From: Paeniglutamicibacter terrestris
GTDB lineage: Bacteria; Actinomycetota; Actinomycetes; Actinomycetales; Micrococcaceae
DNA length: 64,000 nucleotides
Assembly: GCF_012271785.1 (NCBI RefSeq)
Contig: NZ_JAAWVT010000004.1
Location: 186,001-250,000 of the forward strand
Direction: 5' to 3'
The position numbers and the translations under genes are program-made. A model generated the notes under the pieces. It worked only from the letters and a program-made list of their open reading frames with translations. It was not told the DNA's origin and ran no database searches. This document shows, one piece after another, positions 1-64,000 of the stretch. Position 1 is the first letter of the stretch; each line of letters opens with the position of its first letter.

Positions 1-1
1 G

Positions 2-199
2 CCGTTCAAGCTCACCGAGTACGAGAAGGTCTACGGAACGGTTGAAGGCAACGACATCTTTGATGTGCGCGGACTGTCCCGTGACGGTGTGATGGTGGTG
101 GTCCGCCCCGACCAGTACGTGGCCAATGTGCTGCCGCTTGGTGCGACGGCCGAACTCGGCGAGTTCTTCGCGCAGATCCACTCGGGAGCGCACGTCTAA
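2..199 (+). CDS. FAD-dependent aromatic hydroxylase (phenol 2-monooxygenase type), C-terminal fragment
   Basis: Only the last 65 codons are in the window; the reading frame is open from base 2 to the TAA at 197-199. The fragment contains VRGLSRDGVMVVVRPDQYVA, typical of the thioredoxin-like C-terminal domain of phenol 2-monooxygenase and 3-hydroxybenzoate 4-monooxygenase flavoproteins, where RPDQYV lies close to the end. These enzymes hydroxylate aromatic rings with NADPH and O2. The FAD-binding part lies outside the window, so the substrate cannot be judged. It runs toward the minus-strand regulator at 248-1858. The assignment to the family is fairly secure; the exact enzyme is not. Confidence 0.75.
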   Translation, partial: PFKLTEYEKVYGTVEGNDIFDVRGLSRDGVMVVVRPDQYVANVLPLGATAELGEFFAQIHSGAHV

Positions 200-247
200 G
201 ACGCCTCTGGTGAGGCCGGCCTCGGAGCATGCGCTCCGGGGCCCGCC

Positions 248-1858
248 TCATGCCCGGGAGGTGCCGCGATCCCACAATCCGTTCTCGAGCGCAAAGAGCG
301 TTGCCGTCACCCGATTCGTCGCACCGATCTTCAGATAAATGTGTTCCACATGGTTGCGCGCGGTTTTTGGGGCAATCACCAGTGCTGCGGCAATGTCTTT
401 GTTGTTCATCCCGCGGCAGATCAGGGCCAGCACCTCAAGCTCCCGCCCGGTCAAACCGGCCGGACCGCCGGAGCGTCGCGCGGGCCCCATGGGTCCAGCG
501 GCCGCGAGCACGGCATCAACCACCGAGGCATCCAGGCGCCCGGCCGCCGCCTCGGCACGCAACCGCTCCCCCGCGGCTCGCGGGAGCAACGCCGCCCGGT
601 GCGGCCGCGGCTCCAGGTAACTTTGATAGGCATCTGCTGCGGCAAGAAGGCGTTGGCTGGGATCAAGCTCCGAAGCATTACGCCCGTGCGGATACCCGGA
701 GCCATCTAACCTTTCCCGGTGCGCCCCGGCCACCTGGGCCACTCGGCGCAGCCCCGGCACCCTCGAAAGTATCCGCTCGGTCAAAAACGGGTAGAGGGAC
801 AGTCGCTCGGACTCCAAGGCACTGAGCGGCTCCGCCTTGTCCCATACAGCGTTGGATACCCCCATCCGTCCCAGATCATGAACCCAGCCTGCCCGGCGCA
901 GCACCTGTGTTTCGGCAGTACCAAGCCATAACTGGCCGGCGGCGTGAACGGCCAGGACCGACACGCCCCTGGAGTGCCCCACGGTCCACGGCGACTTCAG
1001 GTCGGCAAAATCGCCCATCGCTTCCAAAACCGCATCAACATCCTCCGCTTCAAGCGGGAAATCTTTGGGTGCCAGAGCCAGCATGGACGCCCACGGGTCA
1101 TCCTCCAATAATCCGCGCACCAGGTCCTGGGCCCGAGCACAGAAGAGGTCGGCCAATTGCGGATCAAATTGGGTGCCCCGTCTGGCGTGCACCATGCTCA
1201 CGGCCCCCGCCAGGCCGTGCCGGCGCAGGTGCACTTCGGCAGCGTCGGCCAGCTGTGTAATGCGCATTTCAAGGGGAATCTGTGTTCCGGAAATCCCGGC
1301 GGGCAGTCCGCGCCCGTCCCAACGTTCAAAGGTATGAGCCAAAATCCCGGGCAGCTGCGCGTCAAGGCCCACCCGCGCCGCCAGCTGTCCGGCAGAGCTG
1401 CAATGCGAAGAGATCAACTCCGCCATGACCGTCTGGGCCCGCAGACTGAACACCGCGCGGGAGGCAAGGCGCGGCACCTGCGGCATGTCATTTCCGGTGT
1501 GCCGCAGCATCATGGAGAGCATCGGCAAGCCCTTGGCATCGATCAAGTAGTAGTCGGAGCGGAAGGAGATGTCATCACCGAACTGTGCGGCCAATTCGAA
1601 GGAGTCGGCGTGGCAGCCAATCCAGGCCAACAGGTTGGCGTGGTGGATCCGCTCACGCACCTTCTGCTCCAGCGCCAGAAGCGCGGCGATGCGCAGCCCC
1701 AACACGGTGGCGCGCAACATGTGCTCCATTTTCTGGCCGAGCCCCAGATCGATGGCCAACGAGAGTGCCGCCAGAAGTTCACTGAGCCGCGGTTGTGGAC
1801 CAGTCGGTCCACCGGCCGGTCCAGAACGTTCGAAGGTACCCGATCCCGAGTTCGCCAC
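248..1858 (-). CDS. HD-domain (HD-GYP-like) LuxR-type response regulator
   Basis: A 536-residue cytoplasmic regulator read from a GTG. The N-terminal half resembles a degenerate first HD region. The second HD domain shows GHSRGV, VHDLGR near residues 326-331 and HRERLDGSGYPHG near 380-392, which is HD-GYP-like. A LuxR-type helix-turn-helix occupies about 469-525 (LTGRELEVLALI, then APKTARNHVEHI). Such a fusion could link hydrolysis or binding of a phosphorylated nucleotide to DNA binding; this is inference. It starts 40 bp after the stop of the gene at 1898-2638 on the same strand, so the two probably form an operon. The Shine-Dalgarno sequence at the GTG is poor, so the start may be internal. 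Confidence 0.8.
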   Translation of the reverse strand: MANSGSGTFERSGPAGGPTGPQPRLSELLAALSLAIDLGLGQKMEHMLRATVLGLRIAALLALEQKVRERIHHANLLAWIGCHADSFELAAQFGDDISFRSDYYLIDAKGLPMLSMMLRHTGNDMPQVPRLASRAVFSLRAQTVMAELISSHCSSAGQLAARVGLDAQLPGILAHTFERWDGRGLPAGISGTQIPLEMRITQLADAAEVHLRRHGLAGAVSMVHARRGTQFDPQLADLFCARAQDLVRGLLEDDPWASMLALAPKDFPLEAEDVDAVLEAMGDFADLKSPWTVGHSRGVSVLAVHAAGQLWLGTAETQVLRRAGWVHDLGRMGVSNAVWDKAEPLSALESERLSLYPFLTERILSRVPGLRRVAQVAGAHRERLDGSGYPHGRNASELDPSQRLLAAADAYQSYLEPRPHRAALLPRAAGERLRAEAAAGRLDASVVDAVLAAAGPMGPARRSGGPAGLTGRELEVLALICRGMNNKDIAAALVIAPKTARNHVEHIYLKIGATNRVTATLFALENGLWDRGTSRA

Positions 1859-1897
1859 CCTTGTAGTCTACGACCGTACACCTCGGTCGTGGAGGGT

Positions 1898-2638
1898 TCA
1901 GAAGCCGTCACCGGACCGAGCGCCGGCCACCACCGTGGACGCCGTTGACGGAAATTCGATGTCCAGATCTGCCACAAAAACGCCGCGTTGCGGGAGCCAG
2001 AAGTCGGCCAAGTGCTCCTGTATCGGGAGAGCCTGCGGAATCCCTGCATCGTGGCCGTTAATGGTCGCTTGGGCGGATTCCACCATCCACACCCGTCGCG
2101 GGTGCGCCCGGAAGGACTGCCCGTTGGGAACCAGCCCGGCCAGTGCCATTTTCCCGGAACCCAGCATTGGCCCCATCATCAGCCCCATGGCGCCGAGCAT
2201 CTTGTCGCTGCTCCACATGGCGGCGGGCATTTTTCTGGCCATTGCACCCAGCCCGGCCGTGGCCATGGAGGACTCAAGCCGAATTTTCCAGGCCAGGATT
2301 CCCGGAACCGTGATCGTGAGGTCAAAGGCGCCGATAAAGGTTGAGGTGACGGGAGCAGCAATTTTCGCACCGAAAGCCGCACCGAAGTACCGCGCACAAT
2401 TAAACTCCGGCGGAACATCGGAATAGATGCTCCAGTGCCCGTCGGGACGACGCAACCAGACCGCGTGGTATCCCGGGCCAATGGAGCTGGCGGGGAATCG
2501 GCGGTAGGCAAGGTAGTAGCCGGTTTCAAAGGCCATGCCCATCAGCGCATACCCGGAAAACCGTTCCGCGGTGCCCGGAGGCACTACCGCCGTGGCCTCG
2601 GATTCGCTGGCGCATTTCTGTGGTGTCATCGTGTTCAT
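1898..2638 (-). CDS. Conserved hypothetical protein partnered with an HD-LuxR regulator
   Basis: A 246-residue protein with a good AAGGAG ribosome site 7 nt before the ATG. I do not recognise a family with confidence. It has no signal peptide and no clear membrane segment; its middle is methionine- and glycine-rich (MLGAMGLMMGPMLGSGKMAL). The N-terminal part has aromatic-rich strands (GYYLAYRRFP, HWSIYSDV), which suggests a soluble beta-rich fold. It is first in the probable operon with the HD-LuxR gene, so it could supply or modulate the signal sensed by that regulator. That role is a guess from gene order only. Confidence 0.6.
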   Translation of the reverse strand: MNTMTPQKCASESEATAVVPPGTAERFSGYALMGMAFETGYYLAYRRFPASSIGPGYHAVWLRRPDGHWSIYSDVPPEFNCARYFGAAFGAKIAAPVTSTFIGAFDLTITVPGILAWKIRLESSMATAGLGAMARKMPAAMWSSDKMLGAMGLMMGPMLGSGKMALAGLVPNGQSFRAHPRRVWMVESAQATINGHDAGIPQALPIQEHLADFWLPQRGVFVADLDIEFPSTASTVVAGARSGDGF

Positions 2639-2728
2639 GATCGGCTCCTTTGCCTCATGATTTGAGACTAGGAGCGAAAGTGCGATCGGGCATGGGGCAG
2701 GTGCCCCATGTCTTGCCGAGGCCCGCGC

Positions 2729-3397
2729 TTAGCCTTCCTTCCGCCGTACTATTTCGTTGATCCAGGCCGGCGCGAACGGGGAGGTGCAATTCGGCGGTGT
2801 GGGGTAGTCCTTCAGCACCTCGAGGCGTTCGCCGATCTCCAGCGCGCGTGCTCGATGCTCCGGATGTTCAATGCCGATGGTGGCCAGCGCCTGGTTCATC
2901 GCCCACTGCAGGCGATCGGGTGCTTCCTTCATCTGGGCCTCGATGACATCGAGCAGGCCAGGCAAGTCCAGGCCCTGCGGCGATTTGGCGATTCGTTCGC
3001 TGGTCAGCGCCCATCCGGCACTGGCCACCACGGGATCGGCGGCTGCCTTCCAGGCCACGCGTAACTCCTCAACGTGCGCGCTCTTCTTCACCACATAGTT
3101 CACCAGCCAGTCATGAGTCTTGGGGGCGCGGGCCTGGCGCAGCATGGCATCGAGCTGATCGCGGCTGAAATCCTTGGGCCGGCAAATCAGCAGTGCCAGC
3201 AGCTGGGCGGCGGTGTCCTTGGTGGCCCACAGTTCCAGGGCCAGCGGTTCCTGAGTCTTCAGCCGCTTGGCCAGAGCGCGCAGCTTTCCAAGGTTCACCC
3301 CGTGGTCATCGCCGTGCTTCGCATTGACCGCGCGTACCTTCGGATCATCAAGCGTTGCCAGTTCCGCCAGCACCTCGGTTAACGTTGTTTCGCTCAT
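2729..3397 (-). CDS. DNA alkylation repair protein (AlkD-like, HEAT repeats)
   Basis: The 222-residue protein fits the AlkC/AlkD-like DNA alkylation repair family: an all-helical array of HEAT-like repeats that binds alkylated DNA and excises N3- or N7-alkylpurines. Family-like features are ALELWATKDTAAQLLALLIC and the AMNQALATIGIEHPEHRARA stretch. The ATG at 3397 is preferred over the in-frame upstream ATG because AGGAGG lies 5 nt before it. The gene is single, with no adjacent ada or alkA. Catalytic residues were not individually checked, so an unspecialised HEAT protein is possible. Confidence 0.8.
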   Translation of the reverse strand: MSETTLTEVLAELATLDDPKVRAVNAKHGDDHGVNLGKLRALAKRLKTQEPLALELWATKDTAAQLLALLICRPKDFSRDQLDAMLRQARAPKTHDWLVNYVVKKSAHVEELRVAWKAAADPVVASAGWALTSERIAKSPQGLDLPGLLDVIEAQMKEAPDRLQWAMNQALATIGIEHPEHRARALEIGERLEVLKDYPTPPNCTSPFAPAWINEIVRRKEG

Positions 3398-3558
3398 CCC
3401 AACCTCCTGCAAGTGTTTGTTGTGCTCTCCCGACTCAGTCTACGGAGGGACTCCCGCGTTTCACCGAGCGCAGCGGTGGATTGGTTCCGGGGAAAACCAT
3501 GCGGCAGAATGCTTCCAAGGGCAGGTACGCGAAGTGCTGCCATTGATTGAGGAACCGC

Positions 3559-5322
3559 ATGAAAAAATTCATCACCCGAATCCCACGGTGGGTGCGCCCA
3601 CTGTTGGGCATTTTTCTGGTGATCCTCGGCTCCGTTCTTGCACTGCATGCGGCCACCTCCATCGAACTTTTTGTGCTGCTGATCGGTGGTGGCTTGGTCT
3701 TTGCCGGCGGTGCCCGCATCGTCGACGCGTTCACACCCACCTCCGCCGCGGATGATGCCTGGCCATGGATCGCCTACGTCAGCGGATTCCTTCTGGTCGG
3801 CGCCGGAATCGCGACGCTGCTGTGGCGCGAATCCACGTTGCCGATGCTCGCCCTGGCGGTGTCACTCACGCTGCTGGTTTCCGGCGCCGTGTCATTGATG
3901 GCGGTCTTTAGGCGCGGAAGCAAGCACCGAGCCCGCGCGGCGATCGGCTCACTGGCAGCCTTGCTCACCGGCGGACTGGTCATACTCTGGCCCAAGCTCA
4001 GCCTGTGGGCCTTCGGTGTTTTTCTGGGCGGCTGGCTCCTCTTTGTTGGCCTGCGTCTCATCCTCGAGTTCCTGGCCCGCGACGCGAGTCCAAACTCCAA
4101 AAGGCGGGCTCGCGGGCTCCGTGGCTTCGCACAATTCACTGCCTCAAGCCTCGCCCTGCTGCTGGCCATCATCATGGTGTTGATGACTTCGTGGCTCCAT
4201 GCCGGGGATCCACGACTGGTCCCCGATGCGTTTTACACCCCACCCAGCGATCTTCCGAGTGCACCCGGCACCCTACTGCGCGCCGAACCGCTGATGGACG
4301 GCATCCCGGAAAACGCCAATGCCTGGCGCATTCTCTACACCACCACCAACCCCGATGACTCCCCGGCCGTGGCCTCCGGTACGGTGGTGGCACCGCGCCA
4401 CCACGGCTCCGCGGCGCTCCCGGTGGTGTCCATTGCCCACGGGACCAAGGGAATTACCCCACGTTGCGCCCCGTCACTCTCGGCGACGCCGCTGTCCGAC
4501 GGACCTGCGGCAGCATTACGCGAGCTGGTTTCGGCGGGCTGGGTGGGGGTCACCAGCGACTATGTGGGCCTGGGCACCGCCGGGCCGCATCCGTATTTGA
4601 TAGGTGCGGCCGAGGGTCGCAACGTCCTTGACGCTTACCGCGCCGCACACCAACTGCGCGAGGGGTTCACCCTGCGCGATGACACGGTCATTTGGGGCCA
4701 CTCCCAGGGTGGGCACGGAGCCCTCTTCAGCGCAGCGATCGCTAAATCGTACGCACCAGAAATCTCCGTTCTGGGCGTCGCGGCGCTGGCTCCGGCCACC
4801 AATCTGGTGGACCTGGCCCTCGGGGTGAAGGATGCAGCGGCCGGCAAGGTGGTTTCTTCCTACATCGCCGCAGCGTGGAACGATGTCTACCCGGAGCTCG
4901 ATGTCGCCTCAATGATCACTCCCGGCTACGCCAGAACCGTTCAGCGCATTGGAGAGCGCTGTTTTGATGGACGTGATGCCCTCTCCGGCATCATCGCCGG
5001 CACCCAGCTCTTTGATGCGGTGATTCCAGAGGCCGCACTGAACGGACCGTTGGGCGATAAACTGCGCGAAAATTCGGTCACCGCGGACATCGACTACCCG
5101 CTCTTTGTGGCGCAGGGGCTGGCGGACCAGCTGGTACTTCCCACGATGCAGGAGCAATGGGTGGCGCAGCGCTGTGCTGCGGGCCAAGCCATGGAATATC
5201 GCGAATATCCGGGCCTTGATCACCTGCCCCTGGTGGCAGATGATTCTCCGCTGATCAACGACCTTCTTGCGTGGGCCCAGGACCGACTAGCGAACAAGAG
5301 CCCGATTAATACCTGCCCGTAG
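3559..5322 (+). CDS. Membrane DUF308 domain fused to a secretory-lipase-type alpha/beta hydrolase
   Basis: A 587-residue fusion. Residues 1 to about 200 contain six or seven hydrophobic segments with the spacing of the HdeD/DUF308 membrane family. The remainder is an alpha/beta hydrolase of the secretory lipase type: HGTKGI, the GHSQGG nucleophile elbow, and a late DHLPL histidine. The hydrolase follows the last membrane helix and may face outside the membrane, acting on lipid esters; topology is inferred. The ATG at 3559 has GAGGA 6 nt upstream and is preferred to the TTG at 3547. Its last 17 bases overlap the tail of the convergent gene at 5306-6721. Confidence 0.8.
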   Translation: MKKFITRIPRWVRPLLGIFLVILGSVLALHAATSIELFVLLIGGGLVFAGGARIVDAFTPTSAADDAWPWIAYVSGFLLVGAGIATLLWRESTLPMLALAVSLTLLVSGAVSLMAVFRRGSKHRARAAIGSLAALLTGGLVILWPKLSLWAFGVFLGGWLLFVGLRLILEFLARDASPNSKRRARGLRGFAQFTASSLALLLAIIMVLMTSWLHAGDPRLVPDAFYTPPSDLPSAPGTLLRAEPLMDGIPENANAWRILYTTTNPDDSPAVASGTVVAPRHHGSAALPVVSIAHGTKGITPRCAPSLSATPLSDGPAAALRELVSAGWVGVTSDYVGLGTAGPHPYLIGAAEGRNVLDAYRAAHQLREGFTLRDDTVIWGHSQGGHGALFSAAIAKSYAPEISVLGVAALAPATNLVDLALGVKDAAAGKVVSSYIAAAWNDVYPELDVASMITPGYARTVQRIGERCFDGRDALSGIIAGTQLFDAVIPEAALNGPLGDKLRENSVTADIDYPLFVAQGLADQLVLPTMQEQWVAQRCAAGQAMEYREYPGLDHLPLVADDSPLINDLLAWAQDRLANKSPINTCP

Positions 5323-6721
5323 ACTCCGCGCTCGAGGCGATCCTGCGCGCTGCGTCAACATAACGGTCGGTCGCCAGCTGTTGGGCCAGGTGCGTGAGGG
5401 GTGAGGCGAGACGGAAAAGTTGGCTGGCGTGGCGGGAAACGGCACGGATCTGAAGATACACCGATCCGTCGGGTTCCAGACACGCGGTGAATGATTCCTC
5501 ACCGGATTCGGGGTGCCCGGCCAGCGTGCCGTAGGCAAAGCCGCGCCGATGTTCTTCCTCGATGAGGCTCACCACGCGACACGGGATATTCCAGCGAAGC
5601 TGCCCCACCCCGATGCCGAGGCGAACTCGGGTGGCCACGCGCATCTCGGGGGTGTCGGCGAGCACCCGTAATCCGGCACCTTCGTGCAATTTCCAGCTCA
5701 TGATTCCGGAAGCCAGCGACTGGAAAACCGCCTCACCATGACCCACATATTCGCGCCGCAGAATCTGCTCGTAGCCGTTGGGTACTCCCGGATTCTGGGT
5801 GAGACCACGGTCGGGGTAGCTGAGGTCATCAAGAACGCCCAGGCGGAACAGCCGGCGGCGTGCGGCAAGTTCGGCAGGACCGCGCTTGGCCAATGCCAGC
5901 CCGGCCAGTCCCAGTGCTGCCTTGCCGCCGATACGGGCCACTCGTTGGCCCACGACGGGCAGCTCCAGTCCCAGCATCTCTCGGTGGTTAGCGGGAAGGG
6001 TGGCGACGACTGCGGCAAAAAGCAACTTGTAACCGGGCAATACCACCGGGTCCAGCGGCGGGTTTTTCAGGAAGGAGACGACCTCGGCGACTCGTGGTCC
6101 ACCGGAAAGCTCTCCGCGGGCTTCGTACCCGGCCATGGCCTGACGTAATTGTTCCTCGCTGCGCGGCGGATTGGCCACCCCCATGAGCTCGCCGGCTTTA
6201 GCCCATTGCCGCACATACTCATCGGCGCGCGGTCCGAGGGGGCCGGAGAAGATCTCGTGGCTGCGCAAAAAGGCATCGGCAAAGGCCAGATGAACCCAGT
6301 CGGAGAGGCCCGGATCCGAGGCCGTGTAGTCGAGCTGCGCCCCGGAAGCCGTCAGATACTTCCCGGTGACTGGGGCGTGACGGCGGGCTACCCACGCGCA
6401 CGCCGCATCCGCTGCCACCGTGTCGCCATAGGTCATGGTGAAGATCCAGCGGATGGTGCCGGCCAGCCTGGACAGCGGGTCGGCTCGATAGTTCGAATGT
6501 TCGGCAACACCGGCAAGTGCCCCCGGATGCAGTGCCTGGGTCAGCAGCGCACGAATTCCGGCGGCGATCGGGCTCATCCCGCCGTGCACCGTCCAGACGG
6601 CAGAATCATGGGTAAAGTACCCCGCATCCGCACCAGCATCCAGCGCTCGTTCCCATGCCGGGTCGTAGGACTCTTGGGCGGAGAAGGTTTGCTGGAGCTT
6701 GGTGCGCAGCGAGGAGAACAT
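5306..6721 (-). CDS. DUF2236 (MpaB/latex-clearing-like oxygenase) fused to DUF1990
   Basis: A 471-residue two-domain protein. Residues 1 to about 290 match the DUF2236 family, related to the rubber oxygenase Lcp and fungal MpaB; ALHPGALAGV and WVHLAFADAF supply the expected histidine positions. Residues about 310-460 match DUF1990: a YVGHGEAVF opening, CRVVSLIEEE and GFAYGTLAGHPESGEESF. DUF1990 normally occurs as a stand-alone protein, so the fusion is notable. Function is unknown; a haem-dependent oxidation of a lipid or terpenoid is a family-based possibility. It lies 12 bp after the small monooxygenase at 6734-7054 and is probably cotranscribed with it. Confidence 0.75.
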   Translation of the reverse strand: MFSSLRTKLQQTFSAQESYDPAWERALDAGADAGYFTHDSAVWTVHGGMSPIAAGIRALLTQALHPGALAGVAEHSNYRADPLSRLAGTIRWIFTMTYGDTVAADAACAWVARRHAPVTGKYLTASGAQLDYTASDPGLSDWVHLAFADAFLRSHEIFSGPLGPRADEYVRQWAKAGELMGVANPPRSEEQLRQAMAGYEARGELSGGPRVAEVVSFLKNPPLDPVVLPGYKLLFAAVVATLPANHREMLGLELPVVGQRVARIGGKAALGLAGLALAKRGPAELAARRRLFRLGVLDDLSYPDRGLTQNPGVPNGYEQILRREYVGHGEAVFQSLASGIMSWKLHEGAGLRVLADTPEMRVATRVRLGIGVGQLRWNIPCRVVSLIEEEHRRGFAYGTLAGHPESGEESFTACLEPDGSVYLQIRAVSRHASQLFRLASPLTHLAQQLATDRYVDAARRIASSAESTGRY

Positions 6722-6733
6722 GATATTCGGGCC

Positions 6734-7054
6734 CTAGACCTGCAACTCGCCCATGTCGCCCCAGTCATTTCCCTCAACCTTGCGCGAGACGATTTTCGGG
6801 GTGGACACCAGAGCCGGACGCATGGTGTCCATGGCGGCCTTGAAGTGTTCGGAGTTGACGTGGGCGCCAGCGGCTTCGTCATCGGCGAAGGCCTCGACGA
6901 GGACAAACTCGGCCGGATCTTCAACACTGCGTGACCAGTCGAACCAGAGGTTCCCGGCTTCGGCGCGAGTGGCGGTGGTGAACGGGGTCACCAGATCCAT
7001 GAAATTGGCGGTGTATTCGGGCTTGGTCTGGAATTTCACAACGATGAAGTACAT
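6734..7054 (-). CDS. Antibiotic-biosynthesis-monooxygenase-type (YgiN-like) small protein
   Basis: A 106-residue ABM-fold (dimeric alpha+beta ferredoxin-like) protein. It begins MYFIVVKFQTKPEY and contains GNLWFDWSRSVEDP, FVLVEAFADDEAAGAH and the conserved HFKAAMDTM segment. YgiN-type proteins oxidise quinols or remove reactive quinones, often without a cofactor. It sits between the YjbR-like gene (23 bp upstream) and the DUF2236 gene (12 bp downstream) on the same strand, a likely three-gene unit. The substrate is not predictable from sequence. Confidence 0.8.
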   Translation of the reverse strand: MYFIVVKFQTKPEYTANFMDLVTPFTTATRAEAGNLWFDWSRSVEDPAEFVLVEAFADDEAAGAHVNSEHFKAAMDTMRPALVSTPKIVSRKVEGNDWGDMGELQV

Positions 7055-7077
7055 GCCCTAAGCCTATCGAGTATCAC

Positions 7078-7473
7078 TCAGCCACGCCCAACGATGCCCT
7101 TCCAGCCGAGCGCTTCACGATCGAGGCGCGGCAGCGAGGCAACCACCAGGTCGTAGGAGTCCTCGATCAGATCCCGCATCAGCTCCAAGGGAAGGCCCGA
7201 GGTGACGGTATTCCAGTGCTTTTTGTTCATGTGATAACCGGGGGTGATTTGGGGGTTGGCTGCGCGCAACTGTTCGGCGAGCGCAGGATCGCACTTCAGG
7301 TTCAGGCTTAACACCTCGCCGCGGTGCATCAGCAGTCCGAACATCTTCGCTTTTTCACGGTGACGTCCGGCCACTTTAAACACCGCCGCGTCCGCGCCGA
7401 AGGGAAAGTCCTCGTATGCCCCGGGCATCGACAGGAGAATATTGCGCCATGCTTCATAGTCCACATCGCCCAT
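7078..7473 (-). CDS. MmcQ/YjbR family DNA-binding-like protein
   Basis: A 131-residue protein of the MmcQ/YjbR (CyaY-like fold) family. It shows GAYEDFPFG, VFKVAGR, KMFGLL, LNLKCDPALAEQLRA, PGYHMNKKHWNTV and a DLIEDSYDLV C-terminal helix. The length is typical of the family. The ATG at 7473 is chosen because longer in-frame extensions run through the terminator hairpin at 7491-7539; an ATG at 7491 is possible but sits at the end of its T run. The molecular role of the family is not established. Confidence 0.85.
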   Translation of the reverse strand: MGDVDYEAWRNILLSMPGAYEDFPFGADAAVFKVAGRHREKAKMFGLLMHRGEVLSLNLKCDPALAEQLRAANPQITPGYHMNKKHWNTVTSGLPLELMRDLIEDSYDLVVASLPRLDREALGWKGIVGRG

Positions 7474-7490
7474 CCTAGTTCCGCTGGGCA

Positions 7491-7539
7491 TAAAAATGAC
7501 CGGTCCCGCCACCTGGGGGGGAGGTGTTGGCAGGACCGG
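7491..7539 (-). terminator. Rho-independent terminator after the pilus operon
   Basis: On the minus strand an 11-bp stem (CCGGTCC...GGACCGG with one T-G wobble, then GCC/GGC) encloses a C-rich loop and is followed by CATTTTTA. It lies between the sortase stop at 7677 and the YjbR gene, so it should end pilus-operon transcripts. Confidence 0.85.
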
Positions 7540-7676
7540 CCAGCTGACGGAGCTCATCCTCGACGCCTCGAAGATCTTCGATTGGTCGCAGGAGAACTCG
7601 AAGGTGCTCGGGTGGTGGTTTCGGAGTTTTGCCGATTCGACCAGAGCCAAGCAGCGGTAATGCTGGGTGCAGATCT

Positions 7677-8636
7677 TTAGGACGCTGTGTCAGCGAATCC
7701 GACCCGCAGACGTTTGGCCTGTGAACGTCGACCATCGCCGTACCCGGATCCCCAGAAATAGGCTCCGATGATGAGCAATCCCCCGCCGTAACCAACCGCC
7801 CACCATGGGAATCCTGGAATCGTCGGATCGGCTCCGGCTTCTTCGATGTCTTTGATGGGTGTCGGTGTGACCCGTTCGCCGGTGACAAGAATCCGGTGGC
7901 TATTGATGCCCAGGGGTGTGCACGTCACTAGGGTAATTAGGTCCTTGCCGGCTACCGCCAACAGGGTGTCGGTGTCCTCGGGCTCAACGACTTTTGTCTC
8001 TTTGACCTCATAGGTCAGAACCTCACCAAGGACCTGAATGGTGAATCTGTCCCCAACTTTGACCTTGTCGAGGTTGGAGAACATGGTGGCCTGGGCCAAA
8101 CCACGGTGGGCGGTCAGCACGGCGTGCGTATCATTGCCGCCAACGGGTAGGTGCGATCCTTCCAGGTGCCCCACACCCTTGAGAAGGACCTCGTCACTGG
8201 TGCCGTGATAAATCGGAAGGTCGACATCGATGCTCGGGATGCGCACTCTGGCCATCACCTCGTTGGCTCCGATGGAAAGAATGTTTTTGTAAATGAGTGA
8301 GCTGTTGCTCAGCACACCGCTGCCGGTAGGAACGTTGGTGTTGGCATCAAGCCGGACCCCGGTGCTTAGCGCGTCGTTGTAATCCCGTGCTTCCTCAAGC
8401 TGTTCGGCGATGGCCGCGCTGTCGCCATCATCCTCATGGGAAAAGCCACGAATGATTTGAGATTGGCTATAGGAGGCCACCCAACTCGACCCGGACGGGT
8501 AAATGACCACGCTCAGACCGATCAGCGCTAGGAGTGTGCTGATGATGGTCAGTACCCCGGGGCGCCAGCGTTTTTTGCTCCCCGACAGCGCGAGGGACGG
8601 GGCCTCTTCGGGAGCTGGGCTGGTGGCGAGGGTCAT
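7677..8636 (-). CDS. Class C (pilus-polymerising) sortase
   Basis: A 319-residue membrane transpeptidase that joins pilin subunits through an LPXTG threonine and a pilin-motif lysine. Membrane segments lie near residues 27-47 and 283-301, the double anchoring expected of class C. Catalytic residues are visible: His177 in TAHRG, Cys239 in TLVTCTPLG and Arg248 in NSHR. I do not see the Asp-Pro-Phe/Trp lid motif that commonly covers the active site of class C sortases; the lid region reads VPTGSGVLSNSS. It is the third gene of the pilus operon, 138 bp after the major pilin, with a hairpin between them. Confidence 0.92.
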   Translation of the reverse strand: MTLATSPAPEEAPSLALSGSKKRWRPGVLTIISTLLALIGLSVVIYPSGSSWVASYSQSQIIRGFSHEDDGDSAAIAEQLEEARDYNDALSTGVRLDANTNVPTGSGVLSNSSLIYKNILSIGANEVMARVRIPSIDVDLPIYHGTSDEVLLKGVGHLEGSHLPVGGNDTHAVLTAHRGLAQATMFSNLDKVKVGDRFTIQVLGEVLTYEVKETKVVEPEDTDTLLAVAGKDLITLVTCTPLGINSHRILVTGERVTPTPIKDIEEAGADPTIPGFPWWAVGYGGGLLIIGAYFWGSGYGDGRRSQAKRLRVGFADTAS

Positions 8637-8719
8637 CGAGAAACCTAACTATCCGTGGCAGGTTTGCAGCTGTTCTCAGGTATCCCCGGGTGGGGGGAAC
8701 GAAATGAAGGTGATGCGAC

Positions 8720-8750
8720 GATAGTGGGAAGGTATTGGCCTTCCCACCAT
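8720..8750 (-). promoter_or_regulatory. Intercistronic hairpin between major pilin and sortase
   Basis: A 9-bp perfect stem (GTGGGAAGG/CCTTCCCAC, loop of 6) extended by 4 more pairs past one mismatch, read in minus-strand RNA. No T run follows, so it is not a classic terminator. It may stabilise or partly terminate the pilin message, lowering sortase relative to pilin. This is inference from position. Confidence 0.55.
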
Positions 8751-8774
8751 CGCTGCTAGCTACGACGCTGGAAT

Positions 8775-10268
8775 TCAGACCTTGTCAGAGGCTGAAGCGC
8801 GGCGGCGATTGACGAGCACGAGGCCCACGGAGATCAGCAGGACTGCTGATCCGCCGGCGATCATGATCATCTGACCATTAGCACCGGTCAGTGGCAATTC
8901 AGGAACGTCTTGCTGAGTGTTCGCGATCGTCACATCGTAGGTACCCTCGGCTGTCATACCGGTCTTGACGGCGACCGGGGTGAAGGCTGCAGTACCCGTG
9001 GGGGTGATGAAGCCTGCCGGGGCCTTGATCTCCTTGAGTACGTAGCAGCGCTCGGTGGCGTTGATGACCGGGTTCACGCTATCGCTGACGAACAGGCCCG
9101 AAATGTAGACCAGACCGGCAGCATTCGAGGTGAAGACGGTCTGACCGCCGTCGCCAGCCGTTTCAACACTCAAGGCGGTTCCCGTGGAAACTGCAGCAGC
9201 ACAGTCCCCGTACGGAGCAACTGCGTTGTAGACCTCAAACTCCGCGCCGGCCAGGCCGACGGCAGGAGTGGAGACATCGGTCTTGAGGACCTTCACATCT
9301 CCCCAGTTGGTGGTGACCTCGTTAGACGTTAGTTCGTGGTCGTTGACCAGCACTACCGCTTCGTTGGTGATGGTACCGCTGCCAACTTCGACAACAGTTC
9401 CCTTGAAGGTGGTGATGATCTTCTTTTGTGCTTGGCTCTTCAGCCATTCCAACCCATCGGCATTGAAGGTCACCGAAATGGTCTGTCCCGCAGTGTCCAC
9501 GTCGTAGTACGTAGCTGGAACGGCCACACCGTCAACGGTGATGCTGGCAATGCCCGCCGGGGTCAGGCGTGGATCCAAGGTATCGGAGATGACATAGTTT
9601 GCCAGTGATCCGTCGGGACGAACGGCCGGAACCTCGGTGGTCACCGGGAACGATACAACGCTTCCCAAGCCAAGCTCGGTCTGCGGTGTGATGGTCTTCG
9701 TGATGCTGGAGGTACCGTTCTTCGGGTACACATTGACGTCGTAGAGCCAGCCGTCCTGCCACGGGAACGGAATGGTGACGACAAACGGAAGTGCGCGTTC
9801 AACAACATCATCCGGTGCTGAGGTTTCACAGACCAGGTAGGCGCCAATGGTGGGCACGTCGATGGTTGTCAGGCCGTCCGCATCCGTCGCCGCCGAAACG
9901 ATTCCGGTTCCCAAGGTGTTATCCGGAAGGTCGCAAACGCCAGCCGGATCCAATTGATCCAAATTGTCCCAAACGGCGGGGTCAGTCAAATCAAGATCCG
10001 TGATTCTGAATGCGGTGAAGACCACGCCAGCGATTCCTGCCGAGGGTATGGCGGCGCCGTCCCCGGCCGGGTTCTGCACAGCGTCCGTGCCCACCTGATG
10101 CTTGTGCTTATGAATGATGATGCTGCCATCGGCAGTCTCATCAATGTTTCCGAATGATGGCGCCGCGGAAGCAGCTGCGCTGCCTCCAAGCATTCCCGCG
10201 GCTGCCAGAGTGAGTGCTCCCATACCGGCAAGCGCCCGTTTCCCCCAAGTACTCCTGAATTCAAACAT
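8775..10268 (-). CDS. Major (backbone) pilin, SpaA/SpaH type with LPLTG sorting signal
   Basis: A 497-residue secreted pilin. A signal peptide covers about residues 1-36. The pilin motif VYPKN (Lys183) supplies the amine for sortase-made isopeptide links. The E-box YVLKEIKAPAGF near 409-420 supports CnaB-type domains with internal isopeptide bonds. The C-terminal sorting signal is LPLTG at 458-462, followed by a hydrophobic helix and RRR. The ATG at 10268 has AAAGGAG about 10 nt upstream and precedes the signal peptide, so the TTG at 10346 is rejected. It follows the tip protein by 111 bp. This would be the polymerised shaft subunit. Confidence 0.93.
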   Translation of the reverse strand: MFEFRSTWGKRALAGMGALTLAAAGMLGGSAAASAAPSFGNIDETADGSIIIHKHKHQVGTDAVQNPAGDGAAIPSAGIAGVVFTAFRITDLDLTDPAVWDNLDQLDPAGVCDLPDNTLGTGIVSAATDADGLTTIDVPTIGAYLVCETSAPDDVVERALPFVVTIPFPWQDGWLYDVNVYPKNGTSSITKTITPQTELGLGSVVSFPVTTEVPAVRPDGSLANYVISDTLDPRLTPAGIASITVDGVAVPATYYDVDTAGQTISVTFNADGLEWLKSQAQKKIITTFKGTVVEVGSGTITNEAVVLVNDHELTSNEVTTNWGDVKVLKTDVSTPAVGLAGAEFEVYNAVAPYGDCAAAVSTGTALSVETAGDGGQTVFTSNAAGLVYISGLFVSDSVNPVINATERCYVLKEIKAPAGFITPTGTAAFTPVAVKTGMTAEGTYDVTIANTQQDVPELPLTGANGQMIMIAGGSAVLLISVGLVLVNRRRASASDKV

Positions 10269-10379
10269 TCGAGCTGTGCTCCTTTTGAATAGTGACGACG
10301 CATCCCCAGCGGCATCACATCTAAAATTTCGGATTTGTTTCGTCAATCGCAGTGCTTTGTCATGTGTTCGTGCCTCTCG

Positions 10380-13300
10380 TCAAGCCACGTCCCCCTCCTT
10401 CCGGCGACGCCATGCGACCAGCGCGAGGGACGCGAGTAAGGCAATCCCACCGGCGAAGAGGAATGTTTGCGAGCCCATTCCTCCGGTCAACGGCAGGTCC
10501 AGACCTGGTTGTTGTTCGTTCTCGATCGGATCGAAGTCCCAGATCATTTGTGCCGGGGCCGCTCCACCGATGGTGAACGTTCTTACCGTCGGATCCAGAA
10601 TGAATCCGGCGGGGGCTTTGGTCTCTTTCAAGGCGTAAACGCCCCACTCGAGGCTCTTTATTTTGAATGCGCCGGCGGCTGGATCGATGTCCAGATCGGT
10701 GCAGTCAGCCGCGCTGGCGGCGATGCAGTCCTCAATAGACTGCGGTGCCGTCTCGCCTGGGCCGGTCACTTCCCATTCGGAACCTGAGAGCGCATTGCCT
10801 AGGACATCGACTTTCTCCCAAAGCACCGAGCCAAGGATCGGATGTTCGGTACATTCGACAACCTCTGGATCGCAGGTCTCCGGCGGGTTCTCACCATCGG
10901 GAAGCAGGAAGTTGATGGCCACGCCATTACCGAATTCAGCCGTCTTGACCGTCACGGAGTAGCTGACAATGACGGTAGTTCCCGGTGCCACAGATCCGTC
11001 GATCACGATCTTGTCGCCGACCAGTACCGCCGTCAGGCCGGTTTCAGCGTTCAGGCTACCGAGGTTGAACGTCGCGTCGTCAAAAACGTCTGCGAGATGG
11101 TCAACGTAGTTCACGTCGGCCGGCAGACCACCGGAGTTCTCGAAACTCAGTGTGTACTCCACCGTGCTGCCCGGTTCCACATAACTGCCGGTAACCGGAT
11201 CAGAGGTCTTCTCCACGTTGAGCTTTGGCGGGTAGCAGGCACTGATAGTTGCATTATCGGTGTCCGTGAAACCGTTGTTGCCTGTCACCGTTGCGGTGTT
11301 GGTGAAGTCGGCGCACTTTCCTTCGGCGTTTTCCGGGACTGTCCAGGTAATGGAATAGTTTTTGACCTGCGGCAGCATTCCCTGCGTCCACGTAATGGTC
11401 CAGGCCGGGTCGAAGATGTGGTGATCATCGGTGATGGTTACCGTCTTGTTCAAGGCAGTTTCCGTCCAGGTTCCCACCGAGACTGCTGCAGTGCCCGATG
11501 CGGTTCCCGTGGGCGTAAAGGCAGTTGCCATATCCCACGTCGCCGTCGCGGTATTGATTCCTGTGTAGGAGGGCAGCGAGGTGAAGGTGCAGCTGTAGTC
11601 GAAGTCCATCGTCGAATTCTTCGCTATGACGGCATCGAATTCAGGTGTGCCCGGGACTAGGTCCGCGACGGTGGCATCCCCGGTTACTCCGGTGACAACA
11701 CATTGTGCTCCGCCTCCCACATCCACGGAGTCACTGAGCGTGGCGGTGATGTCCTGCCAGTCATTGGGATTCTCCACGGTCATGACACCGGTCATCGCCC
11801 AATTGCTATCGGTGGGCGTGCCCGGGGTGACAGTCACCTGGTAGTCAACAACTACTTCACCGTCGGCATTGGTTTCGTAAGGTCCATCGCCGTCCACTGC
11901 TGTCTTTTCGATGTCCCAGGGGTACGAGCGGTTGAAGGCACCCGTGACGTTTTTGGTGACGACAAGGTCTGCTCCCAAGCAGACGTCAACCGTTGCAGAA
12001 TCACTGCCGGTGCCGCCGTCCGTCTCAAGATAGGTTGCTGTATTGATGTATGGGGAGCATTCGCCGACAACACCCGGCCACGTTATCGAGTAATCGAATG
12101 TGCGTGGGGAGGAGGCGACTGTGACCACGTTGCCACCAGCAATGGTCGCGAGGTCAAATTCTGTATCAGTAACTGTGACTGAACCATCGGTGACAGTAGG
12201 GCTGACTCCAACAAAGGTAAAGCTCCGAGTGGCAACTGCTTGGCCGCTTGTACCGAAGTAGGAAGCCGAGCTCCATGTGGCAGTGACGGTGTTGATTCCC
12301 TGAGTCGCGGCGTTCGTCCCTGCTGGCATGGCGCAGGTGTACCTGAATGTCGAAGTGCCAACCGGGATGGAGACCGGTGCGCCCACTGATATTCCGGCAC
12401 TTGTTGAGACCGAGCATTGGGCACCCGGCAGAGTGTCGCTCAACGTCACAGCGTTTATGGCGACAGTATTGGCGTTGACCACAGTTATCACTCCGTCAAC
12501 AACAAAATTGCTGTCTTTGGGGGCCCCAGCCTTTACCAATACGCTGTAGTCGACATCCACAGCCCCAGTTGGGGATTTCACCGTGGCCTCCTGGCCCGCA
12601 GCAAGATTCTTTTCTATAGTCCAGTCGTAGTCGCGATCGAACTTAGCGATTGCAGTCTTGGAAACCGTAAGGTCCTTATACGTCGTCTTATTGTTCGTGA
12701 AGGTACACGTCACTGCCGCATTATCCAGCAGGGTGAAGGAAACGGTACGCCCCGCGAGGTCGACTGTCGAGGTCACGCCCACACAGGAGAGGTTCGAGAG
12801 ATTCCAACCTGCGGGTAGATCCTTTTCAGAGATGGTTACTCCACCAGGCGCAACCGTGTACGTGGAGCGATCTGGAATTGTCGTCAGACCGGTGTCGGAT
12901 ACGGCACTGTCATCCAGCTGAAATTCCACGGTGTCCGAAGTCTTCAAAGACTTCAACTCAAAATTGAAATCAGTTCCGTCTGCCGGTACAGCATCCTTGA
13001 TGATCGTCACAAATCCAGCTTGGACGGAGCTAGCCGAAATCTGATTGTCACGACTTCCCGTGGAGGCGCAATTCATCGACGACAACGTCACGTGGTACGG
13101 AGAACCGTTGATGGAAGATGCCCCCGTTCCAGGTCCGTGGTCAAGTTCTGAGGCAATATGGGCACTGAACAAAAGTGTCACTGAAGGGGCAGTTACATTG
13201 AAAGTTAGGTGGACCGTATCAACGCGATCGTTTCCTGATCCAACGTCCACTTGGGTGTTGGTAATCGTGGCACCGGTCATCGAATATTGGTCGATAAAGT

Positions 13301-14090
13301 CGTAGGCCCATTTACCCGCCTGACGAACCTGATACGTGAATACGAGTTCATTCTCGCCCAGTGGCATCTCGATCATCTCAACACGTTGATGAACGTAGCC
13401 TCCTTCGTAAAGCCCTTGGGAGAGATTGCCATTGGCAAAACTTGTGATGTCAGAGCGCTGCATGAAGGTGCCAATTTTCCCTCCCCCGAGGTTTGTGTCA
13501 CAAACGCCAGCAACGGCAGCCACAGCGACGCCTTCTCGAGCCGATACTCCCGTCGTTTCACCGGTCTCAGTCCTAGCCGACGTAACTGCCGGTTCTTCTT
13601 CGGACTTTTTGGTGGCCTCGGCAACGGCGGTATCCGACTTCAGTGTTTCAGTAGGCTTCACCGGTACGGGCTTTTTGGATTCCGGGGCCGCAGATTCCGA
13701 AGGGTCTGAAACCTTATCCGGTGCGGTCGTGGGAGCCTTCGTGGCGGGAGCCTTCTTCTCTACTGGTTCCTCGGACTCCACGGCAGCAGCTGACGGTGTA
13801 ATGGCGATGGTCTTCGCAGCGCTCGCTTCGGGCGTGGCCTCGGCGCTTTGGGTGGCCTTCACCAGCGGCTGTTCAGTGGGAACGGCCTGATCGTTTGCGG
13901 TTGATGCTACTGCGGGATTGAAGCCACCGCCGCCGAACATCATGGTTGCTACAAGCGCAGTCGTCGCGCTAGCTCCCACCATGGAGCGGACAATCCCGTT
14001 CTGCCAGATCGTGGCCAAAAGTGAGCCCTTGCGCATGGCGCGGCGACTCCGTGGTTTTCGTGCAGCATTTTCCCCAAGTGTGCCGAACAC
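10380..14090 (-). CDS. Large pilus tip/surface adhesin with LPLTG sorting signal
   Basis: A 1236-residue cell-wall protein. An N-terminal signal region (about 20-63) is followed by a Pro/Ala/Glu/Lys-rich linker (about 65-185), a beta-rich domain (about 195-360), two related units of about 235 residues (470-704 and 705-950), a DUF11-like domain (about 952-1055) and a CnaB-type domain with E-box YALKETKAPAGF near 1150. The sorting signal LPLTG is near 1197-1201, then a hydrophobic helix and RRRK. First in the pilus operon and far larger than the shaft pilin, it is probably the tip adhesin. The GTG start is the longest option; ATG at 14036 is also possible. The 230 bp upstream show no strong promoter motif to my eye. 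Confidence 0.88.
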   Translation of the reverse strand: MFGTLGENAARKPRSRRAMRKGSLLATIWQNGIVRSMVGASATTALVATMMFGGGGFNPAVASTANDQAVPTEQPLVKATQSAEATPEASAAKTIAITPSAAAVESEEPVEKKAPATKAPTTAPDKVSDPSESAAPESKKPVPVKPTETLKSDTAVAEATKKSEEEPAVTSARTETGETTGVSAREGVAVAAVAGVCDTNLGGGKIGTFMQRSDITSFANGNLSQGLYEGGYVHQRVEMIEMPLGENELVFTYQVRQAGKWAYDFIDQYSMTGATITNTQVDVGSGNDRVDTVHLTFNVTAPSVTLLFSAHIASELDHGPGTGASSINGSPYHVTLSSMNCASTGSRDNQISASSVQAGFVTIIKDAVPADGTDFNFELKSLKTSDTVEFQLDDSAVSDTGLTTIPDRSTYTVAPGGVTISEKDLPAGWNLSNLSCVGVTSTVDLAGRTVSFTLLDNAAVTCTFTNNKTTYKDLTVSKTAIAKFDRDYDWTIEKNLAAGQEATVKSPTGAVDVDYSVLVKAGAPKDSNFVVDGVITVVNANTVAINAVTLSDTLPGAQCSVSTSAGISVGAPVSIPVGTSTFRYTCAMPAGTNAATQGINTVTATWSSASYFGTSGQAVATRSFTFVGVSPTVTDGSVTVTDTEFDLATIAGGNVVTVASSPRTFDYSITWPGVVGECSPYINTATYLETDGGTGSDSATVDVCLGADLVVTKNVTGAFNRSYPWDIEKTAVDGDGPYETNADGEVVVDYQVTVTPGTPTDSNWAMTGVMTVENPNDWQDITATLSDSVDVGGGAQCVVTGVTGDATVADLVPGTPEFDAVIAKNSTMDFDYSCTFTSLPSYTGINTATATWDMATAFTPTGTASGTAAVSVGTWTETALNKTVTITDDHHIFDPAWTITWTQGMLPQVKNYSITWTVPENAEGKCADFTNTATVTGNNGFTDTDNATISACYPPKLNVEKTSDPVTGSYVEPGSTVEYTLSFENSGGLPADVNYVDHLADVFDDATFNLGSLNAETGLTAVLVGDKIVIDGSVAPGTTVIVSYSVTVKTAEFGNGVAINFLLPDGENPPETCDPEVVECTEHPILGSVLWEKVDVLGNALSGSEWEVTGPGETAPQSIEDCIAASAADCTDLDIDPAAGAFKIKSLEWGVYALKETKAPAGFILDPTVRTFTIGGAAPAQMIWDFDPIENEQQPGLDLPLTGGMGSQTFLFAGGIALLASLALVAWRRRKEGDVA
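11241..12683 (-). repeat. Two diverged ~235-residue tandem units in the tip adhesin
   Basis: The first unit starts DLTVSKTAIAKFDRDYDWTI and the second DLVVTKNVTGAFNRSYPWDI; each continues with a V-DY-V core, an internal Cys, an INT(V/A)TATW segment and a closing C. The identity is visible at protein level, not as a DNA repeat. Unit borders are approximate. Confidence 0.7.
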
Positions 14091-14321
14091 TTTAAGTACC
14101 CCAATTACCCCCAGGGGTGCAGCAACCTCTCAAATAAATGCTGTTTACGATGTGGCCTTGGCCTATCCGTTGGTCTGGTCCAAACCCCAAGTCTGAACCT
14201 CGCCCAGCATGTACTAGGGGCCCCAGCTCCCAATTTGCATTGCTTGTGCTGGGCACCATGTAACCACAGTTAATGGGCCACGTCCACGGAAAGGAGCGGA
14301 CTACTTTTTTACCAGCAGAAT

Positions 14322-14750
14322 TTAGAGAAAGGGATACTCAATTTTGGGGCACGTGTCCATGACAACCTCGAGGCCCGCTGCTTTGGCTCTTTTGGCAGCC
14401 GATTCATCACGAACACCGAGCTGGAGCCACACCGCGCCCGCCCCAATGGCAATCGCTTGATCCACGATATCGCCCACTTTTTGCGAGTTCACAAAACAAT
14501 CCACAACATCGATTTGCCCAGGGATCTCTGCCAATCGTGTATATCCGCGGTTTCCAAAAACATCTTCGCCACTGAGCGATACCGGGATGATTTCCATCCC
14601 CAAGTCATCTTGCAAGAAGCGCGAAACGCCTGGGGCAACGCGGCGTGGATTATTGCTCAGGCCGACTACCGCCCACCGCCCACGGGTTTGCAGCAGACGG
14701 CGGATCACCGCCGGATCATTAACGTGGCCTGCGCCGGTTTCGTTGCTCAT
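14322..14750 (-). CDS. CoA-binding (YccU-like) Rossmann protein
   Basis: A 142-residue protein of the CoA-binding domain family. It shows WAVVGLSNNPRR (nucleotide-binding loop), SRFLQDDLGMEIIPVS, DVVDCFVNSQKV, GAGAVWLQLGVRDE and a C-terminal MDTCPKIEYPFL. The ATG at 14750 gives the usual family length; longer forms begin at a TTG. It lies 97 bp after the monooxygenase at 14847-16244 on the same strand, and a second member of the family follows metY at 36447. Its role is unknown, but the repeated association with sulfur genes in this window is suggestive. Confidence 0.85.
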   Translation of the reverse strand: MSNETGAGHVNDPAVIRRLLQTRGRWAVVGLSNNPRRVAPGVSRFLQDDLGMEIIPVSLSGEDVFGNRGYTRLAEIPGQIDVVDCFVNSQKVGDIVDQAIAIGAGAVWLQLGVRDESAAKRAKAAGLEVVMDTCPKIEYPFL

Positions 14751-14846
14751 GGTCTCTACGCTATCGCCATCTTCTGCATCTGTACCGCCGACGGATTCTT
14801 CGTATTGCCTCACGCCAGCGGGATTAGGAACGGCCAATGGCCCTTC

Positions 14847-16244
14847 CTAATCCCCCGCTGCTGCTGAGTGTTCCGCAAAAGCCCCCCGAAACTTCGCGGC
14901 CGGATGGCTACTTTCAAGGCGTGGACCACGCCCGAAGACCTTTTCGCGCAGGGTTCCCGGGGTGTACTCGGTTTGCGCCAAGCCGCGCTTGTGCAGTTCG
15001 GGCAAGATCCCCTCGATGAAGTCGGAGTATGAGCCGGGGAGGATCTGGTTCATGATGTTCAGCCCGTCCATGTCCGCATCTTGCCAGTCTTCGATCTGGT
15101 CCACAATCTGTTCCGGGGTGCCGGAGATCTGCTGCGCCTTGGCTCGGTAGCGGGCGAGGTCGCCGATGGTTGGCTTGCCGCCGGGCACCGAGGCGATGGC
15201 CGCCTCGAGGACGCCGCGAGCGCCCTCGGTCTGAACGTCGCCCAGCGGTGTGTCAAGATCCAGCCCGCCAAGGTCGATTCCGATTCCGCCACCAATGTGG
15301 GCAACGATTGCATCCAGATCGAGGTACTCGTCGTACTCGGCTTCCTTGCGTTTGGCTTCTTCCTCGGTGCTGCCGACGACGAAGGAGAGTCCTGCGAAGA
15401 CCTTGACATCTCCCACGGCACGCCCTGCAGCCGCCTCAAGCTCGCGGATCTTGCCCACTTGCTTGGCCACGTACTCCGGATGCGGGGCAAAGAGGAAGGT
15501 CGCCTCCGCGTGCTCGGCAGCGAATTGCTTGCCGCGTGCGGAGGAACCTGCCTGGAAAAGGAACGGCGTGCGCTGCGGGCTTGGCAGGGCCAAGTGCGGG
15601 CCTTCGATGGAGTATCGCTTGCCCTGGTGGTGGATCTTGTTGATCTTGGCCGGATCGGCAAAAATTCCGGATTCTTTGTCGGCCAAGACCGCATCGTCTT
15701 CCCATGAGCCCTCCCACAATTTGTAGGTGGCCTCCACGTATTCTTCGGCCCAGTCGTAGCGGTCGTCGTGGGCGGTCAGCCCCGCGGCCCCGAAATTCCG
15801 GTGCGAGTTCTCCAGCACGCTGGTCACGATGTTCCACGCAACACGGCCGTTGGAGAGGTGGTCAAGGGTGGAGAGCTGACGCGCGAACTGGAACGGTGCG
15901 GCCTGTACCACCGAGCTGGTCATCGCCAGTCCGATTTCGCTGGTGGTCGCGGCAAGGGCGGAGAGCAACACCAACGGGTCGTGCGAGGGAACCTGCATGC
16001 CCTTGCGAACCATCGATGCCCAGCCACCTTCATGGTTGCCATAAAGACCCACCACGTCGGCAAAGAACATGTTGTCGAACTTGGCGTCCTCGAGCTGCTT
16101 TGCCAAGTCCACCCAGAGCTTGAGCTCGTTGAAGCGGTGCTGCTGGGCCTCAGGGTGGCGCCACTGGCCACCGAGGATGTGGCTCGGGGTATTCATCAGG
16201 AATGCGCTCAGCAGCAGCCGGGGCCGCACGTCAAAGGTACCCAT
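14847..16244 (-). CDS. FMNH2-dependent monooxygenase, NtaA/SnaA/DszA family (copy 1)
   Basis: A 465-residue bacterial-luciferase-like TIM-barrel protein of the NtaA/SnaA/DszA subfamily, whose members use reduced FMN from a separate reductase to cleave C-S or C-N bonds. Motifs: HILGGQWRHPEA near the N terminus, FDNMFFADV, LDHLSNGRVAWNIVTS, LPSPQRTPFLFQAGSS and a FGRGPRLESSHPAA C-terminal end. It directly follows the SfnB/DszC-like gene, whose stop abuts this start, and is the sixth gene from the SAM-riboswitch-controlled promoter. This points to a role in organosulfur breakdown. Specific substrate unknown; no flavin reductase lies in the operon. Confidence 0.87.
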   Translation of the reverse strand: MGTFDVRPRLLLSAFLMNTPSHILGGQWRHPEAQQHRFNELKLWVDLAKQLEDAKFDNMFFADVVGLYGNHEGGWASMVRKGMQVPSHDPLVLLSALAATTSEIGLAMTSSVVQAAPFQFARQLSTLDHLSNGRVAWNIVTSVLENSHRNFGAAGLTAHDDRYDWAEEYVEATYKLWEGSWEDDAVLADKESGIFADPAKINKIHHQGKRYSIEGPHLALPSPQRTPFLFQAGSSARGKQFAAEHAEATFLFAPHPEYVAKQVGKIRELEAAAGRAVGDVKVFAGLSFVVGSTEEEAKRKEAEYDEYLDLDAIVAHIGGGIGIDLGGLDLDTPLGDVQTEGARGVLEAAIASVPGGKPTIGDLARYRAKAQQISGTPEQIVDQIEDWQDADMDGLNIMNQILPGSYSDFIEGILPELHKRGLAQTEYTPGTLREKVFGRGPRLESSHPAAKFRGAFAEHSAAAGD

Positions 16245-17480
16245 TTATTTGTTCTCCAATGTCGAATCCTTGGCGTCCCCGATGGAGTGAAGCCCGGTGG
16301 GAATGGTGCCGTTGATGTAGTAGTCGCCCACCGAGCGTGCCTTGAAGGCCACCGGATTGTGGGTGGCAACGGTACGGGCGTTGCGCCAGTGCCGGTCCAG
16401 GGACTTGCCCCGTGAAACGGAGGATGCGCCGGTAACGTCAAACAGTTCGCTGGTCGCATCGAGCACCAATTTTGGGACACTCACGTGCGCTTGCTGGACA
16501 GCGATCTCGGCGCGTATGAAGGCAGCGGTTGGATCCAGGCCCAGGGCCGGATCCACCGCGGCGTCTAGGTCTCGGGCAGCGGCGAAGACGATCGAGTCGG
16601 CGGCGTAGACGGCCGCTGCGATGCGCCCAACTTTTTCCTGGATCAACGGGTCGTTGCGGAACAGATCCCCCGAACCGGTATTGAAGGTACGGGTACGCTC
16701 GCGTACCAACAGTGCTGCATCCGCCAGTGCGGCACGGCCGATTCCTGCCAGCACGCTCAACAACGCCAGCTGGAAGAACGCCGGCTCAAGCGTGGAGGAA
16801 ACCTTGCGCTGAATGATGTCGGCGAAATCGACCACCACATCGTCGAAGATCGCGGTGCCGGTTCCCGTGAGCGGCTGACCAAAACCATCCCAGTCGTCAA
16901 TAATCCGGACCAGTGGATCGTCGGCGCGAACGATGGCGTACTGGCGGCCTTCAACGCCCTCGGTGCTGGCCATGACCACTACCCAGTCGGCAAAAATCGA
17001 CCCGGTGGTGTAGTACTTCTCCCCCTTTAGCAGCCATTGGCCGTTCTCCTCACGGAGCTTGGTATTAGTGGTGCCCAGTGCGTTGCCGCCCTTTTCCGTG
17101 GCCGCATTGCCAAAGATCTCCCCAGCCAGCACCCGCGGGAACCAACGCAGCCGAAATTCCTCGGGCTGCAGGTTGATGGTTTCGACAAAGGAAAAATGCG
17201 AGCGCAACAAATGCCCGACGTTGGAGTCGGCTGCAGAAAGTTCCACGATGAGCCGGAAAAGATGCTCGTGGCTAACCGGATCCCCACCGTGGGACACCGG
17301 GACACGCAGCGTAGTGAAACCCGCTTCCTTGAGCCATTTCACCGGTTCAAAGGGCAAAACGTGGTTACTCTCCCGTTCCACGGTTCCTTCGGCAATACGC
17401 CCAAATACTGGGGCAAAGCGTGCACTCAGCTCGGCGTAACGGGCTTCGTCGGTGCGTTCCTTCAGGTACGTTGCAGTCAT
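16245..17480 (-). CDS. Acyl-CoA-dehydrogenase-fold monooxygenase, SfnB/DszC-like (copy 1)
   Basis: A 411-residue flavoprotein of the acyl-CoA dehydrogenase superfamily, of the SfnB/DszC sulfur-acquisition branch rather than a beta-oxidation enzyme. Visible features: ADSNVGHLLRSHFSFVE, NALGTTNTKL, LKGEKYYTTGSIFADWVVVM, DDWDGFGQPLTGTGT and LDRHWRNARTVATHNPV. DszC-type enzymes oxygenate sulfur atoms with FMNH2 and O2. GGAGG 7 nt before ATG 17480 decides the start. It lies between the ABC ATPase gene (45 bp) and the DszA-like gene (0 bp), so the operon couples uptake and oxidation. Confidence 0.85.
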   Translation of the reverse strand: MTATYLKERTDEARYAELSARFAPVFGRIAEGTVERESNHVLPFEPVKWLKEAGFTTLRVPVSHGGDPVSHEHLFRLIVELSAADSNVGHLLRSHFSFVETINLQPEEFRLRWFPRVLAGEIFGNAATEKGGNALGTTNTKLREENGQWLLKGEKYYTTGSIFADWVVVMASTEGVEGRQYAIVRADDPLVRIIDDWDGFGQPLTGTGTAIFDDVVVDFADIIQRKVSSTLEPAFFQLALLSVLAGIGRAALADAALLVRERTRTFNTGSGDLFRNDPLIQEKVGRIAAAVYAADSIVFAAARDLDAAVDPALGLDPTAAFIRAEIAVQQAHVSVPKLVLDATSELFDVTGASSVSRGKSLDRHWRNARTVATHNPVAFKARSVGDYYINGTIPTGLHSIGDAKDSTLENK

Positions 17481-17525
17481 TTGTCTTCCTCCACCTTCAT
17501 GAGATCCAAAAATATTGACCAAGAC

Positions 17526-19163
17526 CTAGTTCGTTGCCATTTCGCGCAGCAGCGCCCCGGGGTTTGAATCCAGCAGGAGCCGGGTGTATTCGCTGGTGGG
17601 ATTGTTCAGAACCTGTGTGGCCGTCCCGACCTCGACCAGCCGGCCCTGGCGCATGACTCCCACATCATGGGAAATACGCTCGACCACGTGTAGGTCATGG
17701 GAAATGAAAAGGTAGGACAGCCCCTGATTGACCTGCAGGTCCTCCAAGAGCGCCAAGATCTGCGCCTGGGTCAACACGTCGAGCGCGGACAGGGCCTCAT
17801 CGAGCACCAGCGTCTTGGCGCCCAGGGCCAATGCCCGGGCAATGGCAACGCGTTGGCGCTGTCCGCCGGAGAGTTCCTTGGCGCCCAGCGCGGCCATGCG
17901 GGTGGGCAGGTTGACCGCGTCCAGCAGCTCGGCAACTCGCAGCCTGCGTTCGGCCTTGCTGCCCACCTTGTAGTTCTCCAGCGGCTCGCTGATGATTCGG
18001 GAGACTGAATAGCGCGGGTCCAGAGCCGAATCCGGGTTTTGATACACCAATTGCAGGCTGCGCCACAGCTCGCGCTTGTCAATCCCGCGCGCGTGGGTAA
18101 CGTCTTGTCCGTGGATCTTCACGGTTCCGGCGGTGGGCTCCAGCAACCGCATGATCATCCGGGCCGTCGTGGATTTCCCGGATCCGGATTCCCCCACCAA
18201 GGAGAACGTTGTGCCGGGGCGCACCGCAAATGACACCTCGTCCACCGCCGCGCGTTCAGTCTTGCCCCTGCCGTAGATCTGTGTAAGCCCAGCCACTTCG
18301 ATGGCTGGGACGGTGATGGCGCCCATGCCAGTGGCGATTCGGGACGCGTCGCCCGAGGCCGTGGCCTCGGTGAGCAGCATCCTCGTGTAAGCATCTTCGG
18401 GAGACCGCAGAATCTCAAGCACCGGACGGTCCTCACGGATCTGTCCGTGTTGCATGACCACAATGCGGTCGGCGATGTCGGTGGCGACGGCAAGGTCGTG
18501 GGTCACGAAAATGACAGCGGTTCCGAGCTCGCGCGCCAGCTTAGTGAAGACCTCCAAGACGGTCTGTTGGACCGTTACATCCAAGGCGGAGGTGGGCTCG
18601 TCGGCAATCAGCAGCTCAGGTTTCAGGGCAAAGGCAATCGCAATGAGCACCCGTTGCTTCAGTCCGCCGGAAAGCTCATGCGGGTATTGAGAGATGCGTT
18701 GTTCCGGGGTGTCGATCCCGACCAATTCCAGTAGCCGGATGACTTCGGCGCGCAATTCAACTCTGGAGAGCTTGTGCCCCTGCGGGTGCAGGCGGAAAAC
18801 TTCGGAAATCTGAGAACCCACGGTCTTCACGGGGTCCAGCGAAGCCCCCGGATCTTGTGGGACCATGCCGATGCGTCGACCGCGGATCGATGCCAGTTCC
18901 CTCTCGGAACGGGACAGCAGGTTCTCGCCGCCAAGATTGATGCTGCCACCTAGGATCCGCGCGGACTGGGGTAGCAATCCGATGATGGCCTTGGAGAGCG
19001 TGGATTTGCCCGAACCGGATTCACCGACCAAGGCAACGATCTCCCCGGGTTTGAGTGTCAGATCGATGTTCTGGGCCGCGACGACTGCTTCGTCACCGTG
19101 GCCATAAGTAATGCTGAGTCCGCTGATGTCCAGCAACGCGGATGCCGAGGCGATGGTGCTCAT
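17526..19163 (-). CDS. Peptide/nickel-type ABC importer, fused double ATPase (DppD-DppF)
   Basis: A 545-residue protein with two complete ATPase modules. The first has GESGSGKST, the signature LSGGLKQRV and LLIADEPTSALD; the second has GESGSGKSTTAR, LSGGQRQRV and LVLDEALSALD. It would energise the permeases encoded just upstream (14 bp and 34 bp gaps). In the peptide/nickel class these transporters import peptides, metals or small organic solutes; linkage to monooxygenases and a SAM riboswitch suggests an organosulfur compound here. Confidence 0.92.
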   Translation of the reverse strand: MSTIASASALLDISGLSITYGHGDEAVVAAQNIDLTLKPGEIVALVGESGSGKSTLSKAIIGLLPQSARILGGSINLGGENLLSRSERELASIRGRRIGMVPQDPGASLDPVKTVGSQISEVFRLHPQGHKLSRVELRAEVIRLLELVGIDTPEQRISQYPHELSGGLKQRVLIAIAFALKPELLIADEPTSALDVTVQQTVLEVFTKLARELGTAVIFVTHDLAVATDIADRIVVMQHGQIREDRPVLEILRSPEDAYTRMLLTEATASGDASRIATGMGAITVPAIEVAGLTQIYGRGKTERAAVDEVSFAVRPGTTFSLVGESGSGKSTTARMIMRLLEPTAGTVKIHGQDVTHARGIDKRELWRSLQLVYQNPDSALDPRYSVSRIISEPLENYKVGSKAERRLRVAELLDAVNLPTRMAALGAKELSGGQRQRVAIARALALGAKTLVLDEALSALDVLTQAQILALLEDLQVNQGLSYLFISHDLHVVERISHDVGVMRQGRLVEVGTATQVLNNPTSEYTRLLLDSNPGALLREMATN

Positions 19164-19177
19164 GCTATTCCCCTTGA

Positions 19178-20083
19178 CTAGAAACGGAAGATTTTATGGA
19201 GCTGGCGCCCGAGGCCTGCCAGCAGGACGACCACCAAGACGATGACTATGCCCGGAAGAGTCGTGAGCCACCAGGCGGAGGCCAAGTATTGTCGACCCTC
19301 CGCGATGAGCAGGCCCCATTCCGGGGTCGGTGGTGGGGATCCGAAGCCCAGGAAACCGAGCCCCGAGATTGCCAGGATGGCCACCCCCAGGTCCACGGCC
19401 AAGAGGGCCAGAACCGGGCCGCAGGAGTTTGGCAGGATGTGTTTGAAGACCACAGACCAGTAGGTTCCGCCGTTCATGAAGGCTGCCTCGACATAGTCGA
19501 GGCTCCGAACACGCAGGACCTCCGACCGGACCACCCGGGCGAACGAGGCAATCGAGGCAATGCCAACGCCGACACCCAGGGAAATCGGTCCAGGGGCATA
19601 CGCTGTGACGATAATCAGCGAAATCAAGAATCCCGGCACGGCCAAAAGGACATCAATCAGGCGCATAGTGACGGCATCGGCGGCGCGTCCAGCCGTCGCA
19701 GCCAGTAGGCCCAGTCCGGTGCCCACCACCAGCCCGATGCACACGGCCAGTCCGGCGGTCAGCAACGTTTGGCTGGTTCCATGCACGACGCGGGCGAAGA
19801 CGTCGCGCCCCAGATGGTCGGTCCCAAACCAGTGTTCGAGTCCCGGCCCCTGGAACTTTTGGGCAGGAACACCGCTGATCGGGTCATAGCCGCTAAACAA
19901 GGAGGGAAAGAGCGCCCACCCGACGACCACGATCAACGGCGCGCACGTCAACCAGAACGAGACCGAGCGAATGGCACGTTGCTTGGGCTTTGCTGCGTGG
20001 CCTTGCGCCGTTCCGTTATTTGGGCCGGGATCCGCCCCGCCGCCCAGCGTCTGCAGCAACGGTTCCTCTAGTTTGATGCTCAT
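19178..20083 (-). CDS. ABC transporter permease (DppC type)
   Basis: A 301-residue inner-membrane permease with an N-terminal helix at about residues 35-57, a periplasmic-facing loop (PGLEHWFGTDHLGRDVFAR, characteristic of DppC/OppC) and five further helices. The cytoplasmic EAA loop reads YVEAAFMNGGTYWSVVFKHI. The ATG at 20083 has GGAG upstream and is preferred over the longer reading. It partners the DppB-type permease directly upstream (19 bp) in the same importer. Confidence 0.92.
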   Translation of the reverse strand: MSIKLEEPLLQTLGGGADPGPNNGTAQGHAAKPKQRAIRSVSFWLTCAPLIVVVGWALFPSLFSGYDPISGVPAQKFQGPGLEHWFGTDHLGRDVFARVVHGTSQTLLTAGLAVCIGLVVGTGLGLLAATAGRAADAVTMRLIDVLLAVPGFLISLIIVTAYAPGPISLGVGVGIASIASFARVVRSEVLRVRSLDYVEAAFMNGGTYWSVVFKHILPNSCGPVLALLAVDLGVAILAISGLGFLGFGSPPPTPEWGLLIAEGRQYLASAWWLTTLPGIVIVLVVVLLAGLGRQLHKIFRF

Positions 20084-20102
20084 GGGTGTTCTCCGTTCAA
20101 GC

Positions 20103-21062
20103 CTAGGCAACGAGTGCACGCGGTGCCCCGTGCGTTCCACTCTTGAGGATTCGTGGATCCAATAGCGGGTAGAGCAAATCAACAACGAGATTGACGAGGA
20201 CGAATGCCGTGGCCGTCAGCAGAACCATCCCCTGGACCAGGGCAACATCCTGCGCAGTCACTGCCTGCAGCACGACCTGACCGAGGCCCGAACGGGCGAA
20301 GACGGTCTCGGTGATGACCGACCCTGCCAAAAGCGTCCCCACGGTGATGCCACTGATAGTCATCGCCGGCGCAGCCGCATTTTTTAAGGTGTGACGGAAG
20401 AAGATCCACGATGGCGAGGCCCCCTTGGCACGCAACACATCCACAAAGGGTTGGGCATGAACGTTGTCGACGCTCTTAAGCAGCACTTGGGCGATTGGCG
20501 CCGAGATGTGGATCGCCAGGACAAGCACCGGGACCGCAATGGAGGCAAAGGAACCATCGGGGAAGAGGGACATGATTCCCAGCTGGATCGAGAGCAGCTG
20601 TAGGAGCACCAGTCCCAGCCAAAATACCGGAACCGCAGCGAATAGCGGCGGCAAATTGATGATGAAGCGCTTCAGCCACGACTGGCGGACCAGTGTGGCT
20701 GAAGCCACCAACAACACAGCGAGTGCCACAGCTGCAACAAATGCGCTGGACGCGAGCACCAAGGTCGAAGAGGCCACCGAACCGATGCGTTCCGACACGG
20801 GCTGTCCCGACGCCAGCGAGTACCCGAAATCGCCCCGAAAAAGACCGGTCAGCTGATTGAAGTACTGCACTAGCAGGGGCTGATCGTAGCCGTATTGCGC
20901 CTTCATGGCAGCAATGGTTTCCGGGTTGGCCGCCGCGTCCGCGGAAAGGAAGATCGTTACCGGGTCATTTGGCAACAGCTGCACGGCCAGAAAAACCAAG
21001 GTGTAGGCAAGCCAGATGACCAGAAGCGCCTGTCCGATACGTCGCGCGATATAGGCGGCCAT
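20103..21062 (-). CDS. ABC transporter permease (DppB type)
   Basis: A 319-residue inner-membrane permease with six predicted helices. The N-terminal YIARRIGQALLVIW helix is typical of DppB/OppB, as is the periplasmic domain with YGYDQPLLVQYFNQL and GDFGYSLASGQPV. The EAA loop reads VDVLRAKGASPSWIFFRHTL. It follows the binding-protein gene by 6 bp and forms the transmembrane pore with the DppC-type subunit. Confidence 0.92.
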   Translation of the reverse strand: MAAYIARRIGQALLVIWLAYTLVFLAVQLLPNDPVTIFLSADAAANPETIAAMKAQYGYDQPLLVQYFNQLTGLFRGDFGYSLASGQPVSERIGSVASSTLVLASSAFVAAVALAVLLVASATLVRQSWLKRFIINLPPLFAAVPVFWLGLVLLQLLSIQLGIMSLFPDGSFASIAVPVLVLAIHISAPIAQVLLKSVDNVHAQPFVDVLRAKGASPSWIFFRHTLKNAAAPAMTISGITVGTLLAGSVITETVFARSGLGQVVLQAVTAQDVALVQGMVLLTATAFVLVNLVVDLLYPLLDPRILKSGTHGAPRALVA

Positions 21063-21068
21063 GGGTGA

Positions 21069-22727
21069 CTACTTTCCGGTCTTCCAGGCACCCTGGAAAA
21101 TTGGGGCGGTGCCAGAGGTGAATTCGACGTGTGCACCGGCGTTGCCGCCGTAGACCTGAACCTCGTCCCAAAGGACAAGCGACAAGGCCTTTTCGCTGAC
21201 CAACTGGCGCTGTTCCTCTTCAACTAGCTTGGTGTGTGCCGCCTCGGTAGTGGCGGCACGTTCCTTGGCAAACAGCGCGTTAAGCTCCGCGTCGGCATTC
21301 AAAGTCTGGGTGTTGTTCGCCGGGCCGAAGACCGGGCCCAATCCACCGTAGGCAAACTGGCGGGTTCCGAAGAGCTCGTTGTTCGGATCGATCATCGCGG
21401 TGGCCAGGAACGTGTTGTCGGCGGCACGGTTGATGAGCTTGACGCCGATTTCACGCCACTGCTGTTCGATCAGCTCAAAGGCCGGCTTAATCACCACGGA
21501 ATTGTTCGAGCTCGTGACGGTGATTTCGAGCCTGACCCCGTCCTTTTCCCGCACGCCGTCGGCACCGACGGTCCAACCCGCGGCGTCCAGCAGTGCCTTT
21601 GACTTTTCAGGGTCGTAGGCGAGGTCGGCCGACAGATCAACAAATCCGGGGGCTTCGTGGTTCAGTACCGAGCCGGCAACCACATAGCTGTCGGACAAAA
21701 CCGTGTCTTTGATCGACTGGCGGTCGATGCCCACCTGGAGTGCCTGGCGAACCGTGGGGTCGGAGAGCTTTTCGCTCCCAATCCGCACAGCGGCCATGTT
21801 GGTGGTCAGATCGATGCCCTTGGCCGGCAGCACTTGGTTGCCGCTGTCCTTCAGCGCTATCTCGTCAACGGGCTGCAGGCCACGGGCCAGATCAACTTGG
21901 CCTGTCTGCACTGCGCCGGCGCGGTTTGAGACCTCGGGCAGGTACTTCACCACCAGCTTGTCCAGATATGCAGCGCCCTGATTTTCAGCGGTCTCAGGTG
22001 CCCATTTGTAATCGGTCCGCTTGGCGAAGGTGACTTCTTCATCGGTTTTCTCCGACTCGAAGACGAATGGACCCGAGCCCACGAGCTTGGAAATTGCAGA
22101 TTGCCCGGCGTTGTCCAGCTTGAGCGTGGCTGGGGAAACAAGTCCTGAGGTCACGGACGAGGTGGCCCGCAGAAAATTCGCGTCCGGACTCTTGAGTGTG
22201 ACCTTGACCTGATTCTTTCCCACAACCTCTGCGGACTTGAACGCGGAGAAGTCGACGTTTGGAGCGATCTGGGCTGCCTCAACTCCCAAGCCGAGCGCGT
22301 CAAGGTTAGTCTTGACCGCTGCCGCATCCAGCTGGGTACCGTCCGAAAAGCTCACGCCGTCACGAATCGTGAACGTGAACTCGGTCTGGTCCTTGTTGGC
22401 CGTGAACTTCGACGCTATCCAGCCAACGAGTTTCCCCGATTCCGCGTCAAAGTACGTCAGGCGGTCCAAGACACTATTGAGCACGTTGGACTTCTCGTAA
22501 AACCGGGCCGCCTGTGTTTGCCAGTTGTTGATGGGAGTGACCTCGGCGTAAACGAAGGTTCCGCCCTGAACCGGCTCGCTGCTACCCGTTGGTGCGGCAT
22601 TGACCGGCGTCTGCGCCCCGGAGCCACACGCGCTTAGTGCCAAGGTGGCGACGGAAAGGACGGTTAGCACTTTCACGCCGAAGCGCGCGCGAATCCTGTG
22701 CTTTGTGGGTGGATTGTTGTTGCCCAT
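21069..22727 (-). CDS. ABC transporter substrate-binding lipoprotein (family 5)
   Basis: A 552-residue extracytoplasmic solute-binding protein of the SBP_bac_5 type, anchored as a lipoprotein: the signal peptide ends in a lipobox LSAC. Features: LVGWIASKFTANKDQTEFTF, FTIRDGVSFSDGTQLDA, SDPTVRQALQVGIDRQSI and a C-terminal LVLWDEVQVYG. It is first in a six- or seven-gene operon and its translation start lies behind a SAM riboswitch and an SD-masking hairpin. Family 5 proteins often bind peptides, but the monooxygenases downstream suggest a sulfonate, sulfone, thioether or other organosulfur ligand. The ligand is inferred, not seen. Confidence 0.9.
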   Translation of the reverse strand: MGNNNPPTKHRIRARFGVKVLTVLSVATLALSACGSGAQTPVNAAPTGSSEPVQGGTFVYAEVTPINNWQTQAARFYEKSNVLNSVLDRLTYFDAESGKLVGWIASKFTANKDQTEFTFTIRDGVSFSDGTQLDAAAVKTNLDALGLGVEAAQIAPNVDFSAFKSAEVVGKNQVKVTLKSPDANFLRATSSVTSGLVSPATLKLDNAGQSAISKLVGSGPFVFESEKTDEEVTFAKRTDYKWAPETAENQGAAYLDKLVVKYLPEVSNRAGAVQTGQVDLARGLQPVDEIALKDSGNQVLPAKGIDLTTNMAAVRIGSEKLSDPTVRQALQVGIDRQSIKDTVLSDSYVVAGSVLNHEAPGFVDLSADLAYDPEKSKALLDAAGWTVGADGVREKDGVRLEITVTSSNNSVVIKPAFELIEQQWREIGVKLINRAADNTFLATAMIDPNNELFGTRQFAYGGLGPVFGPANNTQTLNADAELNALFAKERAATTEAAHTKLVEEEQRQLVSEKALSLVLWDEVQVYGGNAGAHVEFTSGTAPIFQGAWKTGK

Positions 22728-22732
22728 TGTTC

Positions 22733-22758
22733 ATTCCCTCTCGGTGTACCCGAGGAAT
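22733..22758 (-). promoter_or_regulatory. SD-sequestering hairpin of the ABC operon
   Basis: In minus-strand RNA ATTCCTCGG pairs with CCGAGAGGGAAT with a 3-nt bulge. The 3' arm contains GAGGGA, the ribosome site 7 nt before ATG 22727. With the S-box aptamer about 80 nt upstream, this looks like the expression platform of a translational OFF switch. Confidence 0.65.
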
Positions 22759-22836
22759 GCCGCGGCATGGCTGATCATTCGAACCCTTACCTGTTAGGTG
22801 GCGGTATTCGGTGGACCGGCGCAGAGTTGGCTATCT

Positions 22837-22926
22837 CCATCGGTCCTGGCGGTAGCACCGGCCTCCGTCATAAGGAAGTGGTTGCTGCGGCGTCAACGAG
22901 CCAGGTCTCTCAGCCGCTCTGGATGG
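22837..22926 (-). promoter_or_regulatory. S-box (SAM-I) riboswitch, ABC-transporter operon
   Basis: Minus-strand RNA shows the S-box core in order: P1 5' strand CCATC, GAGCGGCTGAGAGACCTGGC, TGACGCCGCAGCAACC (ligand-binding and kink-turn region), GGTGCTACCGCCAGGA, and P1 3' strand GATGG. These match the established SAM-I order of conserved blocks. High SAM should repress the importer and monooxygenase operon. The 109 nt to the start codon contain the SD-masking hairpin. Confidence 0.9.
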
Positions 22927-23258
22927 TGTGTTCATGGTTGACCGTTAGTCGTTCCCGAACGATTTAAGTGTGTCGCAGATTCTTCGATACGACCAAGATT
23001 TGACCGCCACACGTGAAACAAAAGGACGCAAAATCATGACTTGATGGCTTAAATGCGTCACCAATCGTCACAAGACCGATTGTGAAGCAGCAATTTTTAA
23101 ATGCTTGTGTCATCGCCGCGTCATGTGGATAATGCACGAAGAAGAACCAGTCTGGGGCGTGGAAATCTGCAATCATAACCCCCGCAGTCAGCACTCTCGA
23201 CCCTATTCACCCTGAAATTCGCCGGCCCGCGGGCTCGCCGACGTGGGATGATCGCCTC
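22927..23258. other. Divergent intergenic region between ABC operon and DUF1345 gene
   Basis: No gene seen in these 332 bases. The region should carry the promoter of the riboswitch transcript (minus) and of the DUF1345 gene (plus). It is relatively AT-rich around 22980-23120. TTCTTCGAT at 22980-22988 recurs at 27223-27231 upstream of acs, which might mark a shared operator; the match is too short to be firm. Confidence 0.5.
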
Positions 23259-23909
23259 ATGGCGGAAATACGGACACTGCGAACCAAACATCGGCGTTTG
23301 CGCGTACTGGGGATGCTCCTCGGCGGCGGCGCCGCGGCAGCGCTCAGTGGCCTTCTGGGTCATTGGACCTATGCCCCGGCCATCGGCTGGAGTGTTGCCG
23401 CCCTGATTTACAACGCCTCGGTGTGGATCAGCATCGCCCCGATGGACTCCGTCAGAACCGCCGAGCACGCCCAAGAAGAAGACCCGGGGTTCCAGACGAC
23501 CGACCTACTGATCTTGGCCGCGGCCATTGGTTCTCTAGCCGCCGTTGTCATGGTGATTGCTGGCGGAAAAGACGTCTCCGGATCCGCACGGCTGCTCTTG
23601 GCCCTGCTGGCGCTGGTGTGCACCGCTTCCTCGTGGCTCATGGTGCACACCCTGTATACGCTGCGCTACGCGAAGATCTACTACGGCGGAGTTCCCGGTG
23701 GCATCGGATTTAATCAGGTCGAACCACCGCAGTACACGGATATCGCTTACATGGCCTTCAGCGTCGGAATGACCTATCAGGTCTCCGATACCAACATCAC
23801 CACGCGAGAGATGCGCTCGGCGGTGCTCCGCCACAGTCTCTTGGCGTTCCTCTTTGGCACGGGCATCGTGGCGACCACCATCAACCTGGTGGTCAGTCTG
23901 GCCGCTTAA
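23259..23909 (+). CDS. DUF1345 membrane protein
   Basis: A 216-residue integral membrane protein with about five hydrophobic segments (roughly 15-50 as two helices, 82-102, 110-130 and 190-212). The family signature is YTDIAYMAFSVGMTYQVSDT and the following RHSLLAFLFGT. DUF1345 proteins are of unknown function. It stands alone between two sulfur-related minus-strand operons and ends at a strong terminator. No link to sulfur metabolism is visible beyond position. Confidence 0.85.
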   Translation: MAEIRTLRTKHRRLRVLGMLLGGGAAAALSGLLGHWTYAPAIGWSVAALIYNASVWISIAPMDSVRTAEHAQEEDPGFQTTDLLILAAAIGSLAAVVMVIAGGKDVSGSARLLLALLALVCTASSWLMVHTLYTLRYAKIYYGGVPGGIGFNQVEPPQYTDIAYMAFSVGMTYQVSDTNITTREMRSAVLRHSLLAFLFGTGIVATTINLVVSLAA

Positions 23910-23915
23910 ACAACG

Positions 23916-23960
23916 CCGGTGGTGGCACACCCTCGCGGATGAACCACCACCGGAGCTTTT
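23916..23960 (+). terminator. Rho-independent terminator after DUF1345 gene
   Basis: A perfect 10-bp stem CCGGTGGTGG/CCACCACCGG with an 18-nt loop, followed by AGCTTTT on the plus strand. It may also work for the convergent gene ending at 23983. Confidence 0.85.
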
Positions 23961-23982
23961 AGGACGGCGTGACGGCTTTAAG

Positions 23983-25386
23983 CTAGCTAACCTTGGCGCT
24001 GTCGAAGCGGTAGTTCGCCGCACGGTGCGAGTCCTGGACACGGTCGCCCTTGCCGAAGAGCTTGTTACGCAGTGTGCCCTCAACGTATTCGGTCGGGTAG
24101 GCGCCGCGGGCCTGAAGCTCCGGAACGATGAACTCGACAATGTCTTCGAAGGTGCCCGGGGTGATGGCGTAGGCCAGGTTGAAGCCGTCCACGTCGGTGT
24201 CTTGAACCCAATCGATGAGCTTGTCGGCCACCTCGGTGGGCGAACCGATGGTGACGGGGCCGAAGCCGCCAACACCCACCCATTCGGCCAACTGGCGAAT
24301 CGTCCACGGGTTGCCTTCGTCGCCGCTGGCCTTCTGGAACATCGCGACGGAGGACTGGATGGCGTTGGATTTCACGTTGGCGCCGATAACGTCGTCGGGT
24401 CCGTAGGTGGAGAGGTCGACGCCCATCCAGCCGGAAATCAGCGCCAGGGCGCCGTCGATGTCGGCGTAGGACTTGTAGTCTTCAAACTTTGCCTGCGCGG
24501 CGGCAGAATCCACGTCGGTGATGATGGTCTGCATGGCGTAGATGCGCACGTCGTAGCGGCCACGTCCTGCGGCCTCAACGGCGTCACGGATCTTGGTGAC
24601 CGTCGCCTTGAGCATTTCCTTGGTGGGGCAGGTGACAAAGACTGCTTCCGCGTTCTCCGAGGCAAACTTCAGGCCACGCGATGAGGTTCCGGCCTGGAAA
24701 ACGACCGGGGTGCGCTGCGGGCTGGGCTCGGTGATGGCGATGCCGGGGACCTTAAAGTACTTGCCCTCGTGCTTGATCTCGTGCACCTTGGACGGGTCGG
24801 TGAAGATGCCGCGCTCGACGTCCTTCACCACCGCGTCCTCTTCCCAGGAGCCCTCGAGGAGTTTGTAAACAACTTCCAGGTACTCATCGGCGTGGTTGTA
24901 GCGCTCGTCGTGCTCCAGCTGGTCTTCTTGGCCCATGTTACGCGCCGCGGAGGGCAGGTATCCGGTGACTACGTTCCAGCCGACACGGCCCTTGGTCAGG
25001 TGATCAAGGGTCGCCAAACGACGAGCGAACGGGTATGGGTGCTCGTAGGCGGTGCCTGCCGTGACACCGAAGCTGAGGTTTTCGGTCACCGAGGCCATAG
25101 CCGAGACCAGCATGAACGGATCGTTGACCGGGACCTGGGTGCCGGCACGCAACGGAACCTCGTTGGAGCCGCCGAACACGTCGTAGGTGCCCAACACATC
25201 GGCAATGAAGATGCCGTCAAACTTGCCCTTTTCCAGCGTCTTGGCCAGATCGGTCCAGTAGGACAGGTCCTTGTAGCGTGCGGACTGGTCCTTGGGGTGC
25301 TTCCACAATCCCGGGGACTGATGTCCCACGCAGTTCATGTCGAAGGCGTTAAAGCGGATTTTTCGAGGGGCAGGAGTGGTGCTCAT
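23983..25386 (-). CDS. FMNH2-dependent monooxygenase, NtaA/SnaA/DszA family (copy 2)
   Basis: A 467-residue luciferase-like protein of the same subfamily as copy 1 at 14847. Shared features: RKIRFNAFDMN N-terminal strand, KFDGIFIADVLG, LDHLTKGRVGWNVVTGYLPS (flavin-site region), EPSPQRTPVVFQAGTSSRG and FGKGDRVQDSHRAANY at the end. GAAGGA precedes ATG 25386. It lies 68 bp after its SfnB/DszC-like partner, which is headed by a SAM riboswitch. Presumed role: reductive-flavin-dependent cleavage of an organosulfur compound. Divergence from copy 1 in the middle of the barrel suggests a different substrate. Confidence 0.87.
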   Translation of the reverse strand: MSTTPAPRKIRFNAFDMNCVGHQSPGLWKHPKDQSARYKDLSYWTDLAKTLEKGKFDGIFIADVLGTYDVFGGSNEVPLRAGTQVPVNDPFMLVSAMASVTENLSFGVTAGTAYEHPYPFARRLATLDHLTKGRVGWNVVTGYLPSAARNMGQEDQLEHDERYNHADEYLEVVYKLLEGSWEEDAVVKDVERGIFTDPSKVHEIKHEGKYFKVPGIAITEPSPQRTPVVFQAGTSSRGLKFASENAEAVFVTCPTKEMLKATVTKIRDAVEAAGRGRYDVRIYAMQTIITDVDSAAAQAKFEDYKSYADIDGALALISGWMGVDLSTYGPDDVIGANVKSNAIQSSVAMFQKASGDEGNPWTIRQLAEWVGVGGFGPVTIGSPTEVADKLIDWVQDTDVDGFNLAYAITPGTFEDIVEFIVPELQARGAYPTEYVEGTLRNKLFGKGDRVQDSHRAANYRFDSAKVS

Positions 25387-25454
25387 AGTGATCCTTCGCG
25401 AGGTGTGGGAAATGTCTAGGTCCGCGGCTATGCGGAGACGAAAGTTGGTGGGGT

Positions 25455-26804
25455 TTAGCCGAGGTTCTGTACGATCTCGGTCGCCTTGTGCTGTCCCACA
25501 TCGCCGATGGCATTCAGCTGCTGTGGGGCCGTCCCGTTGACCTCGTAATCGCCAATGATGCGAGACTTGTAGATCGCCGGGTTGTGGGTCGCCACGGTGC
25601 GGGCATTGCGCCAGTGCCGGTCTAAATTGCAGCTCTTCGCGGTGGCTGATGCACCCAGTCCGTCAAAAAGCTTGCTGGCTGCCCCGAGCACCAGCGGTTG
25701 AACCACGGACTGGGCCCGGTCCGCGGAGAGTTCACAGACAGCAAAGCGCTCCGCCGCACTTAGCGAGGGGTCAGCCAGAGCCACCTCGATCTCGGCAACG
25801 GCGGCCAGAACAATGGAATCAACGGCAAACGCGGTGCCAGAAATCTCTCCCACCAACTGCAGCACCTGAGGCTCATCGCGTACCGGAACTCCGGTTCCGG
25901 TACTGAAGCTGCGGGTTCGCGCCTGCACCGCGGAGCGGACATCGTTGAGCACCGCACGGGTAATGCCGGCCTGCACAGCAAGAAGGACCAGCTGGAAAAT
26001 CGCAGATTCCGGATCATTGATCTGCTGTTCCTCCGGCAGGAACGTATCAACCGGGACATTTTCGAATGTCGTAGATCCGGTGCCGGTGAGCTGCTGACCA
26101 AAACCGTCCCAATCATCAAAGATCTTCACCCCTGAATGCTGGGTGGAGACCACGGCGATTTGGCGCCCCGCACGGGTGGGGTGGGACACCGCGACGGCCA
26201 CCCAATCGGCATAGATGGTGCCCGTGCAGTAATACTTTTCGCCGTTGAGGATCCACCGTTCACCGTGTTGGGCCACGTTGGCGTTGAGTGTTCCCAGCTG
26301 ATTGCCGCCGCGTTCGGTGTAGGCATTGCCAACGATCTGCCCGGCAACGATCCTCTCGACCCAGCGGTGGCGCAAGGCATCATCTTCAAGGTGCAGAACC
26401 GCCTCGACGAAGCCAATGTGGGAACGCCAGAGGTGGGCGACCTGCGAGTCGGCTTCGGCCAGCTCGATGAGCAGGCGGAACAAGTCCGAGACACTGGCAC
26501 CGTAGCCACCCTGGTTAGCGGGGACACGCAGGGCGCCGAAGCGCACCCGGTTTAACCAGCCAACTGGCTCAAAGGGAAGGGTCCGGCTGGCATCACGCTC
26601 GCTGGCCCCAGCCGCAATCTTGGCGAAGATCGGACGGAAGATTGCAGCGAGTTCGTCGTAGTGCTCATCGCGCGGAACGCCAGGGGTGAGCTTCAGTAGG
26701 TGGCGAGCGGGGGTGGTGCCGGTGAACGAGTTGAGATTAACGGCACCAAAGATGTTGGGGTCGGTCTCGACTTCTAATGCATGCGTAAAGGAATCGGCAG
26801 CCAT
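25455..26804 (-). CDS. Acyl-CoA-dehydrogenase-fold monooxygenase, SfnB/DszC-like (copy 2)
   Basis: A 449-residue paralogue of the protein at 16245, with an N-terminal extension of about 35 residues. Matching motifs are ADSQVAHLWRSHIGFVE, NQLGTLNANV, LNGEKYYCTGTIYADWVAVA, DDWDGFGQQLTGTGS and LDRHWRNARTVATHNPA. The ATG at 26804 has GGAGAG about 5 nt upstream; this ribosome site overlaps the P1 helix of the S-box riboswitch, so SAM should block translation directly. It is the first gene of the second oxidase pair. It could oxygenate sulfur before cleavage by the DszA-like partner, by analogy with the Dsz system. Confidence 0.86.
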   Translation of the reverse strand: MAADSFTHALEVETDPNIFGAVNLNSFTGTTPARHLLKLTPGVPRDEHYDELAAIFRPIFAKIAAGASERDASRTLPFEPVGWLNRVRFGALRVPANQGGYGASVSDLFRLLIELAEADSQVAHLWRSHIGFVEAVLHLEDDALRHRWVERIVAGQIVGNAYTERGGNQLGTLNANVAQHGERWILNGEKYYCTGTIYADWVAVAVSHPTRAGRQIAVVSTQHSGVKIFDDWDGFGQQLTGTGSTTFENVPVDTFLPEEQQINDPESAIFQLVLLAVQAGITRAVLNDVRSAVQARTRSFSTGTGVPVRDEPQVLQLVGEISGTAFAVDSIVLAAVAEIEVALADPSLSAAERFAVCELSADRAQSVVQPLVLGAASKLFDGLGASATAKSCNLDRHWRNARTVATHNPAIYKSRIIGDYEVNGTAPQQLNAIGDVGQHKATEIVQNLG

Positions 26805-26813
26805 GAATTCTCT

Positions 26814-26903
26814 CCATCGGTCTGGCGTGAGCACCTACCGCCCAATTAAGGGGAGGGGTTGCTGCGGCGTCATAGAGCCAGATCTCTCGGCCGCTCTGGA
26901 TGG
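26814..26903 (-). promoter_or_regulatory. S-box (SAM-I) riboswitch, second monooxygenase pair
   Basis: Minus-strand RNA: P1 CCATC, GAGCGGCCGAGAGATCTGGC, TGACGCCGCAGCAACC, GGTGCTCACGCCAGA and P1' GATGG. P1' shares its final GG with the GGAGAG ribosome site of the gene at 25455-26804, so no separate expression platform is needed. Bases 26857-26896 are identical, in inverted orientation, to 27334-27373. Confidence 0.92.
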
Positions 26904-27326
26904 TTGTTGGTCATATTTCTACACGCTTCCGGGCGACGCAAACAACCCACTACGTCACAAACGAAGTCTGCATCACAGCCCGGTGGCGCCATAGGACTTA
27001 GCTGCGTCAGGCCAATAGTCGGAGGCTGATCATTCTTCGGTCGATTCGTTCGATTCGATGTTGGTGCAACATCGGCTGCTGGCTGGTGACCCTCACTGCA
27101 GACAACCGGTGGGACAATCGCCGCAGGGCCGGACCTTCTCCGGAACGAGGCGGCGATTTCTACCCGCCGAACAGGCACCCACAACACGCATTAAATATTC
27201 GAGGTAGATCGAATATATAGAAGTTTCTTCGATGCGCAATGAAATGGGGGGCAAGTGTCGAACGTTCCGTCACATTACGACCGGTTTGCCCCTATGGCCG
27301 ATCATCGACTTTGATACAAGAACCAC
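26904..27326. other. Divergent promoter region between two riboswitches
   Basis: No gene seen in these 423 bases; an in-frame upstream reading from 27239 into acs runs through the riboswitch and is not credible as protein. The region must hold two divergent promoters. AT-rich sequence is concentrated at 27190-27235, with a 22-bp palindrome at 27195-27216. Confidence 0.6.
27195..27216. promoter_or_regulatory. 22-bp palindrome, candidate operator
   Basis: Perfect 8-bp arms ATATTCGA and TCGAATAT around a 6-bp spacer, 111 bp before the acs-side aptamer. The length and symmetry fit a dimeric repressor or activator site. The regulator is not identifiable from the window. Confidence 0.45.
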
Positions 27327-27410
27327 CCATCCCGAGCGGCCGAGAGATCTGGCTCTATGACGCCGCAGCAACCGCCTGTCACGTAGTGGTGCTAACGCCA
27401 GAACCGATGG
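27327..27410 (+). promoter_or_regulatory. S-box (SAM-I) riboswitch, acs
   Basis: Plus-strand RNA: P1 CCATC (27327-27331), GAGCGGCCGAGAGATCTGGC, TGACGCCGCAGCAACC, GGTGCTAACGCCAGA and P1' GATGG (27406-27410). The last GG of P1' begins the GGAG ribosome site 6 nt before the acs ATG. SAM binding would hide the ribosome site. The 84-nt aptamer is compact. Confidence 0.92.
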
Positions 27411-27418
27411 AGCAGAGC

Positions 27419-29386
27419 ATGACCGAAACTCTTACACCAGCACTTTCCAGCGAGTCATCGTGGAGTGAAGCCGAACGTCTCGCCTTTTGGGATGCGGCAG
27501 CTCGTCGCCTGAGTTGGTCAGAGCCATGGCACACCATCCACACCAGCACTGAGGTAAATAGCGCCGCCCGGCGGGGACCCGCGCTGCGCTGGTTCGAAGG
27601 CGGCAAGCTTAATGCTGCCTACAACTGCGTGGATCGCCATGTGGAAGCGGGCCGCGGAGACAAGGTGGCGCTGCACTTCGAAGGCGAGCCCGGGGACCGA
27701 GCCACCGTCACGTACAAGGATCTACAGGATCGCGTTTCTCAGGCAGCCAATGCGCTGGAGTCGCTGGGCATCACCAAGGGTGACCGTGTGGTGGTATATC
27801 TTCCGGTTCTTATCGAAACCATCGTCATCACCTTGGCCTGCGCCCGTATCGGCGCGGTGCACTCGCTGGTCTTCGGCGGCTTCTCCGCGGAGGCCCTGAA
27901 GTTCCGTGTTGAGGACACCGCGGCCAAACTCTTGGTCACCACCGACGGCCAATTCCGCCGCGGCGTCTCGGTCCCCGTCAAGGCGCACGCCGACGAGGCC
28001 GTCGCTGGCGAGAACGCCATCGAGCACGTGCTGGTCATCAACCGCACCGGACACACCGACATTAACTGGGTCGAGGGCCGAGACGTTTGGTGGCACGAGA
28101 CGGTCGATACCGCGAGCACCGAACACACCTCCGAGGCCTTCGACGCCGAGACTCCACTGTTCATCATGTACACCTCCGGGACTACGGGCCAACCCAAGGG
28201 CCTGGTTCACACCACCGGCGGCTACCTCACCCAGACGTCCTGGAGCCATGAGTTCCTCTTCTCGAATCCGGATGCGGCCCAGCGCGACAACGACGTCCAT
28301 TGGTGCACCGCCGACCTTGCCTGGGTCACCGCACACACCTATGAGATCTATGGGCCACTGTCCAACGGCGTCACCCAGGTCATTTACGAGGGTGTTCCCA
28401 ACGCCCCGCACCCGGGTCGCCATTTCGAAATCATCGAGCGTTATGGGGTGACCAGCTACTACACCGCGCCCACCCTAGTGCGCTCGCTGATGGGCTGGTT
28501 CCCCGAAGGCATCCCGGGCGAATACGACCTCTCCTCGATCCGGCTGGCCGGAACCGTCGGCGAGGCAGTAAATCCGGAAGCATGGCGCTGGCTGCGCGCG
28601 CAGATCGGGCGTGACACCGCCGACGGAATTCCGATGGTTGATACTTGGTGGCAGTCCGAAACCGGTGCCACTATCCTCTCCCCGCGCCATGACGACCCCG
28701 CATTTAAGCCCGGTTGCGGCACCCGGGCGCTGCCCGGGGTGAGCGTGGACATCGTTGATGACCAAGCACTGACCGTGGGCAAGAACATTCAGGGCAACAT
28801 CGTGCTCACCAAGACCGGACCGTCGATGGCCCGCACCGTCTGGGGCAACCCCGAGCGCTACTACACCTCCTATTGGGAGAAGTACGCATCACAGGGCTGG
28901 TTCCTGGCCGGGGATGGCGCCCGCTTTGATGAGGACGGGGACATCTGGATCCTGGGCCGCACCGACGACGTGATCAACATTTCCGGTCACCGACTTTCCA
29001 CCATCGAAATTGAATCCGCACTGGTCACCCATCCCGCGGTGGTCGAGGCCGGGGTCTGCCCCACCAGTGATGCCAAAACTGGCCACGCTGCCACGGCATT
29101 TGTGGTGCCGTTGGACAAGAGCATCGTGGGCGCCGATCTGCAGGGTGATGCTCTTTTGAGGCAGCGCGAGTTGGCAGCCGAGTTACGCAACCACGTGGCC
29201 ACTCAGATCGGGCCGATCGCCAAACCACGCGAGATCGTTTTTGTGCCAGATGTTCCCAAGACGCGTTCGGGCAAGATCATGCGCCGATTGCTGACACAGC
29301 TTTTTGAGCGGGGCACGCTTGGTGACACCACCAGCCTGCAAAACGAGCCGTGCATCGCGCAGATTAAGGAAATCTGCGAAGCCTAG
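27419..29386 (+). CDS. acs: Acetyl-CoA synthetase (AMP-forming), SAM-riboswitch controlled
   Basis: A 655-residue acetate-CoA ligase that makes acetyl-CoA from acetate, ATP and CoA. Motifs: the P-loop MYTSGTTGQPKG, MVDTWWQSETG (the Trp pair typical of acetate-sized pockets), GRTDDVINISGHR and the C-terminal lysine region TRSGKIMRR, whose Lys is the usual acetylation site. The ATG at 27419 is chosen by GGAG 6 nt upstream. S-box control is unusual for this enzyme. MetY and cysteine synthase release acetate from O-acetyl amino acids, so acetate recycling during sulfur assimilation is a reasonable explanation, but is inference. Confidence 0.93.
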   Translation: MTETLTPALSSESSWSEAERLAFWDAAARRLSWSEPWHTIHTSTEVNSAARRGPALRWFEGGKLNAAYNCVDRHVEAGRGDKVALHFEGEPGDRATVTYKDLQDRVSQAANALESLGITKGDRVVVYLPVLIETIVITLACARIGAVHSLVFGGFSAEALKFRVEDTAAKLLVTTDGQFRRGVSVPVKAHADEAVAGENAIEHVLVINRTGHTDINWVEGRDVWWHETVDTASTEHTSEAFDAETPLFIMYTSGTTGQPKGLVHTTGGYLTQTSWSHEFLFSNPDAAQRDNDVHWCTADLAWVTAHTYEIYGPLSNGVTQVIYEGVPNAPHPGRHFEIIERYGVTSYYTAPTLVRSLMGWFPEGIPGEYDLSSIRLAGTVGEAVNPEAWRWLRAQIGRDTADGIPMVDTWWQSETGATILSPRHDDPAFKPGCGTRALPGVSVDIVDDQALTVGKNIQGNIVLTKTGPSMARTVWGNPERYYTSYWEKYASQGWFLAGDGARFDEDGDIWILGRTDDVINISGHRLSTIEIESALVTHPAVVEAGVCPTSDAKTGHAATAFVVPLDKSIVGADLQGDALLRQRELAAELRNHVATQIGPIAKPREIVFVPDVPKTRSGKIMRRLLTQLFERGTLGDTTSLQNEPCIAQIKEICEA

Positions 29387-29423
29387 GTCCTTGGGCGGTC
29401 AGTAAACATGCCGACCTGCCACA

Positions 29424-29467
29424 AGCGATGGCCCGCCTAGGATGAAATCCTCAGGTAGGCCATCGCT
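29424..29467. terminator. Long imperfect hairpin between convergent acs and methyltransferase genes
   Basis: AGCGATGGCC pairs with GGCCATCGCT, with further inner pairing around a GAA loop. It overlaps the end of the methyltransferase gene at 29437. No T run follows on either strand, so termination is only likely, perhaps in both directions. Confidence 0.5.
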
Positions 29468-30084
29468 CCCTCATGGCTCACGGAGACCCGACCAATATTT
29501 GCCTTTGTCGCGAGCTCGTAAAGTTCCACGGCGGTACGTGCCTGGGCTATGTCCCCGTGTGCCTTGAGCAATTTCAGATAGGCATTCGAGCGGGCAGATC
29601 CTTTGACGAGCGAGGCCAAAAAGAGGGTACCGCGGTCCTGCAGCTGTTCGCTCAGGCCGGTCAACAGCGCACCAACGTCCGGGACCAGATGCAATAGACC
29701 GAGGCCCAGAATGGTTTCGTAGCGCTGCCCCTCGGGCGCCGAGAGCATGTCGCGGCATTCAAGAGTGATCCTGCGTGGAACATCTCCACCCGCGGCAAGG
29801 CGTATCGATTCCCTGGCCAGATCGAGCATGGGCGCACTCATATCCACTAGCGTCGTTGGACGTCGGCTGGCCACGTGTAGTAGCGCGGTGGCCTGGGCGG
29901 TGCCCACCGCAACCTCTAGCAATGGCCCGTTACCAGAGCCGATGGCTCGCGCCGCGAAGGCCGAATATTGTGCCGGGTGAGTTCCCCAAAGGACTCTGTT
30001 GTATATCGGAGAGGCGATCATCGCGTCATAAGCTTTGGCTCGTCGGTCATAAAAAGTTGAGTTGCCGAAGAATTTTTCACCCAT
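29437..30084 (-). CDS. SAM-dependent methyltransferase (class I)
   Basis: A 215-residue class I methyltransferase. Motif I is LLEVAVGTAQAT (a variant of the E-x-G-x-G-x-G loop), followed by TLVDMSAPMLDLAR (acidic residue for SAM ribose) and ILGLGLLHLVPD as motif IV. The N-terminal YDRRAKAYDAMIA is typical of small-molecule methyltransferases of the UbiE type. It is single, convergent to acs. Substrate unknown; linkage to SAM-sensing genes may be coincidental. Confidence 0.82.
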   Translation of the reverse strand: MGEKFFGNSTFYDRRAKAYDAMIASPIYNRVLWGTHPAQYSAFAARAIGSGNGPLLEVAVGTAQATALLHVASRRPTTLVDMSAPMLDLARESIRLAAGGDVPRRITLECRDMLSAPEGQRYETILGLGLLHLVPDVGALLTGLSEQLQDRGTLFLASLVKGSARSNAYLKLLKAHGDIAQARTAVELYELATKANIGRVSVSHEGAMAYLRISS

Positions 30085-30190
30085 ACGCTCATGGTCCCTC
30101 GCGCAACGTCCCGATACCAGTGTGATGCCGCATCGGGACTGGGTGGTCGGTGGCCGATTCCACGAAATATTTTCCCCAGCTCAGTTTCTA

Positions 30191-30221
30191 TCTTGACTAG
30201 TTCAAAATAAACCGGAAAAAT
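30191..30221 (+). promoter_or_regulatory. furA promoter and FurA-box-like operator
   Basis: TTGACT (30193-30198) fits a -35 box and AAAAAT at 30216-30221 a weak -10 with 17-bp spacing. The -35 overlaps an imperfect palindrome TTGACTAGTTCAA within TCTTGACTAGTTCAAAAT, which resembles the autoregulatory FurA box of mycobacteria as I remember it. A start about 7 nt after the -10 would fall at or next to the furA ATG, giving a leaderless message. Confidence 0.6.
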
Positions 30222-30228
30222 GTGAAGC

Positions 30229-30654
30229 ATGACAAAACCGGTCGAGCTCGAGCACGTATTGCGCCAGGCATCCATGCGCGTAACGCTCCCACGGGTCGCC
30301 GTGCTCGCTGCGGTGACGGCCAACCCTCATGCCGATACCGACACGATCCGCGACGCGGTACGCCAAGCCCACCCCGCCGTATCGCATCAGGCCGTATACG
30401 ACTCGCTCAAGTTGCTGACCCAGCTGGGCATCGTGCGCAAGATCCAGCCGCATGGGCACAACGCCCGCTACGAGACCCGTGTTGGAGATAACCACCACCA
30501 TCTGGTCTGTCGTGCGTGCGGCACGGTGCTCGACGTCGACTGTGCGGTGGGCGGCGCCCCCTGTCTGCACGCCTCCAACGATCATGGCTTCGCCATCGAC
30601 GAGGCCGAGGTCATGTACTGGGGACTATGCCCTCAGTGCCAAAACGCTGGCTGA
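30229..30654 (+). CDS. furA: Fur-family repressor FurA
   Basis: A 141-residue Fur-family metalloregulator. The winged helix occupies about residues 10-80 (SHQAVYDSLKLLTQLGIV recognition helix). The dimerisation and metal region has NHHHLVCRACG, with the paired CPQC near the C terminus forming a structural zinc site. It is 90 bp upstream of katG on the same strand, the classic actinobacterial furA-katG arrangement in which oxidation of FurA releases katG expression. No ribosome site is seen before the ATG, in keeping with a leaderless transcript. Confidence 0.92.
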   Translation: MTKPVELEHVLRQASMRVTLPRVAVLAAVTANPHADTDTIRDAVRQAHPAVSHQAVYDSLKLLTQLGIVRKIQPHGHNARYETRVGDNHHHLVCRACGTVLDVDCAVGGAPCLHASNDHGFAIDEAEVMYWGLCPQCQNAG

Positions 30655-30744
30655 TTCTCGCCCCATTGCACCGATGACCCGAAACTCCCGCCCCAAAGCT
30701 CTCACTTTTTACTAAACCAACTAATCACCTTAACGAAGGAAGTC

Positions 30745-32922
30745 ATGTCTGAAGCTGTAACCGGCAAGTGCCCCGTAATGCACGGTGGCCGCACGCACCC
30801 CACCCGCGGAGACGCAAACACCGAGTGGTGGCCGAATAAGCTCAACTTGAAGATTCTGGCCAAGAACACCCAGGTCTCCAACCCGCTGGATGAGGACTTC
30901 AACTACACCGAAGCCTTCGAGGCACTTGATCTGGATGCTGTGAAGGCCGATCTCGCCGAGACCATGACCAAGTCCTACGACTGGTGGCCGGCGGACTTTG
31001 GCCACTACGGCCCATTCTTCATCCGCATGGCTTGGCACTCGGCCGGCACCTACCGCAGCCACGACGGCCGCGGAGGCGGCGGCGCTGGTCAGCAGCGCTT
31101 CGCTCCGTTGAACTCCTGGCCAGATAACGTGAACCTCGACAAGGCTCGCCGCCTGCTATGGCCGGTCAAAAAGAAGTATGGCCAGTCCATCTCCTGGGCC
31201 GACCTGATGATCTTGGCCGGCAACGTGGCGATGGAGACCATGGGCTTCAAGACCTTCGGTTACGCCGGCGGCCGCCCGGACGTCTGGGAAGCCGACGACG
31301 ACGTGTACTGGGGCCCGGAGAAGGTGTGGCTGGATAACGAGCGCTACACCGGCACCCGTGATCTTGAGGCTCCACTGGCAGCAGTCCAGATGGGCCTGAT
31401 CTACGTGAACCCGGAAGGCCCGGACGGCCTTGCCGATCCGCTCGCTTCTGCCATCGACATCCGCGAAACCTTCCGCCGCATGGGCATGGACGACGAGGAG
31501 ACCGTCGCGCTGATCGCCGGCGGCCACACCTTCGGCAAGACCCACGGCGCCAACGCCGAGTCCTTCAAGGGGAGCGAGCCGGAGGCCGCTCCGCTGGAAA
31601 TGCAGGGTCTGGGCTGGAAGTCCGGCTTCGGAACTGGCCACGGCGATGACACCATCGGCTCGGGCCTGGAGGTCACCTGGACCTACCACCCGACCCGCTG
31701 GGATAACGAGTTCTTCCATATCCTCTTCGCTTACGAGTGGGAACTGTTCACCTCTGCGGCTGGCGCCCAGCAGTGGCGTCCGAAGGACGGCGGCGGCGCA
31801 GATCTGGTCCCGATGGCCCATAACCCTGCTGCACGCCGCGAACCGCGCATGCTCACCAGCGACCTGGCCCTGCGCTTTGACCCGAGCTACGGCGAGATTT
31901 CCCGCCGCTTCAAGGACAACCAGGAGCTGTTCTCCGAGGCCTACGCCCGCGCCTGGTTCAAGCTGACCCACCGCGATATGGGCCCGAAGTCCCGCTACCT
32001 GGGTAAGGAAGTTCCGGCAGAGGACCTCCTCTGGCAGGATCCGTTGCCGGCCGCTCCGGCCGTGACCTTGGGGGATGCGGAAATCGCGACGCTGAAGGCA
32101 CTGATTAAGGCATCGGGCCTGAGCGTTTCGCAGTTGGTCTCCACCGCTTGGAAGGCCGCTTCGACCTTCCGTTCCTCGGACAAGCGAGGCGGCGCCAATG
32201 GCGGCCGCATTCGCCTTGAGCCGCAGGTTTCCTGGACCGTGAACCAGCCGGAGCAGCTTGCGGTGGTCATCGCGAAGCTCGAGGAAATCGTCAACGAGTT
32301 CAACGCCACCTCACTGATCAAGACCTCGTTCGCCGATGTCGTGGTGCTGGCAGGCAACGTGGGCGTCGAGCAGGCGGCTCTGGCTGCCGGCCAGGAACTC
32401 ACCGTTCCGTTCACCCCGGGTCGCGTTGATGCCACCCAGGAACAGACCGATCTGGAGCAGTTCGCGTGGCTTGAGCCGGTTGCCGACGCATTCCGCAACT
32501 ACGACTCGGGCTTCCTGAAGATGCCCAGCGAATACCTGCTGATCGACCGCGCGAACCTCTTGGGCCTCTCCGCCCCGGAGATGACCGTGTTGCTCGGTGG
32601 CCTGCGTGTGCTGGGCAACAACTGGGATGGCTCGAACCTGGGCGTCTTCACCGACACCCCGGGCGCGCTGACCAATGACTTCTTCGCGAACCTCATGGAA
32701 CTGGGTCTGGAATGGACGCCGGACGCCGAAGAGAAGACCTACGCCACCACGGACGGCCGCTTCAACGGCAGCCGCGTGGATCTGGTCTTCGGCTCGAACT
32801 CCGAGCTGCGCGCCCTCGCCGAGGCCTACGCCGCGGACGACGCCAAGGTGACGTTCGGCCGCGACTTCGCCGCCGCATGGGCCAAGCTCATGGACGCCGA
32901 CCGCTTCGAACTCAAGAAGTAG
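30745..32922 (+). CDS. katG: Catalase-peroxidase KatG
   Basis: A 725-residue bifunctional haem enzyme that breaks down H2O2 as catalase or peroxidase. The distal-pocket residues are Arg94, Trp97 and His98 in [10 protein letters not shown]; the tyrosine of the Met-Tyr-Trp adduct is expected in [10 protein letters not shown]. The proximal histidine is in [13 protein letters not shown]. The duplicated C-terminal half lacks haem ligands, as usual. AAGGA precedes ATG 30745 and a strong hairpin terminator follows. With four flavin monooxygenases nearby, which leak peroxide, it may have a local protective role, but the pairing with furA is general. Confidence 0.97.
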
Positions 32923-32938
32923 TCACCGGCTGAAAACA

Positions 32939-32982
32939 ACGTGGCCGCCACCGAATACTCGGGGGCGGCCACGTTTCATTTT
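32939..32982 (+). terminator. Rho-independent terminator after katG
   Basis: A perfect 11-bp stem ACGTGGCCGCC/GGCGGCCACGT followed by TTCATTTT on the plus strand. On the minus strand the stem is followed by TGTTTT, so it can also serve the convergent phosphatase gene. Confidence 0.9.
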
Positions 32983-33012
32983 AAATTCAAACACCCCAAT
33001 AATGACAGGGGC

Positions 33013-33582
33013 CTAGCCGCGCGGGGCCAGCTCCTGGTCCCCGGCATCACGCAGCACCTTTTCGAGGTCGGAGACGTTTAATAAAACTGCCTCACAGTTG
33101 CGGATGCGTGGATGCGGCCGACCAAGCACCGCTTCAAGGGTCAGCCGCAGCAGCGTCCCGTGGGCAACAACCACCAGATTCATTCCGGGGTGCGCAGTCA
33201 CCAAATGTCCCAAGGCCCGAATGCCACGAGCGGCCACCATGGCCTCGGGTTCGGCAGTCTCCAAAATGGCGTCAATCTTCTCCCGGGACATCCCCAACAC
33301 CACCCGGCCTTCGCCGGCTCCATAGTTGCGTTCCATCAGGTCCGGGAGGCGTTCAGAAATTTCTAGCCCTAGATCCGCGCCGAGCAGCGACGCTGTCTCC
33401 ACCGCCCGACCCAGCGGAGAGGAGACTAATACGTCCCATTGAATGCTGATGAGTTCGGCGCCCGCGGTGCGGGCCTGCGCCCTGCCTTGACGGTTCAGCG
33501 GAATATCGACCTGTCCCTGGAGCCGCCCCTCGGCGTTCCATTCGGTTTGTCCATGCCGGACCAGGGCAATCTGTGCATCCAT
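33013..33582 (-). CDS. Histidine phosphatase family (phosphoglycerate-mutase-like)
   Basis: A 189-residue phosphatase of the histidine phosphatase superfamily. The phosphohistidine motif is LVRHGQTEWN near the N terminus; the second catalytic histidine is in LVVVAHGTLLRL. The core arginines lie in RHG and in SSPLGRAVETA. The start at 33582 is chosen because the RHG motif then lies in its usual place; the ribosome site GGAAGG is unusually close, and ATG at 33627 is an alternative. It could act on a sugar or nucleotide phosphate; nothing around it narrows this. Confidence 0.85.
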   Translation of the reverse strand: MDAQIALVRHGQTEWNAEGRLQGQVDIPLNRQGRAQARTAGAELISIQWDVLVSSPLGRAVETASLLGADLGLEISERLPDLMERNYGAGEGRVVLGMSREKIDAILETAEPEAMVAARGIRALGHLVTAHPGMNLVVVAHGTLLRLTLEAVLGRPHPRIRNCEAVLLNVSDLEKVLRDAGDQELAPRG

Positions 33583-33879
33583 CCTTCCAGCATAGCCGTG
33601 GGGAAAAATTCGCAGATCGTTCGGCATACTCCCCACAAAAAGCAATCCGGCTCAACATTCTTTGATGAAGTGCCCATTTATTGCCACAATAGAGAAGGCC
33701 AGCCCGGGGCGGCGGCGAGATCACGCGCGATGACACAGCAGCACTATTCCGTATCCCAGTGGAACTGATGCAGCTGCTGGTGGCGAGTTTTCTCATCGGT
33801 AGCCCATCGATGCTGCTCCCACTCCGTAGCCAATGACCGAACGCCCGCCCGCCACTGCGCCCATTTCTGAGGACAACAT

Positions 33880-35073
33880 ATGAGCACAACGCCAGTTAGC
33901 ACCGTCGCAGATCTAGAGACTCCCCTCAAGTTTGCCTACTGGGTACCCAACGTCTCCGGCGGTCTGGTTGTTTCCACCATTGAGCAGCGCACCGGCTGGG
34001 ACTTCGAATACAACAAGAAGCTGGCTCGCATCGCCGAGGACTCCGGCTTCGAATACGCTCTCTCGCAGACGCGTTATGCGGCCAGCTATGGCGCGGACAA
34101 ACAGCACGAAGCCACCGCCATTAGCCTGGCCCTGCTCGGTGCGACCGAACGCCTGAAGGTCATTGCCGCTGTGCACCCCGGCATGTGGCACCCCGGCGTG
34201 CTCGCCAAATGGCTGATCACCGCCGACCACATCTCCGGCGGCCGCATGGCCGTGAACGTGGTTTCGGGCTGGCTCAAGGACGAATTTGTGAACTTCGGGC
34301 TGGACTGGCTGGAGCACGACGAGCGCTACGTGCGCACCGAGGAATTCATCTCCGTGCTGCGTGGTTTGCTCACCGAAAAGGACTTCTCCTACGCCGGGAA
34401 GTACTACAACATCAACGACTTCACGCTCTCCCCCGCCCCGCTGGATATCCCGGGCCGGGCACACCCGGAAATCTTCTTTGGTGGCAACTCGACGGCCGCT
34501 CAGGGCGCCGCGGGCAACACCGCCGATTGGTACTTTTCCAATGGTCGCAGCTTGGAAGGCTTCGAGGAGAACATCGCCGGCGTGCTCAAGGCAGCAGCAG
34601 CCGGCACCCGCACCGCTCCGGTCAAGCCGCGTTTCGGCATCAATGGCTTTGTCATCGCCCGGGAGACCGAGGCCGAGGCCACCGAGACGCTGCGCGAGAT
34701 CATTGCCAAGGCGCACCGCCCCGCGGTTGAGGGCTTCGCCGCCGCCGTCAAGGAAGCCGGCCAGTCCACCAAGGACGGCAAGGGCATGTGGTCCGATTCC
34801 ACCTTCGAGGACATGGTCCAGTACAACGACGGCTTCCGCTCCAAGCTCATCGGCACCCCGGAACAGATTGCCGAGCGCATCATCGACTTCAAGAAGATCG
34901 GCGTCAATCTGTTGCTGACCGGCTACCTGCACTTCCAGGAAGAGGTTGCAGCCTTCGGCCGCGACGTGCTTCCGTTGGTGCGCGAGCTCGAGGCCGATTT
35001 GGCCCGTAAAAACGGCACGGAACTGAATACCGATCTTCTACCCATCACCAACCTCGAAGGAGCTCGCGCCTAA
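33880..35073 (+). CDS. sfnG: Dimethyl sulfone monooxygenase SfnG
   Basis: A 397-residue luciferase-like FMNH2-dependent monooxygenase. The N-terminal KFAYWVPNVSGGLVVS followed by EQRTGWDFEYNKKLA is characteristic of SfnG, as are GRMAVNVVSGWLKDEF, WLEHDERYVRTEEF and EIFFGGNS. SfnG converts dimethyl sulfone to methanesulfinate and formaldehyde as part of sulfur scavenging. GAGGA lies before ATG 33880. The stop overlaps the metY start (TAATG), so oxidation and sulfide fixation are translationally linked. No methanesulfonate oxygenase (msuD/ssuD) is in the window. No S-box core is seen in the 297 bp upstream. Confidence 0.9.
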   Translation: MSTTPVSTVADLETPLKFAYWVPNVSGGLVVSTIEQRTGWDFEYNKKLARIAEDSGFEYALSQTRYAASYGADKQHEATAISLALLGATERLKVIAAVHPGMWHPGVLAKWLITADHISGGRMAVNVVSGWLKDEFVNFGLDWLEHDERYVRTEEFISVLRGLLTEKDFSYAGKYYNINDFTLSPAPLDIPGRAHPEIFFGGNSTAAQGAAGNTADWYFSNGRSLEGFEENIAGVLKAAAAGTRTAPVKPRFGINGFVIARETEAEATETLREIIAKAHRPAVEGFAAAVKEAGQSTKDGKGMWSDSTFEDMVQYNDGFRSKLIGTPEQIAERIIDFKKIGVNLLLTGYLHFQEEVAAFGRDVLPLVRELEADLARKNGTELNTDLLPITNLEGARA

Positions 35074-36446
35074 TGGCCGAACACCAATTTGGATTCCGAA
35101 CGCGAGCTTTGCACGCCGGCGGCACCCCCGACGCCGAGCATGGTGCCCGTGCCGTGCCGATCTACCAGAGCACCTCGTTTGTCTTCAAGGATTCCGACGA
35201 TGCCGCAAATCTCTTTGCGCTGCAGAAGTACGGCAACATCTACTCACGCATCGGCAACCCGACGGTCGCCGCCTTCGAGGAGCGCATCGCGTCCTTGGAG
35301 GGCGGCTTAGGCGCAGTGGCCACCGGTTCGGGCATGGCAGCAGAATTCATCACCTTCGCCGCATTGGCCGGCGCAGGAGACCACATCGTGGCGTCTTCCA
35401 AGCTCTACGGTGGCACCATCACCCAACTAGATGTGACCCTGCGTCGCTTTGGCGTTGAGACCACGTTTGTTGACTCCACCGACCCGGCAGCCTACGCCGC
35501 GGCCATTCAGGAGAACACCAAGGCGCTGTACACCGAGATTGTGGCCAACCCCTCCGGCGACATCGCCGACCTGAAGGGTTTGGCCGAGGTCGCCCACGCC
35601 GCGGGCATCCCGCTGGTTGTCGACTCGACGCTCACCCCGCCCTACCTGCTTCGTCCCATCGAGCACGGCGCCGACATCGTGATTCACTCGGCGACCAAGT
35701 TCCTCGGCGGCCATGGCACCACCTTGGGTGGTGTTGTGGTGGAATCGGGCACCTTCAACTGGGGCAACGGCAAGTTCCCCTCGATGACCGAGCCGGTGGC
35801 CTCCTACGGCAACGTCTCCTGGTGGGATAACTTCGGCGAATACGGCTTCCTGACCAAGCTGCGTTCCGAACAGCTACGCGACATCGGACCGGCGTTGCCG
35901 GCACAGTCCGCATTCCAGCTCCTGCAGGGTGTAGAGACCCTTCCCCAGCGCATGGACGCCCACTTGGCCAACGCCAAGGCCGTTGCCGCTTGGCTCGAAA
36001 AGGATGAGCGCATCACCTATGTGAACTACGCGGGTCTGGAATCGCACCCCCACCATGAACGTGCCAAGGAACTGTTGCCGCTCGGCGTTGGTTCCGTCTT
36101 CAGCTTTGGCGTCAAGGGCGGTCGAGCCGCTGGCAACGCCTTTATCGAGGCGCTGCAGTTGGCCAGCCACCTGGCCAACATCGGGGATGTGCGCACCCTG
36201 GTGTTGCACCCGGCCTCCACCACGCACCAGCAGCTCTCCGCGGAGCAGTTGGTTGCAGCCGGTGTTCCGGAAGACCTGATCCGCTTCTCCGTGGGGCTTG
36301 AGGACCTAGAGGACATCCTGTGGGACCTTGACCAGGCCCTCACCGCCTCACAGCAGGCCGCGGCAGCACCGGCCGAGGAAACCTACGATGGGGCCGCCTG
36401 CTCCATCGACGCCGCCCGCGCGGCCTCCGTGACGGGAGCCAAGTAA
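35073..36446 (+). CDS. metY: O-acetylhomoserine sulfhydrylase MetY
   Basis: A 457-residue PLP enzyme of the Cys/Met metabolism family that makes homocysteine from O-acetylhomoserine and sulfide, releasing acetate. Features: RALHAGGTPDAE at the N terminus, RIGNPTVAAFEER, the PLP lysine in IHSATKFLGGHGTTLGG and LVLHPASTTHQQLS. The length is that of the long aminocarboxypropyltransferase group. A C-terminal Ala-rich extension of about 25 residues is extra. It lies between sfnG (overlap of 1 bp) and the CoA-binding gene (0 bp). It would fix sulfide released from organosulfur compounds. Confidence 0.93.
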   Translation: MAEHQFGFRTRALHAGGTPDAEHGARAVPIYQSTSFVFKDSDDAANLFALQKYGNIYSRIGNPTVAAFEERIASLEGGLGAVATGSGMAAEFITFAALAGAGDHIVASSKLYGGTITQLDVTLRRFGVETTFVDSTDPAAYAAAIQENTKALYTEIVANPSGDIADLKGLAEVAHAAGIPLVVDSTLTPPYLLRPIEHGADIVIHSATKFLGGHGTTLGGVVVESGTFNWGNGKFPSMTEPVASYGNVSWWDNFGEYGFLTKLRSEQLRDIGPALPAQSAFQLLQGVETLPQRMDAHLANAKAVAAWLEKDERITYVNYAGLESHPHHERAKELLPLGVGSVFSFGVKGGRAAGNAFIEALQLASHLANIGDVRTLVLHPASTTHQQLSAEQLVAAGVPEDLIRFSVGLEDLEDILWDLDQALTASQQAAAAPAEETYDGAACSIDAARAASVTGAK

Positions 36447-36947
36447 ATGAGCAACGCAGTAGAAGCCCGCACCTGGGAGGGGCCCAACGCGGCCGAGCGC
36501 CTGGACATCTTGCGCAACACCACCTCGATCGCGATCGTCGGGGCCTCCAATAAGCCCTCCCGCGCCAGCTACTTTGTGGCCACGTACCTGCTCTCTTCAT
36601 CGAGGTACAAGGTGTACTTCGTGAACCCGGTACTCAACGAGATTCTTGGCGAGCCGGTTTACAAGTCACTGGCGGATCTGCCCGAGGTCCCCGACCTCGT
36701 TGAGGTGTTCCGCAAGCACGACGATCTGCCCGGCGTCCTGGACGAGGCCATAGCCGTTGGGGCCAAGACGCTGTGGTTGCAGCTGGGATCCTGGCACGAA
36801 GAAGTTGCAGCGCGCGCCGAGGCGGCAGGCCTGAACATCGTGATGGATCGATGTGTGAAGATCGAACACGCTCGCTTCCACGGCGGACTGCGCTTGGCCG
36901 GCTTTAATACCGGCGTCATTTCCTCCAAGCGCCAACTGCTCGCCTAG
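36447..36947 (+). CDS. CoA-binding (YccU-like) protein in the sfnG-metY operon
   Basis: A 166-residue Rossmann-fold protein related to the one at 14322. It shows SIAIVGASNKPSRASYFVAT, YKVYFVNPVLNEILG, DLVEVFRKHDDLPGVL, GAKTLWLQLGSWHEEVA and MDRCVKIEHARFHGG. It begins directly after the metY stop and ends the operon before a very strong terminator. Linkage of this family with metY is known in actinobacteria, but its biochemical function is not. Binding of CoA or an acyl-CoA used in O-acetylhomoserine synthesis is one possibility. Confidence 0.88.
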   Translation: MSNAVEARTWEGPNAAERLDILRNTTSIAIVGASNKPSRASYFVATYLLSSSRYKVYFVNPVLNEILGEPVYKSLADLPEVPDLVEVFRKHDDLPGVLDEAIAVGAKTLWLQLGSWHEEVAARAEAAGLNIVMDRCVKIEHARFHGGLRLAGFNTGVISSKRQLLA

Positions 36948-36967
36948 CTTCAAACTCGGCGACAGCC

Positions 36968-37022
36968 AGAGGGTTCGTGTTCCAAAAACCATGTGGTTTT
37001 GGAACACGAACCCTCTTCTTTT
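36968..37022 (+). terminator. Strong Rho-independent terminator after the sfnG-metY operon
   Basis: An almost perfect stem of about 20 bp (AGAGGGTTCGTGTTCC paired with GGAACACGAACCCTCT, plus inner AAAA/TTTT and CC/GG pairs, one bulged A) with loop ATGT, followed by TCTTCTTTT. Confidence 0.95.
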
Positions 37023-37041
37023 GCGCGGGCGCTGCGTAGAG

Positions 37042-37659
37042 CTATTGCAGCCCCGGCAGATCCTCGCGGGCCATGACCATCGAAAAATTCCAGAGCTTGC
37101 GCTCACTGCCATCCGCTGCAGCGGCGACGCTAGCCCGTTTCGCCTGCCGCAACACTTCTAGCACCGCGTCTTCCAAGGCTTCGGTCTCCGTGGCATTAAG
37201 CATCAGACTTGTGATGTTTAGTAGCCCACGAGCATCCGGTTCCGAGCCCGTGGCGTAGTCGCTACCCCAGGCGATCACTGCCTTCAATTGCCGGATCTGA
37301 TCGTCTGCTTCCTGGCCGAGGTAGGCCTTCAGCGCTAGTGCGTCTTCGATAGCACTAGGTTCCTTGGGAGATCCAACGCTCAGCCCTCCGGGTAACACCT
37401 TCCAGACCCTGTCCCGCTTATCACGAGCAAGTTCGGGCGCCTCCAGAATAATTCCCGCCTCAGCCAATACGCGCAGATGAAAGCTCAGTGAATTGGCTGG
37501 CACGCCAAGGCGCTGAGCAAGATCCGTGGCCCGCGCCGACTCAACGGCGGTCAGGGTCGCGACGATGCGACGGCGCAACGGATTGGCCATGGCCTTGAGC
37601 ATCGGCGAGGTCATGGTTTGACGTTGCGATTGCTCGCTCGCCGGCACGTTTTCACTCAT
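37042..37659 (-). CDS. ArsR-family transcriptional regulator
   Basis: A 205-residue winged-helix regulator. The DNA-binding domain (about residues 15-95) has MANPLRRRIVATL and SLSFHLRVLAEAGII, the typical ArsR helix 3 and recognition helix. The C-terminal half (about 100-200) is helical and probably a ligand or dimer domain; no obvious metal-binding cysteines are present. It is divergent from an MFS transporter with 80 bp between starts, which contain two symmetric sites at 37687-37713. It probably represses the transporter and itself. Confidence 0.85.
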   Translation of the reverse strand: MSENVPASEQSQRQTMTSPMLKAMANPLRRRIVATLTAVESARATDLAQRLGVPANSLSFHLRVLAEAGIILEAPELARDKRDRVWKVLPGGLSVGSPKEPSAIEDALALKAYLGQEADDQIRQLKAVIAWGSDYATGSEPDARGLLNITSLMLNATETEALEDAVLEVLRQAKRASVAAAADGSERKLWNFSMVMAREDLPGLQ

Positions 37660-37686
37660 TCCTACAGTCTACATAATCCACAAAAA

Positions 37687-37713
37687 TAGTTGCACAACTA
37701 ATATTGCGCAAAT
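37687..37713. promoter_or_regulatory. Paired palindromes, candidate ArsR operators
   Basis: TAGTTG-CA-CAACTA (37687-37700) and the 8-bp palindrome TTGCGCAA (37704-37711) share a TTGCxCAA core. They lie between the divergent ArsR and MFS genes, where a repressor would control both. Confidence 0.6.
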
Positions 37714-37739
37714 AAGTTTGCGGATTTACCGTTGGTGCC

Positions 37740-39044
37740 ATGACCAGTTCAACGAACACTCGGATCATTCCCCTGTGGCGCCAACGCCGCTACCTTTTAT
37801 GGCTGGGGTCCGACACCGGATCGGCTCTTGGCATGAGCCTTCAGTGGTTTGCCGTTCCCTTGGTGGCACTGATCGTTACCAATTCCCCCACCCAAGCGGG
37901 CCTCATCACCGCGATCGGCCAGCTGGGTCGCGTAGTGTGCACCATGCCGGGAGGGATTCTCGCCGACAGCAAAGACCGACGCACACTCATGATCCTTGGC
38001 GGGCTGCTCGGCGCGGTGGGTGGAGTCGGCTTGATGATCACCTCGCTCGGTGGGCACCTCGGGTTTTGGAGCCTGTTAATCCTGCATCTGCTGATGTCAG
38101 TGCGCAACGGACTTTTCGGGTCCGCATCCGATGCCGCACTCAAGGACATCGTCCCAGAATCCCAGCTGCCTGGTGCACTTGCCGCGAACCAGGGCCGAGA
38201 CGCCGTCATCTCACTGGCCGGTGGCCCATTAGGCGGCCTGTTGCTCTCAGTTTCTCAGGCCGTAACGTTCGGGGCTTTGGCTCTCGCGCACGTAGTTGCA
38301 GCCACCTGCGCCAAATCCCTTCCAGCAACCGCTCCCCTGAGTCTTCCGGCACCCGATCGACGGTCGTCAGGAAAATCCAAGAACGGGCCACTCGGTGCCC
38401 TCAAGGAGTCTCTTGCCGAGGGGCTGAGCGGGCTGACCTGGCTGCTACGGCGTAGGGATTTGCGTGGAGTGCTGATGATTTCGACCCTGCTGAATCTGGG
38501 GATTAACGCCTCGATCACCTCGGTGATTTTCGGTTTGCAGCAACGCGGGGAATCGGCAGGAATCATCGGTGTGGTTTCGGCCAGTCTTGGCGTGGGTATG
38601 CTGCTAGGCAGCCTGCCGGCCGCAGCCCTGCTCAAATGGCTGCCGACCGGAGTGGCGGTATGCGTTGGCCTGCTCTTCACGGCCGGAGCCATGTCCCTCA
38701 TGCCGTTCACTACCTCGGTTCCCTGGATCTGCGCGCTCTTTGGGATATCGATTATCGGCGCGCCGACGATCAACGCGGGCTTGGGCGGATACTTGATGAC
38801 CGCCATACCCAGTGCCCTGCTGGGGAGGGCCACTAGCGCATCGGCATTGTTATCCATGGCCGCGGTGCCGCTGGCACCACTGATTGCCGGATTTGGCTAC
38901 ACCGCTTGGGGCTGGAGTGGACTGTTGCTTTTTTGCGCGGGGATCTGCGTTTTCGCAACCATTCTGGCGATTGCCAACCGGCCACTACGAACCCTGCCTC
39001 AGCAACAAGAATGGTCTCGGCATGCTGCAAACTTTGACGTTTGA
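37740..39044 (+). CDS. MFS transporter under ArsR control
   Basis: A 434-residue major-facilitator protein with about twelve hydrophobic segments. Loop 2-3 has GGILADSKDRRT, the MFS motif A position, and helix 4 region VRNGLFGSASDAALKDIVP is typical of the MFS_3/EntS-like exporters. A charged linker at about residues 190-225 separates the two six-helix halves. It is expressed divergently from the ArsR gene, so export of a compound sensed by that regulator is likely. No ribosome site is obvious at the ATG. Confidence 0.85.
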   Translation: MTSSTNTRIIPLWRQRRYLLWLGSDTGSALGMSLQWFAVPLVALIVTNSPTQAGLITAIGQLGRVVCTMPGGILADSKDRRTLMILGGLLGAVGGVGLMITSLGGHLGFWSLLILHLLMSVRNGLFGSASDAALKDIVPESQLPGALAANQGRDAVISLAGGPLGGLLLSVSQAVTFGALALAHVVAATCAKSLPATAPLSLPAPDRRSSGKSKNGPLGALKESLAEGLSGLTWLLRRRDLRGVLMISTLLNLGINASITSVIFGLQQRGESAGIIGVVSASLGVGMLLGSLPAAALLKWLPTGVAVCVGLLFTAGAMSLMPFTTSVPWICALFGISIIGAPTINAGLGGYLMTAIPSALLGRATSASALLSMAAVPLAPLIAGFGYTAWGWSGLLLFCAGICVFATILAIANRPLRTLPQQQEWSRHAANFDV

Positions 39045-39195
39045 AAACCCGTGCGAGCATAACCCGGACCCTAGAAACGATGGAACCATCGGGAACGCAC
39101 CAGCGGGCGTGCGCAAGCTCCCTGCGAAAGGGAATTCTTACACCCGCCCGCTATTGTGCCAGTCAGTCACGCAACTCGGGATCAAGCGGCACAAT

Positions 39196-39582
39196 TTACC
39201 ACTCGGAGTCGTCCTCGTCGTCGGCTTCTGAGATCCCCAGATCTGGCTGCTGGTTAGCGTCAAATTCGGCCCATGCCTCAACAAAACCCAGGATATCCTC
39301 GAGGGATTCTTCCTCGTGATCGTCCAATAGTTCTAGCGCCTCGGGGGTATCGAGGATCATTCCGATCGCCGAGGCAGGGTGTTCCTCGAAGTAGTCGGTC
39401 GGGGAGTATTCCCCGCTGAACATCATGTCCTTGCTCTGCGCATAGAGCTCAATGAATGTCCGCACGGCGTGAGGCACGCGGGCCACATCCAGTCCGGAGA
39501 GCGAGTCGTTGTAGGCCTGCGCCGTCGCCTCTGCCCACTCCTCAACGATGGCTTCATTCATTTGCGTATCAGTGTTGCCCAC
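39196..39582 (-). CDS. Small acidic conserved hypothetical protein
   Basis: A 128-residue cytoplasmic protein with a strongly acidic C terminus (EADDEDDSEW). I do not recognise the family. The body is helical (VEEWAEATAQAYNDS, AVRTFIELYAQSKDMM, ESLEDILGFVEAWAEF). The GTG start has AGGA about 8 nt upstream; ATG at 39561 is an alternative. It is single. Codon use matches its neighbours, so it looks like a genuine core gene. Confidence 0.7.
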   Translation of the reverse strand: MGNTDTQMNEAIVEEWAEATAQAYNDSLSGLDVARVPHAVRTFIELYAQSKDMMFSGEYSPTDYFEEHPASAIGMILDTPEALELLDDHEEESLEDILGFVEAWAEFDANQQPDLGISEADDEDDSEW

Positions 39583-39721
39583 TACCCTATTCCTGCCTTT
39601 TCGGAGATGTTTCGACCACCAATATTAGTGCGCCGAGCCCAACCCGTATATGCCGAAATAGTGTGAAGTTCGTTGAGCAATGGCCGTTACTCCGAAGGAA
39701 CTGCTTGAACGGAGTTCCGGG

Positions 39722-39769
39722 GTAAAAAGAAAACCCGTGTCCGGACCTCGAAGAGATCCTGACACGGGT
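39722..39769 (-). terminator. Rho-independent terminator after nitrilase-family gene
   Basis: On the minus strand ACCCGTGTC pairs with GACACGGGT, with inner pairing, and is followed by TTTTCTTTTTAC. Confidence 0.9.
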
Positions 39770-39786
39770 GATTCCGATGATTATGA

Positions 39787-40566
39787 CTAGAGTCGGCGGT
39801 TAGCCAGTACCGGCAGGAATTCACGTACCTCATCGATACGGCGGCGGGTGACATCGGTGGTCACAAGTCCCTCATCGTCGTCCCCGAGGTACTCGACGGG
39901 AACGCCCATGGGATCAAGGATCGCGGAGTGTCCAATGGTGTGCTGCGAGCTGGTTCCGGCAGCCGCTACCCATACAGTGTTTTCGATGGCACGTGCACGC
40001 AGCAGCGTTTCCCAGTGCTCGATCTTGTGCTCACCTTTGAACCACGCGGCAGCAACCAGTAAGAGTTCCGCACCTTCGTTAACGAGGCGTCGGGCAATCT
40101 CGGGGAAGCGCAGGTCATAACAGGTCAGCACGCCGACTTTTAGCCCGGCGATCTCAAAGACCGGCACCTCGGCGACGTCCCCGGCCTTAATGGATTTGGA
40201 TTCCTGATAGGAAAACGCGTCGTAGAGGTGAATCTTGCGGTACGTACCAAGGATCTCCCCGGTGGCGTCCAACACCGCGAGGGTGTTGTAGGGGCGTTCC
40301 TCGCCACTGCTTTCGTACCCACCGGCAACGATGGCGATGTTATTCTCCGCTGCCATAAACGAGAGCTTCTGGACGAAGGTGCTCCAGTTGCCTTCAATCG
40401 CAGCGTTCAGTGGGCCACTGACCTGGGAAACCGCGAGCATGGCTTCCTCTGGAAACAGCACCAGATCCGCGGATTCGGCCTTCGCCTTGGCTACCAAGCG
40501 CGCGATGGTTTCCAAGTTGTCCTCGAGTGACCCCGTAGGGGCGAACTGACCAACGCTGACCTTCAT
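39787..40566 (-). CDS. Carbon-nitrogen hydrolase (nitrilase superfamily)
   Basis: A 259-residue amidase-type member of the nitrilase superfamily. The catalytic triad is visible: Glu in LVLFPEEAML, Lys in GTYRKIHLYD and Cys in VGVLTCYDLRFPE. The sequence ends with a typical EVREFLPVLANRR. Such proteins hydrolyse omega-amides, deaminated glutathione or similar small amides. AAGGGA precedes ATG 40566. It is a single gene with its own terminator, so the substrate is not predictable. Confidence 0.9.
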   Translation of the reverse strand: MKVSVGQFAPTGSLEDNLETIARLVAKAKAESADLVLFPEEAMLAVSQVSGPLNAAIEGNWSTFVQKLSFMAAENNIAIVAGGYESSGEERPYNTLAVLDATGEILGTYRKIHLYDAFSYQESKSIKAGDVAEVPVFEIAGLKVGVLTCYDLRFPEIARRLVNEGAELLLVAAAWFKGEHKIEHWETLLRARAIENTVWVAAAGTSSQHTIGHSAILDPMGVPVEYLGDDDEGLVTTDVTRRRIDEVREFLPVLANRRL

Positions 40567-40720
40567 GGCGATTCCCTTCGTCGCTGAATACTTCCAACCA
40601 GCCTAGCGACAAACCTCAAAATAGCACTCGCGCGTTGCCCTCCGAAACCGGCGACGGCGCAAATATGACGGAGGGTTTTCTGTTCCGGACCCCTTTCCGT
40701 GCCGGCTCAACGCACGACCG

Positions 40721-40792
40721 CCGGAAAACGCAGCGAGGGCGTGGCACCGGCTGGTGAAAATGTCTTCACCAAGCTCAGTGCCACGCCCTCGC
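40721..40792 (-). terminator. Rho-independent terminator after purA
   Basis: On the minus strand GCGAGGGCGTGGCA pairs with TGCCACGCCCTCGC (14 bp) around a structured loop of 32 nt that has its own GGTGAA/TTCACC stem, followed by TGCGTTTTCC. Confidence 0.85.
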
Positions 40793-40807
40793 GTGGTGTT
40801 TTAGTTA

Positions 40808-42097
40808 TCAGTCGTTGATCAGGTCGTGGCAGACAATCGTCTGCTCACGATCCGGGCCAACACCGATGGCCGAGAAGCGCGTACCGCTCATACCTTCAAG
40901 GGCCAGCACGTAGTCGCGGGCATTCTTGGGCAGGTCATCGAGCGTACGTGCCCCCGTGATGTCCTCGGTCCAGCCATCGAAGTATTCGAAGATCGGCTTG
41001 GCGTGGTGGAATTCGGTCTGCGTCATCGGCATTTCGTCGTGGCGCACCCCGTCAACGTCGTAGGCCACGCACACCGGGATCTTCTCAATGTTGGTGAGCA
41101 CATCCAACTTGGTCACGAAGTAGTCGGTGAAGCCGTTCACGCGCGAAGCGTGGCGGGCCAGAACCGCGTCGTACCAACCGCAGCGGCGCGGACGACCGGT
41201 ATTGACACCGAACTCGCCGCCGGTCTTCTGCAGGTATTCGCCCATGTCGTCAAAGAGCTCGGTGGGGAACGGTCCTGCACCCACGCGGGTGGTGTAGGCC
41301 TTGATGATGCCGATCGAACGGCTGATGCGGGTCGGGCCAATTCCCGAACCTACCGAGGCGCCGCCTGCGGTCGGGTTCGATGAAGTCACGAACGGATAGG
41401 TGCCGTGGTCAACGTCCAGGAACGTAGCCTGACCACCCTCCATGAGGACAACCTTGCCCTCATCTAGGGCGTTGTTCAGCACTAGCGTCGCATCGATGAT
41501 GAGCGGGCGCAGACGCTCGGCGTAGGAGAGGAAGTATTCAACGATCTCTTCAACCTCAACGCTGCGGCGGTTGTAGACCTTGACCAGAAGTTCGTTCTTC
41601 TGGCGCAGCGCACCTTCAACCTTCTGGCGCAGGATGGACTCGTCAAAGACGTCCTGCACGCGGATGCCCAGGCGTCCGATCTTGTCCATGTACGCCGGGC
41701 CAATGCCGCGCCCGGTGGTGCCGATGGCGCGCTTGCCCAGGAAGCGTTCGGTGACCTTGTCCATGGTCTGGTGGTACGGGGCAACCAGGTGCGCGTTGGC
41801 CGAAACGCGCAGCTTCGAGGTATCGGCGCCGCGAGCTTCCAAGCCATCAATTTCTTCGAAGAGCGCTTCGAGGTTCACAACGCAGCCGTTGCCGATGATG
41901 GGTGTGGCGTTGGGCGAAAGAATACCGGCGGGCAGGAGCTTGAGCTCATACTTTTCACCGCCAACTACGACCGTATGTCCGGCGTTATTGCCGCCGTTTG
42001 GCTTGACCACGAAGTCAACCTTGCCACCCAATAGGTCTGTGGCCTTACCCTTGCCTTCGTCGCCCCACTGGGCTCCGACGATCACGATTGCTGGCAT
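40808..42097 (-). CDS. purA: Adenylosuccinate synthetase PurA
   Basis: A 429-residue GTP-dependent enzyme that joins IMP and aspartate in AMP synthesis. The N-terminal P-loop is [12 protein letters not shown], followed by NGGNNAGHT (catalytic His), the conserved [11 protein letters not shown] and [11 protein letters not shown] (IMP/aspartate region). GGAGG lies 7 nt before ATG 42097, which rejects the longer reading. The length is normal. The 177 bp upstream hold no gene. Confidence 0.98.
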
Positions 42098-42274
42098 GGG
42101 ATCCTCCCCCTTGCTCGATTCAGCGCGGCCGGCAAAATACATAAATGCCGGGTCCCGGCGGTGCCGGGCGCAGAAATGCCCCTCGCTCTTCGTCTGGCCC
42201 AAGCATGGATCAGAAAAGAACAGTAAGGGGCTCTTACGTCACAAGTTTACCCGATCGATCAACAATAGGTTGGA

Positions 42275-42634
42275 TTATGCGACTTTAGGCTCGCCATCGG
42301 GCTCGATCGCCGCCGCCAACGCAGCGCGCAGCAGGTTTTCCCACTGCCCTATTGCTGTATCCGGAACCGACACCCAGTCTCGGAACGGTCGCCCCTGCCC
42401 CGATGGGTCAAAAAGGCTTGCGCCTGGATAGGTTAGCGCCGTGCGCATGATTTCGCTCGAACGCCCGACCTTAAACCCCATGGTGTCCTCAAGCAGGCAG
42501 GCGATGGCCTTGGACTCGAACTTCAGCGCGTCCTTGCCAAACATCTTTCCGGCAGTAACTCCCTCACCGAGCAGGGCACGGGTGAGCCGCTGAAACTCGG
42601 TCATTGCCTCTGGTCTAGGAAATTGCATACTCAT
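42275..42634 (-). CDS. TfoX/Sxy N-terminal-domain-like protein
   Basis: A 119-residue protein. The stretch AGKMFGKDALKFESKAIACL, continuing to MGFKVG, resembles the TfoX N-terminal domain (MFGG...K-ALL...LYLK pattern). The C-terminal half (SGQGRPFRDWVSVPDTAIGQ) also fits that fold. TfoX domains are linked to competence in gamma-proteobacteria; in actinobacteria the function is not known. The alternative is an unassigned small protein. It lies upstream of purA on the same strand but with a 177-bp gap. Confidence 0.65.
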   Translation of the reverse strand: MSMQFPRPEAMTEFQRLTRALLGEGVTAGKMFGKDALKFESKAIACLLEDTMGFKVGRSSEIMRTALTYPGASLFDPSGQGRPFRDWVSVPDTAIGQWENLLRAALAAAIEPDGEPKVA

Positions 42635-42846
42635 GCCCCAATCAAACCTCTCGACCAGCCCCCGCGTCGAGAGCTGGAGTCAATGTCTTTTTCGCCGGGA
42701 CACAAAAATGCGATAGCGGCATGCGGATTTTCTGGTTTCGCTGACCCAAAGCGTTCGGAGGTCGATGGCACAACACGACGTGTGCATGAATGGCAGCGTG
42801 ACGTCACGGACGGGCGTAACGCCGGTGGCCGTTTAGACTTGGCGGT

Positions 42847-43416
42847 ATGGCCCTGACCCGCGAACAGCTCATCGACGCAGCAGTGGGCATTCTTTCCGAA
42901 TTCGGCCTTGCCGATTTGTCCATGCGGCGCTTGGCCCGAGAACTCGATGTCCAGGTCGGCGCCCTATATTGGCATGTTAAATCAAAACAAGAATTACTGG
43001 TCGAGGTAGCGGCGAAGTTGCTCGATTCGGTTCCAAAGCCGGACTCCCCGGCCGTGAATCTTGCTCCGATGGCGATCGCTGCACTGCTGAGCCAACTGCG
43101 CACGGCGCTGATCACCATTCCAGACTCGGCAGAGGTCATGCAGCTGGCACAGTCCATGCGACCCGACTCGTTGGATCCGCTGGGTTGGCTTTTGGAGTTC
43201 TTGGAGATCTGCGGCGTCCCGGAAAGTGATGCGCCGATGGCTCGACACGTGTTGGTGAACCACTTGCTGGGATCCATCAGCGCGCAACAGGAATCCCTTG
43301 CCCTGGCTGCCGGAACGGAGCCGACGGCTGGCTCCGATACCTGGGGTCAAGAATCCTTTGATTACGGAGTTCGAGTCATCCTGCGCGGGATCATCGCGGA
43401 GTATCCGAAAAACTAG
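42847..43416 (+). CDS. TetR-family transcriptional regulator
   Basis: A 189-residue regulator whose N-terminal helix-turn-helix (ALTREQLIDAAVGILSEFG, SMRRLARELDVQVGALYWHV) is of the TetR class with the TetR-C type continuation. The C-terminal part is an all-helical ligand and dimer domain. No target gene is adjacent: the next gene is convergent tdk, which it overlaps by 4 bp, and the upstream gene is divergent. It may regulate itself or the TfoX-like gene. Confidence 0.87.
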   Translation: MALTREQLIDAAVGILSEFGLADLSMRRLARELDVQVGALYWHVKSKQELLVEVAAKLLDSVPKPDSPAVNLAPMAIAALLSQLRTALITIPDSAEVMQLAQSMRPDSLDPLGWLLEFLEICGVPESDAPMARHVLVNHLLGSISAQQESLALAAGTEPTAGSDTWGQESFDYGVRVILRGIIAEYPKN

Positions 43417-44039
43417 GAGCCGAGTCGTCCGTCGGAGGCCTCAAGGTAGCAATTTCCACAGAGCGATTCGTACCAGACATCATCACCGTCGATAGCAACT
43501 TGATCGCCGTCGAAGATGATCTCGGTGCCGACGCGCCGCGTGTTAAAAACAGCTTTTCGACCGCAACGGCAGATGGTCTTAAGTTCCTCTAGGCTGTGCG
43601 CGATTTCTAGTAGTCTCCGCGATCCAGGGAAAGCATGAGTGCGGAAATCCGAGCGGATGCCATAGGCGATCACCGGGACGTTGTCCAAGACGGCAATACG
43701 GAATAGGTCATCCACCTGCTCCGTCGTCAGGAACTGAGCCTCGTCCACCAGCAGGCACGCCACGGGAGGTGCGTCAATGTGCTGAACCAACGCATCGGGA
43801 TCGTCGCCCGCTGCTTTCCGAGCAAACAGCTCTCGAGCACCGGCTGCAGGCGGGATGAGGAAATCTACATCCCGGCTCATGCCTAAGCGCGAGATGACGC
43901 GGGAATCACCCTTGGTATCGATCCCGGGCTTCGCTAAGAGAATGCGTTGACCACGCTCTTCGTAGTTGAACGCTGCTTGAAGCAGTCCCGTGGACTTGCC
44001 GGAGTTCATTGCCCCATACCGGAAATACAGCTTCGCCAC
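43413..44039 (-). CDS. tdk: Thymidine kinase
   Basis: A 208-residue type II thymidine kinase that phosphorylates thymidine with ATP. P-loop YGAMNSGKST, the magnesium-binding LLVDEAQFLT, the lid region FDGDQVAIDGDDVWYESLC and four zinc-binding cysteines as two pairs (ICRCG and LCGNC). The GTG start has AAAGGA 5 nt upstream. A salvage enzyme, standing alone. Confidence 0.95.
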   Translation of the reverse strand: MAKLYFRYGAMNSGKSTGLLQAAFNYEERGQRILLAKPGIDTKGDSRVISRLGMSRDVDFLIPPAAGARELFARKAAGDDPDALVQHIDAPPVACLLVDEAQFLTTEQVDDLFRIAVLDNVPVIAYGIRSDFRTHAFPGSRRLLEIAHSLEELKTICRCGRKAVFNTRRVGTEIIFDGDQVAIDGDDVWYESLCGNCYLEASDGRLGS

Positions 44040-44109
44040 ATCGTTCCTTTCGCATTAGACCCAGTGGACGATTCTATGTGCTGAAACAATTCAGCGGAGA
44101 ACGAGCCGC

Positions 44110-44163
44110 ATCCGAAACGAGAAAAGCCCCGGCGCTCTGATCCGCGTGGATCTCGCGCCGGGG
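44110..44163 (-). terminator. Rho-independent terminator after kynU
   Basis: On the minus strand CCCCGGCGC pairs with GCGCCGGGG, followed by CTTTTCTCGTTT. Confidence 0.88.
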
Positions 44164-44217
44164 TGCTAAAAATACGTCACGAGCGTCCGTGGCTCCGGTG
44201 CCACCCGACCCCTGAGC

Positions 44218-45504
44218 TTAGGTCACAGCGTGACGAGCGCGATATGCGGGGGCATCCCAGGACTTCGATTCCAGGATGTCCCGCAGGATCTCTACCGCAT
44301 CCCAGATGTCAGTGTAGGAAAGGTAGAGCGGCGTCAGGCCGAAGCGAAGCACCTCGGGCTCGCGGTAGTCTCCAATGACGCCACGGTCGATCAACGCCTG
44401 GATGATGGCGTAACCCTCGGGGTGGCGGAAACTTACGTGGCTACCGCGCTCCGCGTGGCTCTCGGGCGTCACCAGCTCTAGACCGAACTCTCCGCAGCGC
44501 TCCCGCACCAATGCGATGAACAAGTCCGCCAATGCGAGCGACTTGACACGGACCAGATCCATGTCTGCCTCCAAGGAAACATCCAGTCCACATTCGATCA
44601 TGGCCATGGACGTGATGGGCTGGGTTCCACACAAGAAGCGGCGCACATCATTGGCCGCCGTGTAGCTGTCAGACATGGCGAACGGGGCCGCATGCGACCA
44701 CCACCCCGTCAGCGGCTGCCAGAAACGGCCCTGATGACGACCATTGACCCAAATGAATGCCGGGGATCCGGGACCACCATTGAGGTACTTGTACGTGCAA
44801 CCGACCGCGTAGTCGGCATTGGCCCCATTGAGGTCCACTGGCACCGCCCCTGCAGCATGCGCAAGATCCCAGACGATGAGAGCCCCCGCCTGGTGCGCGG
44901 CGGCCGTCACCGCGTCCATGTCCCACATGGCTCCGGTGCGGTAGTTGACGTGGGACAGCGCGACGACCGCGACTGAATCATCCAGCGCCTTCTCCAGCGG
45001 CAGGTTCTCGTCGATGAGGCGAACTTCGTAGTGTTCATTGGTCTCGGCGTTGACCGAGTTCAGGAAGTCGCTGATGCCCTCAGCAATGTAGATGTCGGTG
45101 GGGAAGTTGTCGCGCTCGGTCAGGATGACCCGTTTGGTCGGTGCATCCTGCTGCTGAATGCGCACCGCCGAGGCAAGAGCCTTGAACAAGTTCAGGCTGG
45201 TGGTGTCAGTGACAACGGTTTCGCCATCGTTTCCGCCAATAATTTTGGACAGCTTGTCCCCCAGCCGACTGGGTAACTCGAACCAACCGGAGGTGTTCCA
45301 CGAACGAATCAGGCCTTGGCCCCATTCGTTGTTAATGACCTCTGCCGCACGTTCAGCGGCACCGCGCGGAAGCGGGCCCAGGGAGTTTCCATCAAGATAG
45401 ATCACGCCTTCCGGCAGAGAGAAACGGTCTCGGAACGCGGACAATGGGTCTGCTGCATCTGCGGCCTGAAGACTGGTGCGGTCCGTCTGGATGGATGTGC
45501 TCAT
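44218..45504 (-). CDS. kynU: Kynureninase
   Basis: A 428-residue PLP enzyme that cleaves kynurenine to anthranilate and alanine. It shows [12 protein letters not shown] at the N terminus, [45 protein letters not shown] (Asp that pairs with the PLP ring) and the Schiff-base lysine in [15 protein letters not shown]. The ATG at 45504 gives the usual length; the upstream extension is not conserved-looking. It is divergent from an Lrp/AsnC regulator. No kynA or kynB is in the window, so the rest of tryptophan breakdown must be elsewhere. Confidence 0.95.
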
Positions 45505-45645
45505 GGTCTGTGTGATGACCTTTCTCGAATGATTACCGGCACCTTTACGCCGTTGTACCCTGCGGAAAGGTATACCCATCATAGAATTATTCACGGTGGC
45601 CAAGATAGGTCACTGAATAAGTGCACAGGAACAAGGATAAAATCC

Positions 45646-46218
45646 GTGTTAAGTTCAGATTCCATCAGAAAATACGACAGCCAGCAGAATACGGTTCGGC
45701 TCGACGACGTTGATCTAACGATATTGCGCGAGCTGAGTCTTGATGCCCGTATCCCCAACAACGTCTTGGCCTCACGCGCCGGGATAGCGCCCTCAACGTG
45801 TCTGGGTCGCGTACGCGCACTGCAGGAAACGGGCGTGATTCGCGGCTTCTACACCGATATCGACCCGGCAAAACTGGGCCTTCGCATCTCCGCCATGGTT
45901 TCGGTGGTGGTGCGTTCCGAAGCGCGCAATGCGATGCTCGAGTCTGCTCGCATCCTGCGGGAGCTGGCGCAAGTTCAGGACGTCTTCGTTCTCGGCGGGA
46001 CACCGGACATCCTGGTCCACGTCATCAGCGATTCGGTCGAATCGCTTCGGGACTTTGTCGCCGAACATCTCGGCGGCAACCCGGCATTTTCATCCACGCA
46101 AACAAACATCATTTTTGAGCATTTATCACCGGTCAGCAAGGAATCGAACTCGCTCCCCCAATCACGAGTTGCCGCTACGGCGCAGACTCGGCGTAAGAGC
46201 GCAACGACTTTAAGGTAG
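45646..46218 (+). CDS. Lrp/AsnC-family regulator, probable kynU regulator
   Basis: A 190-residue Lrp/AsnC protein. The N-terminal helix-turn-helix has RLDDVDLTILRELSLDARIP and the CLGRVRALQETGVIRGF recognition part; the RAM effector domain covers about 80-160 (VFVLGGTPDILVHV). The C-terminal 25 residues are an unusual Ser/Arg/Thr-rich tail. The GTG at 45646 has AAGGA upstream. The position fits control of kynU, like KynR in other bacteria. The 3' end overlaps the convergent SRPBCC gene by 44 bp. Confidence 0.88.
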   Translation: MLSSDSIRKYDSQQNTVRLDDVDLTILRELSLDARIPNNVLASRAGIAPSTCLGRVRALQETGVIRGFYTDIDPAKLGLRISAMVSVVVRSEARNAMLESARILRELAQVQDVFVLGGTPDILVHVISDSVESLRDFVAEHLGGNPAFSSTQTNIIFEHLSPVSKESNSLPQSRVAATAQTRRKSATTLR

Positions 46219-46603
46219 CCGCCTCTGAATCGGCAATGGCGGCTACCAGTTCGCCCACTTCTTCACGGAGTTCTTCGGCAGCTTCCACACTGATGGTTAA
46301 TCGAACGCGCGTTTGACCAGATTCCGCCAAGAGTTCGTAGCCATACAGCACATTGATGTCTCCACCGCCGGATGACAAGGTAACGGCATGCCCTTCACGC
46401 AGCTCTTTAATGAGCAATTGGCGTTCGTGGGCACCGGACCGGTAGTCGAGCAGCGCACCAGGGCTGGTGAGCTGCTCGGGCTCCATTGAATCAACACCGG
46501 GCATCCATTGCGGGGCAGCAACCCAATCGGTCAGCAGCTCCCAAACTCGATCCGGCGCGAGGTGAATCAGCTCCTGAATATCCAAAACCTGAAACTGTGT
46601 CAT
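46175..46603 (-). CDS. SRPBCC (START-like) family protein
   Basis: A 142-residue protein of the polyketide-cyclase/SRPBCC superfamily. It has the pattern IQELIHLAPDRVWELLTDW, then APQWMPGVDSME and a long C-terminal helix (ELVAAIADSEAATLKSLRSY). The fold encloses a hydrophobic pocket for lipids or other ligands. The ATG at 46603 is chosen because family proteins begin just before this strand. It overlaps the convergent Lrp gene. No specific function can be given. Confidence 0.8.
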   Translation of the reverse strand: MTQFQVLDIQELIHLAPDRVWELLTDWVAAPQWMPGVDSMEPEQLTSPGALLDYRSGAHERQLLIKELREGHAVTLSSGGGDINVLYGYELLAESGQTRVRLTISVEAAEELREEVGELVAAIADSEAATLKSLRSYAESAP

Positions 46604-46641
46604 AGCCGAATCGTGCCACGCCGCGGACAAAAATGAAACGG

Positions 46642-47817
46642 TTAGTGAGCCCGTGGTTTGCGGCGAAGCCGCAAGGTGAGCGCGCCGATCATCACCAACA
46701 GCAAGCCCGCGCCACCGAAGACCACCACGGAGTTCGAACCCGTCTCGGCCAGCTGCGGGTTGGCGGTCGCAGCAAGGGGCTTGATTACCGACTCAGCGAC
46801 GGCTTTCTTATCCACCACCGGCTTCGTGATATTTCCGGCCGGTTTAACCACCGGCTTTTCCACCGACGGTGCTGCCTCCGGGGATTCAGTGCTTGCACCT
46901 TCATCGGCAGGGGGTGCTTCCTCTTCATCCAAGAATCCCCCATTGATCAGCTCTTGAATGACTCCGTTGTAGGCTTCCATCGCCCATTCTTCGTTACCGT
47001 CTAAGAGGAACAGGAAGTAATCCATCAGCTCATCGAGGTAAGCCTCGTCGCCCGATTCCATGAAGTCCACAACGATGTCCACGATGGTGTCGAATTCCTC
47101 GGTCCCCACCAACCCGTCGAGCATCTGATCGGTAAAATCCATTCCTTCAGGAGTCTCCAAGAAATCGATCCACTCTTCTTCGCTCCAGGATTCAGAGCCT
47201 TCAGGAGCTTCTATGTCCTCAACGAGCTCCCAGAACGATGTTGGCTCGTCAGATTCCTCAATCGTTGGCTCGGTGCTCTCGGCGCTCTCGATTGAAGCTT
47301 TCCCCGATTCGGTGACGGGCACTTCTTCCTTCTCGGTTTCTTCGCTCTCTCCGGGAATGGTTAAGGTCTCATCGGGCGTGGAAATCGACTGTGTGCTCTC
47401 TTCCGACGATCCTTGAACATCTGTTTCATCCGATTCGTCCAGCCCATCGAATGGCACCGGCGAAATACCGGCGGGCAGCGTTGATTCCGGTGGCACGGCG
47501 AGATCCTCGGTTTCATCGCCGGCCCCCGAAGCTGCAGCCTCATCAATGTCATTTTTGGTGGTGTCACCTGTTTTTGGCTCCATGGCCGGTACGTCAACAT
47601 CATTTGAGGAAGGGCCGTCCTGAACAAAACTGCTTTCGGTATCGACGCCCTCACCGAGATCACTCGGGGTAGGGGTCCAAGTCTCGGACGGGGTCGTCTC
47701 GGAACGTTGCGTTGCAAGGGCTGCGTCGATTTCTTGGGCCTGCGCAGGTGCATTCGTGAGCAACAGTCCCGAAGCCACTGCCGTCGTCAGAAGTGCCGTA
47801 CGTATTCTGGATGCCAT
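46642..47817 (-). CDS. Acidic secreted surface protein with LAETG sorting signal
   Basis: A 391-residue exported protein. A signal peptide (about residues 1-28, ending AQA) is followed by a Ser/Thr/Glu/Asp-rich low-complexity region (30-190), an acidic helical repeat region with WSEEEWIDFLETPEG, EFDTIVDIVVDFMES and DELMDYFLFLLDGNEEW (190-285), and a proline/lysine spacer. The sorting signal is LAETG at 356-360, then a hydrophobic helix and RLRRKPRAH. LAXTG signals are used by class E housekeeping sortases of high-GC actinobacteria; none is in the window. Function unknown, probably wall-anchored. Confidence 0.85.
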   Translation of the reverse strand: MASRIRTALLTTAVASGLLLTNAPAQAQEIDAALATQRSETTPSETWTPTPSDLGEGVDTESSFVQDGPSSNDVDVPAMEPKTGDTTKNDIDEAAASGAGDETEDLAVPPESTLPAGISPVPFDGLDESDETDVQGSSEESTQSISTPDETLTIPGESEETEKEEVPVTESGKASIESAESTEPTIEESDEPTSFWELVEDIEAPEGSESWSEEEWIDFLETPEGMDFTDQMLDGLVGTEEFDTIVDIVVDFMESGDEAYLDELMDYFLFLLDGNEEWAMEAYNGVIQELINGGFLDEEEAPPADEGASTESPEAAPSVEKPVVKPAGNITKPVVDKKAVAESVIKPLAATANPQLAETGSNSVVVFGGAGLLLVMIGALTLRLRRKPRAH

Positions 47818-48050
47818 GTCGGTCCTGTCCCAAGGTCTCGGTGCGATGAATGCGGCAAGTGACGCCGGCCCGATGTCCCCTCGGCTGGCTACCCACCTGC
47901 TCTGCGCGAAGATATCCGCAGGTCAAACCAATATATTTCGGTTGATCGCTTTTGCCTAGTCACAGTTCGGACACGGAGTCAGAACAGCATCTCGAACATC
48001 TTTTGGCTCAGATTTGTGGCTCACCAGGCGGCCAAATATCGCTTAAACAG
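47818..48050. other. Intergenic region upstream of the LAETG protein
   Basis: No gene seen. Together with the terminator at 48051-48088 and bases to 48118 this makes a gap of 301 bases. It should hold the promoter of the LAETG gene; an AT-rich stretch lies at 47925-47945. No ribosome-site motif stands out before ATG 47817. Confidence 0.5.
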
Positions 48051-48088
48051 CGATTGTTCGTACCGAATAATTTCGGTACGAACAATCG
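48051..48088 (-). terminator. Perfect 17-bp hairpin after fba-DUF3151
   Basis: CGATTGTTCGTACCGAA is followed by TAAT and its exact reverse complement. In minus-strand RNA the stem is followed by CTGTTTAAG, a weak T run. It lies 30 bp after the DUF3151 stop and probably ends the operon; a protein-binding role is possible given the symmetry. Confidence 0.75.
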
Positions 48089-48118
48089 TCATTCACGAGC
48101 GAAGTGTCTATTGCTCAG

Positions 48119-48538
48119 TTACTCGGCTTCGAGAGCGGCAGCAGCCAGTGGATCCGAATCGTTAAGGAAACGGCCGATGCGGTCCACCTCTTCGGCTTCG
48201 CCGATCGCGGCTGCGGCACGCTGCAACGCGTACAGAGCACGCAGAAAGCCACGGTTGGGCACGTGTGCCCACGGCACAGGTCCCTGTCCGCGCCAGCCTG
48301 CCTTACGCAGCGCGTCAAGACCGCGGTGGTAACCAACACGGGCGTAGGCGTAGGACTCAACGATGTGACCCTCGGCGTGCGCTTCGTTGGCCAACAGGGC
48401 CCACGCTAGCGATGAGGACGGGAAGGTCGCGGCCACGTCTACTGCTTCATCGCCAGCGTCAAACCGGGCGGTAACCTCGGTTTCTTCCGGCAAAAGTGTT
48501 GCCGGGATACCGAGCAGGTTTGCTCCAAGTTCAGCCAT
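48119..48538 (-). CDS. DUF3151 protein, linked to fba
   Basis: A 139-residue actinobacterial protein of the DUF3151 family. Typical features: LLPEETEVTARFDAG, SLAWALLANEAHAEG, ESYAYARVGYHRGLDALRKA and WAHVPNRGFLRALYAL. It starts 2 bp after the fba stop, an arrangement common in actinobacteria. No biochemical function is known; a link to glycolysis follows from synteny only. Confidence 0.9.
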   Translation of the reverse strand: MAELGANLLGIPATLLPEETEVTARFDAGDEAVDVAATFPSSSLAWALLANEAHAEGHIVESYAYARVGYHRGLDALRKAGWRGQGPVPWAHVPNRGFLRALYALQRAAAAIGEAEEVDRIGRFLNDSDPLAAAALEAE

Positions 48539-48540
48539 GG

Positions 48541-49563
48541 TTACTTCAACGACTTTCCGGCAGATCCGAGCTGGTGTGCAGCCTCAACGATGCGTGCAGC
48601 CATTGATGCTTCGGCTGCGGCACCCCAGACGCGCGGGTCGTACGTCTTCTTGTTTCCGACCTCACCATCAATCTTCAGGACACCGTCGTAGTTCGAGAGC
48701 ATGTGGCCCGCCACCGGGCGGGTGAAGGCGTACTGAGTGTCGGTGTCGATGTTCATCTTGATGACGCCGTAGGCCACTGCATCAGCAATTTCCTTGTCGG
48801 AAGAACCCGAGCCGCCGTGGAAGACCAGGTCGAACGGGTTGGCCTTACCAAGCTTGGTACCAACCTGTTCCTGGATGTCCTTGAGGATCTCCGGACGCAG
48901 CTTCACGTTGCCCGGCTTGTACACACCGTGCACGTTACCGAAGGTCAATGCGGTGATGTAACGGCCGTTTTCGCCGGAGCCCAGCGCGGCAACGGTAGCC
49001 AGCGCGTCCTCGACAGTCGAGTACAGCTTGTCGTTGATGGCGTTTTCGACGCCATCTTCCTCGCCACCGACGGCACCAATTTCGACCTCGAGGATCTGCT
49101 TGGCGGCTGCGGTGCGCGGAAGCAACTCGGCGGCGATACGCAAGTTCTCTTCGAGCGTCTCGGCCGAACCGTCCCACATGTGGGAGTTGAAGAAGGGATT
49201 ACGACCAGCTGCAACTTCTGCCTCGGAGGCGGCAAGCAGGGGAAGCACAAAATCGTTGAGCTTATCTGCCGGGCAGTGGTCGGTGTGCAGGGCGATGGTC
49301 ACACCGTAGCTCTTGGCAACTTCGCGCGCGAAAGCGGCGAAGGCCAGCGAACCGGTGACCATGTTCTTGATGGAGGAACCCGACCAATATGCTGCACCGC
49401 CGGTGGACACCTGGATGATTCCGTCGGATTCTGCTTCGGCGAAGCCGCGAATGGCGGCGTTCAGGGTTTGCGATGACGTTACGTTCACTGCGGGGAAGGC
49501 GTATCCGCCGGCCTTCGCAGAATCAATCATTGCGTTGTACTGTTCCGGTGTTGCGATGGGCAT
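48541..49563 (-). CDS. fba: Class II fructose-bisphosphate aldolase
   Basis: A 340-residue zinc-dependent aldolase that splits fructose 1,6-bisphosphate in glycolysis and acts in reverse in gluconeogenesis. Motifs: FPAVNVTSSQTLNAA, the zinc ligand region ALHTDHCPADK, ILEVEIGAVGGEEDG, FGNVHGVYKPGNVKL and LVFHGGSGSSDKEI, followed by KMNIDTDTQYAFTRP. AGGAG precedes ATG 49563. It heads a two-gene operon with DUF3151. Confidence 0.97.
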   Translation of the reverse strand: MPIATPEQYNAMIDSAKAGGYAFPAVNVTSSQTLNAAIRGFAEAESDGIIQVSTGGAAYWSGSSIKNMVTGSLAFAAFAREVAKSYGVTIALHTDHCPADKLNDFVLPLLAASEAEVAAGRNPFFNSHMWDGSAETLEENLRIAAELLPRTAAAKQILEVEIGAVGGEEDGVENAINDKLYSTVEDALATVAALGSGENGRYITALTFGNVHGVYKPGNVKLRPEILKDIQEQVGTKLGKANPFDLVFHGGSGSSDKEIADAVAYGVIKMNIDTDTQYAFTRPVAGHMLSNYDGVLKIDGEVGNKKTYDPRVWGAAAEASMAARIVEAAHQLGSAGKSLK

Positions 49564-49673
49564 ACTGACTCCTGTGTAGATAAGGAATTGTGGGGAGTAG
49601 ACCTCGTTGGCTGCTTCACATCCTATCTACAATGTGTGCTGGATCGCTTACGGGATGACGCGCCACGTTTGTG

Positions 49674-49719
49674 AATGACAGGCAAAGGGCGCCGAATCCG
49701 GCGCCCTTTGCCTGTCATT
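49674..49719. terminator. Perfect 20-bp hairpin after the first M23 gene
   Basis: AATGACAGGCAAAGGGCGCC and its exact reverse complement surround a 6-nt loop. The stem touches the stop codon of the M23 gene. There is no long T run, but the stability and the position between two minus-strand genes make termination likely. Confidence 0.8.
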
Positions 49720-51698
49720 TACTTGTCTGTACCCGCTTCACCTCCGGTTTCGGCCAGTGACTTCTGGGCTATCGGCTTAACGGTTTCTTGTTTGGGTGGC
49801 ACCGCAGCCATTTTCATCTGGGGCACGGGAGCCTTCGGCGCGAGCGGTTTCGGTCTTGTCACGGTGACGACCTTGGCTACGGCCTTCTGAGTGGCGGCTG
49901 CTTTGGGTTTAGCCGCTGCAACAACCGCGATTTTCTTCGGCTTAGCCTTCACAGGTGTGGCCACCTTCTTGAGGGCCTTTACCTTCTTGAGCTCAGGTTT
50001 CGCGGCAGGAGCCGGCGCTTGCTTGGCGGGTGGCTGTTTCACGGCCGGCACCTTCTTAGCAACCACCGCTTCTTGTTTGGAGTCCTTTTTCGCCGGTTTA
50101 CCAACGACCAATTTGCTGGTGGAATCGCCGTCCTGAGGGGCGTCAACTTCTGGTTTAACATCCGCCTTTGGGGCGTCAGGTTCCGTAGACTCCTTCGTTG
50201 TATCGCCAGATGGATCTGCTGCGCCGCTTTCCGGAAGTGTCACTTGAAGGTCCGGAAGCTCGTTGACATCAGGCACCTGATTTTCTTGCGGTGGAGCTTC
50301 ACTGCTTGGTGCCGGTGCCTCACTTGTCGGAGCAGCTGTCGTTGGTGCTACCGAAGTCGGTGCAGCAGTAGTCGGCGCGGGAGTGGTTGTCGGTGCTGCC
50401 GCAGTTGTCGGTGCTGCCTTAGTCGGAGCTGCCTTAGTCGGAGCCGCCGATGTGGGTGCTGCCGACGTAGGTGCTGCACTAGTCGGAGGAGCTGTCGATG
50501 GCACCGCAGAGGTTGGAGCCGGCTTCGTCGGAGCCGGCTTTGGCGCCGCAGAGGTCGGAGCCGGCTTTGGCGCCGCAGAGGTCGGAGCCGGCTTCGTCGT
50601 CGACTTCGTTGGAGACGGCTTAGTTGGGGCAGGTTTAGGTTCGGTCCTAGGTTTCGTCGGTGTGGATGGCTTGGCGGTTGCCGTCGGCTTCTTGGCCGGT
50701 TTCGGATCGGCCTTGGGTGCAACTGCCGGTGACTTGCTCTTGTTAGGCGTGGGCGACGAGGTTCTTACCCTGGGGGCGGTGACCCACCGTATCGAGGAAT
50801 TAATGGTTTCTTCCACCGAGGACCGAGGTGCGCCACTGTTGCGGATTGGTTCGGCAGCGATGGTGGTGTTTCGCGAATCGATCATGGGATTAGGCTGACC
50901 AAACACGCCCGGGAGGAAGTTTCTCGGGTCGTTCCAGCGTCCATTGATAATGACTTCAAAATGCACGTGGCATCCCGTGGAATTTCCCGTTGTTCCACTA
51001 AGCGCTATGACTTGCCACTGTTTGACAGTATCTCCAACTTTCGCAATGAGCTGGGAATTGTGGCTGTATCCGGTCTGGATTGAGGAGCCATGGTCGATCG
51101 TGACACGCATGCCCGAGTGTCCGGCCCAAGCAGACTGGATGACAACTCCATCTGCCGATGCATAAACCGGAGAACCGCAAGGAATCGCATAGTCTTGCCC
51201 AACGTGGATCTGGGTGCCCGGCCCGGTGGGGTTGTGGCGCCAACCGTAGGGGCTAGTGATGTGCAAAGACGCCACCGGATGCATGAGTTGGATCTTACCG
51301 GGAAGCGCCCCAAGCGCTCCCACATTCTGTCCAACCAAGATGCCCGCGGCATTGGGCTGAGTAGATGTTGCTCGCCAGGCACCGGTGAACGCCTGTAGCG
51401 CGGGCGCCCCGTCGCCGTCGGATCCGGCGGGCGAACTGGTTATGTTGGACGATTGCCACCTAATGGCGTCCAAGCCACCGAGAAGAGCCACCCTGACCGG
51501 CTGAACATAGCTGGCAACCTGGTAACTCGGCGCATGGGCTCTGTGTGGTGCGATCTCGTCAGAGGCCACCCCGAGCCCCGGCGTACCCGATATTGCGACG
51601 GCAGCAGCCACAGCAAGACCAAACGCTGACATAGGTGGAATCTTTTTCCTAAATCTGCCTTTATTTTCCGGCAGCGGACCCCTATTGACCTGATGCAT
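49719..51698 (-). CDS. Secreted M23 peptidoglycan endopeptidase with long Pro/Thr/Lys tail
   Basis: A 659-residue exported protein. After a signal peptide (to about residue 46) and a spacer, the LytM/M23 domain covers about 150-265: HITSPYGWRHNPTG, the zinc ligands His165 and Asp169 in IHVGQDY, and His244/His246 in GCHVHFEVI. It should cut peptide cross-links. Residues 330-480 are Pro/Ala/Thr/Ser repeats and 550-640 are Ala/Lys/Pro-rich, likely wall-spanning. The end reads SLAETGGEAGTDK: a LAETG pentapeptide with no membrane helix or basic tail. ATG 51698 is chosen by alignment to the paralogue; the start is uncertain. Confidence 0.88.
   Translation of the reverse strand: MHQVNRGPLPENKGRFRKKIPPMSAFGLAVAAAVAISGTPGLGVASDEIAPHRAHAPSYQVASYVQPVRVALLGGLDAIRWQSSNITSSPAGSDGDGAPALQAFTGAWRATSTQPNAAGILVGQNVGALGALPGKIQLMHPVASLHITSPYGWRHNPTGPGTQIHVGQDYAIPCGSPVYASADGVVIQSAWAGHSGMRVTIDHGSSIQTGYSHNSQLIAKVGDTVKQWQVIALSGTTGNSTGCHVHFEVIINGRWNDPRNFLPGVFGQPNPMIDSRNTTIAAEPIRNSGAPRSSVEETINSSIRWVTAPRVRTSSPTPNKSKSPAVAPKADPKPAKKPTATAKPSTPTKPRTEPKPAPTKPSPTKSTTKPAPTSAAPKPAPTSAAPKPAPTKPAPTSAVPSTAPPTSAAPTSAAPTSAAPTKAAPTKAAPTTAAAPTTTPAPTTAAPTSVAPTTAAPTSEAPAPSSEAPPQENQVPDVNELPDLQVTLPESGAADPSGDTTKESTEPDAPKADVKPEVDAPQDGDSTSKLVVGKPAKKDSKQEAVVAKKVPAVKQPPAKQAPAPAAKPELKKVKALKKVATPVKAKPKKIAVVAAAKPKAAATQKAVAKVVTVTRPKPLAPKAPVPQMKMAAVPPKQETVKPIAQKSLAETGGEAGTDK
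50340..50640 (-). repeat. Low-complexity Pro/Ala/Thr coding repeats
   Basis: The coding DNA contains short direct repeats, including two exact copies of a 27-bp unit encoding KPAPTSAAP around 50540-50597 and several APTSAAPT or APTKAAPT units. Such tracts can change length by slippage or recombination. Confidence 0.75.
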
Positions 51699-52030
51699 TT
51701 TCAACGGCAACAACCCCCTGATTGAGTCACCATGAATTCTTTGCACAGCCAAAAGAGGATGGCGGGCTGGCTAAAGCCAACGAGTTGTCCGTGTCACCCC
51801 AAGTAACTGAACACTTAGGCTTCACCGTAGCTCACCGACGGTGAGTAATAAAGGGCTATTTGCCGCCATCACAAAGTGTTATTTGCTTTCACTCTCCGGC
51901 GACTACCGCGGATGGATGATCCCCCGGATCCCCAGCTTGTGTTTCACAAGTCCAAATGACGTAGAAAACAAGCAACGACTAGGTGCATCAGACTTTAAGC
52001 GGCACGCTTTGCGCTCTTCTCAGGTAGAAA
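51699..52030. other. Intergenic region between the two M23 paralogues
   Basis: No gene seen in these 332 bases. It should contain the promoter of the downstream M23 gene and the end of the upstream one. A 7-bp hairpin CTCACCG/CGGTGAG lies near 51831-51843 without a T run. I looked for the c-di-AMP (ydaO) riboswitch that often precedes actinobacterial cell-wall hydrolases and could not find its core. Confidence 0.5.
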
Positions 52031-53359
52031 CTACTCCGCGAGCGAGCTGGAGGCTGAGCCTTCAGAAGATGGCATTCGCGTTGAGGTTCCATCGCTTTGG
52101 CCCGACGTGCCGCTCGGCGATTCGACGAACGTCGATTCGGAGACCTCCGTCGGTGGTTTTGTCGGCGCGGTACTACCCGGTGCTGTACTTCCTGGAGCGG
52201 AGGGCACAGTGCTTGGAGGAGTCGGGGAGCTCGCGTCCGTCGGAGGAGTGACCGTCGGAGTTTCATCGGGCTTCGTCGAGTCCGAAGGGGCAGGAGATGG
52301 TTTCCGCGTTGGTGTTGGCTTCGGCGTTGCGCTGGGTTTTGTCTCTTGGGTGGGCTTCGGAGTTCTGCTCGGCTTGGTTTCGTGCGTGGGCTTTGGAGCA
52401 GTGGTTTCCTTTTGCGGTCCCGTTGGTGACGGTGCGGGCTTGCTCGGCTCGGGCCGATTCACCTCAATATCGTGCCCATTATCGTTGTTCGCTTGAGGTT
52501 CACCGGTGTTGCGAATTGGTTCGGCTGCAATCGTTGTGCGGCGCGAATCAATCATCGGATTTGGCTGGCCCGGGATGGCGGGCAGGAAGTTTCGGGGGTC
52601 GTTCCAGCGGCCGTTGATGATGACTTCGAAGTGTACGTGGCAGCCGGTGGAGTTACCGGTTGTCCCGCTCAGGGCGATCAACTGCCCTTGCTTAACGCGC
52701 TCACCAACCTTGGCAATCAACGAGGAGTTGTGACTATAGCCGGTGCGTACCGATGACCCATGGTCAACTGTCACACGCATTCCGGAGTGCCCCGCCCAAG
52801 CCGACTGGATCACCGTTCCATCGGCAGTGGCATAGACCGGCGATCCACACGGGATGGCATAGTCCTGTCCAATATGGATCTGGGTGCCAGCACCTGTCGG
52901 GTTATTCCTCCACCCGTACGGGCTAGTGATGTGCCTAGAAAAAACTGGGTGGATCAGCTGGATTCCTGCTGGCAAAACCCCCAGCGGACCAACGCTTTGT
53001 CCCACCAGCTGGGTGGTTGAACCGCCACTGCTGAGCACCGAAGCGGGGTCGGAGGCATCGGAGACTTGATCGCCTGCGGCGGCGCTGGTGATATTTTCAG
53101 ATTCCCAGCGGATCGCATCGGCGCCGCTAAGTAGCGATACCTCGACCGGTTGGTTAAAGGAGGCTGCCTCAACACTCAGCGGCGAAAAGGCAACAGGAGC
53201 TACGTCAATGAGGCGCCCATCGGGAGTTGGCGAAGGAGCAAGAGCAAGTGTGGTGATGATCGCGATCCCCAGTACTGCGCTCTTTGAGCCCTTGGATGTG
53301 CGACGTAAATCGCGCCTCTTGGGCACCGGCATTGAGTGATTAACCTGGTGCTTCTTCAC
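52031..53359 (-). CDS. Secreted M23 peptidoglycan endopeptidase (paralogue)
   Basis: A 442-residue paralogue of the protein encoded at 49719. A basic N terminus and hydrophobic segment (about 27-45) direct export. The M23 domain has HITSPYGWRNNPTG, IHIGQDYAIPCG and GCHVHFEVI, with all zinc ligands present. The tail from about 290 is Pro/Lys/Thr-rich (KPTQETKPSATPKPT) and ends SSSLAE at the stop. The GTG at 53359 has CGGAG about 10 nt upstream. The catalytic domains of the two paralogues are nearly the same while the tails differ, so duplication followed by tail divergence is likely. Confidence 0.88.
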   Translation of the reverse strand: MKKHQVNHSMPVPKRRDLRRTSKGSKSAVLGIAIITTLALAPSPTPDGRLIDVAPVAFSPLSVEAASFNQPVEVSLLSGADAIRWESENITSAAAGDQVSDASDPASVLSSGGSTTQLVGQSVGPLGVLPAGIQLIHPVFSRHITSPYGWRNNPTGAGTQIHIGQDYAIPCGSPVYATADGTVIQSAWAGHSGMRVTVDHGSSVRTGYSHNSSLIAKVGERVKQGQLIALSGTTGNSTGCHVHFEVIINGRWNDPRNFLPAIPGQPNPMIDSRRTTIAAEPIRNTGEPQANNDNGHDIEVNRPEPSKPAPSPTGPQKETTAPKPTHETKPSRTPKPTQETKPSATPKPTPTRKPSPAPSDSTKPDETPTVTPPTDASSPTPPSTVPSAPGSTAPGSTAPTKPPTEVSESTFVESPSGTSGQSDGTSTRMPSSEGSASSSLAE

Positions 53360-53562
53360 CTGTGATTAGCTCCGTTTCGCGTCGCGTGACCATGGCCGTT
53401 GCCGGCGCGGACCATCGGGCATTCCCCGAACAATGCGGCCGGTGACGACACCGAAACTGTGCACGGGATGGAACGTCCGAAACTCACGCTAACTCACGAT
53501 GCGCGAAGAGAAAAGGGTAATTCGCTAAACGTTGGGCTTTCTACTCAAAGTTACGGGCGGCC

Positions 53563-54237
53563 TTAGACCGACTGGTCAAAGACGTGTCGACGAATCCACG
53601 CGTGCATGGCGATTCCGGCGGCCGATGCGGCATTGATTGATCGGGTGGAACCAAATTGCTCGATGGACAACGTTGCCTCGGCATTCTGATGGACCTCTTC
53701 ACTGAGCCCCGGGCCTTCCTGCCCGAAGACCAGCACGCAGTTACGCGGCAGTTCATAGGTCTCCAGTTTTTCGGAATCGGGGAAGATATCGATGCCGATG
53801 ATCGCTAGCCCTTCGCCCTTGGCCCAGACCACGAAGTCCTCCACCGTGGGGTGGTGACGCACGTGCTGGTATCGATCGGTGACCATGGCGCCACGCTTGT
53901 TCCAGCGACGGCGGCCAATGATGTGCACTTCCTTGGCCAAGAAGGCGTTCGCGGTGCGCACCACCGTGCCAATATTCATGTCGTGCTGCCAGTTCTCAAT
54001 GGCAATGTGAAAGTCGTGCCGACGCTCATCTAGATCGGCAACAATCGCTTCCATGGACCAGTAGCGGTACTTGTCAGCAACGTTGCGTCGGTCCCCGTTG
54101 CTGAGCAACTCGGGGTCGTAGTGCCCCTCACTCGGCAGCTCACCCTCCCACGGACCGACACCAACTTCTGGGCGTTCTTCGTGGATGGGATCGTACTCGG
54201 TGGGTTCTGGGGCTGGGGGCTCAACGTCGAAAGTCAC
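53563..54237 (-). CDS. SpoU/TrmH-family RNA 2'-O-methyltransferase
   Basis: A 224-residue SPOUT methyltransferase. Motif 1 is WQHDMNIGTVVRTANAF, motif 2 CVLVFGQEGPGLSEE and motif 3 SIEQFGSTRSINAASAAGIA, forming the trefoil-knot SAM site. The substrate is a ribose in tRNA or rRNA, not resolved here. The N-terminal 60 residues (EPPAPEPTEYDP onward) are a proline-rich extension common in actinobacterial members. The GTG start sits almost on top of GAGGA, so the exact start is uncertain. Confidence 0.9.
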   Translation of the reverse strand: MTFDVEPPAPEPTEYDPIHEERPEVGVGPWEGELPSEGHYDPELLSNGDRRNVADKYRYWSMEAIVADLDERRHDFHIAIENWQHDMNIGTVVRTANAFLAKEVHIIGRRRWNKRGAMVTDRYQHVRHHPTVEDFVVWAKGEGLAIIGIDIFPDSEKLETYELPRNCVLVFGQEGPGLSEEVHQNAEATLSIEQFGSTRSINAASAAGIAMHAWIRRHVFDQSV

Positions 54238-54326
54238 TCCTCAAGGGTAGTCGCTGCTCCACAATCCCCCGGAATAGCGCCCCGGCACCGGGCTTGGGCA
54301 GACAAAACGGCACACGAGAAGGACGG

Positions 54327-54446
54327 ATGATGACAAACTATCCAGTGCAGTACATTGCCCAACCGGGAAACACTTCGGTCTTCATGCAAGGACGGCACCC
54401 ATGCCCATCATCGACAATGCCATCTACGTCAACGGAAAGTGCGTGA
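54327..54446 (+). CDS. Possible 39-codon leader ORF overlapping corA
   Basis: ATG ATG at 54327 follows AAGGA by 4-5 nt and opens a 39-codon frame ending inside corA, in a different frame. The product is proline-rich (NYPVQYIAQPG, RHPCPSS). Leader peptides rich in proline control some magnesium transporters in enterobacteria, but here the ORF may be chance. Confidence 0.25.
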   Translation: MMTNYPVQYIAQPGNTSVFMQGRHPCPSSTMPSTSTESA

Positions 54447-55408
54447 TCCATCCACCGGATCTCTCCTCCACCTTTGAGTCGATGAAAGAAACCGGAGGCA
54501 TGTCGTGGCTGGGGCTCTACCGTCCCGACCAAGCGGAAATGAACGAGGTTGCCGACGAACTCGGACTCCACGAACTTGCCGTTGAGGACACGCTCGCTGG
54601 GCATCAGCGACCCAAATTGGAGCACTACGGAGATCATCTTTTTGCCGTGCTCCGACCCGCCCGTTATCTCGACGAGGAAGAAAAAGTTGAGTTCGGCGAG
54701 CTTCATGTCTATGCAGGTACCGATTTTGTCGTCACGGTCAGGCATGCCGAATCCCCCAAGTTGGCTCAGGTTCGCCATCGGCTCGAACTTGATCCAGACC
54801 TTCTGGCCATCGGCCCCTTGGCAATTCTCTACGCCGTTATTGACCAGGTCGTTGACGAATATGAACCGGTGTTCGTCGGCTTAGAAAATGACATCGATGA
54901 GATCGAGGACGAGCTGTTCTCCGGGACCACCAACGTTTCGCGGCGCATCTACGAACTGTCCCGGGAAGTCATTGATTTCCAGCGCGCTCTGGCCCCACTG
55001 GAGGAGGTCATTTCCGGACTGCGCCGAGACGTACGGCTGAGCAACGTCCAAGAGTCCGACGCCCTAGAATTGGATCGAAAGCTCATCGACGTCCACGACC
55101 ACGCGATCCGAATGACGGAGCGCATCGCATCCTTCCGGGCGTTGCTGACCAATGCCCTGTCGCTGTCCTCAACGTTGGCCTCCCAGGCGGCGACTGAGGC
55201 TGGTCTGGCCCAAAACGAGCAGATGAAAAAGATTTCCTCTTGGGCGGCGATCATTTTTGCACCGAGCCTTGTCACCGGCATCTACGGGATGAACTTCAGC
55301 CATATGCCCGAACTTGACTGGCGTTTCGGCTATCCGGCCGCGCTCGGCTTGATGCTGGTGCTCGCAGGGGGCCTCTTCGTCATCTTCAAGAAGAACAATT
55401 GGCTCTAG
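54401..55408 (+). CDS. corA: CorA magnesium/cobalt transporter
   Basis: A 335-residue CorA channel. A cytoplasmic alpha/beta and long-helix domain (1 to about 270) precedes two membrane helices, with the selectivity motif YGMNFSHMPELDW near 295 and the C-terminal KKNNWL. It forms a pentamer that imports Mg2+ or Co2+. AAGGA lies about 9 nt before ATG 54401. It lies 84 bp before the HAD phosphatase gene, with which it may be cotranscribed since no terminator separates them. Confidence 0.95.
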   Translation: MPIIDNAIYVNGKCVIHPPDLSSTFESMKETGGMSWLGLYRPDQAEMNEVADELGLHELAVEDTLAGHQRPKLEHYGDHLFAVLRPARYLDEEEKVEFGELHVYAGTDFVVTVRHAESPKLAQVRHRLELDPDLLAIGPLAILYAVIDQVVDEYEPVFVGLENDIDEIEDELFSGTTNVSRRIYELSREVIDFQRALAPLEEVISGLRRDVRLSNVQESDALELDRKLIDVHDHAIRMTERIASFRALLTNALSLSSTLASQAATEAGLAQNEQMKKISSWAAIIFAPSLVTGIYGMNFSHMPELDWRFGYPAALGLMLVLAGGLFVIFKKNNWL

Positions 55409-55492
55409 CCCGCGGTGGCGCAGCACTCGATGCACCGGAACCTGAAAGACTGTTACCCGAAGGTTCTTACCTCTTGAAAGGAACTCCCACTC

Positions 55493-56338
55493 ATGGCGAT
55501 TCATGAACCACGCAGCGTTCACGACATCGAATGCTGGCTCACGGACATGGACGGGGTGCTGGTTCACGAAAATCAGGCCATCCCCGGCGCTGCCGAGATG
55601 ATCGCGCACTGGGTGAGCACGGGCAAACGCTTCCTGGTGCTGACCAACAATTCGATCTACACCCCGAGGGATCTGCGGGCACGCCTGCTGTCCTCCGGAC
55701 TGGACGTCCCGGAAGAGAACATCTGGACCTCGGCCATGGCCACCGCCGAATTTTTGCGCCGTCAGCGTCCGGGCGGACGCGCGTTTGTGATTGGCGAGGC
55801 CGGATTGACCACCGCACTGCACGATGCAGGTTTCATCCTGACCGATCAGGACCCCGATTATGTGGTGTTGGGCGAAACCCGCACCTACTCCTTTGAGGCC
55901 ATCACCCGGGCCATTCGTCTGATCGCCGCCGGCGCTCGGTTCATCACCACCAATCCGGATGCCACCGGACCCTCCCCCGAGGGACTGCTGCCCGCCACCG
56001 GATCCGTGGCCGCGCTGATCACTCAGGCCACCCGTCGCGAACCGTACGTGGTGGGCAAGCCGAACCCGATGATGTTCCGCTCCGCCCTGAACCGAATCGA
56101 CGCGCATTCGGAGACCACGGCAATGATTGGTGACCGCATGGACACCGACATCATTGCCGGAATGGAAGCCGGGCTGCTGACGCTGTTGGTGCATACCGGC
56201 ATCACCAAGCCCGGTGATGTGGCGTCCTTCCCGTTCCGCCCCGATCTGGAACGTAGCTCGGTCGCCGACATCTTCAACGAGCTGCTTCAGGGGCCGGAGG
56301 CCGCACCGGGCAAGGCGTCCGGTCCGCACGAAGACTAA
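55493..56338 (+). CDS. HAD-IIA (NagD-like) phosphatase
   Basis: A 281-residue HAD hydrolase. Motif I is TDMDGVLVHENQ (nucleophile Asp), motif II VLTNNS, motif III lysine in VVGKPNPMMF and motif IV MIGDRMDTDIIAGMEAG. The cap type places it with NagD and 4-nitrophenylphosphatase proteins that act on nucleotides or small phosphates. GAAAGGA precedes ATG 55493. A hairpin lies shortly after the stop. Confidence 0.93.
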   Translation: MAIHEPRSVHDIECWLTDMDGVLVHENQAIPGAAEMIAHWVSTGKRFLVLTNNSIYTPRDLRARLLSSGLDVPEENIWTSAMATAEFLRRQRPGGRAFVIGEAGLTTALHDAGFILTDQDPDYVVLGETRTYSFEAITRAIRLIAAGARFITTNPDATGPSPEGLLPATGSVAALITQATRREPYVVGKPNPMMFRSALNRIDAHSETTAMIGDRMDTDIIAGMEAGLLTLLVHTGITKPGDVASFPFRPDLERSSVADIFNELLQGPEAAPGKASGPHED

Positions 56339-56357
56339 GGCACAGCTTTTGCATGTT

Positions 56358-56400
56358 GGTGTTGGCCGCTCCCGTTCACGAGGACGCGGCCAGCACCTTT
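56358..56400 (+). terminator. Terminator hairpin after HAD phosphatase gene
   Basis: GGTGTTGGCCGC pairs with GCGGCCAGCACC (12 positions, one T-G wobble-type mismatch) around a 16-nt loop and is followed by TTTAG. The short T run makes it a moderate candidate. Confidence 0.65.
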
Positions 56401-56415
56401 AGTGCGGCTGGGCCG

Positions 56416-57621
56416 CTAAAGCAGCTTCAACTGATCGGCAACAACGCGGCCATCATGAATGACGGTACGGTCTGATCCGCGGTCCATGACGGCGCTGGTG
56501 ACAGTTTCGGCGCCCAATAGGACAAGCTCCGCCCTATCCCCCACGGCCAGCCCCGGGCGGTCGCTAGTTGATCGCAGCCGGGTGAGGTTGCGGTCCATGA
56601 TGCTGGCTCCACCCCAGGTGGCGATCGCTGCCGCATGCTCAATCAGCTCATCCTGGCGCAGCCCGTGGGTGAAGGCCAACTGCCAGGTGCGCGAGAGCAG
56701 ATCACAATCCCCATAGGGACTCCAGTAGTCGCGCTGGCCATCCTCGCCGAGGCCAACCCGGATCCCGGCCTCGGTCATTGCGGCAAGATTAAACTGTTTG
56801 CCGCTGACAGCTGGCGCCACCGTGGCCCAAGAAATATCTAGCTCACGCATGCCCTCCATCACCCGTTGCGTGGCGGCGGCGGAAACGTTGCCCAGTTCGT
56901 AGGCGTGCGAGAGTGTCACCCGTCCCTCCATGCCAAGGGCGCGGGTGCGTTCCATGATGAGCTCGGTGCTGAAATGTGCCAGATGCCCCGGCTCGTGCAG
57001 ATGAATATCGACATCCACTTGGTATTTTTCGGCCAGCTCGAACACGATGTCTAGGTGCCGTACCGGATCCCGATCCAGCTGGCAGGGATCAATGCCGCCC
57101 ATCACCGTGGCACCGAGTTTTAAGGATTCTTCGAGGTAAGCCACAGTTCCAGGTTCAAGCAATAGCCCGGCCTGTGGAAAGGCCATGATCTGCACGTCGG
57201 CATGCTCCGCGAACTTTTCCTTGGCGGACAGTACTGCTTCGAATTTTTCTAGCTTGCAGTCGATATCAATCTGCGCGTAACTACGCACCCGGGTGGTGCC
57301 GTGGGCAATCATGCGTCCCAGGGTTTCGGCGACCCGCTGAGGCAACGAAACCTCGGCATCGCGCCAGTTGTTGCGATCATTGAGCATCATGCCCCAGACA
57401 CCCGGTGCCCCAGTGTGTTCACGGAACGGGAGCCCGATCCGGGTTGAATCTAGGTGCACGTGGACATCTGAGAATGACGGAAGCGCCAGCCGCCCGCCCC
57501 CATCGATTGCCCCGGCCGTCGGGAGCGCTGCGTCGTGCGGGGAAACGGAGCTGATCTTCCCGTCGGTGATTTCGAAGTCAATGGGTGTCTGACCCCAAGG
57601 CCTCACGTTACTGATAAGCAC
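56416..57621 (-). CDS. Cytosine-deaminase-like amidohydrolase
   Basis: A 401-residue metal-dependent amidohydrolase of the cytosine deaminase/N-isopropylammelide type. Metal ligands: DVHVHLDSTR, VDIHLHEPGH, LSHAYELG and VGLGEDGQRDYWSP (final Asp). A beta-sandwich made of the first 55 and last 60 residues flanks the barrel. The GTG at 57621 has GGGGAG about 8 nt upstream; longer readings are rejected. It lies 104 bp downstream of an MFS gene on the same strand, with a 9-bp-arm palindrome between. It probably deaminates a pyrimidine-like or other cyclic amide substrate. Confidence 0.87.
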   Translation of the reverse strand: MLISNVRPWGQTPIDFEITDGKISSVSPHDAALPTAGAIDGGGRLALPSFSDVHVHLDSTRIGLPFREHTGAPGVWGMMLNDRNNWRDAEVSLPQRVAETLGRMIAHGTTRVRSYAQIDIDCKLEKFEAVLSAKEKFAEHADVQIMAFPQAGLLLEPGTVAYLEESLKLGATVMGGIDPCQLDRDPVRHLDIVFELAEKYQVDVDIHLHEPGHLAHFSTELIMERTRALGMEGRVTLSHAYELGNVSAAATQRVMEGMRELDISWATVAPAVSGKQFNLAAMTEAGIRVGLGEDGQRDYWSPYGDCDLLSRTWQLAFTHGLRQDELIEHAAAIATWGGASIMDRNLTRLRSTSDRPGLAVGDRAELVLLGAETVTSAVMDRGSDRTVIHDGRVVADQLKLL

Positions 57622-57649
57622 AGCGTTTCTCCCCTTTGCCGGTGACCTG

Positions 57650-57673
57650 CCGCATAACTTTGGTGTTATGCGG
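57650..57673. promoter_or_regulatory. Palindrome before the amidohydrolase gene
   Basis: CCGCATAAC and GTTATGCGG, perfect 9-bp arms around a 6-nt spacer, 28 bp before the GTG start of the gene ending at 56416. It could be an operator or an mRNA hairpin; no T run follows. Confidence 0.45.
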
Positions 57674-57725
57674 AACAACTCTTCCACGCGGCGGTGGCAG
57701 GGGCGAGCATTTGGGATGCCGTTGC

Positions 57726-58964
57726 CTATTCTTCGTCCCCATGGCTGCCAGCGGCCGCGATGTGAGTCATCGACTTCCAGACCAGCAGCAGGATGATGAA
57801 CGAACCCACGAATCCAAGCCAGAACGGCGCCCGGTAGCTGAAGACTTGGCCCAGCACACCGCCGAGCAGAGAACCGGCGGCGATGCCGCCAACGCTCCCC
57901 AGCATGTAAACCGAGTTCACCCGGCCGCGCAGCCGATCGGGCACCGCGCGCTGGCGCACCGTGGAGGAAACCGAGCTCCAGACCAGAGCATGGATGCCGA
58001 AGAGGAACAAGATGGCCATGGCCACCCACGCCTGGTGGGTGAGCACCAGAGCTAGGTGCGTGAGGGTTTCCAAGACCAGACCGGTGCGCAACAAGACGGC
58101 GTAGTTGAACTTGCTCTCCAGCCAGGGGAAGAGCAGCGATCCGATAATTCCGCCCACCGCACTGGCGCTCATCAGCAGGCCGTACCCAATGTTCCCGAGC
58201 GCCAACTGGTCGGTCGCGTAAAGCACCAGCATCGCGAACGTAGCCCCAAAGGTGACGTTGAAGGAGGTGATGAGGATGGCCAGGGTACGCACGGCGAAGT
58301 GCCTGCGCATCCAGCCGATCCCCTCCCTGACTTCACGGAGCATGGAGGTCCCCGGCGGTCTCGCGCTGCCAGCTGCCGGTAACGGGAGCGCGACCTTCGA
58401 GTAGAGCACCACGGCCAGGGCCAGCAGCGCGGCAAACCCCGCGTAGGGAAGTGCATGGGACAAGGCAAAGAGCATGGCCCCCAGCGGCGGGCCGGCCAGT
58501 TGGTTGGTCACGGTAATGGTCCCGAAGAGCCGCGAGTTGGCCAGCCCCAACTGAGCGCTGGGCACCAGAGTGGGGATCAGCGAAGTGGCAGCGTTGTCGG
58601 CAAAGGCCTCCGCGGTGCCCAGTAAGAACAAGCATCCATAGAGCACCGGCAAGCCAAGGGCCCCGGAGAAGATGACGACGGCCAGGGCCATGATTACCAG
58701 CATCCGCAGAAGGTTGACCATGATCATCAGCTGGCGCCGGTTCACACGGTCCACAACGGCACCGGCGAGCAGACCGAAAAGTACCCAGGGGATCTGTTGG
58801 GCGAAGGGCGCCAGGGCCACGGCCAACGGGTCGCGGGTGATGGTGGTGACCAGTAGCGGTCCGGCAGCCAGCAGCATCCCGTCCCCGAGGTTGCTCATCG
58901 CTGCACCGGCCCACAGCCAGCGGAAAGGCCCCGGTAGCTGTCCCCCGGATTTTGCGGTGTTCAC
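57726..58964 (-). CDS. MFS exporter (MFS_3/EntS-like)
   Basis: A 412-residue major-facilitator protein with about twelve hydrophobic segments. Characteristic parts are LWAGAAMSNLGDGML at the start, AGAVVDRVNRRQLM (motif A), GTAEAFADNAATSLIPTLVP and the C-terminal-half motif VPDRLRGRVNSVYML. The family exports siderophores, macrolides or other drugs. It may be cotranscribed with the amidohydrolase gene downstream. The start is a GTG. Confidence 0.87.
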   Translation of the reverse strand: MNTAKSGGQLPGPFRWLWAGAAMSNLGDGMLLAAGPLLVTTITRDPLAVALAPFAQQIPWVLFGLLAGAVVDRVNRRQLMIMVNLLRMLVIMALAVVIFSGALGLPVLYGCLFLLGTAEAFADNAATSLIPTLVPSAQLGLANSRLFGTITVTNQLAGPPLGAMLFALSHALPYAGFAALLALAVVLYSKVALPLPAAGSARPPGTSMLREVREGIGWMRRHFAVRTLAILITSFNVTFGATFAMLVLYATDQLALGNIGYGLLMSASAVGGIIGSLLFPWLESKFNYAVLLRTGLVLETLTHLALVLTHQAWVAMAILFLFGIHALVWSSVSSTVRQRAVPDRLRGRVNSVYMLGSVGGIAAGSLLGGVLGQVFSYRAPFWLGFVGSFIILLLVWKSMTHIAAAGSHGDEE

Positions 58965-59108
58965 GGCTCCAGCGTACGTGGGCTATCCCGTTCCGGGCGG
59001 TGTGGCTCGCTCGGTTGTCGTCCGGCAGAGACCCGGTCAGTGCTCCGGGTGTTCGGGGAACAGCGGTGAATGCGGTGCCCGGGCGGTTGCTCGTGGGGGC
59101 TTAAATGA

Positions 59109-59141
59109 CCCCTGCCCGAGCTGAATCAGTTCGGGCAGGGG
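59109..59141 (-). terminator. Terminator hairpin after the DUF1185 catabolic operon
   Basis: An 11-bp perfect stem CCCCTGCCCGA/TCGGGCAGGGG, followed on the minus strand by TCATTTAAG. It lies 33 bp after the last gene of the operon. Confidence 0.8.
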
Positions 59142-59173
59142 CTCCGAGAAGAGCTCGTGTTAGTGCGGTTCTT

Positions 59174-60244
59174 CTACTTGTTGAGTGCGGGCGCTGCCTG
59201 CTCGCTAAAAGCCGGCATGACCTGCTCAATGAACAGTTCCAGCGAGCGCTTCTTTTCCTCATGGCTGAGGGTATTGTCGGCCCAGAAGCTGTACTCGGTG
59301 ACCCCCAGCTCCTCGTAGCGGCGCAGGCGCTCGACCACCTCGGAGGGAGTACCGATCATGGCGGTCTGGTGCAGGGACTCCACCGAGAATTCGGGGCGTG
59401 CCTCGAACTTCTCGACCGGGCTGGGGTCTAGGAAACCATTTTCCGGGACACTCTTGTTGCCAAACCACGCGTCGAAAGAACGGTAGAACTTCTGGATTCC
59501 TTCGGCGGCCGGACGCCACCCCTCGGTGTCTGCTTCTGAATGCACGTGGGTGTGGCGCAGCACCATGATGTCCGGGCGGCGTTCAATTTCCGGGTGGTTG
59601 GCGATGGCGGTTTCGTATTTCTCCACCAAAGATGCGACTTCCTCGTCGCCCTTCATCAGCGGAGTGACCATGACGTTGCAGCCGGTGGCGACGGCGAAGT
59701 CGTGGGATTCTGGGCTGCGGGCGGCCACCCAAACCGGAAGCTCCTTCTGCACCGGCTTCGGCACGCTGGTGGAGGTAGGGAACTGCCACACCTTTCCATC
59801 ATGGGCGTAGTCGCCGGCCCACAATGCCTTCATGGCAGGGATGATCTCACGCAGGTGGTCACCGCCATCTGCCACGGGCAGGCCTCCGAGCATGCGGTCG
59901 AACTCGAACTGGTAGGCCCCGCGCGCCACGCCCACCTCGGCGCGTCCGCCGCTGATGACATCGAGCAGGGCCAGTTCTCCGGCGGCCCGGATCGGGTTCC
60001 AGAACGGGGCGATGATGGTGCCGGAGCCGAGCCGGATCTTCGAAGTCTTGGCCGCCAGGTAGGCCAGCTGCGGCAACGGATTTGGCGAGACGGTGTACTC
60101 CATCGAGTGGTGCTCACCGATCCAGATCGTACCGAAGCCACCCTCCTCGGCCAGCAGGGCCAGTTCGACGAGGTTCGCCCAGTGGTCCTCGTAGGAAATG
60201 GAATCGTCGTAGCGCTCCATGTGAACAAACAGCGAAAAACGCAT
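59174..60244 (-). CDS. Luciferase-like (LLM) flavin-dependent monooxygenase
   Basis: A 356-residue LuxA-type protein, distinct from the NtaA-type copies. It shows MRFSLFVHMERYDDSI, FGTIWIGEHHSMEY (conserved EHH), KIRLGSGTIIAPFWNPIR, GRAEVGVARGAYQFEFDRM and PVWVAARSPESHDFAV. Such enzymes hydroxylate or open rings with reduced flavin and O2. It is the last gene of a six-gene operon with a tautomerase and an aldehyde dehydrogenase, so it could carry out the first oxidative step on a cyclic substrate. No reductase gene is present in the part of the operon seen here. Confidence 0.88.
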   Translation of the reverse strand: MRFSLFVHMERYDDSISYEDHWANLVELALLAEEGGFGTIWIGEHHSMEYTVSPNPLPQLAYLAAKTSKIRLGSGTIIAPFWNPIRAAGELALLDVISGGRAEVGVARGAYQFEFDRMLGGLPVADGGDHLREIIPAMKALWAGDYAHDGKVWQFPTSTSVPKPVQKELPVWVAARSPESHDFAVATGCNVMVTPLMKGDEEVASLVEKYETAIANHPEIERRPDIMVLRHTHVHSEADTEGWRPAAEGIQKFYRSFDAWFGNKSVPENGFLDPSPVEKFEARPEFSVESLHQTAMIGTPSEVVERLRRYEELGVTEYSFWADNTLSHEEKKRSLELFIEQVMPAFSEQAAPALNK

Positions 60245-60262
60245 CTGGCGTCCTTTCAGAAA

Positions 60263-60469
60263 TTACTGGCTTGCAGAAGAAGCGTCGCGCTCGGCGATGG
60301 TCACGTTGTGGCGTGACCAATGAGCGCGTTCGACTTCCCTGACGATGATGGTGATATTTTCGGGTGCTGCGTCGACGGTGGTGACCGCTGCCTGGTGCAG
60401 CGCGTCTATGAGGGCCCGTAGCTGTTCCGGGCTGCGGCCTCGGGCAATGGAAACATCAATCAGTGGCAT
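60263..60469 (-). CDS. 4-oxalocrotonate tautomerase-like protein
   Basis: A 68-residue tautomerase. After the initiator methionine the sequence begins PLIDVSIARGRSPEQL, giving the catalytic N-terminal proline; Arg11-type residues lie in ARGR and the C-terminal beta strand has NITIIVREVE. Proteins of this size form hexamers and isomerise unsaturated keto acids in meta-cleavage-type pathways. It lies 13 bp after the aldehyde dehydrogenase and 18 bp before the monooxygenase gene. The frame is short and was confirmed by the proline motif. Confidence 0.88.
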   Translation of the reverse strand: MPLIDVSIARGRSPEQLRALIDALHQAAVTTVDAAPENITIIVREVERAHWSRHNVTIAERDASSASQ

Positions 60470-60482
60470 GGGGCATCCGTCC

Positions 60483-61967
60483 TTATCCGCGCATGACGAA
60501 GGGGTCTGCCACGGGACCCTCGTCGGTGTTGATCCAGATGCTCTTGAGCCGGGTGTACTCGTACATCGACTCGATGCCGTGTTCGATGCCCACGCCGGAG
60601 TTTTTGAAACCCTGGCGCGGCGACATCGGGGACATGGCCCGATAGGTGTTGACCCACACGGTGCCGGCGTCGAGCTTCCGGGCGACGCGGTGCGCGGTGG
60701 CCAGGTTCTGCGTCCACACCCCGGCGGCCAAGCCGTACTCGGTGTCGTTGGCCAGGGCGAGCAACTCGTCTTCGCGCTCAAAGGGCATGATGGCAGCTAC
60801 CGGGCCGAAGATCTCCTCGCGGACCACGCGCATGTTGTTGTCCACGTCGGTCAGCACGGTCGGCTCGTAGAAGTATCCGGGCAACTCCAGACCCGTCGGG
60901 CGTCCGCCGCCGCTGTGCACCGTCGCGCCCTCCGCGGCGCCGATCTTCACGTAGGATTCGACCTTCTCCAGCTGGTCCTTGAAGGCCAGCGGGCCAAGCT
61001 CCGTCTCATCAAGCAGCGGGTCGCCGATCCGGATCGAGCGGGCGCGTTCGGTGACGCGTTCGAGCAGTTCCTCGTACACCGACTTGTGCGCGAAGACGCG
61101 GCTGCCGGCGATGCAGGTCTGCCCGGCGGCAGCGTAGATGCCCGCGACGACGCCCATCGCGGCGTTGGCCACGTTGGCGTCCCCGAAGACGATGTTCGGG
61201 CTCTTCCCGCCGAGTTCCAGGGTGCATCCGATGAATCGGGCCGCTGTCTGGGCGGCGATATGCGATCCGGTGCCGGTGGAGCCGGTGAAGGAGATCTTGG
61301 CGATCTTCGGATGGCTCACCAGCGCCGCACCGGCCTCGGCTCCCAGCCCGGTCACCACGTTAATGGCGCCGGGCGGGAACCCTGCCTTGTCCGCTAGCTC
61401 GGCCAGTAGCAGCACAGTGCGCGAGGTGTATTCGCTGGGCTTGATGACCACGGTGTTGCCGGCTGCCAGTGCCGGGGCGATCTTCGAGGTGGTCAGCGTC
61501 AGCGGCGAGTTCCACGGGGTGATCGCCCCGACCACCCCGAGCGCCTCACGCTGGGTGTAGTTCAGGATGTCCGGGTTGGTGCTTGGAATCTGTGAGCCTT
61601 GGATCTTGTCGGCCAGCCCGGCGTAGTAGTAGAAGTACTCGGGCAGCATGCGCATCTGGCCGCGCATTTCGCGTAATAGTTTGCCGTTGTCTAGGCTTTC
61701 GCACATTGCCAGCTGCTCGGCATTCTCGCCGACTAGGTCGCCGAGGCGGCGCAGCAGGTGCCCGCGCGCGGTGGCCCCGATCCGCTTCCAGGCAGCGGAC
61801 TCGAAGGTGTGTCGGGCGGAGCTGACGGCCCGGTCCACGTCCTCGGCGTTGCCTCGGGCGGCCTCGTAGAGGACAACCAGGGTGGACGGGTTGGTGCTGG
61901 TGAAATAGGTCCCCTCGGACGGGGCCACGTGCTCGCCACCGATGAAGTGGTTGAGGCGTTCAGTCAC
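60483..61967 (-). CDS. NAD(P)-dependent aldehyde dehydrogenase
   Basis: A 494-residue aldehyde dehydrogenase of the betaine-aldehyde/hydroxymuconic-semialdehyde type. Catalytic residues: Asn in VGAITPWNSPL, Glu in CTLELGGKSPN, Cys in AAGQTCIAGSR and the second Glu in REEIFGPVAAIMPF. GSTGTG lies in the nucleotide fold. The GTG start overlaps the end of the hydrolase gene by 8 bp. Within this operon it probably oxidises a semialdehyde formed after ring opening. Confidence 0.93.
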   Translation of the reverse strand: MTERLNHFIGGEHVAPSEGTYFTSTNPSTLVVLYEAARGNAEDVDRAVSSARHTFESAAWKRIGATARGHLLRRLGDLVGENAEQLAMCESLDNGKLLREMRGQMRMLPEYFYYYAGLADKIQGSQIPSTNPDILNYTQREALGVVGAITPWNSPLTLTTSKIAPALAAGNTVVIKPSEYTSRTVLLLAELADKAGFPPGAINVVTGLGAEAGAALVSHPKIAKISFTGSTGTGSHIAAQTAARFIGCTLELGGKSPNIVFGDANVANAAMGVVAGIYAAAGQTCIAGSRVFAHKSVYEELLERVTERARSIRIGDPLLDETELGPLAFKDQLEKVESYVKIGAAEGATVHSGGGRPTGLELPGYFYEPTVLTDVDNNMRVVREEIFGPVAAIMPFEREDELLALANDTEYGLAAGVWTQNLATAHRVARKLDAGTVWVNTYRAMSPMSPRQGFKNSGVGIEHGIESMYEYTRLKSIWINTDEGPVADPFVMRG

Positions 61968-62709
61968 GGTTCATCCTTTTCGGGTTATCGATCAAAGTGG
62001 AAAGCGCCTCGGCTAGGGCCAGTGCGTTCTCGATGGGCAGCATATGTCGGGTTTTCGGGACGACGACAACGCGGCAGTCGGGCATCGCTTGCCCCAGACG
62101 CTGCGACATCTCCGGGGTCGATCCCGGGTCGTCGCTGCCAGTGATGGCCAGGGCGGGTTGAGTGATGGCTCCCAATTCGGGTCCGATCTCTTGGTCCCCC
62201 TGCGCGAACACCCGGTAGGCGTGCAGGTACGACTGAATGTCGTTTGCGGCCAGGACGTGACGGACTGTTGCGATGCTCTGGGCAGGCACGGTGGTCGTGG
62301 CGTGGGGGAACCAGCGTTCGATGGCCAGGTCCACCCCGGCGGCGAATTCCGTTCCCGCGGTGTCCAACCGGCGCGCCACCGCCGCGGATTCCTCCGCAGT
62401 GCGTCGGCACACCGAGTTAACGGAGGTCAACGAAAGGACCTTGGTTGGTGCGAAGCGTGCAATGTATTGGGCGATGAGTGCCCCCAGAGAAAAGCCGACG
62501 AGGTGAATCGGTCCTTCGGGAAGCCGTGAGATCACGTGACGGGCCAGGGTTTCCAGCGTCTGTGGTTCTCTCAGCGGCGGCTGCGCTCCGTGGCCCGGCA
62601 GGTCCAATGCCACGGTCGGCCGGTCGCAGATTTCCTGGAACGTCTCCCACATGCTCAAATCCAGGCCGACCCCGTGCAGGAGCACGGTCTGCGGTTCGAG
62701 GGCACTCAT
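61960..62709 (-). CDS. Alpha/beta hydrolase of the catabolic operon
   Basis: A 249-residue alpha/beta hydrolase. The oxyanion region is LLHGVGLDLSMW, the nucleophile elbow VGFSLGALIAQ, the acid in TGSDDPGSTPEM and the base in VVVPKTRHMLPIE. The family includes 3-oxoadipate enol-lactonase (PcaD) and meta-cleavage product hydrolases. In this operon it may hydrolyse a ring-opening product or lactone. It lies 15 bp after the second DUF1185 gene. Confidence 0.88.
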   Translation of the reverse strand: MSALEPQTVLLHGVGLDLSMWETFQEICDRPTVALDLPGHGAQPPLREPQTLETLARHVISRLPEGPIHLVGFSLGALIAQYIARFAPTKVLSLTSVNSVCRRTAEESAAVARRLDTAGTEFAAGVDLAIERWFPHATTTVPAQSIATVRHVLAANDIQSYLHAYRVFAQGDQEIGPELGAITQPALAITGSDDPGSTPEMSQRLGQAMPDCRVVVVPKTRHMLPIENALALAEALSTLIDNPKRMNRD

Positions 62710-62724
62710 TGCTACCAGTGGCTC

Positions 62725-63276
62725 CTAGAGCTCGGTCGAGAGCGCTGCTAGGCGCTGTTGCGGACGTCCACCCGTAGCAGCAGCCAGGGCGATGATGATC
62801 TCCCCGGGATGCGGGGCATCGGCGATGCTGACTTCCACGCTCTGGTGGTGCGAGCGGATGGTGGCATCGGTGAAGTGCTTCAGCGGGATATCGAAGTGCA
62901 CCCCAGCCGGGCCGCGCTTCTCTACGGCCGGCAACAAGGTGGTTGCCTGAGCGGCGTCGCGGAAGTGGTTGCCGAATTTCAGGGTGTGGATCAGCGCGGA
63001 ACCGTGCTCGATTTCCCCGTCCAATCCCACGATGGCCGCTTTGCCGTAAGCCTCCAACGGCGCGCCCAGTGCCTCCATGACCTTGGGTGCTAGCAACGCA
63101 CCGAGATCGGAGGCGACGGCATCGATGCCGGCGTTCAGGTCTTCGACGAAGCCCTGACCTGCCCACGGGTTATCAATGATCGCCGCTACGATGGCGACTC
63201 GTGCGACGGGGGCTACGTCGCGCCCTCCCTCGCGGGTGGTTTCCTCAACGATGGTCACAAGCTTGCGGTATTTCAC
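62725..63276 (-). CDS. DUF1185 (AA_synth) family protein, copy 2
   Basis: A 183-residue member of the DUF1185 family (Pfam AA_synth). It has VAIVAAIIDNPWAGQGFVED, YGKAAIVGLDGEIEHGSALI, RSHHQSVEVSIADAPHPGEI and a short C terminus. A structure from this family was described as a variant of the Bacillus chorismate-mutase fold; the enzyme activity is not established. GTG start with a GTGA overlap to the preceding paralogue, so the two are translationally coupled and may form a heteromeric complex. Confidence 0.88.
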   Translation of the reverse strand: MKYRKLVTIVEETTREGGRDVAPVARVAIVAAIIDNPWAGQGFVEDLNAGIDAVASDLGALLAPKVMEALGAPLEAYGKAAIVGLDGEIEHGSALIHTLKFGNHFRDAAQATTLLPAVEKRGPAGVHFDIPLKHFTDATIRSHHQSVEVSIADAPHPGEIIIALAAATGGRPQQRLAALSTEL

Positions 63277-63941
63277 AGGGTAATTTCCTTCAGGATCTCG
63301 GAGGTGACGGGAATGTCGGTGTTACGGTCCCCGATCCGCGCGTGCGGGCGGGGCCCGGTGGATGCCGCGGCAACAACGGCGATTTCCGTCGCGTTCGGCG
63401 CATCGGACAAGAAGATTTCGATGGTCTGGTAGTGGCTTCGCGTTGCCGGTGCGGTCTTGTGCCACATCGGAATCCGCAGCATTTCACCCGGTTGGCCGAA
63501 TCCGTCTGCGAAGCACAAAATGGACGTTCCTTCCAGCGCCTCTCGCATCAGGTTCCCGTAGTACGGGGTGTGGATCAGCGCTCCGGCATGTTCGATTTCC
63601 CCGCCGGCACCGACGAGGGCTGCCTTGCCGAAGGCTTCGACCTTCTCGGCGCCGCCGAGCACCTCAAGTAGCCGGTCGGTCAAGAGCTTTGACAGCAGCG
63701 GGGCGATGCGCTCGGCTTCTGGGGCGAGCTCGAAATCGGTGCTGGTCCCCTTCCAGGGATTGGCTATCACCGCGGTGGAGGTGGCCCGCAGGATCGAGCG
63801 CCCATCGGTATGGGGAATTTCTTCGCTGAACGTCGAAATCTTGCGAAGTCCAATGGCAGCAGCAATGTCGTCATAGCTACCCAGGGTCGAACGCGCGCTG
63901 AGATCGACTACTCGCTTCGCCTCAAGTGGAGTTGTTGTCAT
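63273..63941 (-). CDS. DUF1185 (AA_synth) family protein, copy 1
   Basis: A 222-residue paralogue of the following gene with an N-terminal extension of about 40 residues. Shared motifs: STAVIANPWKGTSTDFEL, FGKAALVGAGGEIEHAGALI, RSHYQTIEIFLSDAPNATEI. The GEIEHA/GEIEHG loop and the RSH(Y/H)Q element are the best candidates for an active site because both copies keep them. It is the first gene of the operon visible in the window. The 59 bases upstream carry GGAGGGATAT (minus-strand ATATCCCTCC) at the edge and no other gene. Confidence 0.87.
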   Translation of the reverse strand: MTTTPLEAKRVVDLSARSTLGSYDDIAAAIGLRKISTFSEEIPHTDGRSILRATSTAVIANPWKGTSTDFELAPEAERIAPLLSKLLTDRLLEVLGGAEKVEAFGKAALVGAGGEIEHAGALIHTPYYGNLMREALEGTSILCFADGFGQPGEMLRIPMWHKTAPATRSHYQTIEIFLSDAPNATEIAVVAAASTGPRPHARIGDRNTDIPVTSEILKEITL

Positions 63942-64000
63942 GTTTTGGAGCTTTCTGGTCTATGGCGTCGTTGGTTCGCTCTTGTGGCTTGGAGGGATAT

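Follow-up and report, generated by a model that had tools for sequence, protein, structure and literature searches.

Probable SAM-I riboswitches of a Micrococcaceae-wide sulfur regulon: three S-boxes in Paeniglutamicibacter terrestris

The 64,000-nucleotide (64 kb) stretch of P. terrestris DNA analysed here, referred to as the window, contains three S-box aptamers that are probably working SAM-I riboswitches of a sulfur regulon spread throughout the Micrococcaceae. They precede an importer/monooxygenase operon (switch 1), the monooxygenase pair sfnB2-ntaA2 (switch 2) and acs2 (switch 3).

Identity and structure of the aptamers

A search of the window with cmscan against Rfam 15 produced three matches above threshold, all with RF00162 (SAM-I, S-box; gathering threshold 44.4 bits).

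22834-22929, minus strand: SAM-I aptamer 1 (59.3 bits, E 3.4e-11), before the importer/monooxygenase operon
26811-26906, minus strand: SAM-I aptamer 2 (56.1 bits, E 3e-10), before sfnB2-ntaA2
27324-27413, plus strand: SAM-I aptamer 3 (53.3 bits, E 1.9e-9), before acs2

This covariance-model check bears out the original prediction of three S-boxes, whose coordinates were off by at most 3 nt per end; the conserved blocks it quoted are found in all three switches, and each S-box lies directly before the genes it named. It was silent on strand; switches 2 and 3 lie on opposite strands and are therefore divergent.

The window switches share with SAM-I the sequence blocks, helices P1-P3, the internal loop between P2a and P2b and the pseudoknot of the P2 loop (CTGG) with J3/4 (CCAG). 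The GCAACC and GGTGC blocks, which contact SAM, are intact in all three. The pseudoknot comprises four pairs and shows no mispair in 20 sequences once two gap cells are excluded, and pairing is kept in 99.8% of 458 cells across 20 distinct genus sequences hand-picked from 76 leaders, with two pairs changed on both sides. The P2 internal loop, present in all three switches, is absent from SAM-I/IV variants (PMC2864571). In contrast to SAM-I, the P4 helix, which is usual in that class although a sequence can exceed the Rfam threshold without it, is nearly absent, with at most one pair in each window switch; by eye it is just as short in the other genus sequences compared, including the metF switch. 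The acs switch has CCGA rather than CAGA in J1/2 (an A-to-C change), and its P3 contains several pairs flagged by cmscan as non-standard. Judged from their sequences, the three switches would bind SAM.

The possibility that the three are ligand-changed variants was considered and judged unlikely, as the P3 loop is canonical in all of them and J1/2 is altered in one only. Some of the aptamers could still bind a ligand other than SAM, as do the spermidine variants of SAM-I, which are altered in J1/2 and in the P3 internal loop (PMC10853860), and the J1/2 change in the acs switch is in keeping with this. However, the same J1/2 letters recur in 11/11 genus metY S-boxes compared, GCAACC is kept in 11/11 genus acs S-boxes (GGTGC is inexact in four of these) and both blocks are intact in the window, making a changed ligand very unlikely.

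The importer/monooxygenase operon

Switch 1 is followed by a leader and seven genes.

22813-22846, minus strand: predicted stem GGACCG...CGGTCC (anti-P1), with arms at 22841-22846 and 22813-22818; it overlaps the 3' strand of P1 and forms in the free fold
21069-22727, minus strand: ABC importer substrate-binding protein (SBP), SBP_bac_5 (PF00496; TIGR04028 359 bits, below the cut-off of 468.5)
20103-21062, minus strand: ABC permease, DppB/NikB type
19178-20185, minus strand: ABC permease, DppC/NikC type, true start probably inside the ORF
17526-19163, minus strand: double ABC ATPase
16245-17522, minus strand: SfnB1, DszC/SfnB-like flavin monooxygenase with an acyl-CoA dehydrogenase fold (TIGR04022 297 bits, below the cut-off of 430.9)
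14847-16244, minus strand: NtaA1, NtaA/DmoA-family FMN monooxygenase (TIGR03860 496 bits, above cut-off)
14322-14837, minus strand: CoA-binding domain protein (PF13380)

The last gene was considered as a flavin reductase, which its match to the CoA-binding family PF13380 rules out; no flavin reductase was found among the cluster genes examined. The gene names first proposed hold for the oligopeptide/nickel-type ABC importer, for the SfnB/DszC-like and NtaA/DmoA-like monooxygenases (each present twice) and for the acetyl-CoA synthetase, with two corrections, at 14322-14837 and at the acs start.

The distance from aptamer 1 to the start codon is 106 nt, placing this switch outside the 15-nt limit of the direct translational type. 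In the genus set, 11 genomes have an S-box before the importer SBP gene, and CGGTCC of the anti-P1 stem was seen by eye in 13/13 leaders of the switch 1 class compared. P1 would compete with this conserved stem in the 106-nt leader, and a hairpin near the start codon could mask the ribosome site.

The second monooxygenase pair and its likely substrates

25455-26804, minus strand: SfnB2, DszC/MsuC-like monooxygenase (TIGR04022 263 bits, below the cut-off of 430.9)
23983-25386, minus strand: NtaA2, DmoA-like monooxygenase (TIGR03860, a family wider than DmoA, 539 bits)

The nearest solved structure to SfnB2 is methanesulfinate monooxygenase (6u76), while that to NtaA1 is hexachlorobenzene dehalogenase (6lr1), followed by DmoA (6ak1). 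NtaA2 is 54% identical to the dimethyl-sulfide monooxygenase DmoA (PDB 6ak1) over 409 aligned residues and 52% identical to the alkane monooxygenase LadA. Of the 20 substrate- or FMN-binding residues of DmoA named in PMC9259527, 16 are found in NtaA2 and 13 in LadA; Gln18 and Tyr138 are present in NtaA2 and absent from LadA. DmoA converts dimethyl sulfide into methanethiol and formaldehyde. NtaA2 thus shares family and most binding residues with DmoA but is paired with a DszC/MsuC-like enzyme; its predicted activity is most likely the cleavage of a thioether or related C-S bond. Independently of the switches, sulfur substrates are indicated by homology to DmoA, DszA/DszC and MsuC, and regulation and homology together suggest that the substrates likely contain sulfur.

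Alternatively, the switches might bind SAM and regulate, with SAM as a growth signal, while the enzymes handle alkanes, chlorinated aromatics or other carbon. The dehalogenase as nearest solved relative of NtaA1, the identity between NtaA2 and LadA, and the scores of SfnB1 and SfnB2, which are related to the SfnB equivalog TIGR04022 but fall below its cut-off, would fit such a role. Against it, NtaA2 carries the two DmoA residues that LadA lacks, and members of the same switch family stand before an SsuA-family importer, sfnG, metN-like genes, metY and metF-metE. A carbon role is considered unlikely, and sulfur-containing substrates are preferred.

Conservation in the genus and family

S-box matches were found in 15/15 genus genomes and in 247 of 295 family genomes, representing 27 of 32 genera. 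The genes behind them in relatives include sfnB-like, ntaA/dmoA-like and ssuB-like genes, sfnG, flavin reductase, metN-like, metY and acs. Some of the genes behind same-family S-boxes are certain sulfur genes: metF-metE-metY-metB, metN-like, sfnG and, in a relative, an SsuA-family importer. Among 168 matches (77 from the genus, out of 91, plus 91 from 24 other genomes; nine of each 91 lie below the Rfam cut-off), the first gene was an organosulfur monooxygenase in 42, acs in 20, metY in 19, ssuB-like in 18, SBP in 14 and metN-like in 14, the classes being assigned by BLAST to a reference set mainly from this genus, with 9/168 left without a class and four 'metB?' rows excluded from metY. The label 'metB?' denotes an O-acetylhomoserine sulfhydrylase and 'metY_35' a cystathionine gamma-synthase. 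The reference protein labelled 'sir' resembles nitrite/sulfite reductases and is above no cut-off. The other-genome sample took 33 of 80 loci (Actinobacteria), from a locus query that mixes SfnB2 and SfnB1; without L085, 32 genomes were searched, of which three had no S-box match and five are genus members, leaving the 24 counted. Set A3 omits G014, whose aptamer equals that of G013, and G163, which looks unrelated.

An in-frame start within 16 nt of the aptamer was found for sfnB2 (21/22), ssuB-like (18/18) and acs (16/20), and for none of the SBP (0/14) or metF (0/11) genes.

Outside the window, the genome contains two further S-boxes, one of them before metF-metE-metY-metB; an S-box with an altered P3 lies elsewhere in the genome. 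A related locus, the sfnG-metY pair (33880-36446), lies in the window beyond the stretch covered by the original prediction.

33696-33774, plus strand: decayed S-box remnant before sfnG-metY (local alignment to three sfnG/metY S-boxes of relatives)
33880-35073, plus strand: sfnG, dimethylsulfone monooxygenase (TIGR04021 590 bits, cut-off 383)
35073-36446, plus strand: metY, O-acetylhomoserine sulfhydrylase (TIGR01326 583 bits, cut-off 495)
36447-36947, plus strand: second CoA-binding domain protein (PF13380)

The remnant has no Rfam SAM match; each of the six comparisons gave 0-2 equally good alignments among 300 mononucleotide shuffles.

The organosulfur S-box regulon is thus conserved family-wide and is wider than the usual methionine-making genes. 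RF00162 identity, placement and conservation beside certain sulfur genes uphold the interpretation first offered in part; its response to methionine or SAM shortage and its sulfur substrates are predictions, and its term 'acetate activation' was too simple.

Acs2 and the role of acetate

27419-29386, plus strand: acs2, acetyl-CoA synthetase paralog of 655 residues (TIGR02188 759.9 bits, cut-off 724.95)

The start is most likely at 27419 rather than at the ORF start, 27239. A general acetate enzyme is ruled out by the separate clade and the S-box linkage of this dedicated paralog. Acs2 forms one clade apart from housekeeping Acs (support 100/99) in a tree of 33/36 acs2 and 15/39 acs1 copies, in which a long prpE branch was flagged and acs1 alone formed no supported group (36/0). 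An upstream same-strand S-box lies within 6 kb of 33/36 acs2 copies and 0/39 housekeeping copies, with distance measured to the first aligned residue and intervening genes read in part; the count omits matches below about 45% identity, a partial 52% match (G036:C5) and the second piece of the G036 acs2. The Fisher value for this contrast (3.5e-18) overstates the evidence because the genomes are related and were chosen through SfnB or genus membership.

The gene is thus of the acetyl-CoA synthetase family, as originally named, but encodes a paralog with three fixed changes around the residues aligned with the acetate pocket. All 33 Acs2 rows read WVTA-[HQ]-TYE[IL] and WWQSE, whereas all 15 housekeeping rows read W[VI]TG and WWQTE. 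The aligned pocket residues themselves (V, T, V, W) are kept. The likeliest job of Acs2 would be to return acetate to acetyl-CoA, the acetate coming from O-acetylhomoserine sulfhydrylase (metY, which in relatives is under the same kind of switch) or from a C2 product of desulfurization. There is an appreciable, if less than even, chance that acetate recycling is wrong and that Acs2 activates another substrate, such as a small carboxylate from an organosulfur compound: the Acs2-specific motifs favor this, as does the fact that several relatives have acs2 behind an S-box whose first gene is ssuB or flavin reductase and not beside metY, but the kept pocket residues and the TIGR02188 score speak for acetate.

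O-Acetylhomoserine sulfhydrylases can use methanethiol. On the acetate reading, a more speculative and rather doubtful proposal is a SAM-gated short cut in which NtaA2 would act on dimethyl sulfide or a similar thioether to release methanethiol, MetY would combine this with O-acetylhomoserine directly into methionine, leaving acetate as a by-product, and the specialized Acs2 would recover the acetate. If true, this would account both for the use of SAM and not cysteine as signal and for the presence of an acetate-activating enzyme in the regulon.

Regulatory logic

In switch 2 the GGAG (26812-26815) starts in the P1 3' strand and the start codon (26804) is 6 nt past the aptamer; in switch 3 the GGAG (27409-27412) likewise starts in the P1 3' strand and the start codon is 5 nt past the aptamer. 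In both switches the GG of the Shine-Dalgarno sequence is part of P1, and SAM binding would thus block ribosomes directly. High SAM would close helix P1, and we infer OFF logic for the switches: as SAM, and hence methionine, falls, the importer and flavin monooxygenases would be made and sulfur taken from organic compounds.

A Shine-Dalgarno sequence freed when P1 opens was unsupported by thermodynamic folding of switches 2 and 3. ViennaRNA predicted no clean ON state for them, the two G of the Shine-Dalgarno being paired in other stems whether or not P1 forms (unpaired probability no higher than 0.18). This result would suit S-boxes before sfnB2 and acs2 that are relics with no regulatory role, as would the decayed S-box before sfnG-metY in the same genome and the weak acs S-boxes of three relatives (28.8, 35.7 and 40.6 bits in G014, G012 and G003). 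Relics are nevertheless highly improbable, given that the window's three switches keep the conserved blocks and exceed the threshold and that the sfnB2 start is kept 6-7 nt past the aptamer in 15/15 genus genomes. Working riboswitches remain the preferred reading.

Comparison with known systems and implications

Direct translational SAM-I riboswitches have a start codon within 15 nt of the aptamer end and a ribosome-binding site on the 3' side of P1 (Barrick and Breaker 2007, PMC2258182). Switches 2 and 3 share the start spacing (5-6 nt), the GGAG overlapping P1 and the actinobacterial host with that type; switch 1 differs in having a separate leader, and the passages of that paper compared here make no mention of the genes served in the window. 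The main text of PMC3766115, which discusses SAM regulons, lacks the words 'monooxygenase', 'sulfonate' and 'Arthrobacter'. Among the papers listed by searches of an open-access library, none dealt with S-boxes ahead of sfnB/dmoA-like genes or acs, a restriction that makes this weak evidence of absence.

The genes served here also depart from those of SAM-I in including probable desulfurizing monooxygenases and an Acs paralog. In other bacteria the sfn, msu and ssu genes for sulfur-starvation scavenging are controlled by transcription factors. The enzyme families SfnG and SfnB/MsuC-like and, in a relative, the SsuA-family importer are shared with those systems, but the control signal here would be SAM acting through an RNA switch.

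S-boxes have been used to annotate methionine genes; here they also stand before genes for organosulfur uptake and probable C-S cleavage, in a family common in soil. The regulon flags as sulfur enzymes a number of unannotated monooxygenases whose substrates can be tested. It also draws attention to a clade of acetyl-CoA synthetases with a conserved link to SAM control, so that a role for acetate in the metabolism of sulfur amino acids becomes open to direct testing.

S-boxes of the window and their distribution

A scan of the 64 kb window against the covariance models of 4227 Rfam families produced three matches above threshold, every one of them to RF00162 (SAM-I, S-box). The whole genome (4.34 Mb) contains five above-threshold RF00162 matches, a fourth S-box being found on contig C27.

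22834-22929, minus strand: SAM-I aptamer of switch 1 (RF00162, above threshold)
26811-26906, minus strand: SAM-I aptamer of switch 2 (RF00162, above threshold)
27324-27413, plus strand: SAM-I aptamer of switch 3 (RF00162, above threshold)
C27:53538, outside the window: fourth S-box of the genome, before a metF-metE-metY-metB operon

The original prediction had placed three S-boxes here from their conserved sequence blocks, and the matches confirm both the coordinates and the blocks. All 15 genus genomes searched contain S-boxes (four to seven matches per genome), as do 247 of 295 family genomes, representing 27 of 32 genera, with above-cut-off matches in 219 genomes. A set of 24 other genomes gave 91 matches, with first genes that include SfnB-like, NtaA-like, ssuB-like, acs, metN-like, metF, metY, sfnG, a flavin reductase (PF01613) and a nitrite/sulfite-reductase-like gene. 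The last of these lies immediately 3' of an S-box in Nesterenkonia aurantiaca (G044:C11:53811-53907, plus strand; locus L238), and S-box control may thus reach core sulfur reduction. Among the 168 S-boxes of the genus and these other genomes, the leading gene is an organosulfur monooxygenase in 42, acs in 20, metY in 19, ssuB-like in 18 and an importer substrate-binding protein (SBP) in 14, with nine falling into no class. In genome G001 the protein encoded behind ssuB scores 206 against an SsuA-family cut-off of 163.5, indicating an aliphatic-sulfonate-type importer; an ssuB-type sulfonate importer operon is absent between switches 2 and 3 in the window.

Genes behind the three switches

Switch 1 lies 106 nt upstream of an operon encoding, in order, an SBP, two permeases, a double ATPase, the monooxygenases SfnB1 and NtaA1, and finally a CoA-binding protein. 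SfnB2 starts 6 nt downstream of switch 2 and is followed by NtaA2, and acs2, which encodes an acetyl-CoA synthetase paralog, starts 5 nt downstream of switch 3. NtaA1 and NtaA2 score above the curated cut-off and are NtaA/DmoA-family FMN monooxygenases; SfnB1 and SfnB2 are similar to SfnB/DszC yet fall under the SfnB cut-off. The closest PDB relative of SfnB2 is methanesulfinate monooxygenase, and those of NtaA1 are hexachlorobenzene dehalogenase followed by DmoA. NtaA2 shares 54% identity with DmoA over 409 aligned residues and 52% with LadA over 390, and retains 16 of the 20 DmoA binding residues listed in PMC9259527, compared with 13 of 20 in LadA. The same paper mentions that dimethyl-sulfide degradation had been observed earlier in Arthrobacter, the gene lacking comprehensive study.

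The window encodes two CoA-binding (PF13380) proteins, at 14322-14837 after NtaA1 and at 36447-36947 after metY. An LPXTG major pilin (SpaH/EbpB family) and a 1236-residue repetitive surface protein adjoin the sulfur cluster (8775-14090, minus strand). A catalase-peroxidase gene, katG (30745-32922, plus strand), sits between acs2 and sfnG; katG also comes after acs2 in genome G005.

A second acetyl-CoA synthetase

A search of 39 genomes identified a full-length housekeeping Acs (52-56% identity to that of the window) in 37 genomes, in 39 copies, and a second form, Acs2 (at least 67% identity), in 36 genomes. A same-strand S-box is present within 6 kb upstream of 33 of 36 Acs2 genes and of none of the 39 housekeeping copies; the distance is at most 300 nt for 18 of these 33 S-boxes and 559-4153 nt for the other 15. 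The exceptions are in G039, G025 and G037, of which the G039 Acs2 is located at a contig end, while a different contig of that genome ends with an S-box. Weak S-boxes before acs in G012 (C15:10629-10718, 35.7 bits), G014 (C1:3320819-3320907, 28.8 bits) and G003 (C13:48930-49030, 40.6 bits) suggest that acs2 has lost SAM control in some species.

The 33 Acs2 rows of a 49-row tree group in a single clade (support 100/99). Acs2 retains the residues aligned with the acetate pocket. Adjacent to these are fixed changes (33 of 33 Acs2 rows versus none of 15 housekeeping rows): in the WVTGHSY block Gly becomes Ala and a Glu is gained, and in WWQTE Ser replaces Thr. Acs2 might recover the acetate that MetY releases or use a desulfurization product, the two leading ideas for its role.

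Aptamer structure and spacing

The structure was checked in 20 chosen distinct genus aptamers, drawing P1, P2, P2b, P3 and the pseudoknot. Pairing was observed in 99.8% of 458 cells, compared with 25-54% in slid controls. Both partners vary in two pairs, and covariation alone is modest because 18 of the 23 pairs (four of five in P1) are invariant. No more than one pair is left of P4. The J1/2 sequence is CAGA in switches preceding sfnB2 and the importer; it is CCGA in those preceding ssuB-like genes and metY, as well as in seven of 11 acs switches, including that of the window.

An in-frame start within 16 nt beyond the aptamer was found, among the 168 S-boxes, for sfnB2 (21/22), ssuB-like (18/18), metE-short (9/9), acs (16/20), metN-like (6/14), metY (1/19), metF (0/11) and importer SBP (0/14) genes. 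In switches 2 and 3 the 3' strand of P1 is GATGGAG, with the start codon next; GGAG is the sole plausible ribosome site and its GG falls within P1. However, this GG is paired in all predicted folds, whether P1 is forced, free or forbidden, which counts against the direct model. The switch 1 leader contains a stem (GGACCG...CGGTCC) that is mutually exclusive with P1 and present in the predicted free fold; its downstream arm was recognized by eye in all 13 inspected leaders of the same class.

Decayed and altered S-boxes

Downstream in the window lie sfnG, whose score of 590 bits exceeds the cut-off of 383, and, alongside it, metY. Relatives have an S-box before sfnG (G002) or metY (12 genus cases), and a segment of the window aligns to these.

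33696-33774, plus strand: decayed S-box before sfnG-metY

In each of six comparisons, only 0-2 of 300 mononucleotide shuffles aligned equally well. The core of this remnant is altered and its 3' half is gone, and a near relative, G011, shows the same decayed state; in this lineage, therefore, sfnG-metY is probably no longer controlled by SAM.

Another S-box elsewhere in the genome (loci L034 and L277) has a conserved change in the ligand loop of P3, GC-AAG-stem-N-AGT-GC rather than the usual GC-AA-CC...GG-T-GC.

G000:C26:60541-60636, minus strand, outside the window: P3-altered S-box (44.9 bits, barely above threshold) before a ribose-type ABC importer

This pattern gave 15 matches in 14 of 295 family genomes from three genera (G000, which contains the window, G005, G006, G007, G013, G014 and members of two other genera), and the reversed control pattern gave none. 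The G163 match appears to be unrelated, and 13 distinct S-box sequences could be aligned. The altered P3 stem covaries, with both partners varying in four of its five apical pairs; in a structure modelled on one of the aligned sequences, pairing holds in 100% of 325 cells. Where readable, mostly by eye, the first genes encode rbs-type importers and DszC/SfnB-like monooxygenases; the operons of G000 and G005 also include a DmoA-like gene. The P3-altered S-box is a candidate SAM-I variant which may bind a ligand other than SAM. An S-box of similar score (44.9) in G008 (C1:3463610-3463705, plus strand) does not fit the pattern.

Conclusions

The S-box observation is real, conserved and mostly in line with the original prediction. 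Neither the SAM-I riboswitch class nor its direct mechanism is new; no paper on S-box control of this gene set was found in the open-access literature searched. What is new is the gene content of the regulon and, above all, its dedicated Acs2.
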